In this document: one piece after another, positions 1-64,000 of the stretch
Layout of the letters: each line of letters begins with the position of its first letter
Position numbering within the stretch: the first letter of the stretch is position 1
DNA from: Crocinitomicaceae bacterium
Lineage (GTDB): Bacteria > Bacteroidota > Bacteroidia > Flavobacteriales_G > Salibacteraceae
Length of the DNA stretch: 64,000 bases
Direction: 5' to 3'
NCBI GenBank assembly: GCA_002713215.1
Contig: PAVO01000005.1
Span: forward strand, 208,777 to 272,776
Notes under the pieces: model-generated
Seen by the model: only the letters and a program-made list of their open reading frames with translations
The model's database searches: none
What the model was told of the DNA's origin: nothing
Made by a program: the position numbers and the translations under genes

Positions 1-523
1 TATTTGTCTGGAAGATTTTTCCGCCCCCAAAGGAAAGGGTAGGAGAGAAGTAGCCCCTGGAAGTTCCTTTTTTGGTAGAAGTAACATTTCCATTGGCATC
101 GGTAATATAGGTTTCACCCCTGTTGAATTTGCGCAAATAACCGGCAGCAATGGCCACTTCGGTGTAGTACAACTTGGTATTATACCTTCTCCAGCCTGCC
201 TCCAGATTGAATTGAAAGGCAGAATGTGATTTCGGGTGAACATAATAACTCAAATTGGGTTGAACGTAGAGCAGTTTACGAATGACTTTGGTTTTCCTCT
301 TCTTAGCCTTGGTTTTTTCAATCATAAACAGGTTATAGTCCATGCCCAACTTAAAGCCTGGGTGAACTGCAAGGTTGCCATAATACCCTATGGAAACCGG
401 AAGATATTCCTTTGGTTGGATCGGGTTACTTTTAGTAGAAGCCGAGTCCGTTTGAGCCAATAAGCAGAAGCCCGACAATAGAAACCCTAGAAGAACTAAT
501 CCGGTTTTAGGAGCCAAAAGCAT
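1..523 (-). CDS. Partial hypothetical protein with signal peptide, probably an outer-membrane or periplasmic beta-rich protein
   Basis: An open frame reads leftward from the ATG at 521-523 to the window edge without a stop, so the C-terminus is missing (174 codons visible). The N-terminus has a hydrophobic stretch (LVLLGFLLSGFCLLAQ), a plausible signal peptide ending at an Ala-Gln site. The rest has alternating hydrophobic and aromatic stretches (VQPNLSYYVHP, FQFNLEAGWRRYN, VAIAAGYLRKFN) that look like beta-barrel strands. I do not recognise a family. The opposite-strand frame at 236-463 is its shadow. Confidence 0.6.
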   Translation of the reverse strand, partial: MLLAPKTGLVLLGFLLSGFCLLAQTDSASTKSNPIQPKEYLPVSIGYYGNLAVHPGFKLGMDYNLFMIEKTKAKKRKTKVIRKLLYVQPNLSYYVHPKSHSAFQFNLEAGWRRYNTKLYYTEVAIAAGYLRKFNRGETYITDANGNVTSTKKGTSRGYFSPTLSFGGGKIFQTN

Positions 524-638
524 AGGAGCAAATAAATGTCAATTCCACTGAAAAGCTAACTCTCCTTATCCAGAATATCTGCTATTTACAGAGTTTTCCA
601 CTTCGTGAATATTTCATTAACCGAGTTCAGCATCTAAA

Positions 639-656
639 ATGAGGGTTTCCCCTCAT
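639..656. promoter_or_regulatory. Inverted repeat upstream of the metallophosphoesterase gene
   Basis: ATGAGGG and CCCTCAT are perfect 7-bp inverted arms around a TTTC centre, about 100 bp before the ATG at 756. Nearly the same sequence recurs at 2121-2139 before the next transcription unit. Two copies at comparable distances upstream of neighbouring genes suggest an operator for a common regulator. The regulator is unknown. Confidence 0.4.
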
Positions 657-755
657 AGGAATTCCGCGGGTATCAAATTAGCTTTGAGATCGCTTCCGAC
701 TAGGTTATAATAAATGTGATTTGGGATTCCTAACAAACTAGATAAACTACTTATT

Positions 756-2081
756 ATGCAAAATGACGGATTAAATTTTCACAACGCGGACTATTCGGTA
801 ATTCAATCTGCGGTTGCTCAAATTATCAGGGAAGAAGGGATTTCGACTGGAAGTTTCCACGAACAGGATGAACGCATGCATGCACTTAGCAAAACATTGG
901 CTGCAATGGATAATGGTGATGTCACAGATGTAGGTGATGGGATTGAGTTCTGTATGAAAATTTTGGTAGAATATATCCTGGCTCTCCGGGCCAAGGACTA
1001 CAAAAAAGCTCAACAGAAAAAGAATGAATTTCAATATACCCATTGTGATTTAAACTGGTTAATTGCGGCGGCTGAATGGTGGGCGTACTACGACCTGTTG
1101 AAAAAGCAGCCGATGTATGTCAACTATACTAACATTGATGATTTTCAATACGATTTACCTCTCGCCAGCAGTGGTAACCTAAAAGTGGGTTTGGTAGCTG
1201 ACTGGGGTACTGGGGAACAAGTCGCGAAACTGGTTATGGATTTGCTATTTGAGCAACAGGTAGATGTGATTCTGCATTTAGGCGATATCTATTATGCCGG
1301 AACCCCAACCGAAGCCAAGAACAACTTCCTTCAAATTATTCAGGACTTAAGAACCAAACACGGCCTTCAAATTCCGGTTTATAACCTACCGGGCAATCAC
1401 GATTACTATTCCGGAGGGCAGGGCTTTTATTCCATAAATGACGAATTGAATCACGGAATTCCAAATTCAAGTATTCAGGAGGCCAGTTACTGGACACTCT
1501 CCAATTCCGATTGGCATTTTCAGGGAATGGATACTGGTTTTTACGACAGTGATCTGGAAAATATTCAAGCCGATATAACACACCTGCATAGCACCGAAGT
1601 AGCCTGGCACCAGGATAAACTGGACAAGGCCGTTGCTGCGGGTAAGAAGATCATTTTGCTTTCTCATCACCAGCTATTTTCCAGCTTACTCAACATAGGA
1701 AGTAAGCCCAACGAGGATAACAGCAACCCTTACCTCGAAGCTTATTTTGGAAGCTACATCAACAATGGAGACATTACTGCCTGGTTTTGGGGACATGAAC
1801 ATTTGTTGGAAATTTATGATTCTTACCTGGGATTGGATAAGGGTCGATGCGTTGGGTATGGGGCGTTTCCAGCTTTATACGGTGATGGAAAATCGTATGA
1901 TCCCATATATCCACAGGTTCCGTTGGACACTTCCATTCAACTGTCCGATAATGGAGAAGTTTATGCGCATGGGTTTGCGGTAATGGATTTAGGAACCAGT
2001 TCAGGAACCGTTACTTATTACTCCATTCCAGGAGATGGATCAAGTAGCCAACTGACTGAGGTTTATCAGGAGGTGATTTAA
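756..2081 (+). CDS. Calcineurin-like metallophosphoesterase
   Basis: This 441-aa protein has an uncharacterised helical N-terminus (about residues 1-140) followed by a calcineurin-like phosphoesterase domain. The dinuclear-metal signature is complete and in order: ADWG (Asp149), HLGDIYY (Asp177, with a Tyr nearby as in purple acid phosphatases), GNHD (Asn214, His215), SHHQ (His304/305) and GHEH (His347, His349). It should hydrolyse a phosphomonoester or diester; the substrate cannot be read. There is no signal peptide, so it is probably cytoplasmic or exported by a non-Sec route. It is in line with the choloylglycine-hydrolase-like gene at 2274 and shares an upstream palindrome with it. Confidence 0.85.
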   Translation: MQNDGLNFHNADYSVIQSAVAQIIREEGISTGSFHEQDERMHALSKTLAAMDNGDVTDVGDGIEFCMKILVEYILALRAKDYKKAQQKKNEFQYTHCDLNWLIAAAEWWAYYDLLKKQPMYVNYTNIDDFQYDLPLASSGNLKVGLVADWGTGEQVAKLVMDLLFEQQVDVILHLGDIYYAGTPTEAKNNFLQIIQDLRTKHGLQIPVYNLPGNHDYYSGGQGFYSINDELNHGIPNSSIQEASYWTLSNSDWHFQGMDTGFYDSDLENIQADITHLHSTEVAWHQDKLDKAVAAGKKIILLSHHQLFSSLLNIGSKPNEDNSNPYLEAYFGSYINNGDITAWFWGHEHLLEIYDSYLGLDKGRCVGYGAFPALYGDGKSYDPIYPQVPLDTSIQLSDNGEVYAHGFAVMDLGTSSGTVTYYSIPGDGSSSQLTEVYQEVI

Positions 2082-2120
2082 TGAGTATAAATAATTAAAC
2101 GTATTTCAAATTCACTCAAA

Positions 2121-2139
2121 ATGAGGGTTTCGCCCTATT
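2121..2139. promoter_or_regulatory. Second copy of the upstream palindromic motif
   Basis: ATGAGGG-TTTCG-CCCTATT repeats the motif at 639-656 with only a few differences; the inner AGGG/CCCT arms are conserved. It lies about 135 bp before the ATG at 2274. The pairing suggests that the phosphoesterase gene and the two-gene operon after it answer to the same regulator. Confidence 0.4.
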
Positions 2140-2273
2140 GAAATTTTATCGATTAAACGCTTTTTTTGTTAAGTCTCCCTTACTTTAAAAGCTTGGTATT
2201 AATGGTTAGAATCTAACTTAGAAATAGAACATCTATTATGAGTAAGCTAGTTGGTAAATAAAACATTGAAATT

Positions 2274-3170
2274 ATGTGTACATCCTTTTTAATTAGTAAA
2301 ACCAACAAGTTTGCGGTAACGGGAAGGTCTTTGGATTATGACCAGGATGATCACTACGAAACCAAACAATATGATACTGGGCACGTATTTACCTCTGTTC
2401 TTAATAATGGAGTACGGTGGACGGCTAAATATGGTGTGTTTACAATTGATTCGGTAGTTAGTAACTCGCCTTATCCGATTCCATTTGAAGGAATTAACTC
2501 TGCCGGAATTTCAATTAGTGGAAATTTGGCGAATGCAAGCTATCCCACGAAAAACCCAGGGCCAACCATTTCCTCCGACGACATTGTAAATTGGGTTCTG
2601 TCTCAGGCAGGAAATATTGGTGAAGCTGCGACTTTATTGACCACAATAAACATTCAAAGCCAATGGCAATACCACTACATTGTATTCGATAATCAGGGTG
2701 GAAGTGTAGTGGTTGAATATGAAAACCAAACCCCTATCTCTTATTTCAACGAGTCAAATGTATTGACTAACAATCCCAATTTGAAATATCAAATGGAGAA
2801 TCAAAACAACTATGCAAATATCAAGAACTGGTTTCCTGATTCGATTCTGCCAGATTCCGGTGACCAGTTTCACGGACAGGGAATGTTTGGACTACCTGGC
2901 GATTGGATGTCGACATCCCGATTTACGCGAATCAGCACCATGATCAAATATTCCGCCGATTACATTACCGGAAATTCGGATGCGGTTTACCTGGCCAAAC
3001 GAGTAATAGATTCTGCCAGCCTTATAAAAGGAATCGATCTGGGTCAAAGTTCAACGGGTAACCCGATATACACGCAAGTTCAAATTGTAAAAGACTTAAT
3101 CAACAGTGTAGTCTACTGGCGTGTTTACGATTCCGAAAAATGGACTGTAAATCAAATAACCTGGAGTTAG
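2274..3170 (+). CDS. Linear amide C-N hydrolase, choloylglycine hydrolase family
   Basis: The 298-aa protein begins MCTSF, so removal of Met would expose Cys2 as the N-terminal nucleophile of this Ntn-hydrolase family. Other family positions are present: Arg18 and Asp21 in GRSLDYD, Asn at 84/87, the NNP motif at 166-168 and an Arg in TSRF (about 216). The family includes bile salt hydrolases, penicillin V acylases and N-acyl homoserine lactone acylases, so an amide is cleaved but the substrate is open. There is no signal peptide, which fits the need for an exposed Cys2. It lies 15 bp before the DUF4157 gene, so the two are probably co-transcribed. Confidence 0.82.
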   Translation: MCTSFLISKTNKFAVTGRSLDYDQDDHYETKQYDTGHVFTSVLNNGVRWTAKYGVFTIDSVVSNSPYPIPFEGINSAGISISGNLANASYPTKNPGPTISSDDIVNWVLSQAGNIGEAATLLTTINIQSQWQYHYIVFDNQGGSVVVEYENQTPISYFNESNVLTNNPNLKYQMENQNNYANIKNWFPDSILPDSGDQFHGQGMFGLPGDWMSTSRFTRISTMIKYSADYITGNSDAVYLAKRVIDSASLIKGIDLGQSSTGNPIYTQVQIVKDLINSVVYWRVYDSEKWTVNQITWS

Positions 3171-3185
3171 TTAAATAGTAGGTTT

Positions 3186-4997
3186 ATGTTGCTTCACACT
3201 CACAATGCTAAAGAAAATTTAAAAAGCCCTCCGGTTCGTTCTGCCGATAAAAAGCAAGGTAATAATGTTGTGACATACCAATTTGTTGACAATCGGGCAG
3301 AGGCAATAACACCACATAAGTTTCAAAAGATGTCCAACAACAATCAGCTTTCCAATAGAGTTAGCCAATTAAAAGCTTATGCAGAAAGTCCAAATATAAA
3401 TTCACCAACAGCGATTCAAAAAAAGGAAAACCAAACCGGTTTGCCTGATCAATTAAAATCAGGAATTGAACAACTATCCGGTTATTCCATGAATGATGTT
3501 AAAGTACACTATAACTCAAGTAAACCAGCTCAGTTACGTGCCCATGCGTTTGCACAGGGAACGGAGATACATTTGGGGATGGGACAAGAAAAACACTTGC
3601 CTCACGAAGCATGGCATGTTGTACAGCAGAAGCAAGGGAGGGTAAAACCTACCCTGCAAATGAAGGGTAAAGTAGATATTAATGATGATCCGGGACTGGA
3701 AAAAGAAGCCGATGAGATGGGATCTAAGGCAGAACGAATTCAGGAATCAAATCTACAGAATACATACGTGGAAAAGCCATTTAGCAGTGCACTGACACAA
3801 CTAAGACACTTGTCAATGGGGGTTTCGGGCTTAACTCACTTAGTGGTGTTGGATGAAGAACGTGATTCCATTTTTGAAGGAAAAGAAGGGCAGGAAGTTG
3901 AAGAAGGAGATCAGGTAACCATTGAAACCGAAGACGAGGTTTATTCCAGAAGAGGTCCTAATCAGGAGTTATTCCGTGAACACGATGAATTTGGCGCTCA
4001 ATCGTACATCTGGAATAAAACGGAAGAGTTATTTAAAGGTGGATCACGTATTGGATTGCGAGGTAGGCAGTACATTCGTAAAGATGCACTAAAACCATTA
4101 TCAAGAACTTCGGAATTGCCCTGGCACATGATACGAACCAGACCGGAATCCGGACCAGAGCCTGAACGTGTTCACCCGGATGATCAACGAACGAGAGGGA
4201 GTCATAAACTGATAAGGTTTGATATTTGGCATAAAAATGCAGAGGCACCAGGAACTCCACCTGTAAGTGACTTTGGACATTTAACAGTTTTTGATTATGC
4301 AACGGGCGGTGCTTATGAAATTAGGGGTAAGTACACCCGGGATGGAATCATTGATATGCCAGCTTTTCCTTCCGCGGAACGTGACGAAACACTTGAGGGC
4401 GCACGTCCTTACCCATATCGAATAATTGATAAGACACACTCAATACCTCCAGGTTCTGTTGAGCCAAGAACAAAAACATTACCTGGGATGTGGCAATCAC
4501 AGGCGGTTAGAAATGATACGGAAGCTGATGGTACGAAAACGCCAAAATTTAACCGTGTAGACGCCCTGACTCTTATGTTAACGGAAGCTGAATACAGGTA
4601 CATTATGAGTATGTTTCGCCAACGGCTTCAAGATAACATGTACAGTGTATATAAAGAAGCACAGTCAAGAATGATAGCAGGGCCGATAGAAGGTCATAAA
4701 CTTGTTTCCAGATGCCTGTCGTTTCTTGAAGATCTTGCGGCACAAAGAAGTTACAGTACAACTGTAGGTGCAGCCTATAGCATATTACAATCTTTTATAA
4801 CTGAACACATTTCGAAAAGAAGTACCGCTTTGCTAGGGGAAACCATGGATTTAAGACGGGACGCACCTACCGGTCAATTAAGCGAGGAAACACCCTATAG
4901 TATCCGACCCGGCTCAACGGTGGCTTACGGAAAGGGGATTCCTTCAAGTGGAGTTCCCCGCCGACCCAGAGTTGATATGAGCGAATATCGTTTTTAG
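3186..4997 (+). CDS. DUF4157 (eCIS core) domain protein with unknown C-terminal region
   Basis: This 603-aa protein has a disordered N-terminus (1-85), then a DUF4157 module at about 86-185. The module contains LPDQLKSGIE, MNDVKVHYNS, the zincin-like HEAWH (140-144) followed by VVQQ, and the later LEKEADEMG helix that usually supplies the third ligand. DUF4157 is typical of proteins encoded with extracellular contractile injection systems and of some polymorphic toxins. Residues 200-603 match nothing I recognise: charged, with conserved-looking stretches such as FRGRQ-type basic and HLTVFDYATGG, possibly an effector or toxin domain. No signal peptide and no contractile tail genes in view. It probably forms an operon with the upstream amidohydrolase. 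Confidence 0.75.
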   Translation: MLLHTHNAKENLKSPPVRSADKKQGNNVVTYQFVDNRAEAITPHKFQKMSNNNQLSNRVSQLKAYAESPNINSPTAIQKKENQTGLPDQLKSGIEQLSGYSMNDVKVHYNSSKPAQLRAHAFAQGTEIHLGMGQEKHLPHEAWHVVQQKQGRVKPTLQMKGKVDINDDPGLEKEADEMGSKAERIQESNLQNTYVEKPFSSALTQLRHLSMGVSGLTHLVVLDEERDSIFEGKEGQEVEEGDQVTIETEDEVYSRRGPNQELFREHDEFGAQSYIWNKTEELFKGGSRIGLRGRQYIRKDALKPLSRTSELPWHMIRTRPESGPEPERVHPDDQRTRGSHKLIRFDIWHKNAEAPGTPPVSDFGHLTVFDYATGGAYEIRGKYTRDGIIDMPAFPSAERDETLEGARPYPYRIIDKTHSIPPGSVEPRTKTLPGMWQSQAVRNDTEADGTKTPKFNRVDALTLMLTEAEYRYIMSMFRQRLQDNMYSVYKEAQSRMIAGPIEGHKLVSRCLSFLEDLAAQRSYSTTVGAAYSILQSFITEHISKRSTALLGETMDLRRDAPTGQLSEETPYSIRPGSTVAYGKGIPSSGVPRRPRVDMSEYRF

Positions 4998-5022
4998 TTA
5001 GGTAAGGTGGATATTTTTGATA

Positions 5023-6246
5023 TTAGCTCATTTCACCCTTAAACCCATAACCGACGCCTTCAACAGCGGCTTTTACTTTTTCATGACTTGCGTTTCCTTC
5101 AATTTTAGCAACGCCAGCTTCCAGATCGACTTCCAAGCTGGATATTCCTTCTACGGTATTAAGTGCTCGCTCAACATTAGCTTTGCAGTGGTTGCAAGTC
5201 ATACCTTCTATTTTATAGGCTTTTTCCATAGTATTTAATTCAATTTTATGAGGGATTAGTTTTTTAATTTCTGCAAACGAGAGGGCAGCAATTAGGATAA
5301 CTGCACTGGCCATTGAAAGCCAATCCGGAATAAGGTGATGCTGATGACCTATGGCTGAAATGGATTCTACCAAGAACCAATGGGAGGGAAGCAGGTAATC
5401 GATCAGTACACCAAAACCGAAACTAAATACGACTATGGTACCTAAATAAACCAGGGTTATTTTCTTTCCCAGGCTATTCCATAGTACCGTTAGTGTGGCG
5501 GCATTGGTTGCAGGGCCGGCCATTAAAAAAACCAGGGCAGCGCCTGGACTTAACCCCTTCATAAGTAAAGCCGCTGCAATGGGAACAGAACCTGTTGCAC
5601 AGACATAGAGGGGAACGCTTACCACCAAAATGATCAGCATGTTCATTAAGGGGTAGGATAGGTATTGACTAAACAATTCTTCAGGAACAAAAAGGGATAT
5701 AAGCGCAGCTAGTATAATTCCAACGATTAAGGCTCTGGATATATCCTGCAAGAAGTCGATAAAGGCATACTTAAAGATTTTATCAAATAAAGATCCTCCG
5801 GTACTTAATTCTTCTTCATTGACCTGATTCGATTCTACATTATTTTCAGTTGGGGTTAGCATACCTGCGGCAATACCGGTAACAAAAGCCACAATAGGCC
5901 TAAAAATAGCCCAGGGAAGACTAAGCATACTGTAGCTTACCAGAATGGAATCTACACCGGTTTGTGGCGTCGATACCAGAAAAGATACGGTAGAACCATT
6001 GGACGCACCTTGCTTTTTAAAGGCAATTCCGGTTGGAATAACCCCACAGGAACAGAGTGGAAGAGGCACACCCAACAACGCGGCCTTAAATACGGAAGTA
6101 AAGTTGTTTTTACCCAAGTGCCTGGTAATGAAATTCCGGGATACAAAGGCATTGAGTAAGCCAGCAATGAGGAGCCCCAATAGTAGATAAGGTGCTAGCT
6201 CCAGTAGAATAACCCAAAAGGTTTCCAAAAACTCCATGAATATCAT
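5023..6246 (-). CDS. Metal permease (ArsP/DUF318 type, SO_0444-like) fused to a C-terminal HMA domain
   Basis: The 407-aa protein has many membrane helices and the family signature PLPLCSCGVIP around residue 60, with STPQTGVDS and AGPATNAAT motifs further on. After the last helix, residues about 340-407 form a heavy-metal-associated domain with GMTCNHC, which binds soft metals such as Cu, Zn or Hg. Relatives are annotated as Cu/Zn or organoarsenical efflux permeases. Starts at 6246 (MIFMEF) and 6237 (MEFLET) are both possible. The -7 element TAATTTTG ends only 5 nt before the ATG at 6246, which favours either a leaderless message or the 6237 start. It is convergent with the DUF4157 gene. Confidence 0.82.
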   Translation of the reverse strand: MIFMEFLETFWVILLELAPYLLLGLLIAGLLNAFVSRNFITRHLGKNNFTSVFKAALLGVPLPLCSCGVIPTGIAFKKQGASNGSTVSFLVSTPQTGVDSILVSYSMLSLPWAIFRPIVAFVTGIAAGMLTPTENNVESNQVNEEELSTGGSLFDKIFKYAFIDFLQDISRALIVGIILAALISLFVPEELFSQYLSYPLMNMLIILVVSVPLYVCATGSVPIAAALLMKGLSPGAALVFLMAGPATNAATLTVLWNSLGKKITLVYLGTIVVFSFGFGVLIDYLLPSHWFLVESISAIGHQHHLIPDWLSMASAVILIAALSFAEIKKLIPHKIELNTMEKAYKIEGMTCNHCKANVERALNTVEGISSLEVDLEAGVAKIEGNASHEKVKAAVEGVGYGFKGEMS

Positions 6247-6251
6247 CGCTG

Positions 6252-6259
6252 CAAAATTA
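6252..6259 (-). promoter_or_regulatory. Bacteroidota -7 promoter element of the metal permease gene
   Basis: On the minus strand this reads TAATTTTG followed by CAGCG and ATG, an exact match to the Bacteroidota TAnnTTTG element. No clear -33 TTTG is visible at the usual distance. Confidence 0.45.
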
Positions 6260-6306
6260 CACGGAATCTTGCTCTATAGTCGTCCAACATCAAAAATCCA
6301 ATATCG

Positions 6307-7554
6307 TTAAAAAGTAGAACCCTCAGGAAGAATAACTCCTTTATACTGTTCCCAAATCGGATGATCCGGGTTTGATTCCCCTTGCTCATATATGGCCTTG
6401 CCGCGTTGAATGATAATTCCCTCCGTACAGGGGTTGATAACCGACACCTGATGATCTAAGACAATCATAACCGCTTCCGTTTCGAAAACGATGGGAATGT
6501 TGTCTTTAAACCACTTGATCTTTTCCATGGATACGTCGGCTCTGAGAATGGTTATGTCACCAATATAACCGTCAGCTGTAGGTTGAGTGGTTGCTTTTAC
6601 TCGAAACCTTAAATCGTCCATACCATAACCAAAGAGAAAAAGGGCTGCTTTTACCTTTGCTGGAATTGTGCTGTATTGATAGGTATACGATTCAAAAGCC
6701 AGATTATTCTCTTCCAGGTATAAACTTCCATGTTCACGATCTCGTTCTTCTTTTCTTTTATCCCCATAGCTAATATTCAAAAGCTTGCGATCGTCATAAG
6801 GAATTACATTTTTAAACCGAAAGTGAAAACCTCCAAAGACACGAGTAGAGTCATACTTGTACCAACGACGAACCAGGCCGGAGTCTAACAGCAGGTAGGG
6901 TCCATTTTGACTGGATGCCTGTGCAGCTAATGAAATAATGGTAGAGTCAATTTCATCCTGTTTTTTCTTCCTCCTCTTTATCGGAATTGTTTTTACCGCT
7001 TCATCTTCTTCGTTGATGTGTCGCATGGCAATAAGCTGTAGCCTGGAACTATCATCCTGTGCTCCGGTGATCGGTAGGTTGTACGCATTCATTATGGCTT
7101 CGGTATAATTCAGGTATTTACCATTGAGCTTGACGACTTCCCGAAAGTAGACCCGCGTATTGTAAGGAGTATTTATGTAATTGTCTGGAATTCGGCGAAT
7201 CGCTTCTTTTATGTATTCCTCCGGTGGTTGAGGAGAAACAACAACTTCCTCCAATGTATAAGCCGATGGGCTAACTTTAACCCGAATCGAATCCTTAATA
7301 CTTGCAATGGCAATCGATCGGTGTTTGTAACTCAGGAGTGAAAACCGTAAACTATCCTTATCTTTTGCTGTGCTTGCATCTATACTGAACCTCCCATCGA
7401 GGTTAGTTAATGTACCGATGGTGCTTTGGCTGATTCCAATATTGACATAGGGTAGTGGTTCCAGTGTAACCGAATCGACAACCTGGCCCGTAATGACCTG
7501 GGCGAATGCTACTTGGTTAACTAAAAAAAAGAATACTGCAAAAAGCTTTTTCAA
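6307..7554 (-). CDS. Carboxypeptidase-like regulatory domain protein, exported
   Basis: About 415 aa from the TTG at 7554, which gives a good signal peptide (MKKLFAVFFF...VAFAQ); the frame stays open to 7578, also only through TTG codons. Residues 25-115 form a CarboxypepD_reg-like beta-sandwich (ITGQVVDSVTLEPLPYVNIGI, GTLTNLDGRFSI), as at the N-terminus of TonB-dependent receptors and of DUF5686-type proteins. The remainder has EEVVVSP, then a mixed region with YSTIPAKVKAALFLFGYG. It is too short to carry a barrel. It is probably periplasmic or surface-anchored with an unknown role. A terminator for clpC lies just upstream. Confidence 0.7.
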   Translation of the reverse strand: MKKLFAVFFFLVNQVAFAQVITGQVVDSVTLEPLPYVNIGISQSTIGTLTNLDGRFSIDASTAKDKDSLRFSLLSYKHRSIAIASIKDSIRVKVSPSAYTLEEVVVSPQPPEEYIKEAIRRIPDNYINTPYNTRVYFREVVKLNGKYLNYTEAIMNAYNLPITGAQDDSSRLQLIAMRHINEEDEAVKTIPIKRRKKKQDEIDSTIISLAAQASSQNGPYLLLDSGLVRRWYKYDSTRVFGGFHFRFKNVIPYDDRKLLNISYGDKRKEERDREHGSLYLEENNLAFESYTYQYSTIPAKVKAALFLFGYGMDDLRFRVKATTQPTADGYIGDITILRADVSMEKIKWFKDNIPIVFETEAVMIVLDHQVSVINPCTEGIIIQRGKAIYEQGESNPDHPIWEQYKGVILPEGSTF

Positions 7555-7612
7555 GGCAATCTCTGGTGGTGACAACAAATCCGTTTAGTGGTGTAAATTT
7601 AGGCAATAAAAA

Positions 7613-7630
7613 AAGCGCCATCAGGCGCTT
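7613..7630 (-). terminator. Rho-independent terminator of clpC
   Basis: AAGCGCC and GGCGCTT pair perfectly around a 4-nt loop (ATCA) and, on the minus strand, are followed by a run of T. It lies 24 bp past the clpC stop codon. Confidence 0.8.
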
Positions 7631-7653
7631 TTAATTGTTCCAGTTGAAAAAAG

Positions 7654-10266
7654 CTAATCTTTCTTTTCGCTCTTGTCATTTTCAGGTTTGGTTTCTTTCT
7701 TTTTGGCAACTGTTTTGGTTGTTACCTTGCCTTTTTTGACTTTTACAGCGATTTCTTCTTTCTTTTTATCGTAGTTAACCACCAGGGTATCTCCCTCATT
7801 CATGTTTGAATTTATGATCTCCTCAGCCATAGGGTCTTCCAGGTATTTCTGAATTGCCCGGGTTAGTGGTCTGGCACCGTATTGCCTGTCGTAACCTCGC
7901 TCTGCGATGTATTCTTTAGCATCATTGGTGAGTTGGATGCTATATCCCATCTTTTCGACACGATCATACAAATGTTTCAATTCAATGTCAATGATCTTAA
8001 AGATATCTTCCTTAGTCAGTGAATTAAACAGTACCACATCGTCAATTCGATTTAAGAACTCAGGGGCAAAGGCCTTCTTCAATGCGCTTTGAATCACACC
8101 TTTCTCATGTTCACTTGCACCTTCTCTTTTAGCAGAAGTAGTAAAACCAACACCTTGTCCGAAGTCTTTCAACTGGCGAGAACCAATGTTCGAAGTCATA
8201 ATGATAATGGTGTTTCTAAAATCAATCTTTCTACCCAAAGAATCTGTAACCAATCCATCGTCTAATATTTGGAGAAGGAGGTTGAATACATCGGGGTGAG
8301 CTTTTTCGATTTCATCCAACAACACAACAGAGTAGGGGCGCCTTCTTACCTTTTCTGTAAGCTGTCCACCTTCTTCATAACCCACATATCCCGGAGGAGC
8401 TCCAACCAACCTCGAGATTGCAAATTTTTCCATGTATTCGCTCATATCAATCCGAATAAGGTTTTCTCCTTTATCGAATAGAAACAGAGCCAGTTCTTTA
8501 GCCAATTGTGTTTTACCAACACCAGTAGGTCCTAAGAATATAAATGAGCCAATGGGTTTGTTCGGATCCTTTAGTCCGGCACGGTTTCGTTGAATCGCCC
8601 TGGTAACCTTATGAATAGCTTCTTCCTGGCCAATTACACTTCCCTGTAACTGTTCATCCATAGTAGAAAGCCTATTGCTCTCTTTTTGTGCAATTCTTCT
8701 TACCGGCACGCCAGTCATCATGGCCACTACCTCAGCTACATTGTCCTCGGTTACCTGTTCACGTTGATTCTTGGAATCGTCTTCCCATTTTCTCTTAGCT
8801 GCTTCAAGCTTTTCCTGAAGTTGTCGTTCAACATCACGAAGTTCAGCAGCCTCCTCGTATTTCTGAGATCGAACTACCGCGTTTTTCTTGTCCTTGGCTT
8901 TCTCAACTTCTTCTTCCAGTGCCAGTACATCTTTAGGTACCTTAATGTTGGTAATGTGAACCCGCGATCCGGCCTCATCCATTGCATCCAAAGCCTTGTC
9001 CGGAAGGTAGCGATCACTTAAGTAGCGTTCGGTAAGTGCAACGCATGCTTTTATGGCATCGTCAGTAAATTTTACATTGTGATGATCTTCGTAACGTCCT
9101 TTTACGTTATGCAAAATCTCAATGGTCTCTTCAACAGAAGTAGGCTCTACCAATACCTTTTGGAACCTTCTCTCCAGGGCACCATCTTTTTCAATGTTGG
9201 TTCGGTACTCATCCAGCGTAGTAGCGCCAATACATTGAATTTCTCCACGTGCAAGGGCAGGTTTAAACATGTTTGAGGCATCCAGCGAACCGCTTGCGCC
9301 ACCTGCTCCAACTATGGTATGAATTTCATCGATAAATAGAATTACGTCCTGCGACTTTTCCAATTCGTTCATTACCGCTTTCATTCGCTCTTCGAATTGT
9401 CCTCGGTACTTTGTTCCTGCAACCAGGGAAGCTAGGTCAAGTGTAACCACTCGTTTATCAAACAATACACGTGATACCTTGCGCTGAACAATTCTCAAAG
9501 CCAGCCCTTCGGCAATGGCCGATTTACCAACGCCTGGTTCTCCAATGAGAATAGGGTTGTTTTTCTTACGCCTGCTCAAAATTTGAGAAACACGTTCTAT
9601 TTCCTTTTCCCGGCCAACTATGGGGTCAAGCTTATCTTCCTCTGCAAAACGCGTTAAATCGCGCCCAAAATTGTCCAGAACAGGTGTTTTCGACTTGGTA
9701 TTGCCAGAACGGGAAGCTCCGGTTCCTCCGGACCCGCTACCACTACCACCACGATACCCTTCACCTTTATCATCATCGTCTGCAGTACTCCCTGGGAAGT
9801 CTGCCTTCAAATCTCCACTTTTTTCAGATAACATCATTTCTAATTCTTCTCGAACTACATCATAAGTAACATTGAATTCCAACAAGGACTGACTGGCTAT
9901 ATTATTCTCATCCTTTAAAATAGACAGCAACAGGTGCTCTGTACCAATTATGGTGCTTTTAAAAGTCTTGGCTACTAGGTAGGTCACTTTGAGTGCTTTT
10001 TCCGCCTGTTTCACCAGGGGAATGTTTCCGTTGTTAATGGGTTTAGATTTATTGGATAAGGGATGAATGCTATCTTCAATAGACTTTCTTAAATCAGAAA
10101 GTTCCAGATTCAAATTTTGTAAAATTCGAATTGCAACGCCTTCACCTTCTCTAATAAGTCCCAAGATAAAGTGTTCAGTCCCTATGTAATCGTGTCCAAG
10201 TCGAAGGGCTTCCTCTCGACTAAACGCAATTACGTCCTTCACTCTGGGCGAAAAATTAGTATCCAT
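7654..10266 (-). CDS. clpC: ATP-dependent Clp protease ATP-binding subunit ClpC
   Basis: About 870 aa from the ATG at 10266 (MDTNFSPRVKDVIAFSREEA), the start that matches the family; an in-frame extension to 10293 is unlikely because it enters the palindrome described below. In order: two Clp_N repeats, a Gly/Ser-rich linker (GGSGSGSGGTGAS), AAA+ domain D1 (Walker A GEPGVGKS, Walker B VILFIDEIHT), a UVR-like middle domain (KYEEAAELRDVERQLQEKL), AAA+ domain D2 (GPTGVGKTQ, VVLLDEIEKAHPDV) and a Lys-rich tail. ClpC unfolds proteins for ClpP and works with adaptors in protein quality control. It is transcribed divergently from gyrA. Confidence 0.96.
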   Translation of the reverse strand: MDTNFSPRVKDVIAFSREEALRLGHDYIGTEHFILGLIREGEGVAIRILQNLNLELSDLRKSIEDSIHPLSNKSKPINNGNIPLVKQAEKALKVTYLVAKTFKSTIIGTEHLLLSILKDENNIASQSLLEFNVTYDVVREELEMMLSEKSGDLKADFPGSTADDDDKGEGYRGGSGSGSGGTGASRSGNTKSKTPVLDNFGRDLTRFAEEDKLDPIVGREKEIERVSQILSRRKKNNPILIGEPGVGKSAIAEGLALRIVQRKVSRVLFDKRVVTLDLASLVAGTKYRGQFEERMKAVMNELEKSQDVILFIDEIHTIVGAGGASGSLDASNMFKPALARGEIQCIGATTLDEYRTNIEKDGALERRFQKVLVEPTSVEETIEILHNVKGRYEDHHNVKFTDDAIKACVALTERYLSDRYLPDKALDAMDEAGSRVHITNIKVPKDVLALEEEVEKAKDKKNAVVRSQKYEEAAELRDVERQLQEKLEAAKRKWEDDSKNQREQVTEDNVAEVVAMMTGVPVRRIAQKESNRLSTMDEQLQGSVIGQEEAIHKVTRAIQRNRAGLKDPNKPIGSFIFLGPTGVGKTQLAKELALFLFDKGENLIRIDMSEYMEKFAISRLVGAPPGYVGYEEGGQLTEKVRRRPYSVVLLDEIEKAHPDVFNLLLQILDDGLVTDSLGRKIDFRNTIIIMTSNIGSRQLKDFGQGVGFTTSAKREGASEHEKGVIQSALKKAFAPEFLNRIDDVVLFNSLTKEDIFKIIDIELKHLYDRVEKMGYSIQLTNDAKEYIAERGYDRQYGARPLTRAIQKYLEDPMAEEIINSNMNEGDTLVVNYDKKKEEIAVKVKKGKVTTKTVAKKKETKPENDKSEKKD

Positions 10267-10284
10267 AATCTCTAAAGTATTAAG

Positions 10285-10317
10285 CCTGTCCAAGTTAGAA
10301 AATCTAATTTGGACAGG
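10285..10317. promoter_or_regulatory. Long inverted repeat immediately upstream of clpC
   Basis: The arms CCTGTCCAAGTTAGA and TCTAATTTGGACAGG are 15 bp with one mismatch, separated by AAA. The repeat ends 18 bp before the clpC ATG. There is no gene end here for it to terminate. It is therefore a candidate operator for a heat-shock-type repressor or a structured 5' leader controlling clpC translation. Confidence 0.5.
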
Positions 10318-10478
10318 GAAAATTAGGCATTAATTCATGTCCTCCAAAAATACTGGGGGACAGTTTAACAAGTATTGTTAATAAGTCCCTTTTTTTACAC
10401 CCATTTTTGTTAATAAAAGCGCTCTAAAATGCCTGTAATCTCTCGGTTAAGAGCGTACTTTCGGAATCTAAATTTTAT

Positions 10479-10495
10479 AAGGGGAAATTCCCCTT
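10479..10495. promoter_or_regulatory. Perfect 17-bp palindrome upstream of gyrA
   Basis: AAGGGGAA-A-TTCCCCTT is a perfect palindrome about 28 bp before the gyrA ATG. The single-base centre makes it look more like a dimeric protein-binding site than a hairpin. Nothing else in the 10267-10523 intergenic region (besides the clpC palindrome) suggests a gene. Confidence 0.4.
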
Positions 10496-10523
10496 TATTG
10501 TTTTTTAAAACGCTATAAATCAA

Positions 10524-13091
10524 ATGGCAGACGGAGAAAAAATAATTAAAATAAATATCGAGGAACAAATGAAATCCTCTTACATCGATTATTCGATGTC
10601 GGTAATTGTTTCAAGAGCTTTACCAGATGTTAGGGATGGATTTAAACCTGTACACCGTAGGGTGTTATACGGAATGCTCGATTTAGGTGTCCTTTCAAAC
10701 CGACCTCATAAAAAGTCGGCTCGTATTGTAGGGGAAGTACTGGGTAAGTATCACCCCCACGGAGATTCTTCGGTTTACGATTCTATGGTACGTATGGCAC
10801 AAGAGTGGAGTTTACGCTATCCACTGGTTGATGGACAGGGAAACTTTGGTTCGGTTGATGGTGATTCGCCGGCTGCCATGCGGTATACTGAGGCCCGATT
10901 GAGAAAGATTGCAGAAGAAATGCTTTCAGATATTGAGAAGGATACCGTTGATTTCAGACTCAACTTTGACGACTCGATTGAAGAACCTACGGTACTTCCA
11001 ACTCGAATTCCAAACTTGCTCCTGAATGGTGCAAGTGGTATTGCGGTTGGTATGGCTACCAATATGGCTCCTCATAACCTTACCGAATGCATTAACGGAA
11101 CTGTCGCTTTTATTGATAATAGAGATATAACGGTAGAAGAGTTGATGACACACATTACAGCCCCTGATTTTCCTACTGGAGGAATCATCTATGGGCATGA
11201 AGGTGTAAGGAATGCATTTGAAACCGGTAAGGGCAAGATCGTGATTCGTGCCCGGGCCAATACTGAAGAAACCAAGAGTGGTAGGGAACAAATTATTGTT
11301 ACCGAAATTCCATATATGGTCAACAAAGCGGACATGATTGCCAAAACCGCCGAGCTGATCAACGATAAAAAGATTGAAGGCATTTCCGATGTACGTGATG
11401 AATCGGATAGAAAAGGGATGCGTGTTGTATACGAACTAAAACGCGATGCCATTCCAAACGTAGTTTTAAACAATCTCTACAAGTACACGGCGCTACAAAC
11501 CTCATTTTCAGTAAATAACATTGCGCTTGTAAACGGTCGTCCTCAGCTATTGAACCTAAAAGACATGATTAGCGCCTTTGTTGATCACCGTCATGATGTA
11601 GTAGTACGTAGGACCAAGTTTGAGCTTAAAAAGGCAGAAGATCGTGCTCACATTCTGGAAGGGTTAATCATTGCCTCGGACAACATAGACGAGGTTATTG
11701 CATTGATTCGCGGTTCTAAGAGTCCGGAAGAAGCTAGAGCCAAGCTTATGGAGCGCTTTGAATTATCAGATATTCAGGCTCGAGCTATCGTAGAAATGCG
11801 ATTGAGGCAACTTACTGGCCTGGAACAAGACAAGTTACGTGCTGAATACGAAGAACTTCAAAAACTGATTGAGCACTTGAAAGCTGTACTGGATAGCGAG
11901 GAAATGAGAATGGCTATCATTAAAGATGAGTTGGTTGAAATTAGAGAGAAATATGGAGACGAACGTCGATCAGGTATTGAATACTCTTCTGCTGATTTAA
12001 GTATAGAGGACATGATCCCCAATGATCGGGTAGTAATTACCATTTCGCATTTGGGTTATATAAAGAGAACCAAGCTTAGTGAATACAAACAGCAAAACCG
12101 TGGAGGAGTAGGTTCCAAGGGAAGTAATACCCGTGAAGAAGATTTCCTTGAACACATTTTTGTATCGAATACACATAACTACTTATTGATCTTTACGGAT
12201 AGCGGTAAGTGTTTCTGGATGCGGGTTTACGAGGTCCCCGAAGGAGCTAAGAATACCAAGGGAAGGGCTATTCAGAATATGATTAGCATTGAAAGTGATG
12301 ACAAAGTATTGGCTTATATTAATGTACCGGATCTGAAAGACGAGGAATTTGTTAAGAGTCACAACATTGTAATGTGTACTGAAAAAGGTATTATCAAGAA
12401 AACAAGCCTTGAAGCATACTCTCGACCACGATCGAATGGGATTATAGCCATTAACATTCGTGAAGACGATAAGCTATTGGAAGCTCGATTAACGGACGGT
12501 GATAGTCACATTATGATGGCACTTAAAAGTGGTAAAACCATACATTTCCCGGAGTCGAAGGTTCGACCGGTTGGAAGAAATTCTATGGGGGTACGTGGAA
12601 TAACTTTAGGTAGTGAAAATGACCGGGTTGTTGGAATGATTACCGTAGTGAATGAGGAAGAAACGGTGTTGGTTGTTTCTGAAAAAGGCTATGGCAAAAG
12701 ATCTGCAGTAAGCGACTACCGAATTACCAATCGAGGCGGTAAAGGTGTAAAAACACTGAATATTACGGATAAAACAGGTGAATTAATCGCACTTAAGATT
12801 GTGTCTGACGACAATGACTTAATGATTATTAACCGCTCCGGGATCACCATTCGAATGGCCTGTAAAGACCTTAGGGTAATGGGACGTGCTACACAGGGAG
12901 TTCGTTTAATTAACCTGAAAGGAAATGATTCGATTGCTTCGGTGGCCAAGGTTGACAGCGAAGAAGTTGATGAAGAAAATGGAGAAGTAATTGACGGAGA
13001 AAATGTAGAAATGACAAATGAAGATGGCGCACCACAAGATTCTGCTGGCACAGATGTTGAGAATGCGGCAGATGATGCGTCTGAAGAATAA
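10524..13091 (+). CDS. gyrA: DNA gyrase subunit A
   Basis: This 855-aa protein has the full GyrA plan: winged-helix and tower domains with the catalytic tyrosine at 121 ([10 protein letters not shown]), the coiled-coil region around 400-480 and a C-terminal beta-pinwheel from about 500 to 820. The quinolone-resistance region reads [10 protein letters not shown], with Ser82 and Asp86 as in susceptible enzymes. The GyrA box appears as QNRGGVG, a variant of the canonical Q(R/K)RGG(R/K)G. A strongly acidic tail ends the protein. Together with GyrB it introduces negative supercoils. A terminator follows. Confidence 0.97.
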
Positions 13092-13115
13092 ATTGGTATA
13101 ATTACTAAAAAATGA

Positions 13116-13152
13116 AGCGAAGTTGTTCATTATGTAGCAACTTCGCTTTTTA
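13116..13152 (+). terminator. Rho-independent terminator of gyrA
   Basis: AGCGAAGTTG pairs with CAACTTCGCT (10 bp) around a 12-nt loop and is followed by TTTTATTT. It sits between gyrA and the TPR gene. Confidence 0.8.
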
Positions 13153-13178
13153 TTTGCAAAAAATTAGAATCTATTGAA

Positions 13179-14336
13179 ATGAGAAAAATTATCACAGTAT
13201 TACTCGTTGCACTTTCAGTGGGGGTGTTTGCTCAAAAAAGCAAAGTAACCAGTACGTATAATTATTTGAAATATGGCGAGTTGGACAATGCAAAGGAAGC
13301 CATTGACCTGGCCACTGTTAATGTATCTACTGCTGAATGGTACAAAACCTGGATGTATAGAGCGCAAACGTATGCCCGAATTGCGCAAAGTAAGGATGAG
13401 AAGTATGCCTCATTAAAGCCAGGAGCATTGGAAGAAGCAATTAAAGCATATAAGAAAGTAATTACCATTGAGGATAAAAAGAATCCGGTTGGTCAGTTGA
13501 AGCAGGAGTATAGCTCATTGGTGAATACTGCATATACTGAAGGATACAATTACTACAATTCAAAGGATTATGCCAACACCTATAAATATTGGGTTATGGC
13601 TAATGACATTAATGAAGAACTAGGTGTTAAAGACACTGCTTTGGTTTATAATATTGCTATGGTGGCGAAAGCCGGGCAGATGAATGCGGAAGCAATTGCC
13701 TATTTTGATAAGTGTATCACTAACGGCTTCAAAGAAGCCTTGCCTTATAGTGGAAAAGCCAGAATTCAAAATGATTCGAAGGATGTTGATGGTGCTTTGG
13801 CTACTTTGAAACAAGGAAGAGAAAAATTCCCCAACGATCAGTCTTTAATTACACTGGAGTTGGATATCTACCTGTCTTCTGAAAGATTGGATGAGGCCCT
13901 GGAAAATTTGAACCTGGCCATTAACAATGACCCGGATAACTACCTGTTCTACTATATCAGAGGTGTTATTTACGACAACAAAGACGATATTGAGAATGCC
14001 CAGATGGATTATAGAAAGGCCATTGAGCTTAATCCCGAGCATTTTGATTCTTACTTGAGTCTTGGTGCTTCGTACAATAACAAGGGAGCTAAAATGCTTA
14101 CTGAAGCAAACCTTATTCCTCCCAGTGAACAAGAAAAATACGATGTTGCTAAAGCGGCTGCTATTAAGGTGATTCGTGAAGGCCTGCCTTATATCGAAAA
14201 AGCGCACGAATTGAATCCTAAGGATATGGACACTATGAAATCGTTGAAGTCGATTTATACGGCTTTAAATGAAATGGAGAAGTTAATTGCCATCAATAAG
14301 GAGATTCAGGCTGCCAGCGCTCCTGCTCCTGAATAG
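13179..14336 (+). CDS. Tetratricopeptide repeat protein, exported
   Basis: The 385-aa protein starts with a signal peptide (MRKIITVLLVALSVGVFAQ). Several TPR helices follow: one around residues 28-60, others at 140-170, 190-215, and two adjacent classical units (LDEALENLNLAINNDPDNYLFYYIRGVIYD and NAQMDYRKAIELNPEHFDSYLSLG, about 230-290), then a final pair. TPRs mediate protein-protein contacts; in Bacteroidota such periplasmic proteins often serve envelope or T9SS assembly, but no partner is evident here. It stands alone between two terminators. Confidence 0.85.
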   Translation: MRKIITVLLVALSVGVFAQKSKVTSTYNYLKYGELDNAKEAIDLATVNVSTAEWYKTWMYRAQTYARIAQSKDEKYASLKPGALEEAIKAYKKVITIEDKKNPVGQLKQEYSSLVNTAYTEGYNYYNSKDYANTYKYWVMANDINEELGVKDTALVYNIAMVAKAGQMNAEAIAYFDKCITNGFKEALPYSGKARIQNDSKDVDGALATLKQGREKFPNDQSLITLELDIYLSSERLDEALENLNLAINNDPDNYLFYYIRGVIYDNKDDIENAQMDYRKAIELNPEHFDSYLSLGASYNNKGAKMLTEANLIPPSEQEKYDVAKAAAIKVIREGLPYIEKAHELNPKDMDTMKSLKSIYTALNEMEKLIAINKEIQAASAPAPE

Positions 14337-14372
14337 ATTTCAAAACATTAATCCCATTGGGATAATTAAAGG

Positions 14373-14402
14373 AAGGGAATCCAGTCGGGTTCCCTTTTTT
14401 TG
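14373..14402 (+). terminator. Rho-independent terminator of the TPR gene
   Basis: AAGGGAA...TTCCCTT with an inner CC/GG pair around AGTC forms the stem, followed by seven T. Confidence 0.8.
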
Positions 14403-14557
14403 TGTTCTTTTTAGGAAGAATGCAATAAAGTTATCGAACTAACTAGCTCATTTCGAGATAAATATATTGCTAAAAATTAGGATTTCTAATATTTTATATT
14501 AACCTTTAGTCCTTCGTTCAGCCGAACAACCCTGTATGTTAATTAAAATTTAGTACA

Positions 14558-15103
14558 ATGGAATGTCCGGTATGTAATGACTCCGAACTCGGAGATGGAG
14601 CCAGCAGTTGTCCAAAATGCCAATCAGAATTAAGTGGATTTAATGAATTAACAGCTGCTGAGCGGGAGCGAGCAAAACACAAGCGTTATATTATGGGGCT
14701 TGGTATTGTGGCTTTACTGTTGGGGATAAGCTGGATTGCATCAACTTCGATGAAAAACGATACAGCCTCCATGGCAATGAGTAACGATGAAAAGAACTCT
14801 CAAGTCATTGAAGAACAAAAACAGTTGATTACCAGCCTCCAAGGTCAGGTAACTGAGCTTACTACGCAGAACATGGAACTGGCTGAGCACATTCAAACTT
14901 TTGAAGTGGTGGAGATGAGCGAAGACGGTGAAAGCATAGAAAGCGATTATCACATTCATGTTGTAAAAGAAGGGGAATCTTTGTGGAGCATTGCAGAAGA
15001 ATATCATGCCGATGGGTTCAAGCACGATGAAATTGCAGGACACAATGACTTAAATGATCCGCATTACATTAAGGTAGGGGATACCGTAATCGTTAAAAAA
15101 TAG
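14558..15103 (+). CDS. Zinc-ribbon, single-TM, LysM domain protein
   Basis: The 181-aa protein has three parts. Residues 1-25 form a zinc ribbon (CPVC...CPKC). One transmembrane helix lies at about 44-62 (YIMGLGIVALLLGISWIA). A coiled coil (80-110) leads to a LysM domain at about 132-181 (HVVKEGESLWSIAEEYH...VGDTVIVKK). LysM binds peptidoglycan, so the protein probably spans the inner membrane with the ribbon in the cytoplasm and LysM in the periplasm. It lies 5 bp before a small coiled-coil gene, presumably in one operon. An AT-rich gap of about 150 bp precedes it. Confidence 0.8.
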   Translation: MECPVCNDSELGDGASSCPKCQSELSGFNELTAAERERAKHKRYIMGLGIVALLLGISWIASTSMKNDTASMAMSNDEKNSQVIEEQKQLITSLQGQVTELTTQNMELAEHIQTFEVVEMSEDGESIESDYHIHVVKEGESLWSIAEEYHADGFKHDEIAGHNDLNDPHYIKVGDTVIVKK

Positions 15104-15108
15104 AAGTT

Positions 15109-15432
15109 ATGCAAGTAGATCACATAGAAAAAATGCGTGGCATCCATGTGGATGCCCTCCAAAACATCGTTAGCCTAAAATCTACTCTAAGCGCTAAGGA
15201 GAGTGAAATTACCAAACTCGAAAACAAAGTCGCTGACCTAACCTCCAAGCTGAATAAAAGTCAAACGGAAGCAAAGGAATTGACTGCAAAAAACAATGAC
15301 CTTGGTACTGAAATGGAACAACTTCAGGGCAAACTTTCCAGTTCGGAAGCTGAGGCTAAGGCAGCTTCAATGGAGGTGGCTGAATTAAAAAAGAAGGTAG
15401 AAGAGCTTAGTGCAACAACTGATTCTGAATAA
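15109..15432 (+). CDS. Small coiled-coil protein
   Basis: This 107-aa protein is almost entirely a predicted coiled coil (heptads across IVSLKSTLSAKESEITKLEN and later). It has no signal peptide, no membrane segment and no cysteine. It begins 5 bp after the LysM gene stop and likely works with that protein, for example as a cytoplasmic partner of its zinc ribbon; this is inference. No family recognised. Confidence 0.7.
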   Translation: MQVDHIEKMRGIHVDALQNIVSLKSTLSAKESEITKLENKVADLTSKLNKSQTEAKELTAKNNDLGTEMEQLQGKLSSSEAEAKAASMEVAELKKKVEELSATTDSE

Positions 15433-15436
15433 AATC

Positions 15437-17317
15437 CTATTCTATAAGCGTAATCCGCTTTGTAAGAATACCTACATCGGTATAAACTCGAAGCAGATAT
15501 AAACCTTTTTCATAGTCGGGAAGTCCAAGTTTCACTTCCTCATTGGCCTCTATTGTGGAACCACTTAGTAGTACTTTCCCAGTTATATCTATAATCTCAT
15601 ATTGGGAAATTCCGGTAGATGACAAAATATAAACGGATCCTTCTGTTGGATTAGGGTAAACAGTAAAATTAAGTTCTTTTCTTATCGAATTCACACTACC
15701 TGACAAATGAAAAAAGCTATCTATCCTTGAAACACAGCCCCCGTTAATTCCAACTACCTTGTACATTCCATCTGTATGTCTATCAAATATAAGTCTTGAT
15801 GAGTCGCTCATTAAGGTATCGCCACCTTTGGTCCAGATAAAATGCATTGCAGTAGTACCAGCGTCTAACTTACCTGTATCTGAACTGGGATAAGCCACTT
15901 CTGTAATCATTGGGTCATTCGGCATACTATCAATCCATATGGCCAAGTTGTTTTGCGGCCCAACACCACAATAAACAGAAGCGGCAACTTCCAGATTTAC
16001 ATTTCCTGAAATGGTAGAATCTATTTGAATTTCAATGAAGTTGGAGTCCATGGGAGTAGAAGTAATTGAAAAGCCAGTGGGCAGCATCCATGAAAATCCA
16101 TCGGCATCCAATTGTTGGTTGACGCTGAAAGTGGTAGTTTCAATGTTTTGACAAAACGTATCAATTCCGGTTATAGCAGAAGGTTGCATAGGCAGGTCGC
16201 AAATCTTGAAATCCAGTTCGTCCAGATCGAGGTAAGCACCACTATATAAAAAGTTGTTTTGAAAATCTCCAGCAAAGATTGTGATTTGAACACTGTCAGG
16301 TGTTTGAGGCAGGTTAAACGGAACCTCAAAATAGGTATAGGTGTTTTTAATGGGTAATTTTTTGGTAACGTGTAAGGAATTGGACGAATTCCAGAACTTA
16401 AGAATTACCGTTGCAGAATCCGTTTGCGGAGCCCAAAATCGGTAATAGCCGGAAAGCGTATCTACCTTTTTAGTATATGCATATCCTCCATACTGACCCA
16501 TATCATCGATTTCACGATTAGCCACCACGCCAAATAACGTATCGGTTCCCTGGATCAAATTCTTTACTCGTAAAGAATACTTTCCTTTATATGCATCAGA
16601 CCCGGTTAGTCTTTCAACAATTCCCAGGGTGTATATGCCTGGATAGTCCAACATGGTTCCCCAATCCAAAGGTGTATTGATGTAAATGTCGTCCCAGTTT
16701 TCGAAATCGTGATTGGGTGGGGTTTGATTGGTGCCAACAAAGTGAACGCTGTCCAATGTAAGCGTACTTCCATCGGCGATTCCAATCTCATTAATAGCAT
16801 TGCTGCTTGCAGCTGCAAAAACCATTGAATCGGGGGTTCCGGACAACAACCAGGTAACTGGAAAGGAAAATCGTTTGTACGTGCTTTGAACACCTGTGAA
16901 TTGTCCCAGAGCTGTTCCCATTGGAGCGCCTGATTTTCTAAAGACGGAAATGATTAAAGCGGTGTCTCCACTTTTTACATTGCATTTGTAATAACCAACA
17001 ATGGAATCCGGGCGTTGCGTAAACGGAACACCACCGGACATGTTATCTACATCACCTTTAACGATATACCCAAAGGCCGTATCCTGTCCTACTATATGAG
17101 TGGTAAGCTTAAGTGCATAATTTCCACTATAAGCGTTGGTTTCTTTTTCCGCATTAAGAACTCCCAAACGCTCAAAATACTGGGTATTCGAGCATTCGTA
17201 ACTGGAAGGGCAATAGGTGGAGTCCGTTGTCCAATCTTCAAAACCACGATTTTGAATGATCTGCGCCGTTGAAACAAAGGCGAACAAGGACAATAGGAGT
17301 GTAACTGTTGCTTTCAT
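15437..17317 (-). CDS. T9SS type A sorting domain protein with two jelly-roll-like modules
   Basis: The 626-aa protein has a signal peptide (MKATVTLLLSLFAFVSTAQ) and two homologous N-terminal modules opening with RGFEDWTT (about 24) and HDFENWDD (about 203), each with a GNYALKLT/GKYSLRVK strand. These resemble the carbohydrate-binding-like modules common in Bacteroidota secreted proteins. An Ig/PKD-like stretch follows (about 385-540), then a T9SS type A C-terminal signal (NFTVYPNPTEG...YEKGLYLLRVYT). It should be exported across the outer membrane by the T9SS and anchored or released. The ligand is unknown. It is convergent with the coiled-coil gene, 4 bp away. Confidence 0.82.
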   Translation of the reverse strand: MKATVTLLLSLFAFVSTAQIIQNRGFEDWTTDSTYCPSSYECSNTQYFERLGVLNAEKETNAYSGNYALKLTTHIVGQDTAFGYIVKGDVDNMSGGVPFTQRPDSIVGYYKCNVKSGDTALIISVFRKSGAPMGTALGQFTGVQSTYKRFSFPVTWLLSGTPDSMVFAAASSNAINEIGIADGSTLTLDSVHFVGTNQTPPNHDFENWDDIYINTPLDWGTMLDYPGIYTLGIVERLTGSDAYKGKYSLRVKNLIQGTDTLFGVVANREIDDMGQYGGYAYTKKVDTLSGYYRFWAPQTDSATVILKFWNSSNSLHVTKKLPIKNTYTYFEVPFNLPQTPDSVQITIFAGDFQNNFLYSGAYLDLDELDFKICDLPMQPSAITGIDTFCQNIETTTFSVNQQLDADGFSWMLPTGFSITSTPMDSNFIEIQIDSTISGNVNLEVAASVYCGVGPQNNLAIWIDSMPNDPMITEVAYPSSDTGKLDAGTTAMHFIWTKGGDTLMSDSSRLIFDRHTDGMYKVVGINGGCVSRIDSFFHLSGSVNSIRKELNFTVYPNPTEGSVYILSSTGISQYEIIDITGKVLLSGSTIEANEEVKLGLPDYEKGLYLLRVYTDVGILTKRITLIE

Positions 17318-17402
17318 AGAAACTCATTTAAATTGGATATAAAGGTAGTGGATATGAGTTATTTATACTACTAAAAACTCATCAAATATTTCAGTCGTTT
17401 AT

Positions 17403-17852
17403 CTAGAACGACACCAAAAACCCGACAGCAATTAGAAGAAAGAGTCGGAGTAATATTTTTTTCATTACCGGAAGAAATTCATCCTGAACCGGTCGGTAAA
17501 ACAAGAAAACGCAGGAAATAAGAATTCCAATAATTCCAACTTTTGCCATTAAATCTGCTCCCGGATAGGACATGACTTTAAAAAAGACACCCAGAATAAT
17601 GATGGCCGAAGAATTCCCAAGGACATACGGATAGGCTTTAATAAGAAATGCCTTGTCTCTTAGTTGATTCATTCCCACCCGGGCCTGAAGTATATAGAGA
17701 GCGGCAAGGGTAGAGGAAACTACATTTAGTATTGGACCGAGGCTCATATCAAATGATTTCTCGAGAATAATGAACAGCACCCATAAAATAAGCGCTGTCG
17801 GTTCAACTCGATTAAACGCGTTTACAATCCGACTTAGTAAATTCTGCATCAA
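17403..17852 (-). CDS. Small integral membrane protein, unknown family
   Basis: The 149-aa protein has about four hydrophobic helices (residues 17-30, 60-95, 97-120, 130-149) and few charges. It follows the DUF350-like gene by 3 bp and the transglutaminase-like gene upstream of that, so the three form one operon. No family recognised. Confidence 0.7.
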   Translation of the reverse strand: MMQNLLSRIVNAFNRVEPTALILWVLFIILEKSFDMSLGPILNVVSSTLAALYILQARVGMNQLRDKAFLIKAYPYVLGNSSAIIILGVFFKVMSYPGADLMAKVGIIGILISCVFLFYRPVQDEFLPVMKKILLRLFLLIAVGFLVSF

Positions 17853-17855
17853 GTA

Positions 17856-18377
17856 TTAATTAATTGTGGCGGCAGTAGGATAGGGGACTATCGATTCCAG
17901 CAGGAGTTCAACCCCTGAATGACTGATTAAACTTAACGTAATTACAATACTGCTTACTACTATGGCCACCCCAATATTATTGGCCTGAATTTCCTCAAAT
18001 TCCTTGAGTGGTGTCAAGTTGGTATAGATTAAAATGCCCAAAACGGTAATAGTAATTGATGCTAAATAGGCAATTCCGATGTACAGGCTTCCATGTAAAA
18101 TAAACGACAGGGCTAAACTGCTTGCACTTTCACTGGTATTGCTCAACAAACGAAAGGAGGAAACCAGTGGCTGAATAACTGAACTCATACTATAACCTAC
18201 GGAGAGCAATACACTGGCCATCACTATACTATACGATACATTGGTTTCTGCTTTCATTTTAAAGTAGCGCTTCCCAAAAAGTTGAAATCCCCGGTAGGTA
18301 AGCCACAGAATAAATAACCCCATGGAAAGGGAAGAGGCAATTTCGATAAAGGCGATTAGGGCAATATTTGAGTTCAT
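17856..18377 (-). CDS. DUF350-like membrane protein
   Basis: About 173 aa from the ATG at 18377 (MNSNIALIAFIE), which avoids overlap with the upstream gene; an in-frame start at 18422 also exists but would overlap it by 31 bp. There are four to five hydrophobic helices in two related halves. The segment FEEIQANNIGVAIVVSSIVI resembles the E-x-x-N-x-A-x-A-I motif of DUF350 proteins. DUF350 genes are often found near ATP-grasp, polyamine or transglutaminase-like genes, which fits the upstream neighbour. Function unknown. Confidence 0.65.
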   Translation of the reverse strand: MNSNIALIAFIEIASSLSMGLFILWLTYRGFQLFGKRYFKMKAETNVSYSIVMASVLLSVGYSMSSVIQPLVSSFRLLSNTSESASSLALSFILHGSLYIGIAYLASITITVLGILIYTNLTPLKEFEEIQANNIGVAIVVSSIVITLSLISHSGVELLLESIVPYPTAATIN

Positions 18378-18391
18378 AGTGTCAATATTAA

Positions 18392-19285
18392 TTATGCATT
18401 GTAAGACAAGGCCACATACCAATAAGAGAGTACATTGTCATTAGGCGGAATCATACCTGATTCCCAATTTTTTCCGGTGGTTTCCCAAAAGTAAAATTTC
18501 CTACCGTCCACTTTTAGGTACTTGCCTGTTGAGGGAATATTTAATCCCAACATGGAATGCTTATATTCATCGCTCACGAAGATGACTACTTCGTAGTTGA
18601 AGTGGCGAAACAAGGAATAGAGGAGAAGAGTCCGACTATCGCAATCGCCCACTCCGGTTGCCGCTATTTCAGAAGGAGAAAGGATGCCGTACTTAAATCC
18701 TGAAATGCAGGGCTGATCCGGTGTTTCGTAGGATGCGCATATATTGCCCTCCATGATATACCAGTAGGGCATGTCCTGGACAAAACTGACCATGTAATTG
18801 GCAAAATCTACCGCATTCAATTGATGAACCTGAGCATAATTATACAGGGTATCCTTCAATTCCTGCATTCCATTTTTATTGTGTTCGTAGATACTATGGT
18901 ATACCTGTGTCCAGTAGTCCTTTCGAAATGGGATACCTCGCATTACGGGTTGAACATTATACTCCCGGTGTGTAGTTTGATGCTGAACTTCCCAAATTCC
19001 AATGGAATAGTCAGTACAGGGAACATCGTTTGATTTAAGCACTTTCCAACACCGCGATTGAGTCACCAGGTCGGTATCGTTCCATTCGTAGTTACTCTTA
19101 CTCAATATTTGGTTAACCGTTAGTTTGGTATACCTGGTTTCGTAATTGGGTTCTGTTTTTGGGCGAGGATTATTGAAAAAGGAGATCAGGAATATGAGAA
19201 AGAATACGAAAGCCACCATTGCGAAGAGCATCTTACCGAAAAACTTCAAAATGTACGCTATGGCAGATCGTAAGCTGTTTGACAT
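18392..19285 (-). CDS. Membrane-anchored transglutaminase-like protein
   Basis: The 297-aa protein has an N-terminal membrane anchor (about 10-36) and a periplasmic domain. The C-terminal half carries a papain/transglutaminase-type triad: Cys in GVGDCDSRTLLLYSLF (about 216), His in DEYKHSMLG (about 243) and Asp in YLKVDGRKFYF (about 261). The domain could act as a peptidase, amidase or crosslinking enzyme on an envelope substrate. It is the first gene of a three-gene membrane operon with the DUF350-like protein. Confidence 0.75.
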   Translation of the reverse strand: MSNSLRSAIAYILKFFGKMLFAMVAFVFFLIFLISFFNNPRPKTEPNYETRYTKLTVNQILSKSNYEWNDTDLVTQSRCWKVLKSNDVPCTDYSIGIWEVQHQTTHREYNVQPVMRGIPFRKDYWTQVYHSIYEHNKNGMQELKDTLYNYAQVHQLNAVDFANYMVSFVQDMPYWYIMEGNICASYETPDQPCISGFKYGILSPSEIAATGVGDCDSRTLLLYSLFRHFNYEVVIFVSDEYKHSMLGLNIPSTGKYLKVDGRKFYFWETTGKNWESGMIPPNDNVLSYWYVALSYNA

Positions 19286-19426
19286 TTGTGTAGGCGAATT
19301 TAAAACTTAGTCGTAAATATTACCCGTTGATCAAAATTATGATCTGATCATTTTTATTTTCAATAATTTGTCCCCTAATCGTTTTATGAAACGTCTTACT
19401 AAATAGAAACACTTAAAATTTATGTT

Positions 19427-19759
19427 ATGAGCAAGTTTATTGTAATTTATCACGCTCCGGCAGAAGCTATGGAAGCAATGGCTATGGCAACACCTGAAGA
19501 AAAAGCCGAAGGAATGAAACCATGGATGGCCTGGGCGGAACGATGTGGTGCGCAACTGTTGGATATGGGAGCACCTCTTATGGGTGGTCAGCGACTATCT
19601 CCGGATGGAAGCAGTTCGCCAAGCACTAAGGAAGTAACCGGATATTCGATTCTTGAGGCTGAGAATATGGATGCGGCTAAAGCTTTGTTGGACGGACATC
19701 CTCATTTAACCTGGCAAGGGGGATGCGATATTGAAGTTCATGAGGCAATAGCCATGTAG
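19427..19759 (+). CDS. YCII-related domain protein
   Basis: The 110-aa protein is a single YCII-type ferredoxin-like fold: MSKFIVIYHAP at the start, WMAWAERCGAQLLDMGAPL in the middle, VTGYSILEAENMDAAKALLDGHPHL and a final strand. The family includes small dehalogenase-like and DGPF-domain proteins of uncertain activity. It stands alone and is followed by a terminator. Confidence 0.85.
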   Translation: MSKFIVIYHAPAEAMEAMAMATPEEKAEGMKPWMAWAERCGAQLLDMGAPLMGGQRLSPDGSSSPSTKEVTGYSILEAENMDAAKALLDGHPHLTWQGGCDIEVHEAIAM

Positions 19760-19817
19760 GCTTCGGCTACGTTCAGCCTACCGGCATGCCGTTTATAGGC
19801 GTGTAATTATTTTGATG

Positions 19818-19850
19818 AAAAACCTGAAGCGTTGCTTTGGGTTTTCTTTT
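19818..19850 (+). terminator. Probable terminator after the YCII gene
   Basis: AAAACC-tg-AAGC and GCTT-tg-GGTTTT pair around GTT and run into CTTTTT. The lower part of the stem is A/T-rich. A further weak hairpin with GTAGGCT/AGCCTAC arms lies right after the YCII stop codon. Confidence 0.5.
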
Positions 19851-19860
19851 TGGTGCTTTA

Positions 19861-19891
19861 TTCGTTGGGTAGACTAGTTTCGGTAATTTTG
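19861..19891 (+). promoter_or_regulatory. Bacteroidota-type promoter of the SnoaL-like gene
   Basis: TAATTTTG (19884-19891) is an exact TAnnTTTG -7 element, and TTCG, one base off TTTG, lies 19 bp upstream. The ATG follows the -7 element by 5 nt, so the message should have almost no leader. Confidence 0.45.
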
Positions 19892-19896
19892 GGGGC

Positions 19897-20310
19897 ATGA
19901 AGATAAGTGTAATGTACCTGGTTGCTATACTGCTTGTTAAAACCGGGTTAGCTCAGGATGGTAAGATTGATTTGGTATTGAAAGAACAAATTGAAGCTTT
20001 CAACCAGCACGATACCAAGCGATTGGTTGCCAATGTGAGCGACGATTTTATATGGTTCAGTGTTTTTCCTGATTCCATGACTGTGGAAACCCGGGGAAAA
20101 GTTGAGTTTGAAAAAGCCATGATTGGATACTTTAAGGCTGTTCCTACAGTAAGTACATCACTGGGAGAGCTTCTAATCGAGGGCAATAAAATAAGCTTTA
20201 AGGAAACGGCTTCCTGGCAAGGAAAGGAGGGTAAGTTATCGCAAAGTAGTTTGGCTACTTACGAGATTAAGAACGGACTGATTACCCGAGTCTGGTACTT
20301 TTACGATTAG
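19897..20310 (+). CDS. Exported SnoaL-like/NTF2-fold protein
   Basis: The 137-aa protein has a signal peptide (MKISVMYLVAILLVKTGLAQ) and a single NTF2-like cone fold: LKEQIEAFNQHDTKRLVANVSDDFIWFSV near the start, KAVPTVSTSLGELLIEGNKISF and the final ITRVWYFYD strand. Such domains bind or isomerise small molecules, but no catalytic residues can be assigned. Single-gene unit. Confidence 0.8.
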   Translation: MKISVMYLVAILLVKTGLAQDGKIDLVLKEQIEAFNQHDTKRLVANVSDDFIWFSVFPDSMTVETRGKVEFEKAMIGYFKAVPTVSTSLGELLIEGNKISFKETASWQGKEGKLSQSSLATYEIKNGLITRVWYFYD

Positions 20311-20472
20311 TTTTCCAATTAAAAAGTTTCGTAGAACAGGTTCTTTTTTTATAACGTTTATCACCTGGATTCCATTATTTTACTATTACCATTCAATAAA
20401 CATATTCTCCACTCGTGTGATTTAACAGTGGAATAAGAAGAATTTAATGTTGTTTCGCCTAAAATTAAAGCC

Positions 20473-21351
20473 ATGAAATATTTCGTTGGATTAATATTGG
20501 TTTCCATGTCTTTCATTGGGTTTTCGCAAGCTATTAAAATAGAACAGCGAACTGCACCTGTGGTGGATGGAACCATGTTGGCTAGTGAATGGGGTAGTAA
20601 CCATATTACTGTTTTATCGGTAGGAGGGAGCAGGCCTGTTAAAGTCTTATTTCAACGAAGTGATACCGCTTTATATTTTGCGTTTGCAGGGAATTTGGAC
20701 AACACAACCAACCCTAATTTCCCTGAAATTTACCTGGACATGAATCACTCCAGGTCTTCGGTATGGGAAGCCGACGACCATTGGTTTCACGTTTCTGCTA
20801 CAGATTGTCACAGCAAGGGGAAGTATTCCGACTATTCCAATTGCATAAAGCAAGCCAAGGATTGGACAGCGGAAAGAAACTGGATGATGAGCACTCCGGA
20901 TCCTGATTCAATAGAGATAATAATTCCATTTAGCAAAATAGGCTTGGATTTGAGTACTACGGATTCTATTGGAATTGCCTTTGGAGTTACGAATACAGCA
21001 ACCCGTTACGAATACTGGCCTGATTCAGCGAAAATTGGCGACCCGAGTACCTGGGCTACTGCCTATTTTAAGGATCAGAAGCCAACTGCAACACATGTTT
21101 CAAAGAAACCGGAAAATTCTATTATGGTTTACCCAAACCCGGTGGAAAGGGGAGGAACCATTCATGTTAGTTCGAATGGTCTTTTACCAAAAAAAATCAG
21201 GGTGCTGGATTTAACCGGACGTGAGGTTCCATTTCAATTGCTAGTAAGTGATTTGGAATTTGAATTGACGATTAAGCAAGCAGGAAGCTATATTTTAATG
21301 CTGACCGACAACCAAGGGCTACCAACGTATAAAACACTGATAATTAAATAA
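20473..21351 (+). CDS. T9SS type A protein with a CBM9/DOMON-like domain
   Basis: The 292-aa protein has a signal peptide (MKYFVGLILVSMSFIGFSQ). Residues about 20-205 have the features of family 9 carbohydrate-binding modules: APVVDGTMLASEWG at the start, ALYFAFAGN, EIYLDMNHS and IEIIIPFSKIGLDLS. A T9SS type A sorting signal follows (MVYPNPVERGG...RVLDLTGREV...YILMLTD). It is probably a secreted or surface sugar-binding protein without an attached catalytic domain. The ligand is inferred from the family only. Confidence 0.8.
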   Translation: MKYFVGLILVSMSFIGFSQAIKIEQRTAPVVDGTMLASEWGSNHITVLSVGGSRPVKVLFQRSDTALYFAFAGNLDNTTNPNFPEIYLDMNHSRSSVWEADDHWFHVSATDCHSKGKYSDYSNCIKQAKDWTAERNWMMSTPDPDSIEIIIPFSKIGLDLSTTDSIGIAFGVTNTATRYEYWPDSAKIGDPSTWATAYFKDQKPTATHVSKKPENSIMVYPNPVERGGTIHVSSNGLLPKKIRVLDLTGREVPFQLLVSDLEFELTIKQAGSYILMLTDNQGLPTYKTLIIK

Positions 21352-21794
21352 TTGAGAATAATTTTTAGGAACATTTTATAGCGTTTTCGCTCTTAAATTT
21401 TTAAGAATAGGGGAGTTCATTACAATAAATTCAAACCAAAGGGGTTGTTATTGGGAGTTCTTTAAAACAGAATTTTATAAAAAGGAGAGAAAAACAGGGA
21501 TCGAACTTTAAACCAGCAGTCGACCCCAACAATCTCTCAAAATGCTTGTCGCTAAAGAAGGTGCCATCACATGTGTTCCAATCACCAGGTTAGTCGACGA
21601 GAATGGGAGTCCAACAAAGGTTAGGATTACATCATGAATCAGGGTGTGTATTAGGTAGATACGATGTTTTCCTTTCCTTAATTCCCATTTATCACATTTT
21701 CAACTTTAGGTATTAATGGAGGCAACCCTCTGGCGTAAATTGCGTCTGAATAATAAATCTTTATTATTCTTTCATAATTCTAATACGCCCGAAC
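21352..21794. other. Intergenic region without a supported gene
   Basis: 443 bp between two T9SS genes. It contains only a 31-codon frame from 21542 and no convincing promoter or terminator. A GATCGAAC string near 21500 superficially resembles a tRNA T-loop in reverse, but the flanking stem does not pair. Confidence 0.6.
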
Positions 21795-23066
21795 ATGAAA
21801 AAATTTACCTCAGTAATTATTGTTTTTGCTTGCGTTCAAACGATCTACTCGCAAAATTTATTAGACAGTACCGTAGAAAAGTCTTGGTTTCAAACCCAAA
21901 ACAAATGGAACAACATGCAGAAAGTCGTTTATAGTTCCTACGACTTATCTGATTCGGTTCTTGAATATTACTCTCAAAGTTGGTTAAGTACTAATAACTC
22001 CTGGAGGAACAGCCAAAAGTACATTTACTACCGAAATTCTAATGGGGATCTGGATTCATCTATGACTAATACCTGGGATCAACCCCAAAATAAGTGGAGG
22101 CAATGGAATCACAGTACCTTTACGTATAACAGCAATAAAAAAGTAACCCTTCAGATTGATAAGGCCTTTTTAGGAACTTCCTGGAGAAATTCCACCAAAT
22201 TATCTAATACGTACGACAGCAAGGGCTATCTTACTGAATTCGTAAGGCAAACCTGGAATGCTACTGCTTCGAATTGGAGAAACAGTCAACGCATTGAATA
22301 TGTTAACAACACAGGAGGTTTTGCTGACACTTCCATAAGTGCCTATTGGAATATGACCACTAGCAAGTGGACGGCAAACAGAAAGAGTACCTATACTTAT
22401 GATGGCAAGAACAATGTTCTGAGTCAGGAGGACCAAATTTATTTAAGCAGCACCAGTACCTGGAGAAATTCTTCAAAATGGACTTACACCTACAATGCTA
22501 ACAACGATGTTACTAAGGCGGAAAGGCAAACCTGGGATCTTACCAATAATTCCTGGAGAAATAGTCAAAAGACTGAATTTACCTACGATACTAAGGGCTA
22601 TTTGACAAAGGAATTGCTTAATAACTGGTGGGTTCCAGATACGGCGTGGCGTCAGTTTTCATGGATTGAATATACCAATCATACCGATGGGAGAATTGAT
22701 TCTACACATACCAAATCCTGGTCCTTGGCAGATACCAATTGGAGAAACTCACGAAAGAAAAACTACTATTATAATACACCAAAAGACACCACTGATACCA
22801 ATGTATCGGTACCAAGCCATGATATAATGGGTAAAGGACAGGTAAATCTGTATCCCAATCCGGCATCAAATTTTGTAAGAATTAACCTCCCAGGTCAGGA
22901 TTATCCTCAAAGCGGTACATTAACCAGTATTGATGGTAGAGTGGTTAAAACTGTCAATTTGGAGAATGGGTATGTAGATCTCAATGGACTGCAAAATGGA
23001 ATGTATATCCTGAGATTGAACGTTGAGGGAGAAGCATTTGATCTGCATCTAATAAAGCAGGAGTAG
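21795..23066 (+). CDS. T9SS type A protein made of WRNS-type tandem repeats
   Basis: The 423-aa protein has a signal peptide (MKKFTSVIIVFACVQTIYSQ). About ten degenerate repeats of some 33 residues span residues 28-335. Each contains a W at the start of a strand, then an (S/N)WRNSQK core, a YTYD/YTYN turn and KGYL or NNDV. A T9SS type A signal ends the protein (NLYPNPASNFV...LQNGMYILRL). The pattern of Trp- and Tyr-rich beta-hairpins recalls other Bacteroidota secreted repeat proteins and YD-like repeats, but I cannot name the family. It is likely a surface or secreted binding protein. Confidence 0.8.
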   Translation: MKKFTSVIIVFACVQTIYSQNLLDSTVEKSWFQTQNKWNNMQKVVYSSYDLSDSVLEYYSQSWLSTNNSWRNSQKYIYYRNSNGDLDSSMTNTWDQPQNKWRQWNHSTFTYNSNKKVTLQIDKAFLGTSWRNSTKLSNTYDSKGYLTEFVRQTWNATASNWRNSQRIEYVNNTGGFADTSISAYWNMTTSKWTANRKSTYTYDGKNNVLSQEDQIYLSSTSTWRNSSKWTYTYNANNDVTKAERQTWDLTNNSWRNSQKTEFTYDTKGYLTKELLNNWWVPDTAWRQFSWIEYTNHTDGRIDSTHTKSWSLADTNWRNSRKKNYYYNTPKDTTDTNVSVPSHDIMGKGQVNLYPNPASNFVRINLPGQDYPQSGTLTSIDGRVVKTVNLENGYVDLNGLQNGMYILRLNVEGEAFDLHLIKQE

Positions 23067-23166
23067 ACTTTCACGGGTAAAGACTTTCTAACCATTAAAT
23101 AAGTATTAAACCAACTTAAGAAGAAGGAGTAGGAGCATCTGTTAATTTTATGCATTCAAATCCCGA

Positions 23167-24300
23167 ATGATGCTCAGACTCCTTTTTTTATTCTTATTGC
23201 TAGTTTCCATTGGCGTAAATGGTCAAAACTTCAACGTATATATAAGTGATGCTGGCAATTTCAATAACCCGCCCTGGCAAATACTTCGAACCGATAAAAA
23301 TGGGGTAAACGTTACGGTTTTTACCAAGGAGAAACTAAACTGGCCACAGGATATTCTGTTTCTGGAAGATTCGAATACGGTGCTGATTTCCAATTTAGGA
23401 GCCAACTCCATTTCGAGACACAACGCAACAACTGGAGCATATATCAATCTATTCGCTAGTTCCATTCAAGGGCCTACGCGTATGAAAATAGGGCCGGACT
23501 CTTTGCTTTACGTATTGCAATGGAAGGGTAGCGGCAAAGTAAAACGCTACGATTTATCGGGTAGGTATGTAGATGATTTTACATCCGTTGGAGTGCCCCA
23601 AAGTATTGGGCTGGATTGGGATAAACAAGGTAACCTGTATGTTTCTTCGTACAATGGTGACCTGGTACGGAAATTTGATACTTCCGGAGCAGATTCAGGC
23701 TTATTTATTGATTCGAGTTTGGTTGGGCCAACCAACATTTGGATTGAGCCAAACGGGGATATGCTAGTACTGGATTACGATGGAGGAGCGGTAAAGCGAT
23801 TTGATGCGCAAGGGAAATACCAGGGAGTATTTATATCGGGTCTGGGCAAATGTGAAGGAATTGATCGATTGCCAAACAACGATTGGCTTATTGGTAATGG
23901 TTCATCGCGTTCGGTAAAATTGTACGATACGCAAGGGAAATACAAGAAGGAGTTTGTTCCTGGTTCAACAGCTGGGTTACGAACACCCAATGCTGTAGTA
24001 CTGAGAATGGTTAAGGACACAACCGATACAACTACCAACAACATTGTTAATATAAAACCCGAAGAATTTGGATTGATTTATCCTACAGTAGGTGATTCAT
24101 TTACGATAACCAATGAATTGCCAAATTCAATAATGTCTGTAATGGTATTTGATATGAATGGGAAGTTGGTGGAGCGGCTAAGTTTAATCGAAGAGCAAAT
24201 TACTTGGACTGGAAATAATTTGCAAGAAGGGTATTATGTTTTTCATTTTCAAATGAAGAATGGTTCGTTGATTAAGAATCGAATTTATCTAAGGCCATAG
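23167..24300 (+). CDS. T9SS type A beta-propeller protein (NHL/SMP-30-like)
   Basis: The 377-aa protein has a signal peptide (LLFLFLLLVSIGVNGQ) and about six propeller blades marked by repeated VKRYDLSGRYVDDF, VRKFDTSGADSG, VKRFDAQGKYQGVF and VKLYDTQGKYKKEF units with 40-residue spacing. It ends in a T9SS type A domain (residues about 300-377) in which the YPNP box is replaced by LIYPTVGDSF. It is probably a secreted ligand-binding or lyase-like propeller. It is the last backbone gene before the accessory island. Confidence 0.8.
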   Translation: MMLRLLFLFLLLVSIGVNGQNFNVYISDAGNFNNPPWQILRTDKNGVNVTVFTKEKLNWPQDILFLEDSNTVLISNLGANSISRHNATTGAYINLFASSIQGPTRMKIGPDSLLYVLQWKGSGKVKRYDLSGRYVDDFTSVGVPQSIGLDWDKQGNLYVSSYNGDLVRKFDTSGADSGLFIDSSLVGPTNIWIEPNGDMLVLDYDGGAVKRFDAQGKYQGVFISGLGKCEGIDRLPNNDWLIGNGSSRSVKLYDTQGKYKKEFVPGSTAGLRTPNAVVLRMVKDTTDTTTNNIVNIKPEEFGLIYPTVGDSFTITNELPNSIMSVMVFDMNGKLVERLSLIEEQITWTGNNLQEGYYVFHFQMKNGSLIKNRIYLRP

Positions 24301-24433
24301 AATATTTTTTACCTACCGCAGATTTTAATTTTTCTCTCAAGTTTAAATTAGGGAGTATTCCGTACACATTATTTTCTATATAACTGGATAATTGGGAGAA
24401 TACTGATAAACAGGGAATACGCTCAAAATATCT

Positions 24434-24461
24434 ATTTAACATAATATTAATTATAGGACAA
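24434..24461 (-). other. dif-like site S1, left boundary of the island
   Basis: On the minus strand this reads TTGTCCTATAA, then TTAATA, then TTATGTTAAAT: 11-6-11, the geometry of a XerC/XerD site. The last 11 bases equal the XerD-binding half of the E. coli dif site as I recall it. It lies 133 bp after the last backbone gene. Confidence 0.6.
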
Positions 24462-24536
24462 AAGGGCTAGTTTTAATATATAGGGCTATGGTTCAAGTTT
24501 TGGTCAAATATTGAATTCTCAGACGCTTTAAATGTT

Positions 24537-24743
24537 TGTACCTATAATGTATATTATGTCTGCACTCATTCTTCGTTTGCTTTCGCCTTGATCGCTCAAG
24601 TAAATAGCTCGCACTTGCCAACGCTCTTACTAGATTTAAAATTTACGTCCTGTAGTACAATTATTTCTAAATATGCGATTCTCGTTAAATCTAGATTTCG
24701 TCTCCGTAGAATGTTTGTCCTATAATTAGACATTATATTAAGT
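24537..24743 (+). other. 207-bp module bounded by two dif-like sites (copy A)
   Basis: Site S2 (24537-24564) reads TGTACCTATAA, TGTATA, TTATGTCTGCA. Its central hexamer equals that of E. coli dif. Site S3 (24715-24743) reads TTGTCCTATAA, TTAGACA, TTATATTAAGT, with a 7-bp centre. The distance from the start of S2 to the end of S3 is 207 bp, exactly as in the other two copies. Confidence 0.6.
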
Positions 24744-25394
24744 AGCCGCTCACTTTGCGTTTTTATTCAGAATTCTTCTGAGGTTTGCTTTCATTCTAAT
24801 AATGGAATTTCCGACAAGCTTTTGCCGACGCGCTCTCAAGGTTTTGTTTTCAAATTTGAAATACTACTAAATTTTAAGTTTTAAAAAATCTCTTTCTCAA
24901 ATGGCCGACGCTCACAAGAGTATTTGCAAATTCGCTGCGCTCAGTTAGCAATACACTTGCCTTTGCCTACGCACTTTTAGATTGTGCTAATTATTATGTT
25001 AAGAAGAATTGATTTGAATTGGATTTCTATTCTTCTACGCTCGTTTTGTCTTGATACAAAAGAGCCAAAAAATCAAGGCTGAAATTTCTTTCGGTTAAAG
25101 CCACGCTCAGAATAATCCGGCGCAGGTAAACTCGCTGCGCTCAGACATACCTGCTTTCAAAGGCCTGCGCTATTATTCTTCGCTGCTTTGAAACCTCAAT
25201 AAATTAAGGCCGAACCACTACCCTATAAATTTTACATAAATGAATTTTCTATTACCTTCATCAGAACTAATATTCTTTTGTTTAATTGCCATAGTTATGA
25301 TCTAAGCATTGATTATATCTTATTGAATACAAGGCCAGACCGACCTTAGGAATAGTTTTAAGTAAATACTAATTATTTATAAGTATAAACATTA

Positions 25395-25402
25395 TATGTT
25401 TG
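25395..25402 (+). promoter_or_regulatory. Bacteroidota -7 promoter element before the esterase gene
   Basis: TATGTTTG is an exact TAnnTTTG match, 20 nt before the ATG at 25423. No clear -33 element. Confidence 0.35.
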
Positions 25403-25422
25403 TACTTATAATATACAAACAG

Positions 25423-26154
25423 ATGAACAAGGCTATATTTCTGCTCTTAATAATAACAACAATGTCGAACTCAAATATCTTATTTGGACAATCAGATCAA
25501 TTAATTACAACTCTTTCAGTAAGTCATTTGGTGCAATATCCAAAAGGGTACTCGCCTACTGAAAAAGATAAAAAATACCCTTTAATAATTGCATTGCATG
25601 GGCACGGTAGTAATGAAAAGGACTTAATTGGGTTGGCTCAACACTTGCCCAACAATTATTTATGGATTAGTGGTCGTGGACCGCATACTTTCGGGCAAAA
25701 CTCATACGATTGGTATGAAGTAACGCAAATGGGAACTCCAGACCCTGATAGAATTGCAACAGCATTAAAAACCCTAGATTTATTTATTGAAGAACTGATA
25801 AAAAATTACCCTGTAGATCCAACTCAAATTTACTTACTAGGCTTTAGCCAAGGAAGCATGATTTCAATGTCTTACCTCTTGGCGTACCCTAACAGAATAG
25901 CTGGAGTAATAGCACAGTCAGGGTACATTCCTCCGAACATTGGGGTAGAAATCGATAAAGATGGAGTAACAGGAAAACCCATTATTATAACTCATGGTTT
26001 ACAGGATCCAAATATGCCTATTTCTTGGGGACAAAAAAACAGAGACACTTTTAGAAAATTAGGGGCGAATGTAGAGTACCATGAGTTTCTTATGGGGCAT
26101 TCAATAAGCAATGAATCCCTTCAAGCGATTAAGGATTGGTTAGAGAAATTATAG
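25423..26154 (+). CDS. Exported carboxylesterase/phospholipase family alpha/beta hydrolase
   Basis: About 243 aa from the ATG at 25423 (MNKAIFLLL), which gives a signal peptide ending near LFGQ; the frame is open to 25396. The catalytic triad is visible: Ser in GFSQGS, Asp in THGLQDP and His in MGHSIS. LIALHGHGSNEKDL forms the oxyanion strand. The family (YpfH/acyl-protein-thioesterase type) cleaves carboxylic esters. It heads the plus-strand cargo of island unit 1, whose sequence is visibly richer in A+T than the flanking backbone. Confidence 0.82.
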   Translation: MNKAIFLLLIITTMSNSNILFGQSDQLITTLSVSHLVQYPKGYSPTEKDKKYPLIIALHGHGSNEKDLIGLAQHLPNNYLWISGRGPHTFGQNSYDWYEVTQMGTPDPDRIATALKTLDLFIEELIKNYPVDPTQIYLLGFSQGSMISMSYLLAYPNRIAGVIAQSGYIPPNIGVEIDKDGVTGKPIIITHGLQDPNMPISWGQKNRDTFRKLGANVEYHEFLMGHSISNESLQAIKDWLEKL

Positions 26155-26162
26155 TAACCGAT

Positions 26163-26951
26163 ATGAAGAAGGCAACTGGAATATTAACATTATTAATTGT
26201 GCTGGCTGTAACAGTCCTTGCTCAAAAAAATAAAAAGCAAAAAATGAATATAGAAAAAGTTAAAATTGAGATTTGGAGTGATGTTGTTTGCCCTTTCTGT
26301 TTTATAGGAAAGAAAAAAATGGAACAAGCAATTACTAATTTAAACGCAAATGACAGGGTAGAAGTTATTTGGCATAGCTTTCAATTGGCCCCTGATTTCC
26401 CGAAAGACACTTCCCTACCCTCAACAAAATATCTTTCTGAAAAGAAAGGCTACCCTGTGAAACAAATCAAAGCAATGTATGACCAGCTGGCTCATCAAGG
26501 AAAAGAATATGGAATAGATTTTCAGTTTGACAACGCTCTTTCGTTTAACACTTTAGGAGTTCACAGACTGATACAATGGGCTAAAACGGTAAATAAATCT
26601 ACTGAACTTAAAGAAGGATTTATGTTGGCATATTTTACAGATGGAATTGACTTATCTCAACATGAAAATGTTTTGAAAGTAGTTGAAAAGATTGGCTTAG
26701 ATACTACAAAAGCTAAAGAAATTCTTAACTCCGATGAATATATGCAACAAGTAGAACAAGACATTTATCAGTCACAACAATTAGGAATTAGAGGTGTCCC
26801 TTATTTCCTAATCAATGAAAAGGAAGTGATTTCAGGTGCTCAAAGTGACGAAGTTTTCGAAAACGTATTGCGTGCTGCTTTAAGTAAAATTGAATCAAAA
26901 GAAACTAGTTCTCAACAAGGAATTTGCCTGCCAAACGGAGAATGTAAATGA
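26163..26951 (+). CDS. DsbA-family (FrnE-like) thiol oxidoreductase
   Basis: About 262 aa from the ATG at 26163. A hydrophobic N-terminus (ATGILTLLIVLAVTVLAQ) precedes the FrnE-type thioredoxin fold, which begins IEIWSDVVCPFCFIGKKK; the active site is CPFC. The insertion contains FNTLGVHRLIQWA and the cis-Pro loop is GIRGVPYF. FrnE-type proteins are usually cytoplasmic, so the apparent signal peptide is unusual. The gene overlaps the next one by 4 bp (ATGA), showing translational coupling with a peroxiredoxin-like protein. Confidence 0.85.
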   Translation: MKKATGILTLLIVLAVTVLAQKNKKQKMNIEKVKIEIWSDVVCPFCFIGKKKMEQAITNLNANDRVEVIWHSFQLAPDFPKDTSLPSTKYLSEKKGYPVKQIKAMYDQLAHQGKEYGIDFQFDNALSFNTLGVHRLIQWAKTVNKSTELKEGFMLAYFTDGIDLSQHENVLKVVEKIGLDTTKAKEILNSDEYMQQVEQDIYQSQQLGIRGVPYFLINEKEVISGAQSDEVFENVLRAALSKIESKETSSQQGICLPNGECK

Positions 26952-27487
26952 AAACAGTAAATGATTGCAATGGTTTAATGATTGGAGACAAAGTGAAGGA
27001 CTTTAGCTCTATAGACCAGAATGGCGATAAAATTCAATTGTCTGATTTACTCAAAAAAGGCAAAGTAGTAATTGTTTTTTACAGAGGACAATGGTGCCCT
27101 GTTTGCAAACCACATTTAAAAAAGCTACAAAACAGTCTTGAGGAAATTAAAAATAAGAGAGCAACAATTTTATTGATAACTCCTGAAAAACAAGAAAATA
27201 TTAAAAAAACGATTTTAAAAACAAACATCACGATACCTGTATTATATGATAACGATTATAAAATAATGGAGCAGTTTGATTTGGCATTTTTACCTAGTAA
27301 AGGGCTTAGAATTATGTACAATAGCTTGTTAATGGCTAATCTTAAAAATGCACAATCGGATGATTCACAAACCCTGCCTGTTCCTGCAACTTATGTAATT
27401 GAGCAAGATGGTACTGTAAAATGGCGACACTTCGATCGTAATTACGCTAAGAGAGCAAATACTAGAGATATTTTAAACCAACTATAA
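26948..27487 (+). CDS. Peroxiredoxin-like (AhpC/TSA) protein
   Basis: The 179-aa protein has a thioredoxin fold with IVFYRGQWCPVCKPHLKKL, a CxxC in place of the usual single peroxidatic Cys of AhpC. It ends with PATYVIEQDGTVKWRHFDRNYAKR. Such proteins reduce peroxides using thiols. It overlaps the DsbA-like gene and probably uses its reducing power or shares its redox role. No signal peptide. Confidence 0.82.
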   Translation: MKTVNDCNGLMIGDKVKDFSSIDQNGDKIQLSDLLKKGKVVIVFYRGQWCPVCKPHLKKLQNSLEEIKNKRATILLITPEKQENIKKTILKTNITIPVLYDNDYKIMEQFDLAFLPSKGLRIMYNSLLMANLKNAQSDDSQTLPVPATYVIEQDGTVKWRHFDRNYAKRANTRDILNQL

Positions 27488-27535
27488 ATTATTGTTTAAT
27501 CCGTGCTGATAAATTCAGACACAAAAATGAGAATC

Positions 27536-27772
27536 ATGAGCAAAGCAAAAATTGCACAAAAAATGCCTTACGTTATTGAAGAAAAAGCTGGTAAAAAATA
27601 CTGGTGTGCCTGTGGAGAAAGTAAGAACCAACCCTATTGCGATGGTTCACATAAAGAAACTGATTTTGTACCTATAGAAGTGGAGTTAACAGAAGATAAA
27701 AAAGTAGCCTGGTGTGGCTGTAAACATTCTGCCAATGGAGCTTTTTGCGATGGTACACATTCTAAATTATAA
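27536..27772 (+). CDS. Dual CDGSH iron-sulfur domain protein
   Basis: About 78 aa from the ATG at 27536 (MSKAKIAQKMPYVIEEKAG); ATG 27527 and GTG 27503 are upstream alternatives. Two CDGSH modules are present: CACGESKNQPYCDGSH and CGCKHSANGAFCDGTH. Each should bind a 2Fe-2S cluster through three Cys and one His. These small proteins act in iron, redox or electron-transfer homeostasis. It is part of the redox gene series of island unit 1. Confidence 0.88.
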   Translation: MSKAKIAQKMPYVIEEKAGKKYWCACGESKNQPYCDGSHKETDFVPIEVELTEDKKVAWCGCKHSANGAFCDGTHSKL

Positions 27773-27807
27773 AATTCAATTATTAACAAATAAATTAAAA
27801 TCATAAC

Positions 27808-28437
27808 ATGAAAAAAACAATTATTTTAAGTGCCCTAGCAATTGGATTATTCGCTTGTGGAACGTCAAACAAAAAAGAAGTAAAAGCAGAAGCATCTAAT
27901 GAAGTAGTAGCTACTGAAACTGTACCAACAAGTTACATTATTGATGTAGAAAAATCTGTTGTAAGTTGGAAAGGAAGTATGATTGGGGTTTATGCCCATG
28001 AAGGCGATCTTAAACTTTCCAAAGGGTCACTAACAACTGCTGATGGGCTAATTACTGATGGAGAATTTGCAGTAGACATGAATTCTATGGTAACAACCGA
28101 TGATGATGCACTTTATCAGATGGCTCCAAGAGAAAAATTAATTGGACATCTAAAATCACCTGACTTTTTTGATACAGAACAATTCCCTGTAGGAAATTTT
28201 AAAATTAAAAGCGTCAATGGTGATGTAATAACGGGAGATTTAACCATAAAAGGAGTTGTTAAAAAAGCAACTATAAATGCGATTACTCTTACAGAAACAA
28301 ACGGAAATATTTCTGCAACTGGAGCTCTTGTGTTTAACAGACAAGACTATGGTATTACTTACAAAAACACAATGAACGACATGGTATTGTCTGATGATGT
28401 TGAATTAACAATAAGTATTGAAGGAGTATCTAAATAG
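27808..28437 (+). CDS. YceI family lipoprotein
   Basis: The 209-aa protein has a lipobox (LFACG, Cys17) and a YceI lipocalin-like domain: SYIIDVEKSVVSWKGSM, GEFAVDMNSMV, LKSPDFFDTEQFPVGNFKI and TGDLTIKGVVKKA are characteristic. YceI proteins bind isoprenoid-type lipids such as polyprenols or quinone precursors in the periplasm. Its neighbours (DoxX, SDR, MarR) are a common Bacteroidota combination. Confidence 0.9.
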   Translation: MKKTIILSALAIGLFACGTSNKKEVKAEASNEVVATETVPTSYIIDVEKSVVSWKGSMIGVYAHEGDLKLSKGSLTTADGLITDGEFAVDMNSMVTTDDDALYQMAPREKLIGHLKSPDFFDTEQFPVGNFKIKSVNGDVITGDLTIKGVVKKATINAITLTETNGNISATGALVFNRQDYGITYKNTMNDMVLSDDVELTISIEGVSK

Positions 28438-28554
28438 ACGATAAAGCTTTCAATAGTTAGTTAAGAAATGATTCAGATAGTTAAAACTAATTTGAAAAGG
28501 AAAACTTTTTAGTCGGAGTATTTACAGCAAATATCAAATAAATAGAGAATAATT

Positions 28555-28926
28555 ATGGAAACACAAGAAATGAGTAAAGGAAGAAAAATAACAGGATGGG
28601 TAGTAGCTGGTTTAATTACCGCAATGCTACTGTTTAGTGCTATGGGTAAATTTACGATGCCTGAAATGGCGGATAATTTTGCTAAATGGGGATTGGCCGA
28701 ATGGATGACTATAATTGCAATCGGAGAGATAATATCTACTATTCTATTCATCATACCCAAAACAAACATATTTGGCGCATTTTTACTAAGTGCCCACATG
28801 GGTGGTGCTATTGTTACGCACATGAGTAACGGAGAGCCTTTTATTGCTCAGTCGGTGATTTTGGTTTTGGTTTGGACGGCTGCTTTTGTTCGCAACCCAG
28901 AATTACTTATAAAGTTTAATAGTTAG
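28555..28926 (+). CDS. DoxX family membrane protein
   Basis: The 123-aa protein has four membrane helices, with VAGLITAMLLFSAMGKF, EMADNFAKWG and FLLSAHMGGAIVTHM typical of DoxX-like proteins. The family includes quinone-linked oxidoreductase partners. It lies in the redox gene series, just upstream of the NmrA-like gene. Confidence 0.85.
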   Translation: METQEMSKGRKITGWVVAGLITAMLLFSAMGKFTMPEMADNFAKWGLAEWMTIIAIGEIISTILFIIPKTNIFGAFLLSAHMGGAIVTHMSNGEPFIAQSVILVLVWTAAFVRNPELLIKFNS

Positions 28927-28949
28927 AGACATTAATGACTGTAGCCCTT

Positions 28950-29618
28950 ATGAAAAAAGAAATTAAAATTTCCGTTATTGGAGCGAACGGCAGGACAGGA
29001 ATTGAAATAGTTTCTCAAGCATTAAAAATGGGAATGACTGTCAAGGCTCTGGTCAGAAATAAAAACACAATCCCTTTTAGAGATATTAATCTTCAAATTA
29101 TAGAAGGTACGCCTTTGAAGGCCGAAGATATTGATGAAGTACTCAAAGGCACGGTTGCCGTATTTGTTGCTCTAAATATCAGTAGAAAATCGGACTTTCC
29201 TTGGTCTAAAGTAATAACCCCAACGAATTTATTGGAAGTTAGCATGGACAATATAGTGTCTTCTATGCAAAAACAAAACATAAAAAGAGTGCTTACTGTT
29301 TCAGCATGGGGTGTAGGCAATAGTTATAAGGAATTGGACTTTATGTTTCGGTTTTTAATAAACCAAACTAACGTAGGTACAGCTTATCAGGCTCATGAAG
29401 AACAAGAGGAAATCCTTAGAAACAGTATCACGGATTGGACAGCAATAAGGCCTGTAGGATTAGGGAATGGAACAATACATCAAAATATTCGCGTAAGCAT
29501 AAATGGGAATAAAAAATTGCGAATGGGAATAAGTAGAAAAGAAGTCGCCAAATTTATGCTCGATATTGTTGATGACGAGGAGTATTTCAAGACTTGCCCT
29601 AGTATATCAAACGATTAA
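28950..29618 (+). CDS. NAD(P)-binding SDR/NmrA-like protein
   Basis: About 222 aa from the ATG at 28950 (MKKEIKISVIGANGRTG); ATG 28935 is a possible alternative. It has a Rossmann fold with the GANGRTG nucleotide loop, AVFVALN, and RVLTVSAWGVGNSY. It lacks the YxxxK motif of classical SDRs and so resembles atypical NmrA/quinone-reductase-like members. It probably binds NAD(P)(H) and may act on quinones. Confidence 0.82.
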   Translation: MKKEIKISVIGANGRTGIEIVSQALKMGMTVKALVRNKNTIPFRDINLQIIEGTPLKAEDIDEVLKGTVAVFVALNISRKSDFPWSKVITPTNLLEVSMDNIVSSMQKQNIKRVLTVSAWGVGNSYKELDFMFRFLINQTNVGTAYQAHEEQEEILRNSITDWTAIRPVGLGNGTIHQNIRVSINGNKKLRMGISRKEVAKFMLDIVDDEEYFKTCPSISND

Positions 29619-29619
29619 A

Positions 29620-29748
29620 ATGAAATACAATGACCTTATTTTATTGTTAGTTGTTTGCTTAATCTCTTGTTTTAAAGAATCAATTAATGAAAAGCAAAAC
29701 AACATAGAAGGAGAGGAACTAAAGATTTTAAGACTATTACAACTGTAA
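29620..29748 (+). CDS. Very small putative lipoprotein
   Basis: This 42-aa frame starts at an ATG 2 bp after the preceding stop. It has a hydrophobic N-terminus and a lipobox (CLISCF), followed by a short polar tail. It may be real and coupled to the gene before it, or a remnant of a longer gene. No family. Confidence 0.4.
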   Translation: MKYNDLILLLVVCLISCFKESINEKQNNIEGEELKILRLLQL

Positions 29749-29796
29749 GCCCTACTTTAAGTAGGCTTAAGCTCTTACTAAAAAAACGCAAAAAAA

Positions 29797-30489
29797 TTGA
29801 AACTTGTATTTAACATTATAGGAATAGTTTTCTTGTTTATATCGAATTCTACATGGTGTCAAGAAATAAAGACAACTAATGATATTGGACTTTGGGCAGG
29901 TGTTGGGGGCAATTTTAAACTCAATAAAAAATGGAAGACATCTTTTAATCAGGAAATACGAACATTTAATAATGCTATCAAAATCAAAAAATCAATCACA
30001 GAACTTGGGCTGACCCACAAATTCGACAAACAATTGAAATTATCATTAGGTGTTAGGTACTCCTATGCCCGTAAGAGAGACTACACATTTGTCAATAACA
30101 TAAGATACAATATAGATATTAAATATTGGTGTAAACTGAGTAAGCATCTGAATTTACTCTATCGTTTCAGATATCAACATAGTTATATTAACCTATTTGC
30201 AAATACCACCCCCGACATAGAAAATAGATCAAGTATGAGAAACCGAATAAAACTTCAATATCCAATAAATAAACATGCTATATATATATCAGCCGAATTA
30301 TTTCGTGAATATGTTATCTACAAAAAGCCCTCATTTAATAAAGTTAGGTTGAATATCGGTGATAAATTAAAAACAAATTTAGGAGATGTTAAATATGGAC
30401 TAGCCTTTGAACGAGAACTGAATAACTCATATCCTTTAAACTATATTATCCTGAAAATTAACTATAGTTTCAACTTCAAGCATGGCTAA
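29797..30489 (+). CDS. DUF2490 family outer-membrane beta-barrel protein
   Basis: 230 aa from a TTG start (no in-frame ATG nearby). Signal peptide (MKLVFNIIGIVFLFISNSTWCQE), then GLWAGVGGNFKLNKKWKTSFNQEIR and alternating strands up to the final KINYSFNFK, which ends in an aromatic residue near the C-terminus as barrels do. DUF2490 proteins are predicted small barrels of unknown role. It overlaps the CotH gene by 8 bp, indicating coupling. Confidence 0.75.
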   Translation: MKLVFNIIGIVFLFISNSTWCQEIKTTNDIGLWAGVGGNFKLNKKWKTSFNQEIRTFNNAIKIKKSITELGLTHKFDKQLKLSLGVRYSYARKRDYTFVNNIRYNIDIKYWCKLSKHLNLLYRFRYQHSYINLFANTTPDIENRSSMRNRIKLQYPINKHAIYISAELFREYVIYKKPSFNKVRLNIGDKLKTNLGDVKYGLAFERELNNSYPLNYIILKINYSFNFKHG

Positions 30490-31960
30490 ATACATTTCTT
30501 TTTTGGTATTTCTAGTGTTTTTAATGGCTTGCCAAAAAACCGAGGGTATATATGACAATATTGCAAATGAAAACCTTGAGCTTCCTTTGCTCTTAAGGTT
30601 GAATAGAAAAAACTGTGTGTTCGATTCTCATAATCGTATCTTAAAATATTCAATCGACGAAAATTCAATTAATAATTTTTCCCCATATGTTGAATTTCAA
30701 AGACATTCAAACATCACATTAGAATCCATAAAATTAACTAATGGCACAGTAAATAATTTTGGAAACATTGAATTGAATAAAGCATACCGTGTTATTATAA
30801 ATACTGGAAATAGAACAGACGAATTCACTCTATTCTTTACAAAAATCCCAACAATCCAAATTGTCACTGCAAACCCTATCATTAATGGTCCAAAAACCCT
30901 ATCTCGGATGATCTTAAACTATCCAGAAATACGCAGAATATCCGAAAATAACTGGACGGGAATTGAACAAAGAGGTTCATCGAGTTTAAGATATGATAAA
31001 AAATCATTTGGGATAAAAATATATTCGGATAAAAGTAAAGATTCACCATCGTCACAATCCTATTTTGACTTTAAACAAAATCAAAAATGGATTTTAGATG
31101 CGATGTTTGTCGATCAATCCAGATTAAGAAACAAATCTTCTTTTGAATTGTGGAAATCAATGTCAGGACCAGCTAATCATATCGGTATTGATTCACGATT
31201 TGTAGAAGTTTATATCAATCATCAAACCCTAGGTGTTTATTCTTTTTCAGAAAATTACACGAAAGAATTTTTAGACGCAAATGATCAATGTGTTTTATAT
31301 GCAGGTACAGATAATTCTAGCCAGACTGAGTTTGAAACTTTAATTGAAAAAGACCCTAACAGTAGATTTTGGGGTGATTGGGAGCAAAAATTACCCAACC
31401 CATCTCAAGAAATTGTTTGGGACGATTTTGAGGCTCTAAACACATTAATCGTTAACAGTAGCAATTCAGAATTTAAAAATACTATCGCCCACCACATTGA
31501 TCTAAATAATGTCATAGACTACTTTCTTTTTATCAATCTCATAGGTGGAAGAGATAACGTTGGGAAAAATTGGTTTTTTTTCAAACGAGACCATTTGTCA
31601 AAGTTTAATATTATTCCATGGGACATGGATGGAACATGGGGAAGAAGTCCTTTTGCGGAAAAAACGAGCTATTCTGTTTTAATCACAAATAATTTATTTA
31701 AAAGATTACTAGAAACTGATCCTGCAAACTATAAACTACGCTTAAAAGAACGTTGGAAAGAGCTACGATTGGCAGAATTTTCAGAATCCAATTTAAATGG
31801 CATTATTGCCTCTAATTTTGCTGAATTAGATTCGTATAAAGTTGAAGGTTTAGAAAACAACTTATGGAAAGTAAACCTCAATTTAAAAAATGAACAATTT
31901 TATATGGCAACATGGGTTAGTAATAGGTTGGAATTTCTAGATGAACGGTTTGAATATTGA
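30482..31960 (+). CDS. CotH-kinase family lipoprotein
   Basis: The 492-aa protein has a lipobox (FLMAC, Cys17) and a CotH domain: GTSS-like GIEQRGSSSLRYDKKSFGIKI, NQKWILDAMFVDQSRLRNKSSF, VEVYINHQTLGVYSF and the metal-binding FNIIPWDMDGTWG. CotH proteins are atypical kinases that phosphorylate secreted proteins. As a lipoprotein it would act at the outer membrane or periplasm. It overlaps the DUF2490 gene and may act on or with that barrel; this is inference. Confidence 0.85.
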   Translation: MAKYISFLVFLVFLMACQKTEGIYDNIANENLELPLLLRLNRKNCVFDSHNRILKYSIDENSINNFSPYVEFQRHSNITLESIKLTNGTVNNFGNIELNKAYRVIINTGNRTDEFTLFFTKIPTIQIVTANPIINGPKTLSRMILNYPEIRRISENNWTGIEQRGSSSLRYDKKSFGIKIYSDKSKDSPSSQSYFDFKQNQKWILDAMFVDQSRLRNKSSFELWKSMSGPANHIGIDSRFVEVYINHQTLGVYSFSENYTKEFLDANDQCVLYAGTDNSSQTEFETLIEKDPNSRFWGDWEQKLPNPSQEIVWDDFEALNTLIVNSSNSEFKNTIAHHIDLNNVIDYFLFINLIGGRDNVGKNWFFFKRDHLSKFNIIPWDMDGTWGRSPFAEKTSYSVLITNNLFKRLLETDPANYKLRLKERWKELRLAEFSESNLNGIIASNFAELDSYKVEGLENNLWKVNLNLKNEQFYMATWVSNRLEFLDERFEY

Positions 31961-32021
31961 TATATTTTGACCTTATAGAAATGCAAATGTTCGAATATTT
32001 TGAGCAACGTGTATTTGATAA

Positions 32022-32507
32022 ATGATTAATTATTATACATATTCGGAAGAACGACTCGTTTTTGCAAGTACTGCGTTAGTATGGGATTTATTAAGTAATT
32101 GTGATTATCTGTCTAAATGGATGCCATACATTATAAGTGTCGAACATCTAGGTAGTACCAAACTAAATAAAGGATCCATTCTCTGGGTAGAGTCCTCACA
32201 TGAAAGAGATAAAAAACAGTCACTTTGCTATATTTCAGAGTGTACAGCAAATGAAATGATTTCCTTTTTGTCTTACCAAAATGAAACAAAAGTTTGCTTC
32301 AGATTTCAAATAAGTGCTGAGAACATAGGCTTGGTCAAAATATTAATGACAGTGGAAATTGAATTGAAATGGTATAGGCACATTTTGTTTAGACGTAATT
32401 TCGTTAATTCAATTAAAGACTATGGATTCACGCAACTTAATGAATTAGATATAGCTATTACAGAGCACAGAAGTCAGCATATTAATGATAGAAAATTTCA
32501 AGAATAA
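32022..32507 (+). CDS. SRPBCC family protein
   Basis: The 161-aa protein has the START-like helix-grip pattern: YSEERLVFASTALVWDLLSNCDYLSKWMPYIISVEHLG, ILWVESS and the long C-terminal helix FVNSIKDYGFTQLNEL. Such domains bind hydrophobic ligands. It overlaps the MarR gene at TAATG by 1 bp, so the two are coupled. Confidence 0.75.
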   Translation: MINYYTYSEERLVFASTALVWDLLSNCDYLSKWMPYIISVEHLGSTKLNKGSILWVESSHERDKKQSLCYISECTANEMISFLSYQNETKVCFRFQISAENIGLVKILMTVEIELKWYRHILFRRNFVNSIKDYGFTQLNELDIAITEHRSQHINDRKFQE

Positions 32508-32956
32508 TGAAACTAGAGGACGAAATAAAAAGCAAATTCAGAAATGAATACCATAAAGCTCTGGTAAACTTATACTACACTAACAATCAATTAGGTCAAC
32601 AGTTTTTTAAAATGCTAAATGAACATGGTTTGGCAGCTCCTCAATTCAATGTATTGAGAATTTTGAAAGGCCAGCATCCTAAAGCTGTATCCATTGGCTT
32701 AATTAAAGAGCGAATGTTGGATGGGAATTCTGATGTTAGCCGAATAGTTGAAAGGCTATTTAAAAAAGGTTTGGTTAAGCGAAAAGAGAGTAAGATGGAC
32801 AGAAGACAGAAAGATGTTTTAATTTCCCAAGAAGGGCTCACATTACTCAACAAAATGGCACTTTGCGAAAAACAGGAAGATGAGCTTCTTTCTAATTTAA
32901 ATGAAAAAGAAGTAGTATTTCTAAATATTTTGTTGGACAAGATAAGGAACAAATGA
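32507..32956 (+). CDS. MarR family transcriptional regulator
   Basis: The 149-aa protein has a winged helix: LAAPQFNVLRILKGQHP, GLIKERMLDGNSDVSRIVERLFKKGLV, and DRRQKDVLISQEG in the wing. MarR proteins respond to phenolic or oxidative signals. It sits between an SRPBCC gene and an aromatic dioxygenase gene, overlapping both (4 bp with the latter), and probably controls this operon. Confidence 0.88.
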   Translation: MKLEDEIKSKFRNEYHKALVNLYYTNNQLGQQFFKMLNEHGLAAPQFNVLRILKGQHPKAVSIGLIKERMLDGNSDVSRIVERLFKKGLVKRKESKMDRRQKDVLISQEGLTLLNKMALCEKQEDELLSNLNEKEVVFLNILLDKIRNK

Positions 32957-33855
32957 AGCGTTCAAAATTTTTAAAACTTGTAAGTATGGGAGCAATTGGT
33001 ACTAGTGCGTTTGGTTTAACTGGATTAGCGAAAGCACTAGACAACACAAAACCAACTGGGCAAAAAATGCCAGTTCTATTTTCGTCGCATGGTAATCCTA
33101 TGGACATTCCTGTCCCCCATTATGGGAATCCGTTTAATTCCTATTTAGGTAATCTGGGTAAAGAAATAAAATCGAAATATGATGTAAAAGCGATACTGGT
33201 AGTTTCTGCACATTGGTGCACGAAAGGTTCGTATGTAAATATTTTATCCTCCCCAAAAACGATTTATGATTATTACGGATTTCCTGATAATTATTACACC
33301 ATTAAATACCCTGCACCTGGCTCACCTGAATTTGCAAAAAAGGTTGCAAATGGAATAGGTGAAATTGACACGACCACAGAATGGGGCTTTGACCACGGAA
33401 ATTGGCCCATGTTAATGCACATGTTTCCAGAAGCGGATGTCCCCGTTTTTCAACTAAGTTTAAACTATGATAAACCAGCACAATACCATTATGATTTGGC
33501 AATTCAACTAAAGAAGTACCGAGAACAAGGAGTTTTGATTATTGGTAGTGGTGCTTTAGTTCATAATTTAAGATTGGCCATAGCAAAAATGAGAACTGGT
33601 GATCAGAGCATTTATGGTTGGGAGACAGAATTTGATGAATGGGTGAAAAACAAGATTGACGATCGAGATGTACAGGCTCTAATAAACTATGAAAAATATA
33701 AGCTTGGGGAACTAGCAGCCCCTACTCCAGATCATTTTGTTCCAGTAATTTATTCAATGGCTTTGGCAGACGATGAAGATGAAATTCGTCACACATTTAC
33801 AGAAATGAATCCAGGGTTTAGCAACAGAAGTTTTATTATAGAATCTAAAAAATAA
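32953..33855 (+). CDS. ygiD: DODA-type extradiol ring-cleavage dioxygenase
   Basis: The 300-aa protein resembles YgiD/4,5-DOPA dioxygenase: PVLFSSHGNPM (metal His), VVSAHWCTKG (metal His), GFDHGNWP, GSGALVHNL and PDHFVPVIYSMAL. The N-terminus (KFLKLVSMGAIGTSAFGLTG) looks like a signal or Tat-type leader without the twin Arg, so the enzyme may be exported. It should open aromatic rings of catechol type. MarR control fits an aromatic-response role. The gene symbol is by family similarity. Confidence 0.85.
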   Translation: MKRSKFLKLVSMGAIGTSAFGLTGLAKALDNTKPTGQKMPVLFSSHGNPMDIPVPHYGNPFNSYLGNLGKEIKSKYDVKAILVVSAHWCTKGSYVNILSSPKTIYDYYGFPDNYYTIKYPAPGSPEFAKKVANGIGEIDTTTEWGFDHGNWPMLMHMFPEADVPVFQLSLNYDKPAQYHYDLAIQLKKYREQGVLIIGSGALVHNLRLAIAKMRTGDQSIYGWETEFDEWVKNKIDDRDVQALINYEKYKLGELAAPTPDHFVPVIYSMALADDEDEIRHTFTEMNPGFSNRSFIIESKK

Positions 33856-34099
33856 CTTATTCCGATCATGTAAATGTAAAGTCATTGGATCATGCTCATT
33901 ATCTGTACCTAAAGAGCAAGGATAACTCATTATCTATATGTAACTACCTTTTAGAACAATACTATCTCTGGTTATCCGCTTCTTAAATTATGAATTTTAT
34001 GAGTTTAAGAGTACCTTTTTTCAATAGACCATTTTTCTTAGCTGATTTTGCACCTCAATTTCTGTTTCATAGATGGGGTTTTCTCATATTGGAAATAGG

Positions 34100-34750
34100 T
34101 TAAAATAAATTGACAAAAAAATGACTAATTGAAGTTGCCTTTTCTTCAATGAAAAGATAATGGGCCAACATTAAGGGGTATAAAAAGACACTAGCGAAAT
34201 AGAGCACATAAAAAACTGCTGATTTTCTTTTGTAAAAGAATAAAAGTGAAGGTAACATAAAGAATAGTGGAAAAATAGGATACAAATAATAGATAGTATC
34301 CTCCTCTCCTTTTATAAATAGTTTTTCATCTGATGCTTTCTTTATCCGACAACCATAATATTCATTTAGTATCGGTGAATAATCTAGAACAATAGCATCA
34401 TCAATCTCAATATTTTCGTAAGCTTCTTTTTCAATTTCAATTTCAGCTCCATCATTATCATAAACATAATACTTATATATCGCGGGTTGAGATTTCATAT
34501 CAGTAATTTGTTGATAATTGTCGCTTGTCGGTAATGCGGGATCAATTAAAGCCAACAATCCAAAAACTATTGGAGGTATTATTAAAATTCGGACAAATTT
34601 CCAAACTTTTCCTTTTGACAAAGATTCAAAAACCTCGTTTTCAATTTCTTTATCACTTTTGACTTTATCTTTCGTTTTCCTATTAATTTTTGTCTTGCGA
34701 ACTTCCTTCTTCCTTTCTGGTACTGGAACAGCTTTACTATCTGTTTTCAT
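34100..34750 (-). CDS. Hypothetical membrane protein
   Basis: The 216-aa protein has a Lys-rich cytoplasmic N-terminus, one helix at about 50-68, a soluble part with many acidic residues (residues 75-155) and two or three helices near the C-terminus. No family recognised. It is 61 bp from the TetR gene and could be its target. The 244 bp before it (33856-34099) hold no gene or clear site. Confidence 0.7.
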   Translation of the reverse strand: MKTDSKAVPVPERKKEVRKTKINRKTKDKVKSDKEIENEVFESLSKGKVWKFVRILIIPPIVFGLLALIDPALPTSDNYQQITDMKSQPAIYKYYVYDNDGAEIEIEKEAYENIEIDDAIVLDYSPILNEYYGCRIKKASDEKLFIKGEEDTIYYLYPIFPLFFMLPSLLFFYKRKSAVFYVLYFASVFLYPLMLAHYLFIEEKATSISHFFVNLF

Positions 34751-34811
34751 TTTATTATTTTGCTATTTAATTCTTCTGAATATTGAATTCTTATTATTAT
34801 CAACTAAGTGT

Positions 34812-35396
34812 TCAATGTGTACTAATTCCTCGAATAATTATCTGAATCAAACGCTTAAATTTAGGGGCTAAATTTTCGTAATTATCCTGTACATAAAAAG
34901 GGATTTCAAACCCTTTTAAAACCACAAGAACCAGATCTATAAATTCCTCAACGTCAATTTGCTCCTCAAATTCCTTCTTTCTAATACCATCTACGATGAG
35001 CAACTTTAACTTACCCTTCTCCCATTTATCATAATCCTCTCTTATGTCTTCTATAAAGTTGTTCTGGTCAAAAAAATCGGCTTTAAGGGTTTCCAAATAA
35101 TTAGTAGTACCATTGACTAACTTCATCCTTTCAGTCAAATACATTAATAGTTTTTCTGAGGCGCTAAGTCCCTCCTCTTTTAATATTTTTTTGAGTTCAA
35201 TTTGAACGATATCTTTTTCAATATTCACCACTTCTCTAAATAGTTCTTCCTTACTATTAAAATGATAATAAAGTGTTCCTTTAGATTTTTTAGAGGCTCT
35301 AACTATATCATCCATTGAGGTTTTGTGATAACCAAATCGATCGAATAGCTGTTTCGCTGTTTTTACTAAAATTTCTTTTGTTTTTTCTCTCTTCAT
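34812..35396 (-). CDS. TetR family transcriptional regulator
   Basis: The 194-aa protein has a canonical TetR N-terminus: KEILVKTAKQLFDRFGYHKTSMDDIVRASKKSKGTLYYHFNSKEELFREVV. The C-terminal ligand domain is not diagnostic. It lies next to a membrane protein gene in the same direction and ends unit 1 of the island. The ligand cannot be told. Confidence 0.9.
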   Translation of the reverse strand: MKREKTKEILVKTAKQLFDRFGYHKTSMDDIVRASKKSKGTLYYHFNSKEELFREVVNIEKDIVQIELKKILKEEGLSASEKLLMYLTERMKLVNGTTNYLETLKADFFDQNNFIEDIREDYDKWEKGKLKLLIVDGIRKKEFEEQIDVEEFIDLVLVVLKGFEIPFYVQDNYENLAPKFKRLIQIIIRGISTH

Positions 35397-35426
35397 ATAC
35401 TTATAGACTAATTTGGTTTAATAGTA

Positions 35427-35434
35427 CAAATATA
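35427..35434 (-). promoter_or_regulatory. Bacteroidota -7 promoter element of the tetR gene
   Basis: The minus strand reads TATATTTG, an exact TAnnTTTG, about 30 nt before the ATG at 35396. Confidence 0.4.
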
Positions 35435-35474
35435 GAATTTTAATTGCAAAAACTTATATTAAACCCACCATCTT

Positions 35475-35513
35475 ACACACAACTCCTTTCGCTTCTCTGC
35501 AGTCGTTAAGTGT
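35475..35513 (+). repeat. 39-bp unit-end repeat, copy 1
   Basis: This starts ACACACAACTCCTTTCGC and ends GTCGTTAAGTGT. It differs at only three of 39 positions from 44248-44286. Both lie just after the last gene of a unit and 128-152 bp before the next boundary site. Confidence 0.7.
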
Positions 35514-35571
35514 AACAATGGAATCGAATTTTCGAAAGAGATTTTTTCGCTAAGTATGAAGATCGAAGTTA

Positions 35572-35593
35572 GGTTCAAGATAAACCTTGAACC
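35572..35593. repeat. Hairpin before the unit 2 boundary site
   Basis: GGTTCAAG and CTTGAACC pair perfectly around a 6-nt loop, ending 10 bp before the dif-like site S4. Comparable hairpins precede the other internal boundary sites. Confidence 0.55.
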
Positions 35594-35602
35594 CGAAGCT
35601 TA

Positions 35603-35633
35603 CTTAGACATAATGCAATACATTATAGGACAA
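35603..35633 (-). other. dif-like boundary site S4 (unit 1/unit 2)
   Basis: On the minus strand: TTGTCCTATAA, a 9-bp centre, then TTATGTCTAAG. The inner ATAATG/CATTAT arms pair perfectly. The centre is longer than a canonical 6-8 bp Xer spacer. Confidence 0.5.
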
Positions 35634-35799
35634 AAGGGCTAGTATTTAGAATACGTGCAGTATTCGAGAATTCCGCTCAGCTATGCTGATTAATATAAAA
35701 TCAGTTCTAGGACTTCAGTTCTAGAACGGCAATGATTTTATGTTAAAGGAATTCGCTCCATTGGATTGAATTGAAATCTCTAGCGCACAGATTTCTTTT

Positions 35800-36006
35800 G
35801 TCAACTATAATATACATTATGTCTGCACTCATTCTTCGTTTGCTTTCGCCTAGATCGCTCAAGTAACTAGTTCGCACATTCCCACCGCACGTTGCTAGAT
35901 TTTAAAATTCCGTCCTGTAGTTAAGTTTTATTTCAAATAATCGATTCTCGTGGATTTGGAATTCGTCTTCGTAGAATGATGTCCTATAATTTGACATTAT
36001 ATTAAG
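35800..36006 (+). other. 207-bp module bounded by two dif-like sites (copy B)
   Basis: Site S5 (35800-35827): GTCAACTATAA, TATACA, TTATGTCTGCA. Site S6 (35978-36006): ATGTCCTATAA, TTTGACA, TTATATTAAGT. The total is again 207 bp. Confidence 0.6.
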
Positions 36007-36591
36007 TAGCCCCGCGGCCATCGCATATTTGACTTTATAATCTTTTTGTTTTTGAATAACAAAAAATTCTATGCGCAAATTCAACCCGCAGCCAAAGCGC
36101 TTCAAGGTTTTGGTTCTCAATTGAAGTTTATTACTAGCTTTTAAATTCTGTAAAATTCTCTCTCTTTTCCAGCCGCACGCATAAGTATTAGCAAATTATT
36201 CACGCATTTTTATCTTTTAAAGGTGTTCATGAACCCTACGGGTTTCGTCATTCTTCCTCAGTTTGCCATACACATGCTTTGCCCGTGCGCTTTTTGATTA
36301 CGTTGCTTAATATTATGTTAAGTAGACATTTAAGATTTCGTAATTATCTTCTTTGCTCGTTTTGCCTTGATGCAAAAGAGCCAAAAAATCAAGGCTGAAT
36401 TTCCTTCAGGATAAAGCTACGCTCGGCTTTTGCAGCACAAGCAAACTCCTTGCTCCTGCGTCGCTCGTTAAACATGCTTGCTTACGCCGGCCACCGCTTA
36501 AAAGCTTTCGCTGCTTTTTGACCTTCATGAAATGAGGCCAAGCCCCTGCCCTATTGAAATTGCCTGCGTTGAATTAGGATTATTCATCAAG

Positions 36592-37398
36592 CTACCGTGC
36601 TAATTTTAGTATTCTAATGGCTCCTTGAATAACAATAACAAAAACTATTGTTCCAATTAGTAGGTCTGGATATTGGTTTTTGGTCAAAAAAACAAGTACT
36701 CCTGCGAGTATTACACCTAAGTTTATGATTATGTCATTAGAAGTGAAGATTGCCGAGGCTTGCATATGCGCTTCTTTACTTTTTGCTTTTTGGATTAAAT
36801 ACAAAGACAAAGCATTCGCCACTAAGGCCAAAAATGAAACTGCAATCATGCTCTGAAATACAGGCATTTGTTCAGAACTGATAAATCGCCTAATTACTTC
36901 ACTTAAACCAATAAGAGCCAAAAGAATTTGAAAATAACCACTCCATTTAGCAACGGTCTTTTTACGAATAGTAGATTGGCCAACAGCTATTAAACTAAGT
37001 GCATATACAATGGAATCAGCTAACATATCTAAAGAATCAGCTACCAAACCCATTGACTTGGAGACCCACCCAAAGAGTATTTCAATTAAAAAAAAAGAGA
37101 AGTTTATAAATAGAACTGCCCAAAGAATTTTTCGTTCATTGCTGGAATCATTTAATTTGCTTGAAGACTCATTCGTTTCTGATTCTGCAATCAACTCAGT
37201 ATCTAACTTCAATTCTTCAAGTAAATTCAATATATCAGTCGAAATGCCATTGTGGATAACGGATAGTTTTCTGTTTGCAATATCAAAATCAAGGTGTTCT
37301 ATGGAATCATATTCGGATAGCTTCATCCGAATCAACTGCTCTTCTGAAGGGCAATCCATTTTGGAAATATGGTATATTGATTTAAACCTCAAAGCCAT
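36592..37398 (-). CDS. Cation diffusion facilitator with N-terminal HMA-like domain
   Basis: The 268-aa protein has a ferredoxin-like N-terminus (about 1-70) resembling a metal-binding HMA domain but with only one Cys (KMDCPSEEQ). A CDF membrane domain follows, with VADSLDMLADSIVYALSL in TM2 (the D-x-x-x-D metal site) and a second site in the later helices (TSNDIIINLGV). CDF pumps export Zn, Cd, Co or similar ions in exchange for protons. It is the last gene of the metal operon and overlaps the methyltransferase-like gene by 10 bp. Confidence 0.82.
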   Translation of the reverse strand: MALRFKSIYHISKMDCPSEEQLIRMKLSEYDSIEHLDFDIANRKLSVIHNGISTDILNLLEELKLDTELIAESETNESSSKLNDSSNERKILWAVLFINFSFFLIEILFGWVSKSMGLVADSLDMLADSIVYALSLIAVGQSTIRKKTVAKWSGYFQILLALIGLSEVIRRFISSEQMPVFQSMIAVSFLALVANALSLYLIQKAKSKEAHMQASAIFTSNDIIINLGVILAGVLVFLTKNQYPDLLIGTIVFVIVIQGAIRILKLAR

Positions 37399-37988
37399 CT
37401 TCTTACGCTCTTTAGATATTCTTTGTATTCAGCGCCATGAGAGTCCATTAAATACTCTTCTTCTAATCGGACTTGAACTTGGACTGTTACAAGCATTACG
37501 CAAACCAAAGTAAAACTCAACGAATTTGGAAGTATCAAAAAAACTCCAATGTAAAACACGACAACTCCTAAGAACACCGGATTTCTAGAAACGCTAAATA
37601 ATCCTTTATTTACAAGCTCAGTTTTCTCATCATAATCAATTCCAATTCGCCAAGAATTTGACATTTGAATTTGTGCTACTAAAGTCCAAATGAAAGCGAG
37701 TATTAATAGTATTACGCCTGTTATTTTAACGTTTTCCAAATCTAAATATGAAATTGGATTTAGAAAACTATATAGTGTTGAGGAAAAAGAATATACCCCA
37801 ATAGTAAAGGCCATAAATGCAACGGTTATTTTGTAGATAAACCCTAAATAATCATGCGCTTTTTCTGTTGAACTAAATACGAAAGGATTAACTCCTGATT
37901 GGCGCCAAACGATAATTGAACGCAATACAAAAACTATAATTAAGTAGCCTATTGTAATTAACGGTGTAACAATTTGATATAAATTCAT
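37389..37988 (-). CDS. Isoprenylcysteine carboxyl methyltransferase-like membrane protein
   Basis: The 199-aa protein has five membrane helices. The C-terminal motif NKGLFSVSRNPVFLG, then RLEEEYLMDSHGAEYKEY, matches the ICMT/PEMT-type methyltransferase domain (SAM-binding region R-N-P...E-E). Such genes are often found in heavy-metal resistance clusters, where their substrate is unclear. It lies between the RND adaptor and the CDF gene. Confidence 0.82.
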   Translation of the reverse strand: MNLYQIVTPLITIGYLIIVFVLRSIIVWRQSGVNPFVFSSTEKAHDYLGFIYKITVAFMAFTIGVYSFSSTLYSFLNPISYLDLENVKITGVILLILAFIWTLVAQIQMSNSWRIGIDYDEKTELVNKGLFSVSRNPVFLGVVVFYIGVFLILPNSLSFTLVCVMLVTVQVQVRLEEEYLMDSHGAEYKEYLKSVRRWL

Positions 37989-38000
37989 TTCAAGTACATT

Positions 38001-39314
38001 TTAATGACTATGCTCTGCTTCTCCTTTTTTCATTTCCGCCAACAAGTAGTAGGCATTATTCCAAGCTACTATTGTTCCTGTAGGAAGCGGATTCAACAGT
38101 TTGACTTCAATCCAACCGTTATCATTGATACCAGCAATTACTTCAACGGGTTTAAATGCCCATTCTGTGACACCATCATCCATTTCTTTTTTAGCTGTAA
38201 ATATGAAACGCTTATCCCCTTCCCTAACCAGTCCAGCTTCTGGGAGTGCATAACTTTGGTTATCTTCAACCGAAATTCTTCCGCGAACATACATCCCAGG
38301 AATAAGCAAACCTTCTTTATTATCGATATCTGCATGAATGTGAATTGCTTTTGGATTTTCCTCAAAAGATTTTCCTACAGAATAAATTGTAGCCTCAAGC
38401 TCTTTTCTTTTCATTGATTCAACAGAAAACTTCACCTTCTGCCCTTCCTTTACTCTGTGCATATCTTTTTCAAATACCATAAAATCGGCATGAATATGAT
38501 CAATATTTACAATCTCAAACATTTCAGTTTGCGGTTGAACATATTGACCTGTTTTCACTTCAACTAGTCGTATATGCCCTTGAAGAGGGCTAGATACAGG
38601 AACCAACTCATAAATTTCACCTTTTTTTATTTTATCGACATTAAGACCCATTAATTTAAGTTGCGCTTTGTACCCGTTTACCGCCCCGACCATTGACTGG
38701 TAATTAGCTTTGGTTTTTTGAAACTCTTTCCCAGAACCTACTTTTTCTTCGTAGAGTTTTTTTTGTCTCTGATACTCTAGTTCCAAGTATTGTAATTGGC
38801 TCCAACTATTAATATAAGCTGTTTGAAGATTAATAAGGTCTGGATGGCTTATGTATGCTAACACTTGACCTTTTGAAACCTTATCCCCTTCTATTACTTC
38901 AATGCTGGAAACATTTGCTCCGATTATAGCTGTTACTGTAGCTTCGTTCTGAGGAGGCACTTCTAAACGACCACTTGCATCAACATATGAGCTGACATTC
39001 CGCATGGTAAGTGTATCTGTTATCATATCTAAGATATGGAATTGTTTTTCCGAAAAATGAACTTCCTCTTCATGCCCTTCACCGTGTTCTTGATGTTCAG
39101 GTTCTGCTCCTTGGTCATGACTCTGCTCGTCCTTATGTTCATGAGTTGCGGACTCGCCTTCTTGATGATGCTCGTGATTATGACCTTCTTCATGTTCATG
39201 TTCATGATTGTGCTCTCCTTCATGATTATGGTTGTGATTTGTATCATTGTTGCATGCAGCTAGAATTAAACCAATTGTTATGCATACTGCGTATAATCTT
39301 ATATAATTTTTCAT
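38001..39314 (-). CDS. Efflux RND transporter periplasmic adaptor (CusB/CzcB-like), His-rich lipoprotein
   Basis: The 437-aa protein has a lipobox (ILAAC) and then an extreme His/Glu-rich region (about 25-95, dozens of His in HNHEHEH blocks) that should bind metal ions. The adaptor body follows: VTAIIGANVSSIEVIEGDKVSKGQVLAYISHPDLI (lipoyl-like), an alpha-hairpin (YLELEYQRQKKLYEEKVGSGKEF) and the beta-barrel. It links the inner-membrane pump to the outer-membrane channel. It lies 17 bp downstream of the pump gene. Confidence 0.9.
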   Translation of the reverse strand: MKNYIRLYAVCITIGLILAACNNDTNHNHNHEGEHNHEHEHEEGHNHEHHQEGESATHEHKDEQSHDQGAEPEHQEHGEGHEEEVHFSEKQFHILDMITDTLTMRNVSSYVDASGRLEVPPQNEATVTAIIGANVSSIEVIEGDKVSKGQVLAYISHPDLINLQTAYINSWSQLQYLELEYQRQKKLYEEKVGSGKEFQKTKANYQSMVGAVNGYKAQLKLMGLNVDKIKKGEIYELVPVSSPLQGHIRLVEVKTGQYVQPQTEMFEIVNIDHIHADFMVFEKDMHRVKEGQKVKFSVESMKRKELEATIYSVGKSFEENPKAIHIHADIDNKEGLLIPGMYVRGRISVEDNQSYALPEAGLVREGDKRFIFTAKKEMDDGVTEWAFKPVEVIAGINDNGWIEVKLLNPLPTGTIVAWNNAYYLLAEMKKGEAEHSH

Positions 39315-39331
39315 TTTAATTCGCTTTAATA

Positions 39332-42300
39332 TTATTGACCAATAAGATGTTCTATGTTTATAATCGCCTGATTATAACCGTTTAATGTGTTTAAGTAGTT
39401 GAACTTTAATTGAATGCTCTGATTTAAATTTTGGAAGTACTCTATATAATTTATAGCGCCATTTTCAAAACTCTTTTGGGCGTTCGCAATAACAAGATCA
39501 GCCTGTGGTACTGCTTTTTCTTTGTAATAATTCAGACTACTCTTGAACTTAAGCACTTCCTGCATTTTTTGTTCGTACTTTCCTTGAAGTATAATTGAGT
39601 AATAATTGGCATTTGTCTCAGCAATCTGCCTTTTTAATTTGGCCGATTTAATATCTGCCTTATAGGAACCATAAAACAATGGAATACTAATCCCAGCCTG
39701 AATTCCTGAAAAACGATCGGAGCCGGTGGCAATACTTCCGCCTTCAGTAGGACTTCCTATCAATGATTGATTGAAATAACCAACAGAAATATTAGGAAGC
39801 ATTTTAGCCGATTGCGCCGATTTTTCGGCATTTGCAATATCAATTTGCTTTTTAGTATAAGCCAATAATGGATTGTTAACGAGCTTGGTTGAATCATAAA
39901 CATTATTCATGTCTCTTTCAGCTAACCTTTCTGGTAAAAACTCAACAGCAACTGTATCGTTTAATAAAACCCTGAGCTTGTTTTCTTGAATTGTAATGTC
40001 AGAAGCAATTAGATTTAACTGATTTTTAATTTCCATTACTCGGGTTTCTGCAGCTGCCTTCTCTAAGTAGCTAGTAGCTTCTGTCTCGTAACGAATAGAA
40101 GCCGCATGTAGAAGCCTTTCATAAATTTTGTCTTGATACAACAACAACTTTTCTTTTTCCTTCAAATAGGCCAATTGAAACCAGCTTTCACGGATATCTC
40201 GTTTTAATCTGTTTTCCGTAGCAGTAAGTTGAATTTTGCTTCCTTCAGATTTTTCTTTTGCCAGATTTTTCTGATTGGAATACACAGTCGGGAAGCTTAT
40301 TTGCTGATTGATACTAAGAGCAAAGTCTCGTTCATAGCTATTATACTGCCCATATTGTACAGCGAAATCCGTTTTCCCCAAATCGAACGCTGCCTTTTTA
40401 CCTTGTTCTTGCAACTCAATATTTGTTTTCGCGATTTGTACAAAGCCGTTATTCGATAAACCATAAGTTACAGCATCCTCGATTGAGGAAATTGCCTTCT
40501 TTTTACTATCCTGTGCATTCAAACTATCGGTAGAAAAAATTGTTAGGCCGCCTATAAGTATCATTACAGTAAATACATTTGGAACTGGAGTTATGGAACT
40601 TCTGTTTTCTACCCAGTGATACAAAATAGGTAGGACAAAAAGTGTAAGCAATGTAGCTGTTATCATCCCACCGATTACCACGGTAGCAAGAGGTTGTTGT
40701 ACCTCGGCTCCTGCTGAAGAAGAAACTGCCATCGGTAAAAAGCCCAAAACATCAGTTAAGGCTGTGAGCAATATCGGTCTAATACGACGTTTAGCGCCTA
40801 ATCGTATTCGTTCGTTTATATTGATAACACCTTCTTCTTTTAGTTCATTCCAAGCGCTTATGAGTACCAAGCCGTTTAGTACTGCAACTCCAAATAGGAC
40901 GATGAACCCTACTCCTGCTGAAATACTAAATGGCATATCTCTTAGCCATAAAGAAAAAATTCCTCCAATGGTAGCCAGCGGAATTGCTATGTATATCATA
41001 AGGGATTGTTTGACCGACTTTAGAGCAAAGAATATGAGCAGGAATATTAGCCCTAAAGCTATAGGTACTACTAATTGTAAGCGATTAGTTGCACGTTCAA
41101 GGTTTTCAAAGGCTCCTCCATAGCGGATATAATACCCAGGAGGAAGGTCTAGCTTTGCATCTAACTTTTGTTGAATTTCTTCAACTAATGTTTTAATATC
41201 TCGGCCACGCACATTTATTCCCACATAGGTTCTACGATTGGTATTGTCTCTGCTTATTTGCATTGAACCAAGTTGATAATTTATGTCGGCAATCTCCTTT
41301 ATCGGAACCTGTAATCCATTGTCCAAGCTGAAGTATAAATTTTTAAGGTCATCCATGCTTTTTCTATGCTCTTCATCCAAGCGAACAACTAAATCAAAGC
41401 GTTTTTCGCCTTCAAAAATCACTCCTGCTTTGCCACCAGCAAAAGCCGATTGTACAAGCATGTTCATGTCAGTTACATGAAGTCCGTATTGAGCGAGTTT
41501 ATTTCGATTGTATTTTACTGTCATTTGAGGTAGCCCAGTAGTTGCCTCAACCTTCATGTCTCCGATACCAGCAGTTCCTGCAATGATTTTAGAAATTTCT
41601 TCGGCTTTTGTCGCTAAAACATTGATATCTTCACCATAAAGCTTTATAGCTACATCCTCTCTCACACCTTCTAATAATTCATTAAAACGCATCTCAATAG
41701 GCTGCGTAAATTCATAATTTACTCCAGGTATCTTTTCAAGCTCTTCTTTCATCAACCCAACTAGCTTATCTCTAGAGTCAGTGGTCACCCACTCCTCCTT
41801 TGGAGCCAAAATGACGAAGATGTCGGCCAAGTCCATGGGCATGGGATCGGTAGGAACTTCTGCCACTCCTATTCTACTTACAATTTTTTGAACTTCTGGA
41901 AATTTTTCTTTTACCGTTTTTTCAATTAGGGTTGTGGTAGCAATTGTCTCCGAAAGAGAGCTCCCTGGTTTCAATATTCCATGAAAAGCAATGTCGCCTT
42001 CATCTAATTGCGGGATAAATTCACCTCCCATACGAGAAAAAGTAAAAACTGCAAAACCCAGTAACAGAACAGCCGACCCAACAACCCATTTACCTTGTTT
42101 CAAAGCTTTACCCAATATAGGTTCATAAATATTCTCCAACCATATTACAAATCGGTCTCCCCAAGAGGTTTTATTGATGTTTCCAACTCTTATAAACCAT
42201 GCAGACATCATAGGCACGTATGTAAGACAAAGTATCATAACCCCTATCATGGCAAACATGAAGGTTAGTGCCATAGGCTTGAACATTTTACCCTCTACCC

Positions 42301-43702
42301 CTTGTAATGCGAGAATTGGTATAAAAACAATAAGAATAATGAGTTGCCCAAAAAATGCAGAGTTCATCATTTTGCTTGAAGCGGTAAATGCAACTTCGTT
42401 TCGAACTTCTTTAGTAACTGTTTGCTTTTTCAATAATTTGTCGTGAAGCAAAAAGACGGTTCCTTCAACTATTATAACCGCCCCGTCCACAATAATGCCG
42501 AAGTCAATAGCACCTAGGCTCATCAGGTTAGCCCAAACGTCAAACACATTCATCATTATAAATGCAAATAGCAAGGAAAGCGGAATCGTAGATGCCACAA
42601 TGACTCCTCCTCTCCAATTTCCAAGTAGAAAAACCAAAACAAAAATCACTATTAAAGCACCTTCCATTAAGTTGTTACTAACCGTACCAGTGGTTTTTGC
42701 AATCAGTTTACTTCGGTCTAACAAGGGCTCAATAATCACCCCATCAGGTAAGGATTTTTGAATCTCTTTCATGCGCTCTTTTACGCTTTCAATCACCTCA
42801 TTTGAGTTTGCCCCTTTTAGCATCATTACCAAGCCTCCAACTACTTCGCCTTCTCCATCTTGGGTCAAAGCACCATATCGAATAGCCTTTCCATACTGCA
42901 CTTTTGCTACATCTTTGACTCGAATAGGTAAGCCATTAACGTTTTTAACCAACATGTTTTCAATTTCCTTTAAGTTTCGTGCTAGGCCTTCACCCCTAAT
43001 GAAATTCGCTAAGTGATCCTTTTCAATATAAGCTCCTCCTGTGTTTTGGTTATTCTTTTCAAGAGCTTTGTAAATATCAGTAATTGTTAATCCAATTGCT
43101 TTAAGCTCGTCTGGGTTAACCGCCACTTCATATTGTTTAATATGACCACCAATGGCGTTTATTTCTACAACACCTGGCACCATGGCCATTTGTCTTCGCA
43201 CAATCCAATCTTGCATGGTTCGTAACTCAGATGGTGAATATTGTCCTTTATGATTAGAATCAACTTTCAAGGTATATTGGTAAATTTCACCTAATCCAGT
43301 TGAGATTGGTCCCATAGAAGGTTCACCAAATCCCGCTGGAATTTCTCCTTTTACTTCATTAAGTTTTTCGGCAACCAGTTGTCTGGGCAAATAAGTTCCC
43401 ATATCGTCTTCAAAAACGATGGTGACTACTGATAATCCAAAACGCGAAATAGACCTTATTTCGGTTACATCGGGCAAGTTGGCCATGGCCAATTCTACAG
43501 GATAGGTAACGAATTGCTCTATATCTTCAGTTCCTAAATTTGGAGCCTGTGTAATGACCTGCACCTGATTGTTAGTAATGTCTGGTACAGCATCGAGCGG
43601 AACTTTAGTAATACTCCAAATACCGCCAATTATAAGTGCTATAGTAAGCAACCCTATAATTAGTTTGTTCTTTATCGAGAACGATATTATTTGATTAATC
43701 AT
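39332..43702 (-). CDS. Heavy-metal RND pump (CusA/CzcA family) fused to a TolC-like outer-membrane factor
   Basis: About 1456 aa from the ATG at 43702 (MINQIISFSIKNKLIIG); the frame extends to a TTG at 43765. Residues up to about 1040 form a complete HME-RND pump with twelve helices; DFGIIVDGAVIIVE is the heavy-metal signature of TM4, and GGEFIPQLDEGDIAFHG begins the second periplasmic loop. Then comes a hydrophobic stretch resembling an internal signal peptide (VFTVMILIGGLTIF...LNAQ) and a TolC/CusC-type outer membrane efflux protein of about 380 aa. The fusion puts two parts of the tripartite pump in one chain, a plan known in Bacteroidota. Confidence 0.92.
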   Translation of the reverse strand: MINQIISFSIKNKLIIGLLTIALIIGGIWSITKVPLDAVPDITNNQVQVITQAPNLGTEDIEQFVTYPVELAMANLPDVTEIRSISRFGLSVVTIVFEDDMGTYLPRQLVAEKLNEVKGEIPAGFGEPSMGPISTGLGEIYQYTLKVDSNHKGQYSPSELRTMQDWIVRRQMAMVPGVVEINAIGGHIKQYEVAVNPDELKAIGLTITDIYKALEKNNQNTGGAYIEKDHLANFIRGEGLARNLKEIENMLVKNVNGLPIRVKDVAKVQYGKAIRYGALTQDGEGEVVGGLVMMLKGANSNEVIESVKERMKEIQKSLPDGVIIEPLLDRSKLIAKTTGTVSNNLMEGALIVIFVLVFLLGNWRGGVIVASTIPLSLLFAFIMMNVFDVWANLMSLGAIDFGIIVDGAVIIVEGTVFLLHDKLLKKQTVTKEVRNEVAFTASSKMMNSAFFGQLIILIVFIPILALQGVEGKMFKPMALTFMFAMIGVMILCLTYVPMMSAWFIRVGNINKTSWGDRFVIWLENIYEPILGKALKQGKWVVGSAVLLLGFAVFTFSRMGGEFIPQLDEGDIAFHGILKPGSSLSETIATTTLIEKTVKEKFPEVQKIVSRIGVAEVPTDPMPMDLADIFVILAPKEEWVTTDSRDKLVGLMKEELEKIPGVNYEFTQPIEMRFNELLEGVREDVAIKLYGEDINVLATKAEEISKIIAGTAGIGDMKVEATTGLPQMTVKYNRNKLAQYGLHVTDMNMLVQSAFAGGKAGVIFEGEKRFDLVVRLDEEHRKSMDDLKNLYFSLDNGLQVPIKEIADINYQLGSMQISRDNTNRRTYVGINVRGRDIKTLVEEIQQKLDAKLDLPPGYYIRYGGAFENLERATNRLQLVVPIALGLIFLLIFFALKSVKQSLMIYIAIPLATIGGIFSLWLRDMPFSISAGVGFIVLFGVAVLNGLVLISAWNELKEEGVININERIRLGAKRRIRPILLTALTDVLGFLPMAVSSSAGAEVQQPLATVVIGGMITATLLTLFVLPILYHWVENRSSITPVPNVFTVMILIGGLTIFSTDSLNAQDSKKKAISSIEDAVTYGLSNNGFVQIAKTNIELQEQGKKAAFDLGKTDFAVQYGQYNSYERDFALSINQQISFPTVYSNQKNLAKEKSEGSKIQLTATENRLKRDIRESWFQLAYLKEKEKLLLYQDKIYERLLHAASIRYETEATSYLEKAAAETRVMEIKNQLNLIASDITIQENKLRVLLNDTVAVEFLPERLAERDMNNVYDSTKLVNNPLLAYTKKQIDIANAEKSAQSAKMLPNISVGYFNQSLIGSPTEGGSIATGSDRFSGIQAGISIPLFYGSYKADIKSAKLKRQIAETNANYYSIILQGKYEQKMQEVLKFKSSLNYYKEKAVPQADLVIANAQKSFENGAINYIEYFQNLNQSIQLKFNYLNTLNGYNQAIINIEHLIGQ

Positions 43703-43884
43703 ACTTGTATTTTGTTTAATAAGCTCGTCCTTTATTTCAAGAACAAGATTTGCGGCTTTTGCCAATAATTATACTCAAGAGTGTGCCTTCAGATTGAAGG
43801 CATGAGGGATTTAAACTTTGTATTATAGAATAACATTCTCTATCAACCAGAGGTCAATAAATTCCATACAAAGCTTAAAACTGA

Positions 43885-44214
43885 CTAAGCCAATTGCGGG
43901 GGGCGCCAAATGGCATTCAGGATACCTGAAGGAAAAAAATTTTCGTATTTCGCTGGTGTTTTTTGGTTTGCAATTAAAATCGACGATGCGATGGTTGTGT
44001 ATTCATTAATTACAACAGGTACGTTGCAACAAAGGCACACGCAAAAGGGCGAGCAATGATCAGCACTTTGTGAATCATCCTCATGTTCGTGACCATCCGT
44101 AGAGTGCTCACATACATTTTCTGTGGCAATAGCTGAATGCTCAGCATCATCGCAAGGAACTCCACCTGACAAACTCAGAATTAGCGCTGATAATATGTAG
44201 CAAATGAACTTCAC
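43885..44214 (-). CDS. DUF6660 family small exported protein
   Basis: About 109 aa from a GTG at 44214, which gives the family's KFICYILSALILSLS start; the frame is open to 44253. Typical of the family are the signal peptide, a Cys/His-rich middle (HSTDGHEHEDDSQSADHCSPFCVCLCC) and the C-terminal WRPP motif. These proteins are found next to CusA-type pumps in Bacteroidota and may bind the metal in the periplasm. It is the first gene of the metal operon. Confidence 0.75.
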   Translation of the reverse strand: MKFICYILSALILSLSGGVPCDDAEHSAIATENVCEHSTDGHEHEDDSQSADHCSPFCVCLCCNVPVVINEYTTIASSILIANQKTPAKYENFFPSGILNAIWRPPQLA

Positions 44215-44247
44215 CAGGCGCAAAAGTAACAATTCATTAGACACTCC

Positions 44248-44286
44248 ACACACAACTCCTTTCGCTACTCTTCAGTCGTTACGTGT
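44248..44286 (+). repeat. 39-bp unit-end repeat, copy 2
   Basis: The second copy of the element at 35475-35513, with three mismatches. It starts just upstream of the DUF6660 gene start, at the outer edge of unit 2. Confidence 0.7.
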
Positions 44287-44364
44287 TTCGCTCAGATGAG
44301 TAAAAGAGAGAGAATTTTAAATCAACATCCTGCTAAACCGAAAAAAAACCTTTCACTAGCCTTC

Positions 44365-44380
44365 TCTTGCTGAAGCAAGA
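44365..44380. repeat. Hairpin before the unit 3 boundary site
   Basis: TCTTGCT and AGCAAGA pair around GA. The same GCTGAAGC tip is found in the hairpin at 49571-49592. Confidence 0.5.
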
Positions 44381-44399
44381 TTGGCAGAGCCAAAGTCTA

Positions 44400-44431
44400 C
44401 GTTAACATAATGCTAGTCCATTATAGGACAA
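44400..44431 (-). other. dif-like boundary site S7 (unit 2/unit 3)
   Basis: Minus strand: TTGTCCTATAA, a 10-bp centre, TTATGTTAACG. The 26 bp from the TAACATAAT part through TTATAGGA are identical to site S10 at the right end of the island. Confidence 0.5.
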
Positions 44432-44506
44432 AAGGGCTGATTTTAATATTTAGGCTATATATCGAATCTCTTACGAATATTGGATTCTAAGGCACTTAAT
44501 TCTTTT

Positions 44507-44713
44507 GTCAACTATAATGTACATTATGTCTGCACTCATTCTTCGTTTGCCTTCGCCTTGATCGCTCAGGTAAATAGTTCGCACATGCTTCCCGCGTCGC
44601 TAGGATTTGAAATTCCGTCCAGTTGTTCAGATTATTCTAAATATTGAAATCTCGTAACATTTAGATTTCGTCTTCGATTTTGGTTTGTCCTATAATTGGT
44701 CGTTATATTAAAT
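44507..44713 (+). other. 207-bp module bounded by two dif-like sites (copy C)
   Basis: Site S8 (44507-44534): GTCAACTATAA, TGTACA, TTATGTCTGCA. Site S9 (44685-44713): TTGTCCTATAA, TTGGTCG, TTATATTAAAT. Length 207 bp, as in copies A and B. Confidence 0.6.
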
Positions 44714-45150
44714 TGCCGCGCACAATTTCCTTGGCTTAGAATTTCGTATCCGTGGAATTTATTCAGGTTGATTTCAAATACGCGATTCTAAATCCTCCCG
44801 CAAAGCATTCATCTTTAACTCGTATTGGTTTGGGTTTTTCTAGGTAGCTCACTGGCATGCGTCAAATGAGCTTTGCCTAACTCCGTTTGGCTTTATTTCT
44901 CATTTGCCTGTGCTGGCATTCGCTGGCTCTATTTATCTTTCATTTCCTTTTGTCTTGAAACAAAAGAAACGAAACAAAGAAAAATTCAAGGCTGTATTTC
45001 CTTACAGGTAAAAGCTACGCTCAGCTTTTGCTTCACAAGCAAACTCACCCTTCGGGCTCAAACATGCTTGCTCGGGCTTCAAGCTTCGCTGCTTTTATCC
45101 CTTATGAAATAAGGCCAACCTGGAATCCAAATTTCTACTTAACATAATAT

Positions 45151-45471
45151 TTAGGCCTTGGATTTAATTGATCGTTGATATTGTTCTTGAAGTTCCTCTA
45201 AGTATTTAAAGCAAATATGAGCTAGGAATTTTGGTGAATCAGGAGCTATTTCAATCAGTTCTTTTGGATTTCGATAAATGAAACTAGCGTATGTATCATA
45301 CCAATCATCCTTTAATGCTTCTGGTGCTTTCATCAGTTCGCATATGATTGTGTTAATTTCAAGATGGTACTCCTCTACTCTATCTAACCCCAATTGAGCA
45401 AGGCCGTCAATTAATTGGTAGTGTTTTAAATCTTGTTGCATGAGTGCGATAACAATCTGTTTTGTGGTCAT
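45151..45471 (-). CDS. Hypothetical helical protein
   Basis: The 106-aa protein is mostly helical, with no signal peptide and no known motif (MTTKQIVIALMQQDLKHYQLIDGL at the start, YLEELQEQYQRSIKSKA at the end). Its stop codon lies 3 bp from the leader's terminal half-site, so the gene ends where the unit's leader begins. It is divergent from the XRE gene. No family recognised. Confidence 0.65.
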   Translation of the reverse strand: MTTKQIVIALMQQDLKHYQLIDGLAQLGLDRVEEYHLEINTIICELMKAPEALKDDWYDTYASFIYRNPKELIEIAPDSPKFLAHICFKYLEELQEQYQRSIKSKA

Positions 45472-45626
45472 TATTCAATGTTTTAATGGTGTTTTTATAG
45501 ATTATTCCTATACAAACATAAGTAATACCAATGTTTTTTCAAACTATTTTCATTTGTTATACCATTGTTAATATCAGTATAACCAATATTTACTAAGGAA
45601 TAACGTTGATTTGAATAAATCCTGGT

Positions 45627-45657
45627 TTTGATCACAGCGGATCGATTGTTAAGTTTG
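45627..45657 (+). promoter_or_regulatory. Strong Bacteroidota promoter of the XRE gene
   Basis: TTTG (45627-45630), 19 bp, then TAAGTTTG (45650-45657) match the -33/-7 consensus exactly. The ATG follows 4 nt after the -7 element, so the transcript should begin at or next to the start codon. Confidence 0.6.
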
Positions 45658-45661
45658 GTTC

Positions 45662-45868
45662 ATGGCAGAACGAATTAATCGCATTAAAGAAATTCTTGTT
45701 ATTCAAGGCGTTAGTCAAAAAGAACTAGCCGCTAAGCTTGGAAAGAATCCAAATACAGTTACAGCAATGTGCAATAACAAGTCTCAACCCCATTTGAAGG
45801 ATTTGAAAAAAATTGCAGAGATTTTGGACGTGGATATTCGAGAATTATTAGTACCAACTAAGAAGTAA
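45662..45868 (+). CDS. XRE/Cro-type helix-turn-helix regulator
   Basis: The 68-aa protein is a single HTH_3 domain: INRIKEILVIQGVSQKELAAKLGKNPNTVTAMCNNKSQPHLKDLKKIAEILDV. The protein has no other domain. It precedes the secreted protein and the two HEPN-like genes and is the likely regulator of this cluster. Confidence 0.88.
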   Translation: MAERINRIKEILVIQGVSQKELAAKLGKNPNTVTAMCNNKSQPHLKDLKKIAEILDVDIRELLVPTKK

Positions 45869-45912
45869 CCCCAATTTTGATTAAGTACTTATATAACCTT
45901 CAAAAATCATTT

Positions 45913-46872
45913 ATGAAATCTTTATATGTAAATCTGATATTCACCTGTTTTATTACAGCCTTCTCTGCCCTTTCAGCACAAAATCGCAACCCTGAGTTGG
46001 TTGGAGAATGGAAGTCTTACCTAAAAGACAATACCACATTTTACTACTTAAAACTTTCTTCTGATGGATCTGGAGAAAAATGTATTGGAAAAACTATCAA
46101 TGGTCGTGATACTCTTCTTAGAAATGAAATGAGTTATGTTAAAATTTTGGATTGGGGTCTCAGTGGTAAAAACTTGAATCTTCAGATTAAGCATGATCTT
46201 ATGTTTGAGCCCAATGGGAGCTATAAAATGAAGCAGAATAAAGATGGTTCTTTGACTCTAAATGGAAGTCACTTTACACTGGGATTCTTTATTTCTCATC
46301 TAAACAAGGATGCTTTTATGGGTTCAGTAACCTTTCAAAAATCGGATCAAATTGAAGGAGAGTTTGGAGTAATCCCAGATACCTGCATTTATGATATTGA
46401 CGAATTCACGTTTGAAAAGGTAGATTCAGGATCATTTCGAGCTACATATGTTGGCTTTGATGATATTATTCCATATATCTTGGGTTGTTCTTTAGGATTT
46501 GAATTTCCAAAGGAGTTTAAAGTTCCGGCTTTTGAATTAACACTTCCAGATAGTTACAAATTTGGAATACATGGAATGGGTACTAATTCATATGATGTGG
46601 GTTTTATTGATATAAGTGATACCATATCAGAGTCTGTCGTGATCATATATTTTGATTTTGATGGTGTCTCGGAGAAATCACATTCAAAAGACAAAGAAGT
46701 TACTTTGATAAACTATAAAGGGAAGAAAATATACACACATTTGAGCTGGCAAAAGAAATACGCTGGAGATGTGTTTTATAGCCCTAATATTTATTTGTCG
46801 TATAGAACTTTCAATAAGGAAAAAGAGGATGAGTTAAGAGCAATTGTTACTTCATTCAAATTCAAGGAATAA
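45913..46872 (+). CDS. Exported lipocalin-like hypothetical protein
   Basis: About 319 aa from the ATG at 45913, giving a signal peptide (MKSLYVNLIFTCFITAFSALSAQ). The N-terminal half (NPELVGEWKSYLKDNTTFYYLKLSSDGSGE) looks like a lipocalin-type beta-barrel. The C-terminal half (FKVPAFELTLPDSYKFGIHGMG...) is a second beta-rich domain. Function unknown. It lies between the XRE gene and the HEPN-like pair. Confidence 0.7.
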   Translation: MKSLYVNLIFTCFITAFSALSAQNRNPELVGEWKSYLKDNTTFYYLKLSSDGSGEKCIGKTINGRDTLLRNEMSYVKILDWGLSGKNLNLQIKHDLMFEPNGSYKMKQNKDGSLTLNGSHFTLGFFISHLNKDAFMGSVTFQKSDQIEGEFGVIPDTCIYDIDEFTFEKVDSGSFRATYVGFDDIIPYILGCSLGFEFPKEFKVPAFELTLPDSYKFGIHGMGTNSYDVGFIDISDTISESVVIIYFDFDGVSEKSHSKDKEVTLINYKGKKIYTHLSWQKKYAGDVFYSPNIYLSYRTFNKEKEDELRAIVTSFKFKE

Positions 46873-46884
46873 TGTAACCCATTA

Positions 46885-47805
46885 ATGTTGAATTATTCTC
46901 TATTTGCCCTTACTCCACAAGTAATTCCAAAGATTTTAATAGCTCTTGGTATTATTCAAAACAAAGGAATTTTAATCAAGATTGATAATACTCCAGATTA
47001 CGATATATCGGAATATCAAAGAGAGGTTGACACTGATTATTATTTCCACAACCACTGGGGATTTAAAGACCACTTTCAATCCATAGTGGACGCACACTTT
47101 AGAGAGCAATTTATATTTCACTTCGATGACTTAACAAGAGCCAGTAAAGAATTGGGTCTACCTTTTGATCATTCTAATCACACAGAATTTGTCAACCAGA
47201 TTTATTCAAGTTACCCCAAAAAACTTCCTGAATATAGCTTTTCAATTGAATGGGATGAATTTAAATTTAAAAATCTCCGTTTAGTTTCGATTGATAACAT
47301 TAAGAAAAAATTGTTCTACGAAGGTGCTTTCTTTGGCAATTCTGATACTATAACTCCTTTAGATTGGGGTGTGTATTCATTACTTAACCTCACTTGTGTC
47401 TCTTTTTCCAGATTACCTTTTTACAAGCAATTAGTGCTGGAGGGTTATCTGCTAAAAAAAGAAGGTAAATATAAACTTGCTTTCTTCCTAACATATTCTG
47501 CGTTTGAGAGTTTTGTAAACTTTAAATCAGGCACGGCTGATGATGAAGAACGGCTTAAGGAAAAAGTTACCAAGTTGTATAGAAATCAGTTCCCCAAGCT
47601 TGAAAAACACCAGATATACTGCTCTGTAATGAACCAGTATGATAAGTTTACCAACGATCGGAATAATATTGCTCATGGAACTCGTCAAATTGAGGTATCC
47701 CAGGAAGAGCTTGATTCTCTATTAATTTTCGTTTTGATAATGATTAGCTGCTATGAATTTAACTTCAAGAAATTTGATGAATTATCTGCTAAGGTCTCAT
47801 TATAG
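46885..47805 (+). CDS. HEPN-like protein 1
   Basis: The 306-aa protein has an unassigned N-terminal domain (1-185) and a helical C-terminal domain with FFLTYSAFESFVNFKSG and RNNIAHG (Arg259 to His264), the RxxxxH motif of HEPN ribonucleases and of many antiphage and toxin-antitoxin effectors. No signal peptide. It lies 12 bp after the secreted-protein gene and 15 bp before a second protein with the same type of motif. I infer a HEPN fold from the motif and helical context only. Confidence 0.6.
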   Translation: MLNYSLFALTPQVIPKILIALGIIQNKGILIKIDNTPDYDISEYQREVDTDYYFHNHWGFKDHFQSIVDAHFREQFIFHFDDLTRASKELGLPFDHSNHTEFVNQIYSSYPKKLPEYSFSIEWDEFKFKNLRLVSIDNIKKKLFYEGAFFGNSDTITPLDWGVYSLLNLTCVSFSRLPFYKQLVLEGYLLKKEGKYKLAFFLTYSAFESFVNFKSGTADDEERLKEKVTKLYRNQFPKLEKHQIYCSVMNQYDKFTNDRNNIAHGTRQIEVSQEELDSLLIFVLIMISCYEFNFKKFDELSAKVSL

Positions 47806-47820
47806 GTAGTTTTGGACAAG

Positions 47821-49317
47821 ATGGAGAAAAAGGAGGTATATTCTATTTTATTTAACAAAATAGACGAGTTTGCAGTTCCCAAGGAAGGTATTTTGGTAAA
47901 TAGAAACTCTTCTTTAGACAATTTGAATGCAGCTATATCAACTTCTGAGCATGATTTTTCCGTTTCATTCGAATGGTATCGGTTTTCAGAGAAGAGCAAA
48001 AACCTACGTGTGGGTAAATCCTACAAAAAAGTAGGTTTTCAATCGAAAAACACAAATTGGGTATTTGAAGATTTCTATATATCTAACGCTTCTAATCATG
48101 TCGACTTTATAAATCAAAAATCTTCGCACCAGCTTACGGCGTCTTCTAGATTTATTTATACCAAGGGATATTCTAAAACTGCTTTATACTACTATCGATT
48201 GCTTGTTCCATTATCTGAAGAATTTAAGACTCATTTTGTTATTGGAAGTTTAAGAGAGGTAACTATCGAAAATGACCCGTTAAAGTTTTATTTCATTCAA
48301 AGAGATAAGAAAAAGCACTTTCTGGTCATCGAATCAGACTTAAAACAACCTTATGATATATTTAGTAAAAAAGCCTTTGCCTTAAAAATTGCTCTTGGCT
48401 ATTTGACAGGACATTTAGCTGGAGATAGAGGGTTTTATTTCGCTTACACAAAAAAGAGAATGGAAACCCCTGCTCAAGTTTACCATTCACCGTTTCATCC
48501 TTCTATAATTAGCATATACAAACCTATTTGGTCTAATCCGTATGGATTCATCAGAAATGATAAGCACGCGGATAGATATTATAAAAACAAGGTGTTACGT
48601 ACGATAAAGAAGGAAGAACTTTCAACACTATGTCAAAGGCTCTACGATTCAGATGAATTTTCATCAGCTATCAATTTGATGTTGGAATCGAGTGTTGCTA
48701 GTTTGCTATTTCGGCCAGGAGGTTATGCTATTGTCTTAGAAACTTTAGCAGATATTATTAAACCTGAAAAGAAGGTTAAAGTTGCTCCCATGAAACCAGC
48801 TTTAAGTAAAAAAGTACGAAAAGAGTGTTTGAGTATAGGTGAGCAGCATTGGCAATCAATCTCTAAGCAGTTTTCAATCACCATAGAAAAATACGAAAAG
48901 GAAATATCTGCTGACTGTATTAAAGCACTCAATCAATACAAAGATTCACTTACTGAAGAAAGTTTGGAAACCCTTAAAAAAAGAATTGATGGGATAAATA
49001 AAGCGACTAATAAAGCTCAGCTAAAAAGGCCTTTTGATTATTTAAACATAATACTATCAAAAAGCGATTTAGAAATTCTTGGTACGCGAGATGACTTCTT
49101 ACACGGAAGAGTTCCTGACATAACCAAAGCAGGAAAGCAGAGACCATTGGATAGGCAAAACAGAGATCTTTATTATGCTTCCGTGAAATTCTATACACTA
49201 CTGAATATGCTTATTCTTAAATGGATAGGTTACGATAATTATGTTGTTAACTATGCCAAATACAATGAAACTTATACAAAGGTGAAATTAGATGAAGACG
49301 TTTATAAGGAAGTCTAA
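47821..49317 (+). CDS. HEPN-like protein 2 (large)
   Basis: About 498 aa from the ATG at 47821 (MEKKEVYSILFN); the frame is open to a TTG at 47812. Residues 1-280 form a beta-rich region without known motifs. The C-terminal 200 residues are helical and include ILGTRDDFLHG, an RxxxxH motif (Arg423-His428 from the ATG), followed by a long hydrophobic helix (LYYASVKFYTLLNMLILKWIGY). A large N-terminal sensor-like domain plus a C-terminal HEPN resembles ApeA-type defence proteins, but I cannot confirm homology. Confidence 0.6.
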   Translation: MEKKEVYSILFNKIDEFAVPKEGILVNRNSSLDNLNAAISTSEHDFSVSFEWYRFSEKSKNLRVGKSYKKVGFQSKNTNWVFEDFYISNASNHVDFINQKSSHQLTASSRFIYTKGYSKTALYYYRLLVPLSEEFKTHFVIGSLREVTIENDPLKFYFIQRDKKKHFLVIESDLKQPYDIFSKKAFALKIALGYLTGHLAGDRGFYFAYTKKRMETPAQVYHSPFHPSIISIYKPIWSNPYGFIRNDKHADRYYKNKVLRTIKKEELSTLCQRLYDSDEFSSAINLMLESSVASLLFRPGGYAIVLETLADIIKPEKKVKVAPMKPALSKKVRKECLSIGEQHWQSISKQFSITIEKYEKEISADCIKALNQYKDSLTEESLETLKKRIDGINKATNKAQLKRPFDYLNIILSKSDLEILGTRDDFLHGRVPDITKAGKQRPLDRQNRDLYYASVKFYTLLNMLILKWIGYDNYVVNYAKYNETYTKVKLDEDVYKEV

Positions 49318-49599
49318 TTCTCATTCTTTATCTAGGCAAAGCTTGATTTTTTTTAGCGTGCCCTTTCAGGTCGGGCTATTCGCTACTACTCCTCGCCCCT
49401 GTTGGGCTGAGGGGTAACCGCTGCTATCCCTCACGCGCTTAAATGAAAACTTTCTTTGGTCGTTCACATTTTTCGCTAATAAGCTGTAAGCAATATTTCA
49501 ATTTTCTCCTAGCGTCGTAAATATGAAACCTTGCTTGAAATGTTTAAGAAAAACCCAATCCGGCTAGCGAGGTTAAAGCTGAAGCTTTAACCCAAAGCA
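49318..49599. repeat. Unit 3 distal noncoding region
   Basis: No gene. It holds GCCCTTTCAGGTCGGGC with CGCTACTACTCC and GTGAGGG-type elements resembling dispersed Bacteroidota intergenic repeats, and a perfect hairpin GGTTAAAGCT-GA-AGCTTTAACC (49571-49592) just before site S10. The 39-bp unit-end repeat of the other units is absent here. Confidence 0.55.
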
Positions 49600-49631
49600 A
49601 AGTAACATAATGCTAGTCCATTATAGGAGAT
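49600..49631 (-). other. dif-like site S10, right boundary of the island
   Basis: Minus strand: TCCTATAA-type arm, 10-bp centre, TTATGTTACTT. Its core of 26 bp is identical to S7. The next backbone gene ends 17 bp further on, so the island stops here. No leader follows this site. Confidence 0.55.
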
Positions 49632-49647
49632 AGTAAAATTTCCTGAA

Positions 49648-50946
49648 TCACATACCCGCCAAAGCTGCTCCTTTGGAATTCTCATAAGGAATGGCATCGA
49701 GCTCCTTTTTAAGGCTGTCCTTGACCACCTTAAATTGTGGCATCAGCTTCTTTTCAACCGGAAGGGATGGTGGCAATTTCTCCCTTCGGTGATTAACCTG
49801 CTTTCCATTCTTCCAAAATCGGAAACATACATGTGGTCCCGTAGCCAAACCAGTGCTGCCAACATAACCAATAACCTGACCCTGGCGAACAAACTTGCCT
49901 CGCTTGACTCCTTTGGCAAATTTGCTCATGTGCAGGTACTGAGTAGTATAAGTGGAGTTGTGTTTAATCTTTACATAGTTGCCATTGAACTTTTTGTAGC
50001 GCGCATCACTCACCACACCATCCCCTACTGCAAGAATCGGAGTGCCTTTTGGCGCCGCATAATCAGTTCCCAGGTGAGCCTTCCACCGCTTTTGTACGGG
50101 GTGGTATCGGCGCCTCGAAAAGCTGCTGCTTATTCTTCCATACTTCAGTGGTGATTTCAAAAATGCCTTACGCAGACTCTTCGCGTTTTCGTCAAAGTAA
50201 TCGACGGTTTTATTTTGCTCAAAGGGAAATGCGTAAAACGTTTCTCCATGATGTTCAAATAAGGCCGTTTCCACTTTGCCCACACCTACCCTAGTATCCT
50301 CGACATATTGTTCCTTAAAAATGACTTTGAAGCGGTCTCCCTTTTGAATTCGATAAAAATCAATGCTCCAGGCATAGATCTCTGAAAGTTCCATTGCCAA
50401 TGCAGGGCTGCATTTAATGTCCATTAAGGTCTGATACAAAGACGAGTTTATTACACCAGCGACTTCACGTCTGACTTCACGAACTTCTCGTTGCTTTACC
50501 TCAACTTTCATTTCGCCACGTAAATCATAAACCACGTAGTCTATTGAATTGGGTTCATAAATAAAATATTGAGCTTTTTCTGTGCTGTCTTTTTTGCACA
50601 ATACGGTAAAGTTCTTACCGCTACTTAGCTTTCGAACACTATAAGTTGGCTTGGCTTTTTTTACCAGACGGTCAATTTCCGGCCAGGGAATATGATGCTT
50701 GAGTAATATGGTAGACAATACCTGGTTCTTCTTTATTTTTCCTTCAACTACAATAAAAGAATCCAGGTTTAAACCATACTCCATATTGATCTTTGGAATT
50801 ACAATGGTGTCTTCGGGAAGCGAAACATCAGCTAATCTATCGTCTTCAAATGAGCAATGATAGAGCATCAGCCCACAAGCAAACACCATGATTCCTATGA
50901 TCCAGGTTATTTTTATTTTGAAATTCACAATATCAAAAATTGTCAC
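49648..50946 (-). CDS. M23 family peptidoglycan metallopeptidase
   Basis: The 432-aa protein (GTG start; a second in-frame GTG at 50928) has an N-terminal membrane anchor (WIIGIMVFACGLMLYHC), an extended OapA/LysM-like middle region and a C-terminal LytM domain: HLGTDYAAPKGTPI (His, Asp), QYLHMSKF and GLATGPHVCFRFWKNG. The usual HxH has Cys in place of the second His (H-V-C). This replacement seems common in Bacteroidota relatives. It should cleave peptidoglycan crosslinks during growth or division. It is the first backbone gene after the island. Confidence 0.88.
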   Translation of the reverse strand: MTIFDIVNFKIKITWIIGIMVFACGLMLYHCSFEDDRLADVSLPEDTIVIPKINMEYGLNLDSFIVVEGKIKKNQVLSTILLKHHIPWPEIDRLVKKAKPTYSVRKLSSGKNFTVLCKKDSTEKAQYFIYEPNSIDYVVYDLRGEMKVEVKQREVREVRREVAGVINSSLYQTLMDIKCSPALAMELSEIYAWSIDFYRIQKGDRFKVIFKEQYVEDTRVGVGKVETALFEHHGETFYAFPFEQNKTVDYFDENAKSLRKAFLKSPLKYGRISSSFSRRRYHPVQKRWKAHLGTDYAAPKGTPILAVGDGVVSDARYKKFNGNYVKIKHNSTYTTQYLHMSKFAKGVKRGKFVRQGQVIGYVGSTGLATGPHVCFRFWKNGKQVNHRREKLPPSLPVEKKLMPQFKVVKDSLKKELDAIPYENSKGAALAGM

Positions 50947-51006
50947 TATTCTTTAGCACCCATGTATTTATAGAAACATATTGTAAACAAAGCTGTGTTT
51001 ATCCAA

Positions 51007-51014
51007 TATCTTTG
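51007..51014 (+). promoter_or_regulatory. Bacteroidota -7 promoter element
   Basis: TATCTTTG followed by CAGC and the TTG at 51019. It argues for a start at or after 51019 rather than the GTG at 50995, which lies upstream of this element. Confidence 0.4.
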
Positions 51015-51018
51015 CAGC

Positions 51019-51687
51019 TTGAATCAAACTATTAAAAAAGCTACCGCCACTAGTATATTTTTTTTAGTCGTATTCTGGGCATGTTCCCAGCGAATCGATT
51101 ATAAAATAAAAGCAGGTGGTGTTAAATTAGGCGACTTCAAAATTGAAAAGCACGTCTACAATGACTCTACTGTTTACTTATTGAAAAGTTCGGTTACACT
51201 CAACTTCCTTATTACTAAACACCGGATATTGTATTCTAGTATATCTACCTACTACAAGGGTATTCTGCGAGAATCCTGGGTGCGTGCAGTAGAAAACGGA
51301 AGCTTAGATAAAAGTACCCGAACACAAAGAACCAAGACCGGATATCACGTAACCCAGTATGAGGATGAAGAAGAAAAACAATATGACATTCCACATGTCG
51401 GAATTCAATATTCTACGAGCAGACTGTTTTTTGAAATGCCCCCGTTGCAAGATTCCAGTTACGCTGAGTTGTATGGAAATTTTGGAGATTTTAGTACCGA
51501 CCAGACCAATGTAATTAAAATCACAAATCAGGTAACCGGATCAGAAACCGTATACTTTTATGAAAATAACCAGCCGATAAAAAGAAAAATTGAATACCCT
51601 ATTGTTGATTTTCTGATGTTTATGATCTCCTCAAAACCTTTCCAACGAGCAAAAAAGGAAGTATATGGTGAATTCTTTACTTTTTAG
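51019..51687 (+). CDS. DUF6134-like exported protein
   Basis: About 222 aa from the TTG at 51019; the frame extends to the GTG at 50995, but a -7 element lies between. Signal sequence (TATSIFFLVVFWACSQ), then a beta-rich domain: IDYKIKAGGVKLGDFKIEKHV, TYYKGILRESWVRAVENG and FYENNQPIKRKIEYPIVDF. The pattern resembles DUF6134/DUF3108 proteins, periplasmic beta-sandwich proteins of unknown function. It ends directly against the convergent MFS gene. Confidence 0.65.
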   Translation: MNQTIKKATATSIFFLVVFWACSQRIDYKIKAGGVKLGDFKIEKHVYNDSTVYLLKSSVTLNFLITKHRILYSSISTYYKGILRESWVRAVENGSLDKSTRTQRTKTGYHVTQYEDEEEKQYDIPHVGIQYSTSRLFFEMPPLQDSSYAELYGNFGDFSTDQTNVIKITNQVTGSETVYFYENNQPIKRKIEYPIVDFLMFMISSKPFQRAKKEVYGEFFTF

Positions 51688-52773
51688 TTAGCCGATAACA
51701 ATTTCCAGCAAACTATCTGGGATTTCCATTCCTGCAACAAATAACCCCGCTGCAAACATCTTATCATTGACAGAAGCGTTGGAGATTGCTAGTGGAAAAC
51801 CTGTAACGGATAAAATGGCGAGACTTGGAATTAGAACCAACAACATAATTAGTGAAAACACATTTGGAAGCAGGTAAACTCCTAACAGAGAAAACAAACA
51901 ACAGAAAAATGACAAAATAAATAAGCGCGACTTATTGTATTGGTTTAATCGTCTGGCAATAAAAAAAGCAAACAACGCAGTTAAGGCTAGAATTACTGAA
52001 ATAACCAATTCCATGGGCATATCACCACTGATACCCTCGAGTTTAAATTCCAGGATTACAGGCAAAACATTGATTAAATAGGCAAAAACAAAACCCAGAG
52101 CCAACCCAAATAAAATCACTAAATGAAAACTACTCGGGTTATTGCTTACTTCATTTGCAGATTTATCTACCTGTCCCCTTTTTAAGTAATTTCTGTGAAA
52201 CATAAACCCGGCAACAGTTATTAATAGCCCTCCTGTTACAAAGGTGAGCGAGGCTCCCAGAAAATCAACTAACAAAATAATTGCAGGTTCCAGGGCAAAT
52301 GCCATATCACTGGCCAAAATATACACACCCATTACGGTAGTAAACTGGGCCACAGGTACAAATTCCTCCAGGGTGGCCAATGCGGGTGCGTAAAACAGGT
52401 TCATGGAAATTAGCCATACTACAATCATTACCGGAAGCAATCCCTGGAGGGGTAAAATTGACTCAGGTGCTATGGTGGCGGCTACGGTCATAAAAATTAG
52501 TGCGGTTATGCCAACCCCGGCAGTAAGAATAGGCAGACTTCTATTACCCTTAGACTTTATTCTGTCTGCCAAATAACCGGCAAGAGGAGGCACAGTGGCC
52601 ATAACCAGAAGTTTGCTGTAGCCAAGAAGCGGTGCTAATTCATGGAGTCCAAACCGATCTAATAATATCGGCTGATAATTGTGATAAGCGATCCACGAAA
52701 TGATTATGGCCGTGTTTAGAGCAATCAGACTCCAAATGAGTGACCATTGAGTTTTTTCAGCGTTTGATACCAA
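51688..52773 (-). CDS. MFS transporter
   Basis: The 361-aa protein has about eleven to twelve hydrophobic helices. The loop between helices 2 and 3 has LAGYLADRIKSKGNRSLP, a variant of the G-x-x-x-D-R-x-G-R signature. The middle loop (RGQVDKSANEVS) is short. The substrate is unknown. It is convergent with the DUF6134-like gene. Confidence 0.78.
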   Translation of the reverse strand: MVSNAEKTQWSLIWSLIALNTAIIISWIAYHNYQPILLDRFGLHELAPLLGYSKLLVMATVPPLAGYLADRIKSKGNRSLPILTAGVGITALIFMTVAATIAPESILPLQGLLPVMIVVWLISMNLFYAPALATLEEFVPVAQFTTVMGVYILASDMAFALEPAIILLVDFLGASLTFVTGGLLITVAGFMFHRNYLKRGQVDKSANEVSNNPSSFHLVILFGLALGFVFAYLINVLPVILEFKLEGISGDMPMELVISVILALTALFAFFIARRLNQYNKSRLFILSFFCCLFSLLGVYLLPNVFSLIMLLVLIPSLAILSVTGFPLAISNASVNDKMFAAGLFVAGMEIPDSLLEIVIG

Positions 52774-52869
52774 GGTAGTGTAATTCAGCTTGGTAAATTT
52801 ACTTCATTCTAGCCTAATAAAACATAAAGGCTATCGAATTAATAAGCCTTGAAACGAAGAAATCGGAAA

Positions 52870-53709
52870 TTAAAACCAACTAAAGCCTTTTTTTTCCTCA
52901 ACTTTAGGCAACTTGGTTGTCAGGTTTTTATAGTTGATCAATTCCGCTTTGGCAGAACCTACAAATAAGTTAGCCTTAACCAAAATTGGCACTTTGGCCC
53001 GGTCGTCACTTACCCATATTTCCAAGTCGTCTTCACTTTTAAAAACACGGCCCTCCTGCACAGCAGGAACAAATTTTATGCAGCGGTATTTACCCATACC
53101 AATTTTTACCTCGTCCCTTCCAAGATACTTTACATAAAACGGATACATCTTATAATCCATAAATGAATTGATCTTAAAAATATCACCGGGCTTAGCTTTC
53201 TCAAAATTGATAGAACGTAAATAGTAGAACGAAGACAGCATATCCTGAACATCTTTAGGCGTTTTTATTTCTCCTTTTCGCAGTGTGTTTACCTTTTGTT
53301 CTTCTGGTACGAAATGATAGTCTCGGTCAATGATATATCCTCCTTCGTTTACTCTTCTCACAAATTTGCGTGGCGCAAGTGTTTTTTCATCAAGGTAAGT
53401 TTCATATCGGTCTCTTACGGTATAAAACCATTCAAATACGCTAAGCGTTTTTCCCTCCCCTACCATGTGCATTACCTTATTACCATCTATGCTAGTATCT
53501 TGATTCATTACAGTAAGCTTAGCCTCTCCTGCATTTAAAAATCCATAGTGTACGAGATAAGTTAGCTGCTCTCCCTTATGAAAAGGAAATTCTTTTGACC
53601 TTTCCAGTGTAGGGAAGCTATCGGGAATTTTGTCATAAATAACCGCTTTCGAAAATCCAACGGCAATCCAAACACATGCAATCAAAACGAGGCTCTTCAG
53701 TATCTTCAT
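52870..53709 (-). CDS. DUF3108 family exported protein
   Basis: The 279-aa protein has a signal peptide (LKSLVLIACVWIAVGFSKA) and a beta-sandwich domain with FHKGEQLTYLVHYGFLNAGEAKLTV and RYETYLDEKTLAPRKFVRRVNEGGYIIDRDYHF, characteristic of DUF3108. Relatives are envelope proteins of unknown role. Separate unit 96 bp downstream of the MFS gene's start. Confidence 0.82.
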   Translation of the reverse strand: MKILKSLVLIACVWIAVGFSKAVIYDKIPDSFPTLERSKEFPFHKGEQLTYLVHYGFLNAGEAKLTVMNQDTSIDGNKVMHMVGEGKTLSVFEWFYTVRDRYETYLDEKTLAPRKFVRRVNEGGYIIDRDYHFVPEEQKVNTLRKGEIKTPKDVQDMLSSFYYLRSINFEKAKPGDIFKINSFMDYKMYPFYVKYLGRDEVKIGMGKYRCIKFVPAVQEGRVFKSEDDLEIWVSDDRAKVPILVKANLFVGSAKAELINYKNLTTKLPKVEEKKGFSWF

Positions 53710-53779
53710 AACAAAATAATTTTCAATTAATAACTTTAAGCATTCGAAAAAAGTATGCCAAAGTTTAATTGGAATAAAG

Positions 53780-54895
53780 TTACTTAATGTAGACGCGTTT
53801 TACACGCTTAGAAATATTGGTCAATACTTCGTAATGGATTGTATTTAATAACTCAGCCATTTTATAAACCTCATCCTGATGATCAAAGATGATCAACTCA
53901 TCTCCTATTTTAGCATCAACATCGGTAACATCAACCATGCAGAGGTCCATGCAAATATCGCCGACAATTAGCACTCGCTTTCCTTTCCATTTCAATGACC
54001 AGTTCTCATTTCCCAATCCCCGGTTAAGGCCATCGGCATATCCAATAAATAGTGTTGCAATAACAGAATCCCTCTTCGCAACCCACGATCGATTGTAACT
54101 TACCGATTCGCCCCTAGGTACTTTTTTCAATTGAGCAATTTGGGTTTTCCAGGTATAAACATTTCTCAAGTGGGCATGGTTAGAAGACATGCCATATAAT
54201 CCTATTCCCAGACGAACCATTTCGAACTGGGCTTCTGGAAATCGCTCTATGCCACCAGAATTTAGAATATGTCGGTTTACCCGATACCCCAAAACACTCA
54301 TCATTCTTTCAGCCATTGAACCAAATGCAGCAATTTGACCCTTGGTGAATTCATCAAATTCGGGATTTCCACTAGCCACCAAATGGGAAAGAACCGATTT
54401 TACCTTAATTGATTCAGCATCAATTAATATTTTATGCAACTTAGGCATTTGCTTTTCATTAAAACCAAGCCGATGCATTCCCGAATCCAACTTAATATGG
54501 ATGGGATATGGTTTGTAATAAGAACGAAACACGCTTAGCGCCTCAATGATGTTGTTTAAACTTTCAAAATCGTAAATTACCGGTTCCAAACCATACTCAA
54601 TCAACTTTTGAAGGCCTTCCAGCTCTGGGTTGAATATGATTATTTTTTGTTCTATTCCTGCATCCTTCAGTTCAACTCCCTCGTCAATGCAAGCAACGGC
54701 CAGGTATTCTACTTTCTCATTCTCAAATAGTCTGGCAATATTTTTAATCCCGGCACCATAGGCAAATGCCTTGATAACCATCACAAACTTGGTCGAATCC
54801 TGAACAATGCTTTTGAAATAATTAAAGTTGTGAAGAATTGAAGAAAGGTCAATTTCCAAAATACTCTGTCGAGTTTTGTGAGGTAGGAACTCCAT
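53780..54895 (-). CDS. alr: Alanine racemase
   Basis: The 371-aa protein starts with LEIDLSSILHNFNYFKS and the PLP lysine motif VMVIKAFAYGAG (Lys42). The second active-site region (VSYNRSW, then IATLFIGYADGLNRG) and the CMDLCMVDVTD stretch are as in the family. It interconverts L- and D-alanine for peptidoglycan. Its ATG overlaps the tdk stop codon by 1 bp, so the two are co-translated. Confidence 0.93.
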   Translation of the reverse strand: MEFLPHKTRQSILEIDLSSILHNFNYFKSIVQDSTKFVMVIKAFAYGAGIKNIARLFENEKVEYLAVACIDEGVELKDAGIEQKIIIFNPELEGLQKLIEYGLEPVIYDFESLNNIIEALSVFRSYYKPYPIHIKLDSGMHRLGFNEKQMPKLHKILIDAESIKVKSVLSHLVASGNPEFDEFTKGQIAAFGSMAERMMSVLGYRVNRHILNSGGIERFPEAQFEMVRLGIGLYGMSSNHAHLRNVYTWKTQIAQLKKVPRGESVSYNRSWVAKRDSVIATLFIGYADGLNRGLGNENWSLKWKGKRVLIVGDICMDLCMVDVTDVDAKIGDELIIFDHQDEVYKMAELLNTIHYEVLTNISKRVKRVYIK

Positions 54896-55503
54896 TAATC
54901 CTGTTCTTCCTTCTTTTTGTTTTCCTCTTCCTTAACAGCTTCATTAAAGGCTTCACGTGAAAGTGGAATGTAGGATTCGGTTGCACCCAGTTCCACAATT
55001 TTATCACTCGCCGTTAATCGGTACGAATGGTGAGCTAATTTTCCTGTTCTAACACAAATCGCATGAACCTTGGTAACGTATTCTGCTATAGCCATTAAAT
55101 GGGGCATGGGACCAAAAGGTTTTCCCTGAAAATCCATATCAAGGCCGGCAACAATTACCCGAACTCCGCCATTCGCTAACTGATTACATACATGTGGCAA
55201 GTTATCATCAAAAAACTGGGCCTCATCAATTCCAACCACCTCTACATCGTCGGCCAAAATCAAAATATTATTAGACGAGGGTACCGGTGTACTTGGAATT
55301 GCATTGGAGTCATGCGATACCACATCCTCATCATCGTATCTGGTATCAATTGCAGGTTTGTATATCTCTACTTTTTGCTTGGCAAATTGAGCACGCTTTA
55401 ATCGTCTAATCAGCTCTTCTGTTTTACCGGAAAACATAGAGCCACAGACAACCTCAATCCAACCGGTTTTTTGCTCTTTAGGGATGTTATTTTCGAGAAA
55501 CAC
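54895..55503 (-). CDS. tdk: Thymidine kinase
   Basis: 202 aa from a GTG start. Walker A is [15 protein letters not shown], the Asp-Glu motif is [10 protein letters not shown], and the lasso/substrate region has [21 protein letters not shown]. Of the usual zinc Cys pairs only one Cys remains here (CVRTG), as in related Bacteroidota enzymes. It phosphorylates thymidine with ATP. First gene of the tdk-alr operon. Confidence 0.93.
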
Positions 55504-55522
55504 AATTAATTCTGTAAGTCAG

Positions 55523-55530
55523 CAAATCTA
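55523..55530 (-). promoter_or_regulatory. Bacteroidota -7 promoter element of tdk
   Basis: Minus strand TAGATTTG, an exact TAnnTTTG, 19 nt before the GTG at 55503. Confidence 0.4.
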
Positions 55531-55608
55531 ACAAATTGCATTCCTAATTTTCGATAAATTATGGGGCAAGATTTTTGGATGTAATGTCCTAAGTTCTCCT
55601 TATTCCCA

Positions 55609-55616
55609 TAAATTTG
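55609..55616 (+). promoter_or_regulatory. Bacteroidota -7 promoter element of the acidic protein gene
   Basis: TAAATTTG, then 9 nt to the ATG at 55626. The TTG at 55614, a possible earlier start, lies inside this element. Confidence 0.45.
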
Positions 55617-55625
55617 TGTAGCACT

Positions 55626-56390
55626 ATGAACGAAGAATCATTAAAGATTGCCAAGAAGATTGAAAGGCTTAAAATGGAGTTTTCAATGCTTCCTCCAATA
55701 ACTGAAAGAAACAGTAGTATAGAAATAGAAGAATACCAACACTATTTATTAGAGCTTGAAGAACTGCTTATCGTTTTTAAATACTTGCAAGAAAATAATA
55801 TCCAACAGAAAGTAACCAACAAACAAGAAGCTTCTCCTATTGAGTCCAAAGAAGAAATAACAAATCCGGTTGAAGAACCTGTTAATGTTGATCAGGTCGA
55901 AGATCAACACGTGGAAACAGAGTCATTGGAAGAAGAATTAGTGGAAGTTGATAACGAGACTCTTGATGCTGAAGTGGCAGAACAAATCGATGATGAAGTA
56001 GCCTCGGAAACTCTAAACCAAACTGAACCATCTGAAGAGGAACAAATTGTAGAAAAAAGTAAGCCACTTACAGAATTTGTTGAAACCGGATCTTCGTTAA
56101 ACGATCAGTTGGAGGCAAATGATGATTCATTGGCCAATAAACTTTCGAAACAGCCGATAAGTGATTTGCGAACGGCTTTTGGGTTAAACGAGCGTTTTTT
56201 GTTTGCCAATGAATTATTTGGTGGGGACGGACAAGAGTTTATTAGGGCCTTGAACGAGTTTAATCACCTCGATAATTTTGAAGATGCCAAGCGCTTGATC
56301 AAAGCGCGTTACGAAAGTGATTTTGGATGGAAGCCTGACGATGAGAACGTAATGGCCTTTGTTGGTGTGGTTGAACGCAGATACCTCTAA
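55626..56390 (+). CDS. Acidic hypothetical protein
   Basis: About 254 aa from the ATG at 55626 (MNEESLKIAKKIERL). It has an N-terminal helical part, a long Glu/Val-rich acidic low-complexity region (about 65-165) and a compact C-terminal domain (KLSKQPISDLRTAFGLNERFLFANELFGGDGQEF...LDNFEDAKRLI). The C-terminal domain with its FLFANELF motif recurs in Bacteroidota hypothetical proteins. It lies 19 bp before rsmI and is probably co-transcribed with it. Confidence 0.75.
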   Translation: MNEESLKIAKKIERLKMEFSMLPPITERNSSIEIEEYQHYLLELEELLIVFKYLQENNIQQKVTNKQEASPIESKEEITNPVEEPVNVDQVEDQHVETESLEEELVEVDNETLDAEVAEQIDDEVASETLNQTEPSEEEQIVEKSKPLTEFVETGSSLNDQLEANDDSLANKLSKQPISDLRTAFGLNERFLFANELFGGDGQEFIRALNEFNHLDNFEDAKRLIKARYESDFGWKPDDENVMAFVGVVERRYL

Positions 56391-56409
56391 CCTCAAGTAA
56401 AATATTAGA

Positions 56410-57075
56410 ATGCTCAAATTAGTTCCTACCCCTATAGGCAATCTGGAAGATATTACCCTTCGGGCAATTCGGGTATTAAAAGAGTGTGACGCAATACTTG
56501 CGGAAGACACCCGGCAAACCATTAAACTTTTAAATCATCTTGAAATTAATAAACCATTGATGGCATTTCATGCTCACAATGAGCACAAAGCACTTTCCAA
56601 TATTATACAGCGATTAAAAAGTGGTAAAGAGCTGGTTATGGTTAGTGATGCCGGAACCCCAGGGATTTCTGATCCTGGATTTTTGCTTGTCCGTGAATGT
56701 ATAAAAGAAGAAATTGTTGTTGAATCATTGCCCGGTGCTACTGCCTTTGTTCCTGCATTAGTTAATAGCGGACTGCCCTGCGACCGTTTTGTTTTTGAAG
56801 GATTCCTTCCTCATAAAAAAGGTCGGCATTCGAGGATTGAAAACTTAAAAAATGAAGAACGAACCATAGTATTCTATGAATCACCCTACCGACTGGTAAA
56901 ACTAATCGCACAACTTATTGATGCTTTTGGAAATGATCGGCAGGCCTGTGTAACTCGTGAATTGACCAAAATATATGAAGAAACCAGAAGAGGCAGCCTA
57001 CAAGAGTTAAAAGAGCACTATGATGGTACTGGAGTTAAGGGTGAAATAGTACTTGTTGTAGCCGGTTCAAAATAA
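56410..57075 (+). CDS. rsmI: 16S rRNA (cytidine-1402-2'-O)-methyltransferase
   Basis: The 221-aa protein has the full tetrapyrrole-methylase-type fold: VPTPIGNLEDITLRAIRVLKECD at the start, AEDTRQTIKLLNHL, MVSDAGTPGISDPG, VESLPGATAFVPALVNSGLP and FYESPYRL. RsmI methylates C1402 of 16S rRNA in the decoding centre using S-adenosylmethionine. Confidence 0.95.
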   Translation: MLKLVPTPIGNLEDITLRAIRVLKECDAILAEDTRQTIKLLNHLEINKPLMAFHAHNEHKALSNIIQRLKSGKELVMVSDAGTPGISDPGFLLVRECIKEEIVVESLPGATAFVPALVNSGLPCDRFVFEGFLPHKKGRHSRIENLKNEERTIVFYESPYRLVKLIAQLIDAFGNDRQACVTRELTKIYEETRRGSLQELKEHYDGTGVKGEIVLVVAGSK

Positions 57076-57228
57076 ATCCCACTGCCGTTTAATAATTTTA
57101 ACAAACTAAAAGGCAACCCGATTTTTAAAAAGCGGCCTCCACAATTTATCGACTTTATTTTGCAAATTGCAACTTGACAATTGAGTTCCCATGACCGTAC
57201 TTTTACTGGGAATTTAATCGATATCGTT

Positions 57229-60200
57229 ATGAAAACTTTCTTCACTCCTGTTATAACCTTCCTTCTATTTCTGACTTGTATTCAAGTTAATGCATCACAT
57301 AATGCTGGTGGAAGTATCAGGTACAAATCGCTTGGCAGCAACCGCTATTATGTTGAGGTTGCTGCTTTTAGAGATTGTGGTGGTGTTCAGTTAAGCACAG
57401 GGTCTATGACGGTTACGGCTAAATGTAGTTCTTCAAGTTCTACAACCAATTTTACAATCAACCATCTTCCCTTTATTGCTTCAGCGCCAGCACCTTTCGG
57501 CGGGCCTTATGGTGCTATTACTTTTACTGCAGGAAGTACGAGTTTTGCAGCGGAAGAAATTTCTGATGTATGCGAGAATGTATTAAACCCCCAAAAAAGC
57601 CCTAATAGTCATTGTCGTAACAGAACCAGTACAATAAAAGGTTTCACAAGGTTTAGGTATTCGGGTATTGTCACGCTCGCACCCTGTAACTATTGGACAT
57701 TAGGATATAGTTTTGTTAATGGAAGAGGCTCTTCTAGTTCCAACGCTTCTGCCACTGCAGTGTATGTTGAAACCAAGTTCAACAACCTATCGTATCGAAA
57801 CAATTCAATACCCTTTTTTGGAGATGAGAGAAGGCCCATTTTCAATGCCTGTGTTGGCCAAATTGGAGAATATCATTTTGGTTCAAATGATCTAGACGGG
57901 GATAGCCTGACTTATAAATTGGTTTGTGCCAGATCTAGCGCGGTAACTTGTGTTAATTATCGGATAGGATTTTCGGCAAGTTCCCCTGTTTCGGGAGCTA
58001 AACTGGACACTACTACGGGTCGGTTTCGGTTTAACCCTCGCACCGCAGGAAGACGAATTATTGCAGTACAAGTGAACGAATATAACCGCTGCACAGGGGC
58101 ATGGGTCGGTTCTACCCTTCGGGACGTTACCATGCACGCAGTTACCTGTACCAACAACTATCCATCATATACTTATGGAATTCATAAGGCAACCGGAAGT
58201 GCAACCAAACTGGATTCGTTCCGACTCAAGGTAAAAGCCGGGAAGCCCTTTACCATTGAAGATACCATTTATGATCCTGACACGAGTGATACCTTAGTAC
58301 TATTCTCCAATCACAATGAATTCTTTAGAGGCTCAACAATTACTACTACTCGAATAGCCAGAAACAAACTGCACTTTAAATTTTCCTGGACACCTCCTTC
58401 ATGGACTAGTGGAGTTAAAGTACTCCATCTAATGATTAGTGATGATCGCTGCAACTACCCAGCAAAAAAACGAATTGGCTATCATATGGATTTTTCGCCT
58501 TCGATTTCTATTTCACCTCATGACGATACTCTGGTGTTGATGAAAGGTGATTCAGTTTCCCTATATAGCGGGGGACGTGGAAAAATTGTCTGGAAGAGCA
58601 TTTCCGGAGACAGCATTCGCTGGATCGGATCAAATAAAAACACATGGGGAGATACAACAAGTACAGATACCAATGCAAAAATCATATTCCGACCGCTGAT
58701 TAACACATTTCTAAGCGCTTCAGGTAGGGTATATGCGCCCTGTAAGGGGTTCGGTAGTTCAGATTCTATTTACATCAAAGTTGTTCCCCCTTTTCAAATT
58801 CAAACTTCACCAGATACTACCGTTTGCAGCAGTGCCGATTCTGTTCAAATTTCGGTGACTCCCGATTCCAGCTTTACCTATACCTACTCCTGGAGTTCGG
58901 ACGGCGGTAAAATAAGCAATAAAAACATTTCGAATCCTTATGTCACCGCCCGGATAAGTGGTGTTTACACCGTTACGGTTACTTCTCATTTTGGAGGTGA
59001 AAGGGTCGCCAGTGTTCGTATCAATAGCATATCCGGGTTACCAAAACACGACCTCATTTCTTCTTTCGATTCTATGTGCGTTGGTGGCTCCATAAAACTA
59101 GAGGCCAAAATCAATTCACCCATTAATTACTGCTCAACGGGTCCTAAAAAAAGGGCTATCAAAAACATCGATAGTTATGACTCATTAAATGTATTTAATT
59201 CAACAATTGGCATGGCTATTTATCCAAACCCATTGTCCATGAATAATCGCGATTCCAGGCAAGAATATTTGTATCGGGCAAGCAATTTAAAAAATCAGGG
59301 ATTAAAGCGCGGGGTTATTCAGAGCATTGGTTTCTATATCGACTCTGCAAACAGTTCCGGTGGCATAAAAACACTACAAAACTACAACCTCAAACTGGGT
59401 TGTACAACCGATACAGCTGTGAATAGCTGGACGCTAAAAGGACTTTCCAACGTTGCTACGAATAAGAGCTTGAACCTCCAATTCGGTTGGAATGTTATTC
59501 CATTTGATACTGGGTATTATTGGGACGGAACATCCAGTTTGAGAGTACAACTCTGTTACAGCCATAATTTGAGTACACAACCCAAAGTGATAACAGCAAT
59601 GCAAAAAGTACCCTATGGAGGAAGTTTAACAAATTATGGTGCAACAAGTTTGTGCAATAGTCAATTGTTAAGCCTATCGCAGAGGCAACACATTCCGGTT
59701 ATTCGGCTTGGTTTTTCTCCTTCGTTGGATACTTCGGATGTCAGGTATACCTGGTACCCTTCAAGTTCTTTTACCAGTACGTCTAGGAATTATGCTCAAG
59801 CCTCTCCCAGAACAACAACAACGTATAATGTTGCCATAAGCGATACATTCTCGGTATGCAGAGATACCATTTCAAAAACAGTAGTAATTATTCCTTTACA
59901 ATTGGATGCAGGAAATGACACTACCATTTGCAATGGCGCTTCCTTAACCTTAAATCCTTCTGTTGCACCTAATAATAATGGTGATTATACCTGGTTTCCT
60001 GCATCGCTGTTTGTAAATAATAAAATCAAAAATCCAACGCTACGGGTCCTTGCTAACAATACCATTTGGGTAAGCTATAAGGATAGTCTGGGTTGTTCCC
60101 GAACGGATACCATTTTGGTGTCTTCGAAGGCCAATCCAGATCCTGGCTTCTCAACCAAACTGAAGTTTTGTGAGACGGAAACTACCAATACCCTTTCAGC

Positions 60201-61068
60201 GGTTACTTCGGGTGGTGTATTTATTGGGTCCGGGGTGTCTGGCTCCAATTTCAATGCAGCAGACCCATCGAACAAACCTGGGTTAAACACGCCAAAAAAC
60301 GTAACCATTTTTCACAGTGTTACCCAAAATGGTTGTAAAGCAGACACCACCATTACCGTACAAGTTTTTCCAGTGTTTGATACGCTGTACAACGGGAACC
60401 GGTTTTTCTGTGAATTAGATAGTTTAGAACCCCTTTCCACAAGGCACAATGGAGGTTTCTGGTCTGGAAACGGAGTAAACAATGATCTGTTTAACCCTGT
60501 GGTTGCAGGTGTTGGAACGCATACCATTCGAGTTGATAGTTCCGGGTTTTGCGGAAACTCCGCTACCTATTCATTTGAGGTATTTGACAACCCTGATCAC
60601 GATTTTCCGGACACTGTTTATGGGTGCGACCGTAGACCGGTAACTCTGGATGCAGGAAATCCCGGCTCAACGTATTTATGGAATACCGGCGCCTCTTCTC
60701 AAACCATAAAACCGACTTCAAGCGGGAAATACTGGGTGAATATCAAGAACGGTAATATGTGCGAGATTACAGATTCAACTTATGTAAAAATCACCGAGAT
60801 CTGCCTGGGTATATCAGGCATTCAAAATCAACAACAAAACATTAAAGTATTTCCAAACCCTGTTGAGGGGCACTTAAATGTAATTAGCGATCGTGGAGAA
60901 ATAGAAGATATTAAAATCCTGAGTATAAATGGTCAATTGATTAAAAAACTAAAAGTACATGCTGCTCAATCCCGAATTGATCTGTTGGACATTGCAAGCG
61001 GAACGTATTTCTTAGAAGTATATACGGATAACCAGATTCAATCTTTTGTCATCGTAGTCAATAATTAA
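57229..61068 (+). CDS. Giant T9SS surface protein 1
   Basis: About 1279 aa from the ATG at 57229 (MKTFFTPVITFLLFLTCI, a signal peptide); the frame extends to a TTG at 57181. It begins with the SHNAGGSIRYKSLG...YVEVAAFRDCG motif typical of large Bacteroidota PKD-type adhesins. Several Ig/PKD-like modules follow, with an inserted beta-sandwich around residues 660-830 (AIYPNPL...EYLYRASNLKNQGLKRGVIQSIGFYID). It ends in a T9SS type A signal (IKVFPNPVEGHLNV...SGTYFLEVYTDN). It is probably a cell-surface adhesin. Confidence 0.85.
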   Translation: MKTFFTPVITFLLFLTCIQVNASHNAGGSIRYKSLGSNRYYVEVAAFRDCGGVQLSTGSMTVTAKCSSSSSTTNFTINHLPFIASAPAPFGGPYGAITFTAGSTSFAAEEISDVCENVLNPQKSPNSHCRNRTSTIKGFTRFRYSGIVTLAPCNYWTLGYSFVNGRGSSSSNASATAVYVETKFNNLSYRNNSIPFFGDERRPIFNACVGQIGEYHFGSNDLDGDSLTYKLVCARSSAVTCVNYRIGFSASSPVSGAKLDTTTGRFRFNPRTAGRRIIAVQVNEYNRCTGAWVGSTLRDVTMHAVTCTNNYPSYTYGIHKATGSATKLDSFRLKVKAGKPFTIEDTIYDPDTSDTLVLFSNHNEFFRGSTITTTRIARNKLHFKFSWTPPSWTSGVKVLHLMISDDRCNYPAKKRIGYHMDFSPSISISPHDDTLVLMKGDSVSLYSGGRGKIVWKSISGDSIRWIGSNKNTWGDTTSTDTNAKIIFRPLINTFLSASGRVYAPCKGFGSSDSIYIKVVPPFQIQTSPDTTVCSSADSVQISVTPDSSFTYTYSWSSDGGKISNKNISNPYVTARISGVYTVTVTSHFGGERVASVRINSISGLPKHDLISSFDSMCVGGSIKLEAKINSPINYCSTGPKKRAIKNIDSYDSLNVFNSTIGMAIYPNPLSMNNRDSRQEYLYRASNLKNQGLKRGVIQSIGFYIDSANSSGGIKTLQNYNLKLGCTTDTAVNSWTLKGLSNVATNKSLNLQFGWNVIPFDTGYYWDGTSSLRVQLCYSHNLSTQPKVITAMQKVPYGGSLTNYGATSLCNSQLLSLSQRQHIPVIRLGFSPSLDTSDVRYTWYPSSSFTSTSRNYAQASPRTTTTYNVAISDTFSVCRDTISKTVVIIPLQLDAGNDTTICNGASLTLNPSVAPNNNGDYTWFPASLFVNNKIKNPTLRVLANNTIWVSYKDSLGCSRTDTILVSSKANPDPGFSTKLKFCETETTNTLSAVTSGGVFIGSGVSGSNFNAADPSNKPGLNTPKNVTIFHSVTQNGCKADTTITVQVFPVFDTLYNGNRFFCELDSLEPLSTRHNGGFWSGNGVNNDLFNPVVAGVGTHTIRVDSSGFCGNSATYSFEVFDNPDHDFPDTVYGCDRRPVTLDAGNPGSTYLWNTGASSQTIKPTSSGKYWVNIKNGNMCEITDSTYVKITEICLGISGIQNQQQNIKVFPNPVEGHLNVISDRGEIEDIKILSINGQLIKKLKVHAAQSRIDLLDIASGTYFLEVYTDNQIQSFVIVVNN

Positions 61069-61106
61069 TTGGGTTACTTATGTTTTTAAAAAACATTTAA
61101 GGTTCG

Positions 61107-61114
61107 TATTTTTG
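61107..61114 (+). promoter_or_regulatory. Bacteroidota -7 promoter element of giant surface gene 2
   Basis: TATTTTTG, an exact TAnnTTTG, 33 nt before the ATG at 61148. Confidence 0.4.
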
Positions 61115-61147
61115 GATGGCTGGCTTTGTCCAATTAAACCATATACA

Positions 61148-64000
61148 ATGAAACATACTTCTATTCTTTTAGCGATTGTATTAATTTTTTCTATTTGTTC
61201 AACTGCTACTGCTTCTCATATGGCCGGTGGGTCAATAAAATATACCTACGCTGGGCCGGGAACTACACCCGGTACACACAAGTATGAAATAAGAGTAGGT
61301 ATTTATCGTTGGTGTGCTGGTGCAAATATTACAGGAACAACCCAAACCATAACAGCCAAGTGTACAGCGACCGGAGCAACTCAAACATTCAATATTCCTG
61401 TCTTTCATTACGTTGCCAAACCTGGCGAAAGACCTGCTAATAATGGAAAACGTGATGTTTCTGATATCTGTCGCCAAAAATCAAGTAGATGCATTGGGAG
61501 CACTGGAGTTTCGGGTTATGAAGAGTTAATTTTTAAAGGAAATATTACACTTGCAGCCTGTAATAATTGGGAAATCACAACTATGACCGTCTGTTGTCGC
61601 AACCCATTACAAAACTTTAATGCGAACAGCTCAATTCAATTAAAAACAATTTTTGACACCAAAACATTCCCGAAAAATAGTGCTCCAAAATTTGTAGATG
61701 AAGTTAAACCAATGCCCTCCGTTTGTCTTGGCCAACAAGTAAACTATGGAATTGGTACGGCAGATCCCGATGGTGATAGCTTGCGCTTTGAACTCACCTG
61801 CCCCGATAACAATGGCTCCCCGGATACTGCAAAGAATGGGTTTAGCTGTTTACAACCAATAACAGGATTAAAGCTTGATTCGGCTACTGGCCTTATTACT
61901 TTCAAACATTCAGGATCAACAGGAGTTTACGCCGTCTCCTTTTGGGTCAAAGAATACGAGCCCTGTACGGGTCAGTTAAAGGGTCAAACAAGACGTGAAA
62001 TTCAATTCAACATAACAGCTTGTTCAAACAGTGTACCCCGGGATATCTCCGGTATTTCTAATCTAAAGGGTAATGCGACTAAAACAGGTAATTACTCAAT
62101 TACCGTGTGCCAGGGTGAAAAAATTTCCTGGGAAGACACGATTCACGATCCTAATGTAACTGATACGCTTATTTTCCAATCAAACATGTCCGATATTATT
62201 CCCAGAGCTACTATGACCAAAACCTTCCTCTCCAGAAATAAATGTGTGTTGAAGTTTGAATGGACTGCAGTTATTGGGAAACACCCAGTAAAGAATTTTT
62301 TCGTCAGTTATGATGACGATCGATGTGATTTCCCAGGTAATGGACTATCCGGATTCACGATCGAAGTAAGAAACTCAACTAATGCCGGGCCAGACCATCG
62401 AATTGTTTGTATTGGAGATAGTGTGAAACTAAGCGGTGTTGGAGGAAGGCTCTATACCTGGCGAAGTATTTCCGGGGACGCCCTGGTGCCAGGAATTAAT
62501 TGGTTTCCTGACACCACCACTAACGACACCAACAAAACGGGCATTTTTATTCCTATAAATGCTACTAAAATTGAACTTAAATCAGATTTGAAAGTACATT
62601 GTGCGACCGCATTCGCATGTGGAAAACTAGATACCGTCTTGATTACACCGGTTGACAGTTTTAGCTTAAGTACCACACCTAACCAGTTTTTATGTAACCC
62701 AGCTAATGGTCAATTGAATGTAACGGCCTCCAAACCTTTGATGACTTATTCCTACAAATGGGATAACGGACAATTACTCAACAATGACTCCTTAAAGAAT
62801 CCAACTTTTTCTAATGTTTTGTACCCTACACGATTTAATGTAACCGTAACTGGTAATTCTGGCTGTATTAGAGAGTCACATGTCGACGTAAATGTGACCG
62901 ACCCTTTTCCAAAGAACATGAAGGTTATGGCATCGGATACACTGGTATGTATTTCCAAACAAATTAAATTGTGGGTAGATCATGGGGCTGTTGATTACGA
63001 AAATTGTGCGGTTCCCAAATACAAATGCCAGGGTACTTTTAAAGATTATACCCTGGGAATTGGTACTGACTCTAACCAAAGTCGAAACTATACTTTACCA
63101 ATGAGCTATGGCAGCTATGCATACAGCCAAAAATCACAATATTTATATACTGCTTCAGAATTGAAAGCCATGGGGATGAAACCTGGCCCGATCAATTCAA
63201 TCGCCTGGGAAATTAAAAGTCTTTATAACAGTACTGCGGCCCCTTTCAATAAATTTAGTATTAAAGTGAGTTGTTCTCAACTTAAAGACCTTCCAGCTTC
63301 AGGTTTTGTGACTGGTTTGGTCGAGGTGTTTAAACCAAAGACAGTGCTACCCCGCACAGGTTGGAATACCCATCAGTTTGACCATGAGTACTCATGGGAT
63401 GGCACAAGTAACCTGGTGGTTGAAGTGTGTTGGGACAACATAACCACCAGGTTAAATGGACAACATGTTCAAACGTACGATAAAAAAAGTTACAAGGCTT
63501 CCAATACCTACTATCAACAATATACCTGGAACAGTTCCGCTCGTGCTATTGCATCATTAAGTCCCGGATTTCCATCTTCATTTTTACCACGAACACGATT
63601 TAATGCTTGTAATGGAATTCGAAGTGGGCTCTATAAATACAGTTGGGAACCCAAATCAAACGGTGGGTTTATTGGTGCTACCAACAAAGATTCTGCAACT
63701 GCTAATGTTAACCTGGGTACTGCAAAAATATATACCGTTTATATTGAGGACTCAACTTATGGGGTTTGCCGCGATACCCTTTCGGTTAAGGTCAATGTGA
63801 TTTCTGCATACAACACAAAACCGAATGACCCAGGTAAGATTTGCTTCAGAGGAGACACAATACAATTAACATCCAAAACTCCTTGGAACATAGCCACTCC
63901 TGGAGGTCAATGGACTGGGATAGGCATTGTAAATAGCAAACTTGGACTTTGGGATCCCATACGATCAGGTGTGGGCAAACATTGGGCTAAATACTCGGTC
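61148..64000 (+). CDS. Giant surface protein 2, partial
   Basis: The frame opens at 61148 with a signal peptide (LLAIVLIFSICSTATA-like) and runs past the window end, so 951 codons are visible and there is no stop. It begins SHMAGGSIKYTYAG...YEIRVGIYRWC and shares the order of modules with protein 1: a Cys-rich N-terminal domain, RNPLQNFNANSS, DPDGDSL, Ig-like repeats, and the inserted beta-sandwich (YSQKSQYLYTASELKAMGMKPGPINSIAWEI). The two are tandem paralogs. A T9SS signal is expected beyond the window. Confidence 0.85.
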   Translation, partial: MKHTSILLAIVLIFSICSTATASHMAGGSIKYTYAGPGTTPGTHKYEIRVGIYRWCAGANITGTTQTITAKCTATGATQTFNIPVFHYVAKPGERPANNGKRDVSDICRQKSSRCIGSTGVSGYEELIFKGNITLAACNNWEITTMTVCCRNPLQNFNANSSIQLKTIFDTKTFPKNSAPKFVDEVKPMPSVCLGQQVNYGIGTADPDGDSLRFELTCPDNNGSPDTAKNGFSCLQPITGLKLDSATGLITFKHSGSTGVYAVSFWVKEYEPCTGQLKGQTRREIQFNITACSNSVPRDISGISNLKGNATKTGNYSITVCQGEKISWEDTIHDPNVTDTLIFQSNMSDIIPRATMTKTFLSRNKCVLKFEWTAVIGKHPVKNFFVSYDDDRCDFPGNGLSGFTIEVRNSTNAGPDHRIVCIGDSVKLSGVGGRLYTWRSISGDALVPGINWFPDTTTNDTNKTGIFIPINATKIELKSDLKVHCATAFACGKLDTVLITPVDSFSLSTTPNQFLCNPANGQLNVTASKPLMTYSYKWDNGQLLNNDSLKNPTFSNVLYPTRFNVTVTGNSGCIRESHVDVNVTDPFPKNMKVMASDTLVCISKQIKLWVDHGAVDYENCAVPKYKCQGTFKDYTLGIGTDSNQSRNYTLPMSYGSYAYSQKSQYLYTASELKAMGMKPGPINSIAWEIKSLYNSTAAPFNKFSIKVSCSQLKDLPASGFVTGLVEVFKPKTVLPRTGWNTHQFDHEYSWDGTSNLVVEVCWDNITTRLNGQHVQTYDKKSYKASNTYYQQYTWNSSARAIASLSPGFPSSFLPRTRFNACNGIRSGLYKYSWEPKSNGGFIGATNKDSATANVNLGTAKIYTVYIEDSTYGVCRDTLSVKVNVISAYNTKPNDPGKICFRGDTIQLTSKTPWNIATPGGQWTGIGIVNSKLGLWDPIRSGVGKHWAKYSV

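What the first reader, a model, noticed from the sequence alone, without database searches (positions are those of the whole stretch)
24434..49631. Chromosomal island built of three units, each bounded by a dif-like site: a possible Xer-site cassette array in Bacteroidota
Seen: four same-orientation sites (24434, 35603, 44400, 49600) with one arm close to TTGTCCTATAA and the other close to TTATGTTAA. Between them lie three units of about 11.2, 8.8 and 5.2 kb. Each unit is leader plus cargo, the last site has no leader, and backbone genes resume 17 bp later. Each cargo is a coherent set: redox/aromatic response, metal efflux, and a putative HEPN defence cluster. Known: Acinetobacter plasmids carry pdif modules moved by host XerC/D, and integrons carry cassettes with structured sites. 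Inferred: these units were acquired one by one by host Xer or a related recombinase. I know of no description of this in Bacteroidota, but I cannot search.
Basis: partly seen in the sequence, partly recalled or inferred. Interest (0 to 1): 0.85.

Follow-up and report, generated by a model that had tools for sequence, protein, structure and literature searches.

The report
Gene cassette arrays at chromosomal dif
This 25-kb island is a row of three gene cassettes that begins at the bacterium's predicted chromosome-dimer-resolution site (dif), and each cassette ends in a lengthened dif-like site; the same layout with other genes recurs in related bacteria, so the cell's own XerC/XerD enzymes likely capture foreign genes there much as an integron would, with no integrase gene inside these three cassettes.

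Summary
Confirmed and extended. The four sites are real. The first (24434) equals the predicted dif of relatives (6-nt spacer); the other three, one at the far end of each unit, have 9- or 10-nt spacers. In 16 single-contig arrays that I selected (the window's family, one other family, one further genome) the first site has a 6-nt spacer in 16 of 16 and the later sites 9-11 nt in 23 of 23. Leaders also hold inverted dif-like sites that pair with the boundary site (18 of 23 units beat all 100 shuffles), the published layout of the CTXphi attP. Cargo differs between relatives. The window's metal-efflux unit recurs at 99.3% DNA identity in another genus with other neighbours. In 16 genomes searched, no tyrosine recombinase lies in a mapped unit; one lies just past the last mapped site of one array. 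Best reading: dif acts like an attI site where host XerC likely inserts cassettes through a hairpin-folded attachment site. Virus versions at dif are published; my ten paper searches listed no description of gene-cassette arrays. Complication: leaders are mosaic, so homologous recombination also acts. Nothing here tests the reaction itself.

The parts
24434..24461 (-). Predicted chromosomal dif, entry point of the array (TTGTCCTATAA-ttaata-TTATGTTAAAT, 6-nt spacer)
   Evidence: Identical to sites in relatives G011 and G031, near copies in others
24451..35622 (.). Unit 1 (11172 bp): leader plus redox, DsbA-like, esterase, YceI, DoxX, CotH, MarR, LigB-type dioxygenase and TetR genes
24535..24562 (+). 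Inverted site C of leader 1 (6-nt spacer)
24715..24743 (+). Inverted site D of leader 1 (7-nt spacer ttagaca)
35603..35633 (-). Distal site of unit 1 (9-nt spacer tgtattgca) joined to the XerC arm of leader 2
35623..44420 (.). Unit 2 (8798 bp): leader plus metal-efflux genes (cation efflux, HlyD-type, fused CusA/CzcA RND-OEP protein, DUF6660)
35690..35747 (+). Hairpin B of leader 2, a folded Xer-like site with an asymmetric internal loop
35796..35826 (+). Inverted site C of leader 2
35979..36007 (+). Inverted site D of leader 2 (7-nt spacer tttgaca)
44400..44431 (-). Distal site of unit 2 (10-nt spacer tggactagca) joined to the XerC arm of leader 3
44421..49620 (.). Unit 3 (5200 bp): leader plus a putative defence set (weak HEPN match in 46885-47805)
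44503..44533 (+). Inverted site C of leader 3
44685..44713 (+). Inverted site D of leader 3 (7-nt spacer ttggtcg)
49600..49631 (-). Distal site of unit 3 and end of the array (10-nt spacer); XerC arm ATCTCCTATAA with a flank unlike the leader flank, read as the backbone half of the original dif

Best explanation
The island is an array of three gene cassettes that starts at the predicted chromosomal dif, and host XerC (with XerD) likely inserted each cassette there through a hairpin-folded attachment site, as it does for phage CTXphi. Shown: a 6-nt dif-type site at the dif end, 9- or 10-nt spacers at each unit's far end, inverted partner sites in each leader, and the same layout with different cargo in relatives. 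Inferred: a free form of each unit (a circle, single-stranded or extruded as a cruciform) folds its boundary site A (9-11-nt spacer) onto an inverted leader site (C or D); XerC swaps one strand at the edge of the XerC arm, and replication resolves the junction. The product would keep a working 6-nt dif on the leader side, so that the next unit enters there, and would leave the unit's own long spacer at its far end. So dif plays the part of attI and the long-spacer site that of attC. How the DNA reaches the cell is unknown. Homologous recombination between leaders would then reshuffle leaders and cargo.
For: Order rule: in 16 selected single-contig arrays the dif-side site has 6 nt in 16 of 16 and later sites 9-11 nt in 23 of 23. 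In family f35, scanned with spacers of 5-12 nt allowed, 67 sites fall at 6, 7, 9, 10 and 11 nt and none at 5, 8 or 12; 6-nt and 9+-nt sites on one contig share a strand in 10 of 10 pairs; 7-nt sites lie on the opposite strand in 10 of 10; reversed-pattern control 0 in 46 genomes. The boundary site pairs with an inverted leader site better than in all 100 shuffles in 18 of 23 units. The five arrays with no leader-like DNA within 1 kb after the last site (window, G017, G022, G073, G422) have there a XerC arm or flank unlike their leader type, as expected if it is the backbone half. Unit 2 is 99.29% identical over 8014 bp in another genus, against 84% protein identity for an 855-aa flanking gene. 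Whole-unit difference G207/G424. XerD and XerC are encoded. G207 has an array but only two PF00589 proteins.
Against: Leaders are mosaic: the 99% identity of unit 2 starts about 0.8 kb inside the leader, and G424's leader ahead of site D resembles neither G207 leader closely (73-86%), so a leader does not always travel with its cargo. Five of 23 units had 1, 2, 4, 13 and 19 of 100 shuffles that paired as well. In most units two inverted sites compete as partner. G345 has three 9-nt sites but no 6-nt site in the 40 kb fetched; no long-spacer site was found beyond the dif and leader of G011, G013 and G020 in the DNA fetched. Similar sites in tailed-phage contigs mean that ssDNA is not required by the layout. 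No empty dif of the window's own genus is held. No reaction was observed.
Confidence: 0.66

Rival explanations
1. Ordinary double-strand Xer modules, like the pdif modules of Acinetobacter plasmids: host XerCD recombines dsDNA circles at dif-like sites, and the inverted leader sites are incidental.
For: Sites match dif in both arms; no recombinase in mapped units; tailed dsDNA phages in IMG/VR carry dif-like sites with 6-nt spacers.
Against: Distal spacers are 9-11 nt in 23 of 23 sites against 6 nt at the dif side; inverted partner sites pair beyond chance in 18 of 23 units.
Confidence: 0.12
2. Homologous recombination between repeated leaders and flanks moves the cargo; the dif-like sites mark where the first leader landed and are no longer used.
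For: Mosaic leaders; cargo differs between conserved leader and distal end in G428 and G439.
Against: The unit 2 match in G017 ends at the distal site (the shared XerC arm and flank apart); the order rule and the backbone-type XerC arm at array ends are not predicted by it; a 543-bp unit with a short leader also obeys the rule.
Confidence: 0.13
3. A dedicated tyrosine recombinase, such as the 382-aa XerA/integron-integrase-like protein of this genome (G000:C53) or one carried by some units, moves the cassettes.
For: The genome encodes such a protein (NF040815, 222 bits, cut-off 220); 13 of the 16 genomes searched have a PF00589 frame of 379-416 aa; G428 has a 275-aa XerA-like protein about 0.74 kb past its last mapped site.
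Against: G207 has an array but only two PF00589 proteins (frames of 299 and 304 aa), and G439 has none near 385 aa among its four (317, 297, 455, 450). Both arms are dif arms.
Confidence: 0.07

Closest known systems
[quoted passage not shown]
   Same: No integrase in the element; target dif; two inverted dif-like sites, one with a long (12-bp in CTXphi) and one with a short (5-7-bp) central region, about 90 bp apart (passages of PMC4246890)
   Different: No phage genes among the proteins scanned in the units; several different gene sets in ordered arrays; long spacer 9-11 nt; leader often with extra inverted sites
Microvirus (BMV) proviruses and PhiCjT23-like prophages of Bacteroidetes at dif
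   Same: Bacteroidetes hosts; integration at dif-like sites by host Xer proposed; an extra dif-like sequence near a terminus in BMV4-6, compared there to CTXphi (passages of PMC3091885; PMC9719478)
   Different: Those are ssDNA viruses; here the cargo is bacterial accessory genes in multi-unit arrays
pdif modules of Acinetobacter
   Same: Gene modules bounded by Xer sites, no own recombinase (abstract start of PMC7399989; details recalled)
   Different: pdif sites are recalled to have 6-bp spacers and to lie on plasmids; here spacers are 9-11 nt and the array sits at the chromosomal dif
Integron cassette arrays
   Same: Ordered array growing from one entry site, a distal recombination site at each cassette's end, a hairpin-folded site (general knowledge; abstract starts)
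   Different: No intI in the array; the entry site is dif; cassettes of 0.5-13 kb with a conserved leader; sites are dif-like

Membership tests
CTXphi-type IMEX | Integrated at dif | tested here: met
   First site identical to the predicted dif of relatives; dif assigned by sequence only
CTXphi-type IMEX | Two inverted dif-like sites with unequal central regions that pair | tested here: met
   (18 of 23 units beat all shuffles)
CTXphi-type IMEX | No recombinase of its own | tested here: met
   none inside a mapped unit in 16 genomes (G107 not searched); one just past the last mapped site in G428
CTXphi-type IMEX | Integration catalysed by host XerC | not testable with these tools
   Needs an experiment; XerC and XerD are encoded
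CTXphi-type IMEX | Phage genes (the vibriophage members; the GGI and EludIMEX-1 members lack this) | tested here: not met
   No phage gene in the window units or in the relatives' proteins scanned with Pfam; not every frame was scanned
pdif module | 28-bp sites with 6-bp spacers at both ends (recalled) | tested here: not met
   Distal spacers 9-11 nt in 23 of 23
Integron | intI gene beside the array | tested here: not met
   No PF00589 match of G000 lies on the window's contig C5; the XerA/IntI-like gene is on contig C53
Integron | Ordered array from one entry site with a recombination site at each cassette end | tested here: met
Integron | attC sites | not tested
   No attC model was run; the sites match dif arms instead
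Known transposon or plasmid element | Leader or transposase matching a described element | tested here: not met
   Leader 1: no match in plasmid or phage collections. A G207 leader query gave 38 plasmid records, the 20 listed matching only its ATPase part. No transposase among the window's proteins scanned

The most novel reading that the evidence does not exclude
Many Bacteroidota run an integrase-less integron: the chromosome's own dif and XerC/XerD capture ready-made gene cassettes (0.5-13 kb; metal efflux, defence, adhesins) through hairpin-folded dif-like sites, building ordered arrays at the replication terminus that pass between genera, while phages of the same phylum use the same attachment device.
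Probability: 0.55. Interest if true: 0.92.

Novelty: new variant of a known kind. Interest (0 to 1): 0.85.

Why it matters
It would give Bacteroidota a host-driven gene-capture system that searches for integrases cannot see, and place a hotspot for metal-resistance and defence genes at dif. It would show the folded-site device of CTXphi and integrons at work on non-viral cassettes, which bears on how integrons could arise from Xer-type recombination. The conserved layout lets cassette boundaries be called to the base from sequence alone.

Tried and rejected
Chance sites: rejected. Known plasmid, phage or RNA element as leader: no match (Rfam over 19000-52000 gave only a Flavo-1 RNA at 37.2 bits, gathering score 42, at the end of unit 3, and a microRNA-family hit at E 0.55). 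Leader as a clean part of each cassette: rejected, it is mosaic. G050 as an empty dif: rejected, it has leader remnants and extra genes beside dif. G329/G422 as an insertion case: they share the unit. I first took the third site of G235 as the array's end; one search found leader-like DNA after it, so it is not counted as an end. Which inverted site (C or D) is the true partner was not settled.

Sites not counted: plus-strand dif-like matches with 9-11-nt spacers in many leaders (for example G017 6096, G146 10152, G235 9883) are one side of hairpin B, with 2-3 changes in the XerC arm; other matches with 4 mismatches were read as chance. In one search, two of 13 seven-nt sites and several of the 35 six-nt sites have odd spacers and may be chance or decayed.

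Arrays left out of the 16: G345 (three 9-nt sites, no 6-nt site in the 40 kb fetched); G177, G426, G388, G406, G420, G141, G004 and G000 C43/C3 (split over contigs or one end only); G011, G013, G020, G050 (no distal site found); genomes with dif alone. The class scan demanded spacers of 8-10 nt and so cannot test spacer length; (5-12 nt) can. In one search the leader hits after G107 and G308 are matches to their own library entries and say nothing.

Viral contigs with the 9-11-nt pattern: 36 contigs, 37 sites; 13 of 37 beat all 60 shuffles, but 8 of these 13 are one repeated sequence whose partner is not dif-like. By reading them I count L210, L211, L218, L223 and L234, and L212 by the site scan, as likely attachment sites.
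Full report
OBSERVATION. The window is bases 208777-272776 of contig C5 of a 5.03-Mb, 56-contig genome (98.92% complete, 4.39% contamination). The four sites lie on the minus strand at 24434-24461, 35603-35633, 44400-44431 and 49600-49631. Their arms are near TTGTCCTATAA (XerC side) and TTATGTTAA (XerD side); the spacers are ttaata (6), tgtattgca (9), tggactagca (10) and tggactagca (10). Six sites with at most two mismatches (three boundary sites, three inverted leader sites) were seen against a mean of 0.0 in 40 shuffles; the 49600 site has three mismatches (7 seen, shuffle mean 0.125). GC is 34.8% in the island and 39.6% and 39.2% in the 6-kb flanks. Cumulative GC skew, in 4-kb steps, peaks inside the island (28-36 kb) and falls after it, as expected near a terminus, though weakly.

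THE FIRST SITE IS THE PREDICTED DIF. The same 28 bases, TTGTCCTATAA-ttaata-TTATGTTAAAT, occur in G011 (L019, a one-contig genome) and G031 (L023), and with one arm change in G001, G014, G020 and G030. I call it dif on sequence alone. The genome encodes XerD (TIGR02225 344 bits, cut-off 329.6) and XerC (TIGR02224 332.1 bits, just under its cut-off of 335.15).

ANATOMY OF A UNIT. From the dif side: XerC arm; leader of roughly 0.7-0.9 kb; cargo; XerD arm with a 9-11-nt spacer. Leaders contain inverted dif-like sites. In the window, site C (6-nt spacer, worn XerC arm) starts 72-163 nt and site D (7-nt spacer) 254-346 nt past the boundary site. Some leaders also hold hairpin B, a folded Xer-like site with an asymmetric internal loop, found too beside dif in G001, G014, G020 and G011. 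When a unit's far end is joined in silico to its own leader, the boundary site pairs with C or D: 18 of 23 units beat all 100 dinucleotide shuffles of the leader; the other five had 1, 2, 4, 13 and 19 of 100 as good. The shortest units, G308 (543 bp, longest frame 118 aa) and G107 (744 bp, longest frame 121 aa), pair A with D.

DISTRIBUTION. A leader search matched 18 of 35 genomes of the window's family, many only at dif itself. A class-wide pattern for long-spacer sites matched 13 of 395 genomes (15 sites; reversed-pattern control 3 matches), 8 of the 13 in one other family, f35. In f35, with spacers of 5-12 nt allowed, 33 of 46 genomes matched with 67 sites: 35 of 6 nt, 13 of 7 nt, 14 of 9 nt, 3 of 10 nt, 2 of 11 nt; control 0. 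On contigs with both kinds, 6-nt and 9+-nt sites share a strand in 10 of 10 pairs, and 7-nt sites lie opposite their nearest neighbour in 10 of 10. Over 16 single-contig arrays that I selected (the window, three others of its family, eleven of f35, one of f57) the dif-side site has 6 nt in 16 of 16 and the later sites 9-11 nt in 23 of 23. Cases outside this count, and plus-strand matches read as halves of hairpin B, are listed under Tried and rejected.

MECHANISM. The order rule is what insertion at dif by XerC strand exchange predicts. The exchange point lies between XerC arm and spacer, so the dif spacer and XerD arm stay on the left, the unit's own spacer and XerD arm end up at its far end, and there follows the XerC arm of the older neighbour or, at the end of the array, of the backbone. 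Five of the 16 arrays have no leader-like DNA within 1 kb after their last site (window, G017, G022, G073, G422), and in these five the XerC arm or its flank there is unlike the leader type. A 9-11-nt central region opposite a 6- or 7-nt one suits a folded site, as reviewed for CTXphi: attP1 with 12 bp, attP2 with 5-7 bp, inverted, 90 bp apart, only XerC catalysis needed (passages of PMC4246890). The 7-nt spacers begin TTA, like most dif spacers, in 11 of 13 f35 sites and in one of the three window leaders (the others begin TTT and TTG); that review says homology next to the XerC arm decides CTXphi integration. All this is inference from sequence. The mosaic leaders show that homologous recombination also reshapes arrays. 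Three IMG/VR contigs with portal or terminase genes (L210, whose portal match is weak, L211, L212) carry the same long-spacer and inverted 7-nt sites, so the device is shared with phages and need not involve ssDNA.

KNOWN WORK. Seen as passages: PMC5357621 (review of Xer systems and IMEX), PMC4246890, PMC3091885 (microvirus proviruses of Bacteroidetes at dif-like sites, with an extra dif-like sequence near one end in three of them), PMC9719478 (PhiCjT23-like prophages of Flavobacterium at dif), PMC10973501 (not relevant). Ten searches of the open-access library listed no paper whose title or abstract start describes such gene-cassette arrays; subscription papers and preprints are not covered. 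It works like a CTXphi-type IMEX combined with an integron. I do not file it as a pdif module (spacer test failed) or as an integron (no intI beside the array). Of the IMEX features tested it lacks only phage genes.

VERDICT. A real and recurring, ordered cassette system at the predicted dif of Bacteroidota, probably driven by host XerC through folded sites. Interest 0.85; new variant of a known kind.

Noticed in passing
35690-35747; also loci L019, L025, L029, L024: Hairpin B, a folded Xer-like site with an asymmetric internal loop, also lies beside dif in G001, G014 and G020, where no unit was found; its role there is unknown.
   Followed up: partly
L078 (G000:C43:33939) and L079 (G000:C3:7039-7067): A second dif-like site with leader (spacer ttatag) near a contig end and a second distal end (9-nt spacer) in the same assembly: a second array, a second replicon or contamination.
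   Followed up: partly
L210, L211, L212, L218, L223, L234: IMG/VR contigs, three of them with portal or terminase genes, carry long-spacer dif-like sites with inverted partners; L210 has two such modules about 720 bp apart.
   Followed up: partly
49365-49444 (-): A Flavo-1 RNA-like match (37.2 bits, gathering score 42) at the distal end of unit 3; similar DNA precedes the distal site on C3.
   Followed up: no
L192:4323-5150: A 275-aa XerA-like recombinase about 0.74 kb past the last mapped site of the G428 array.
   Followed up: partly
L247:983-2131 (G000:C53): A 382-aa recombinase best matching the XerA/integron-integrase model NF040815; 13 of 16 genomes searched have a PF00589 frame of 379-416 aa.
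   Followed up: partly
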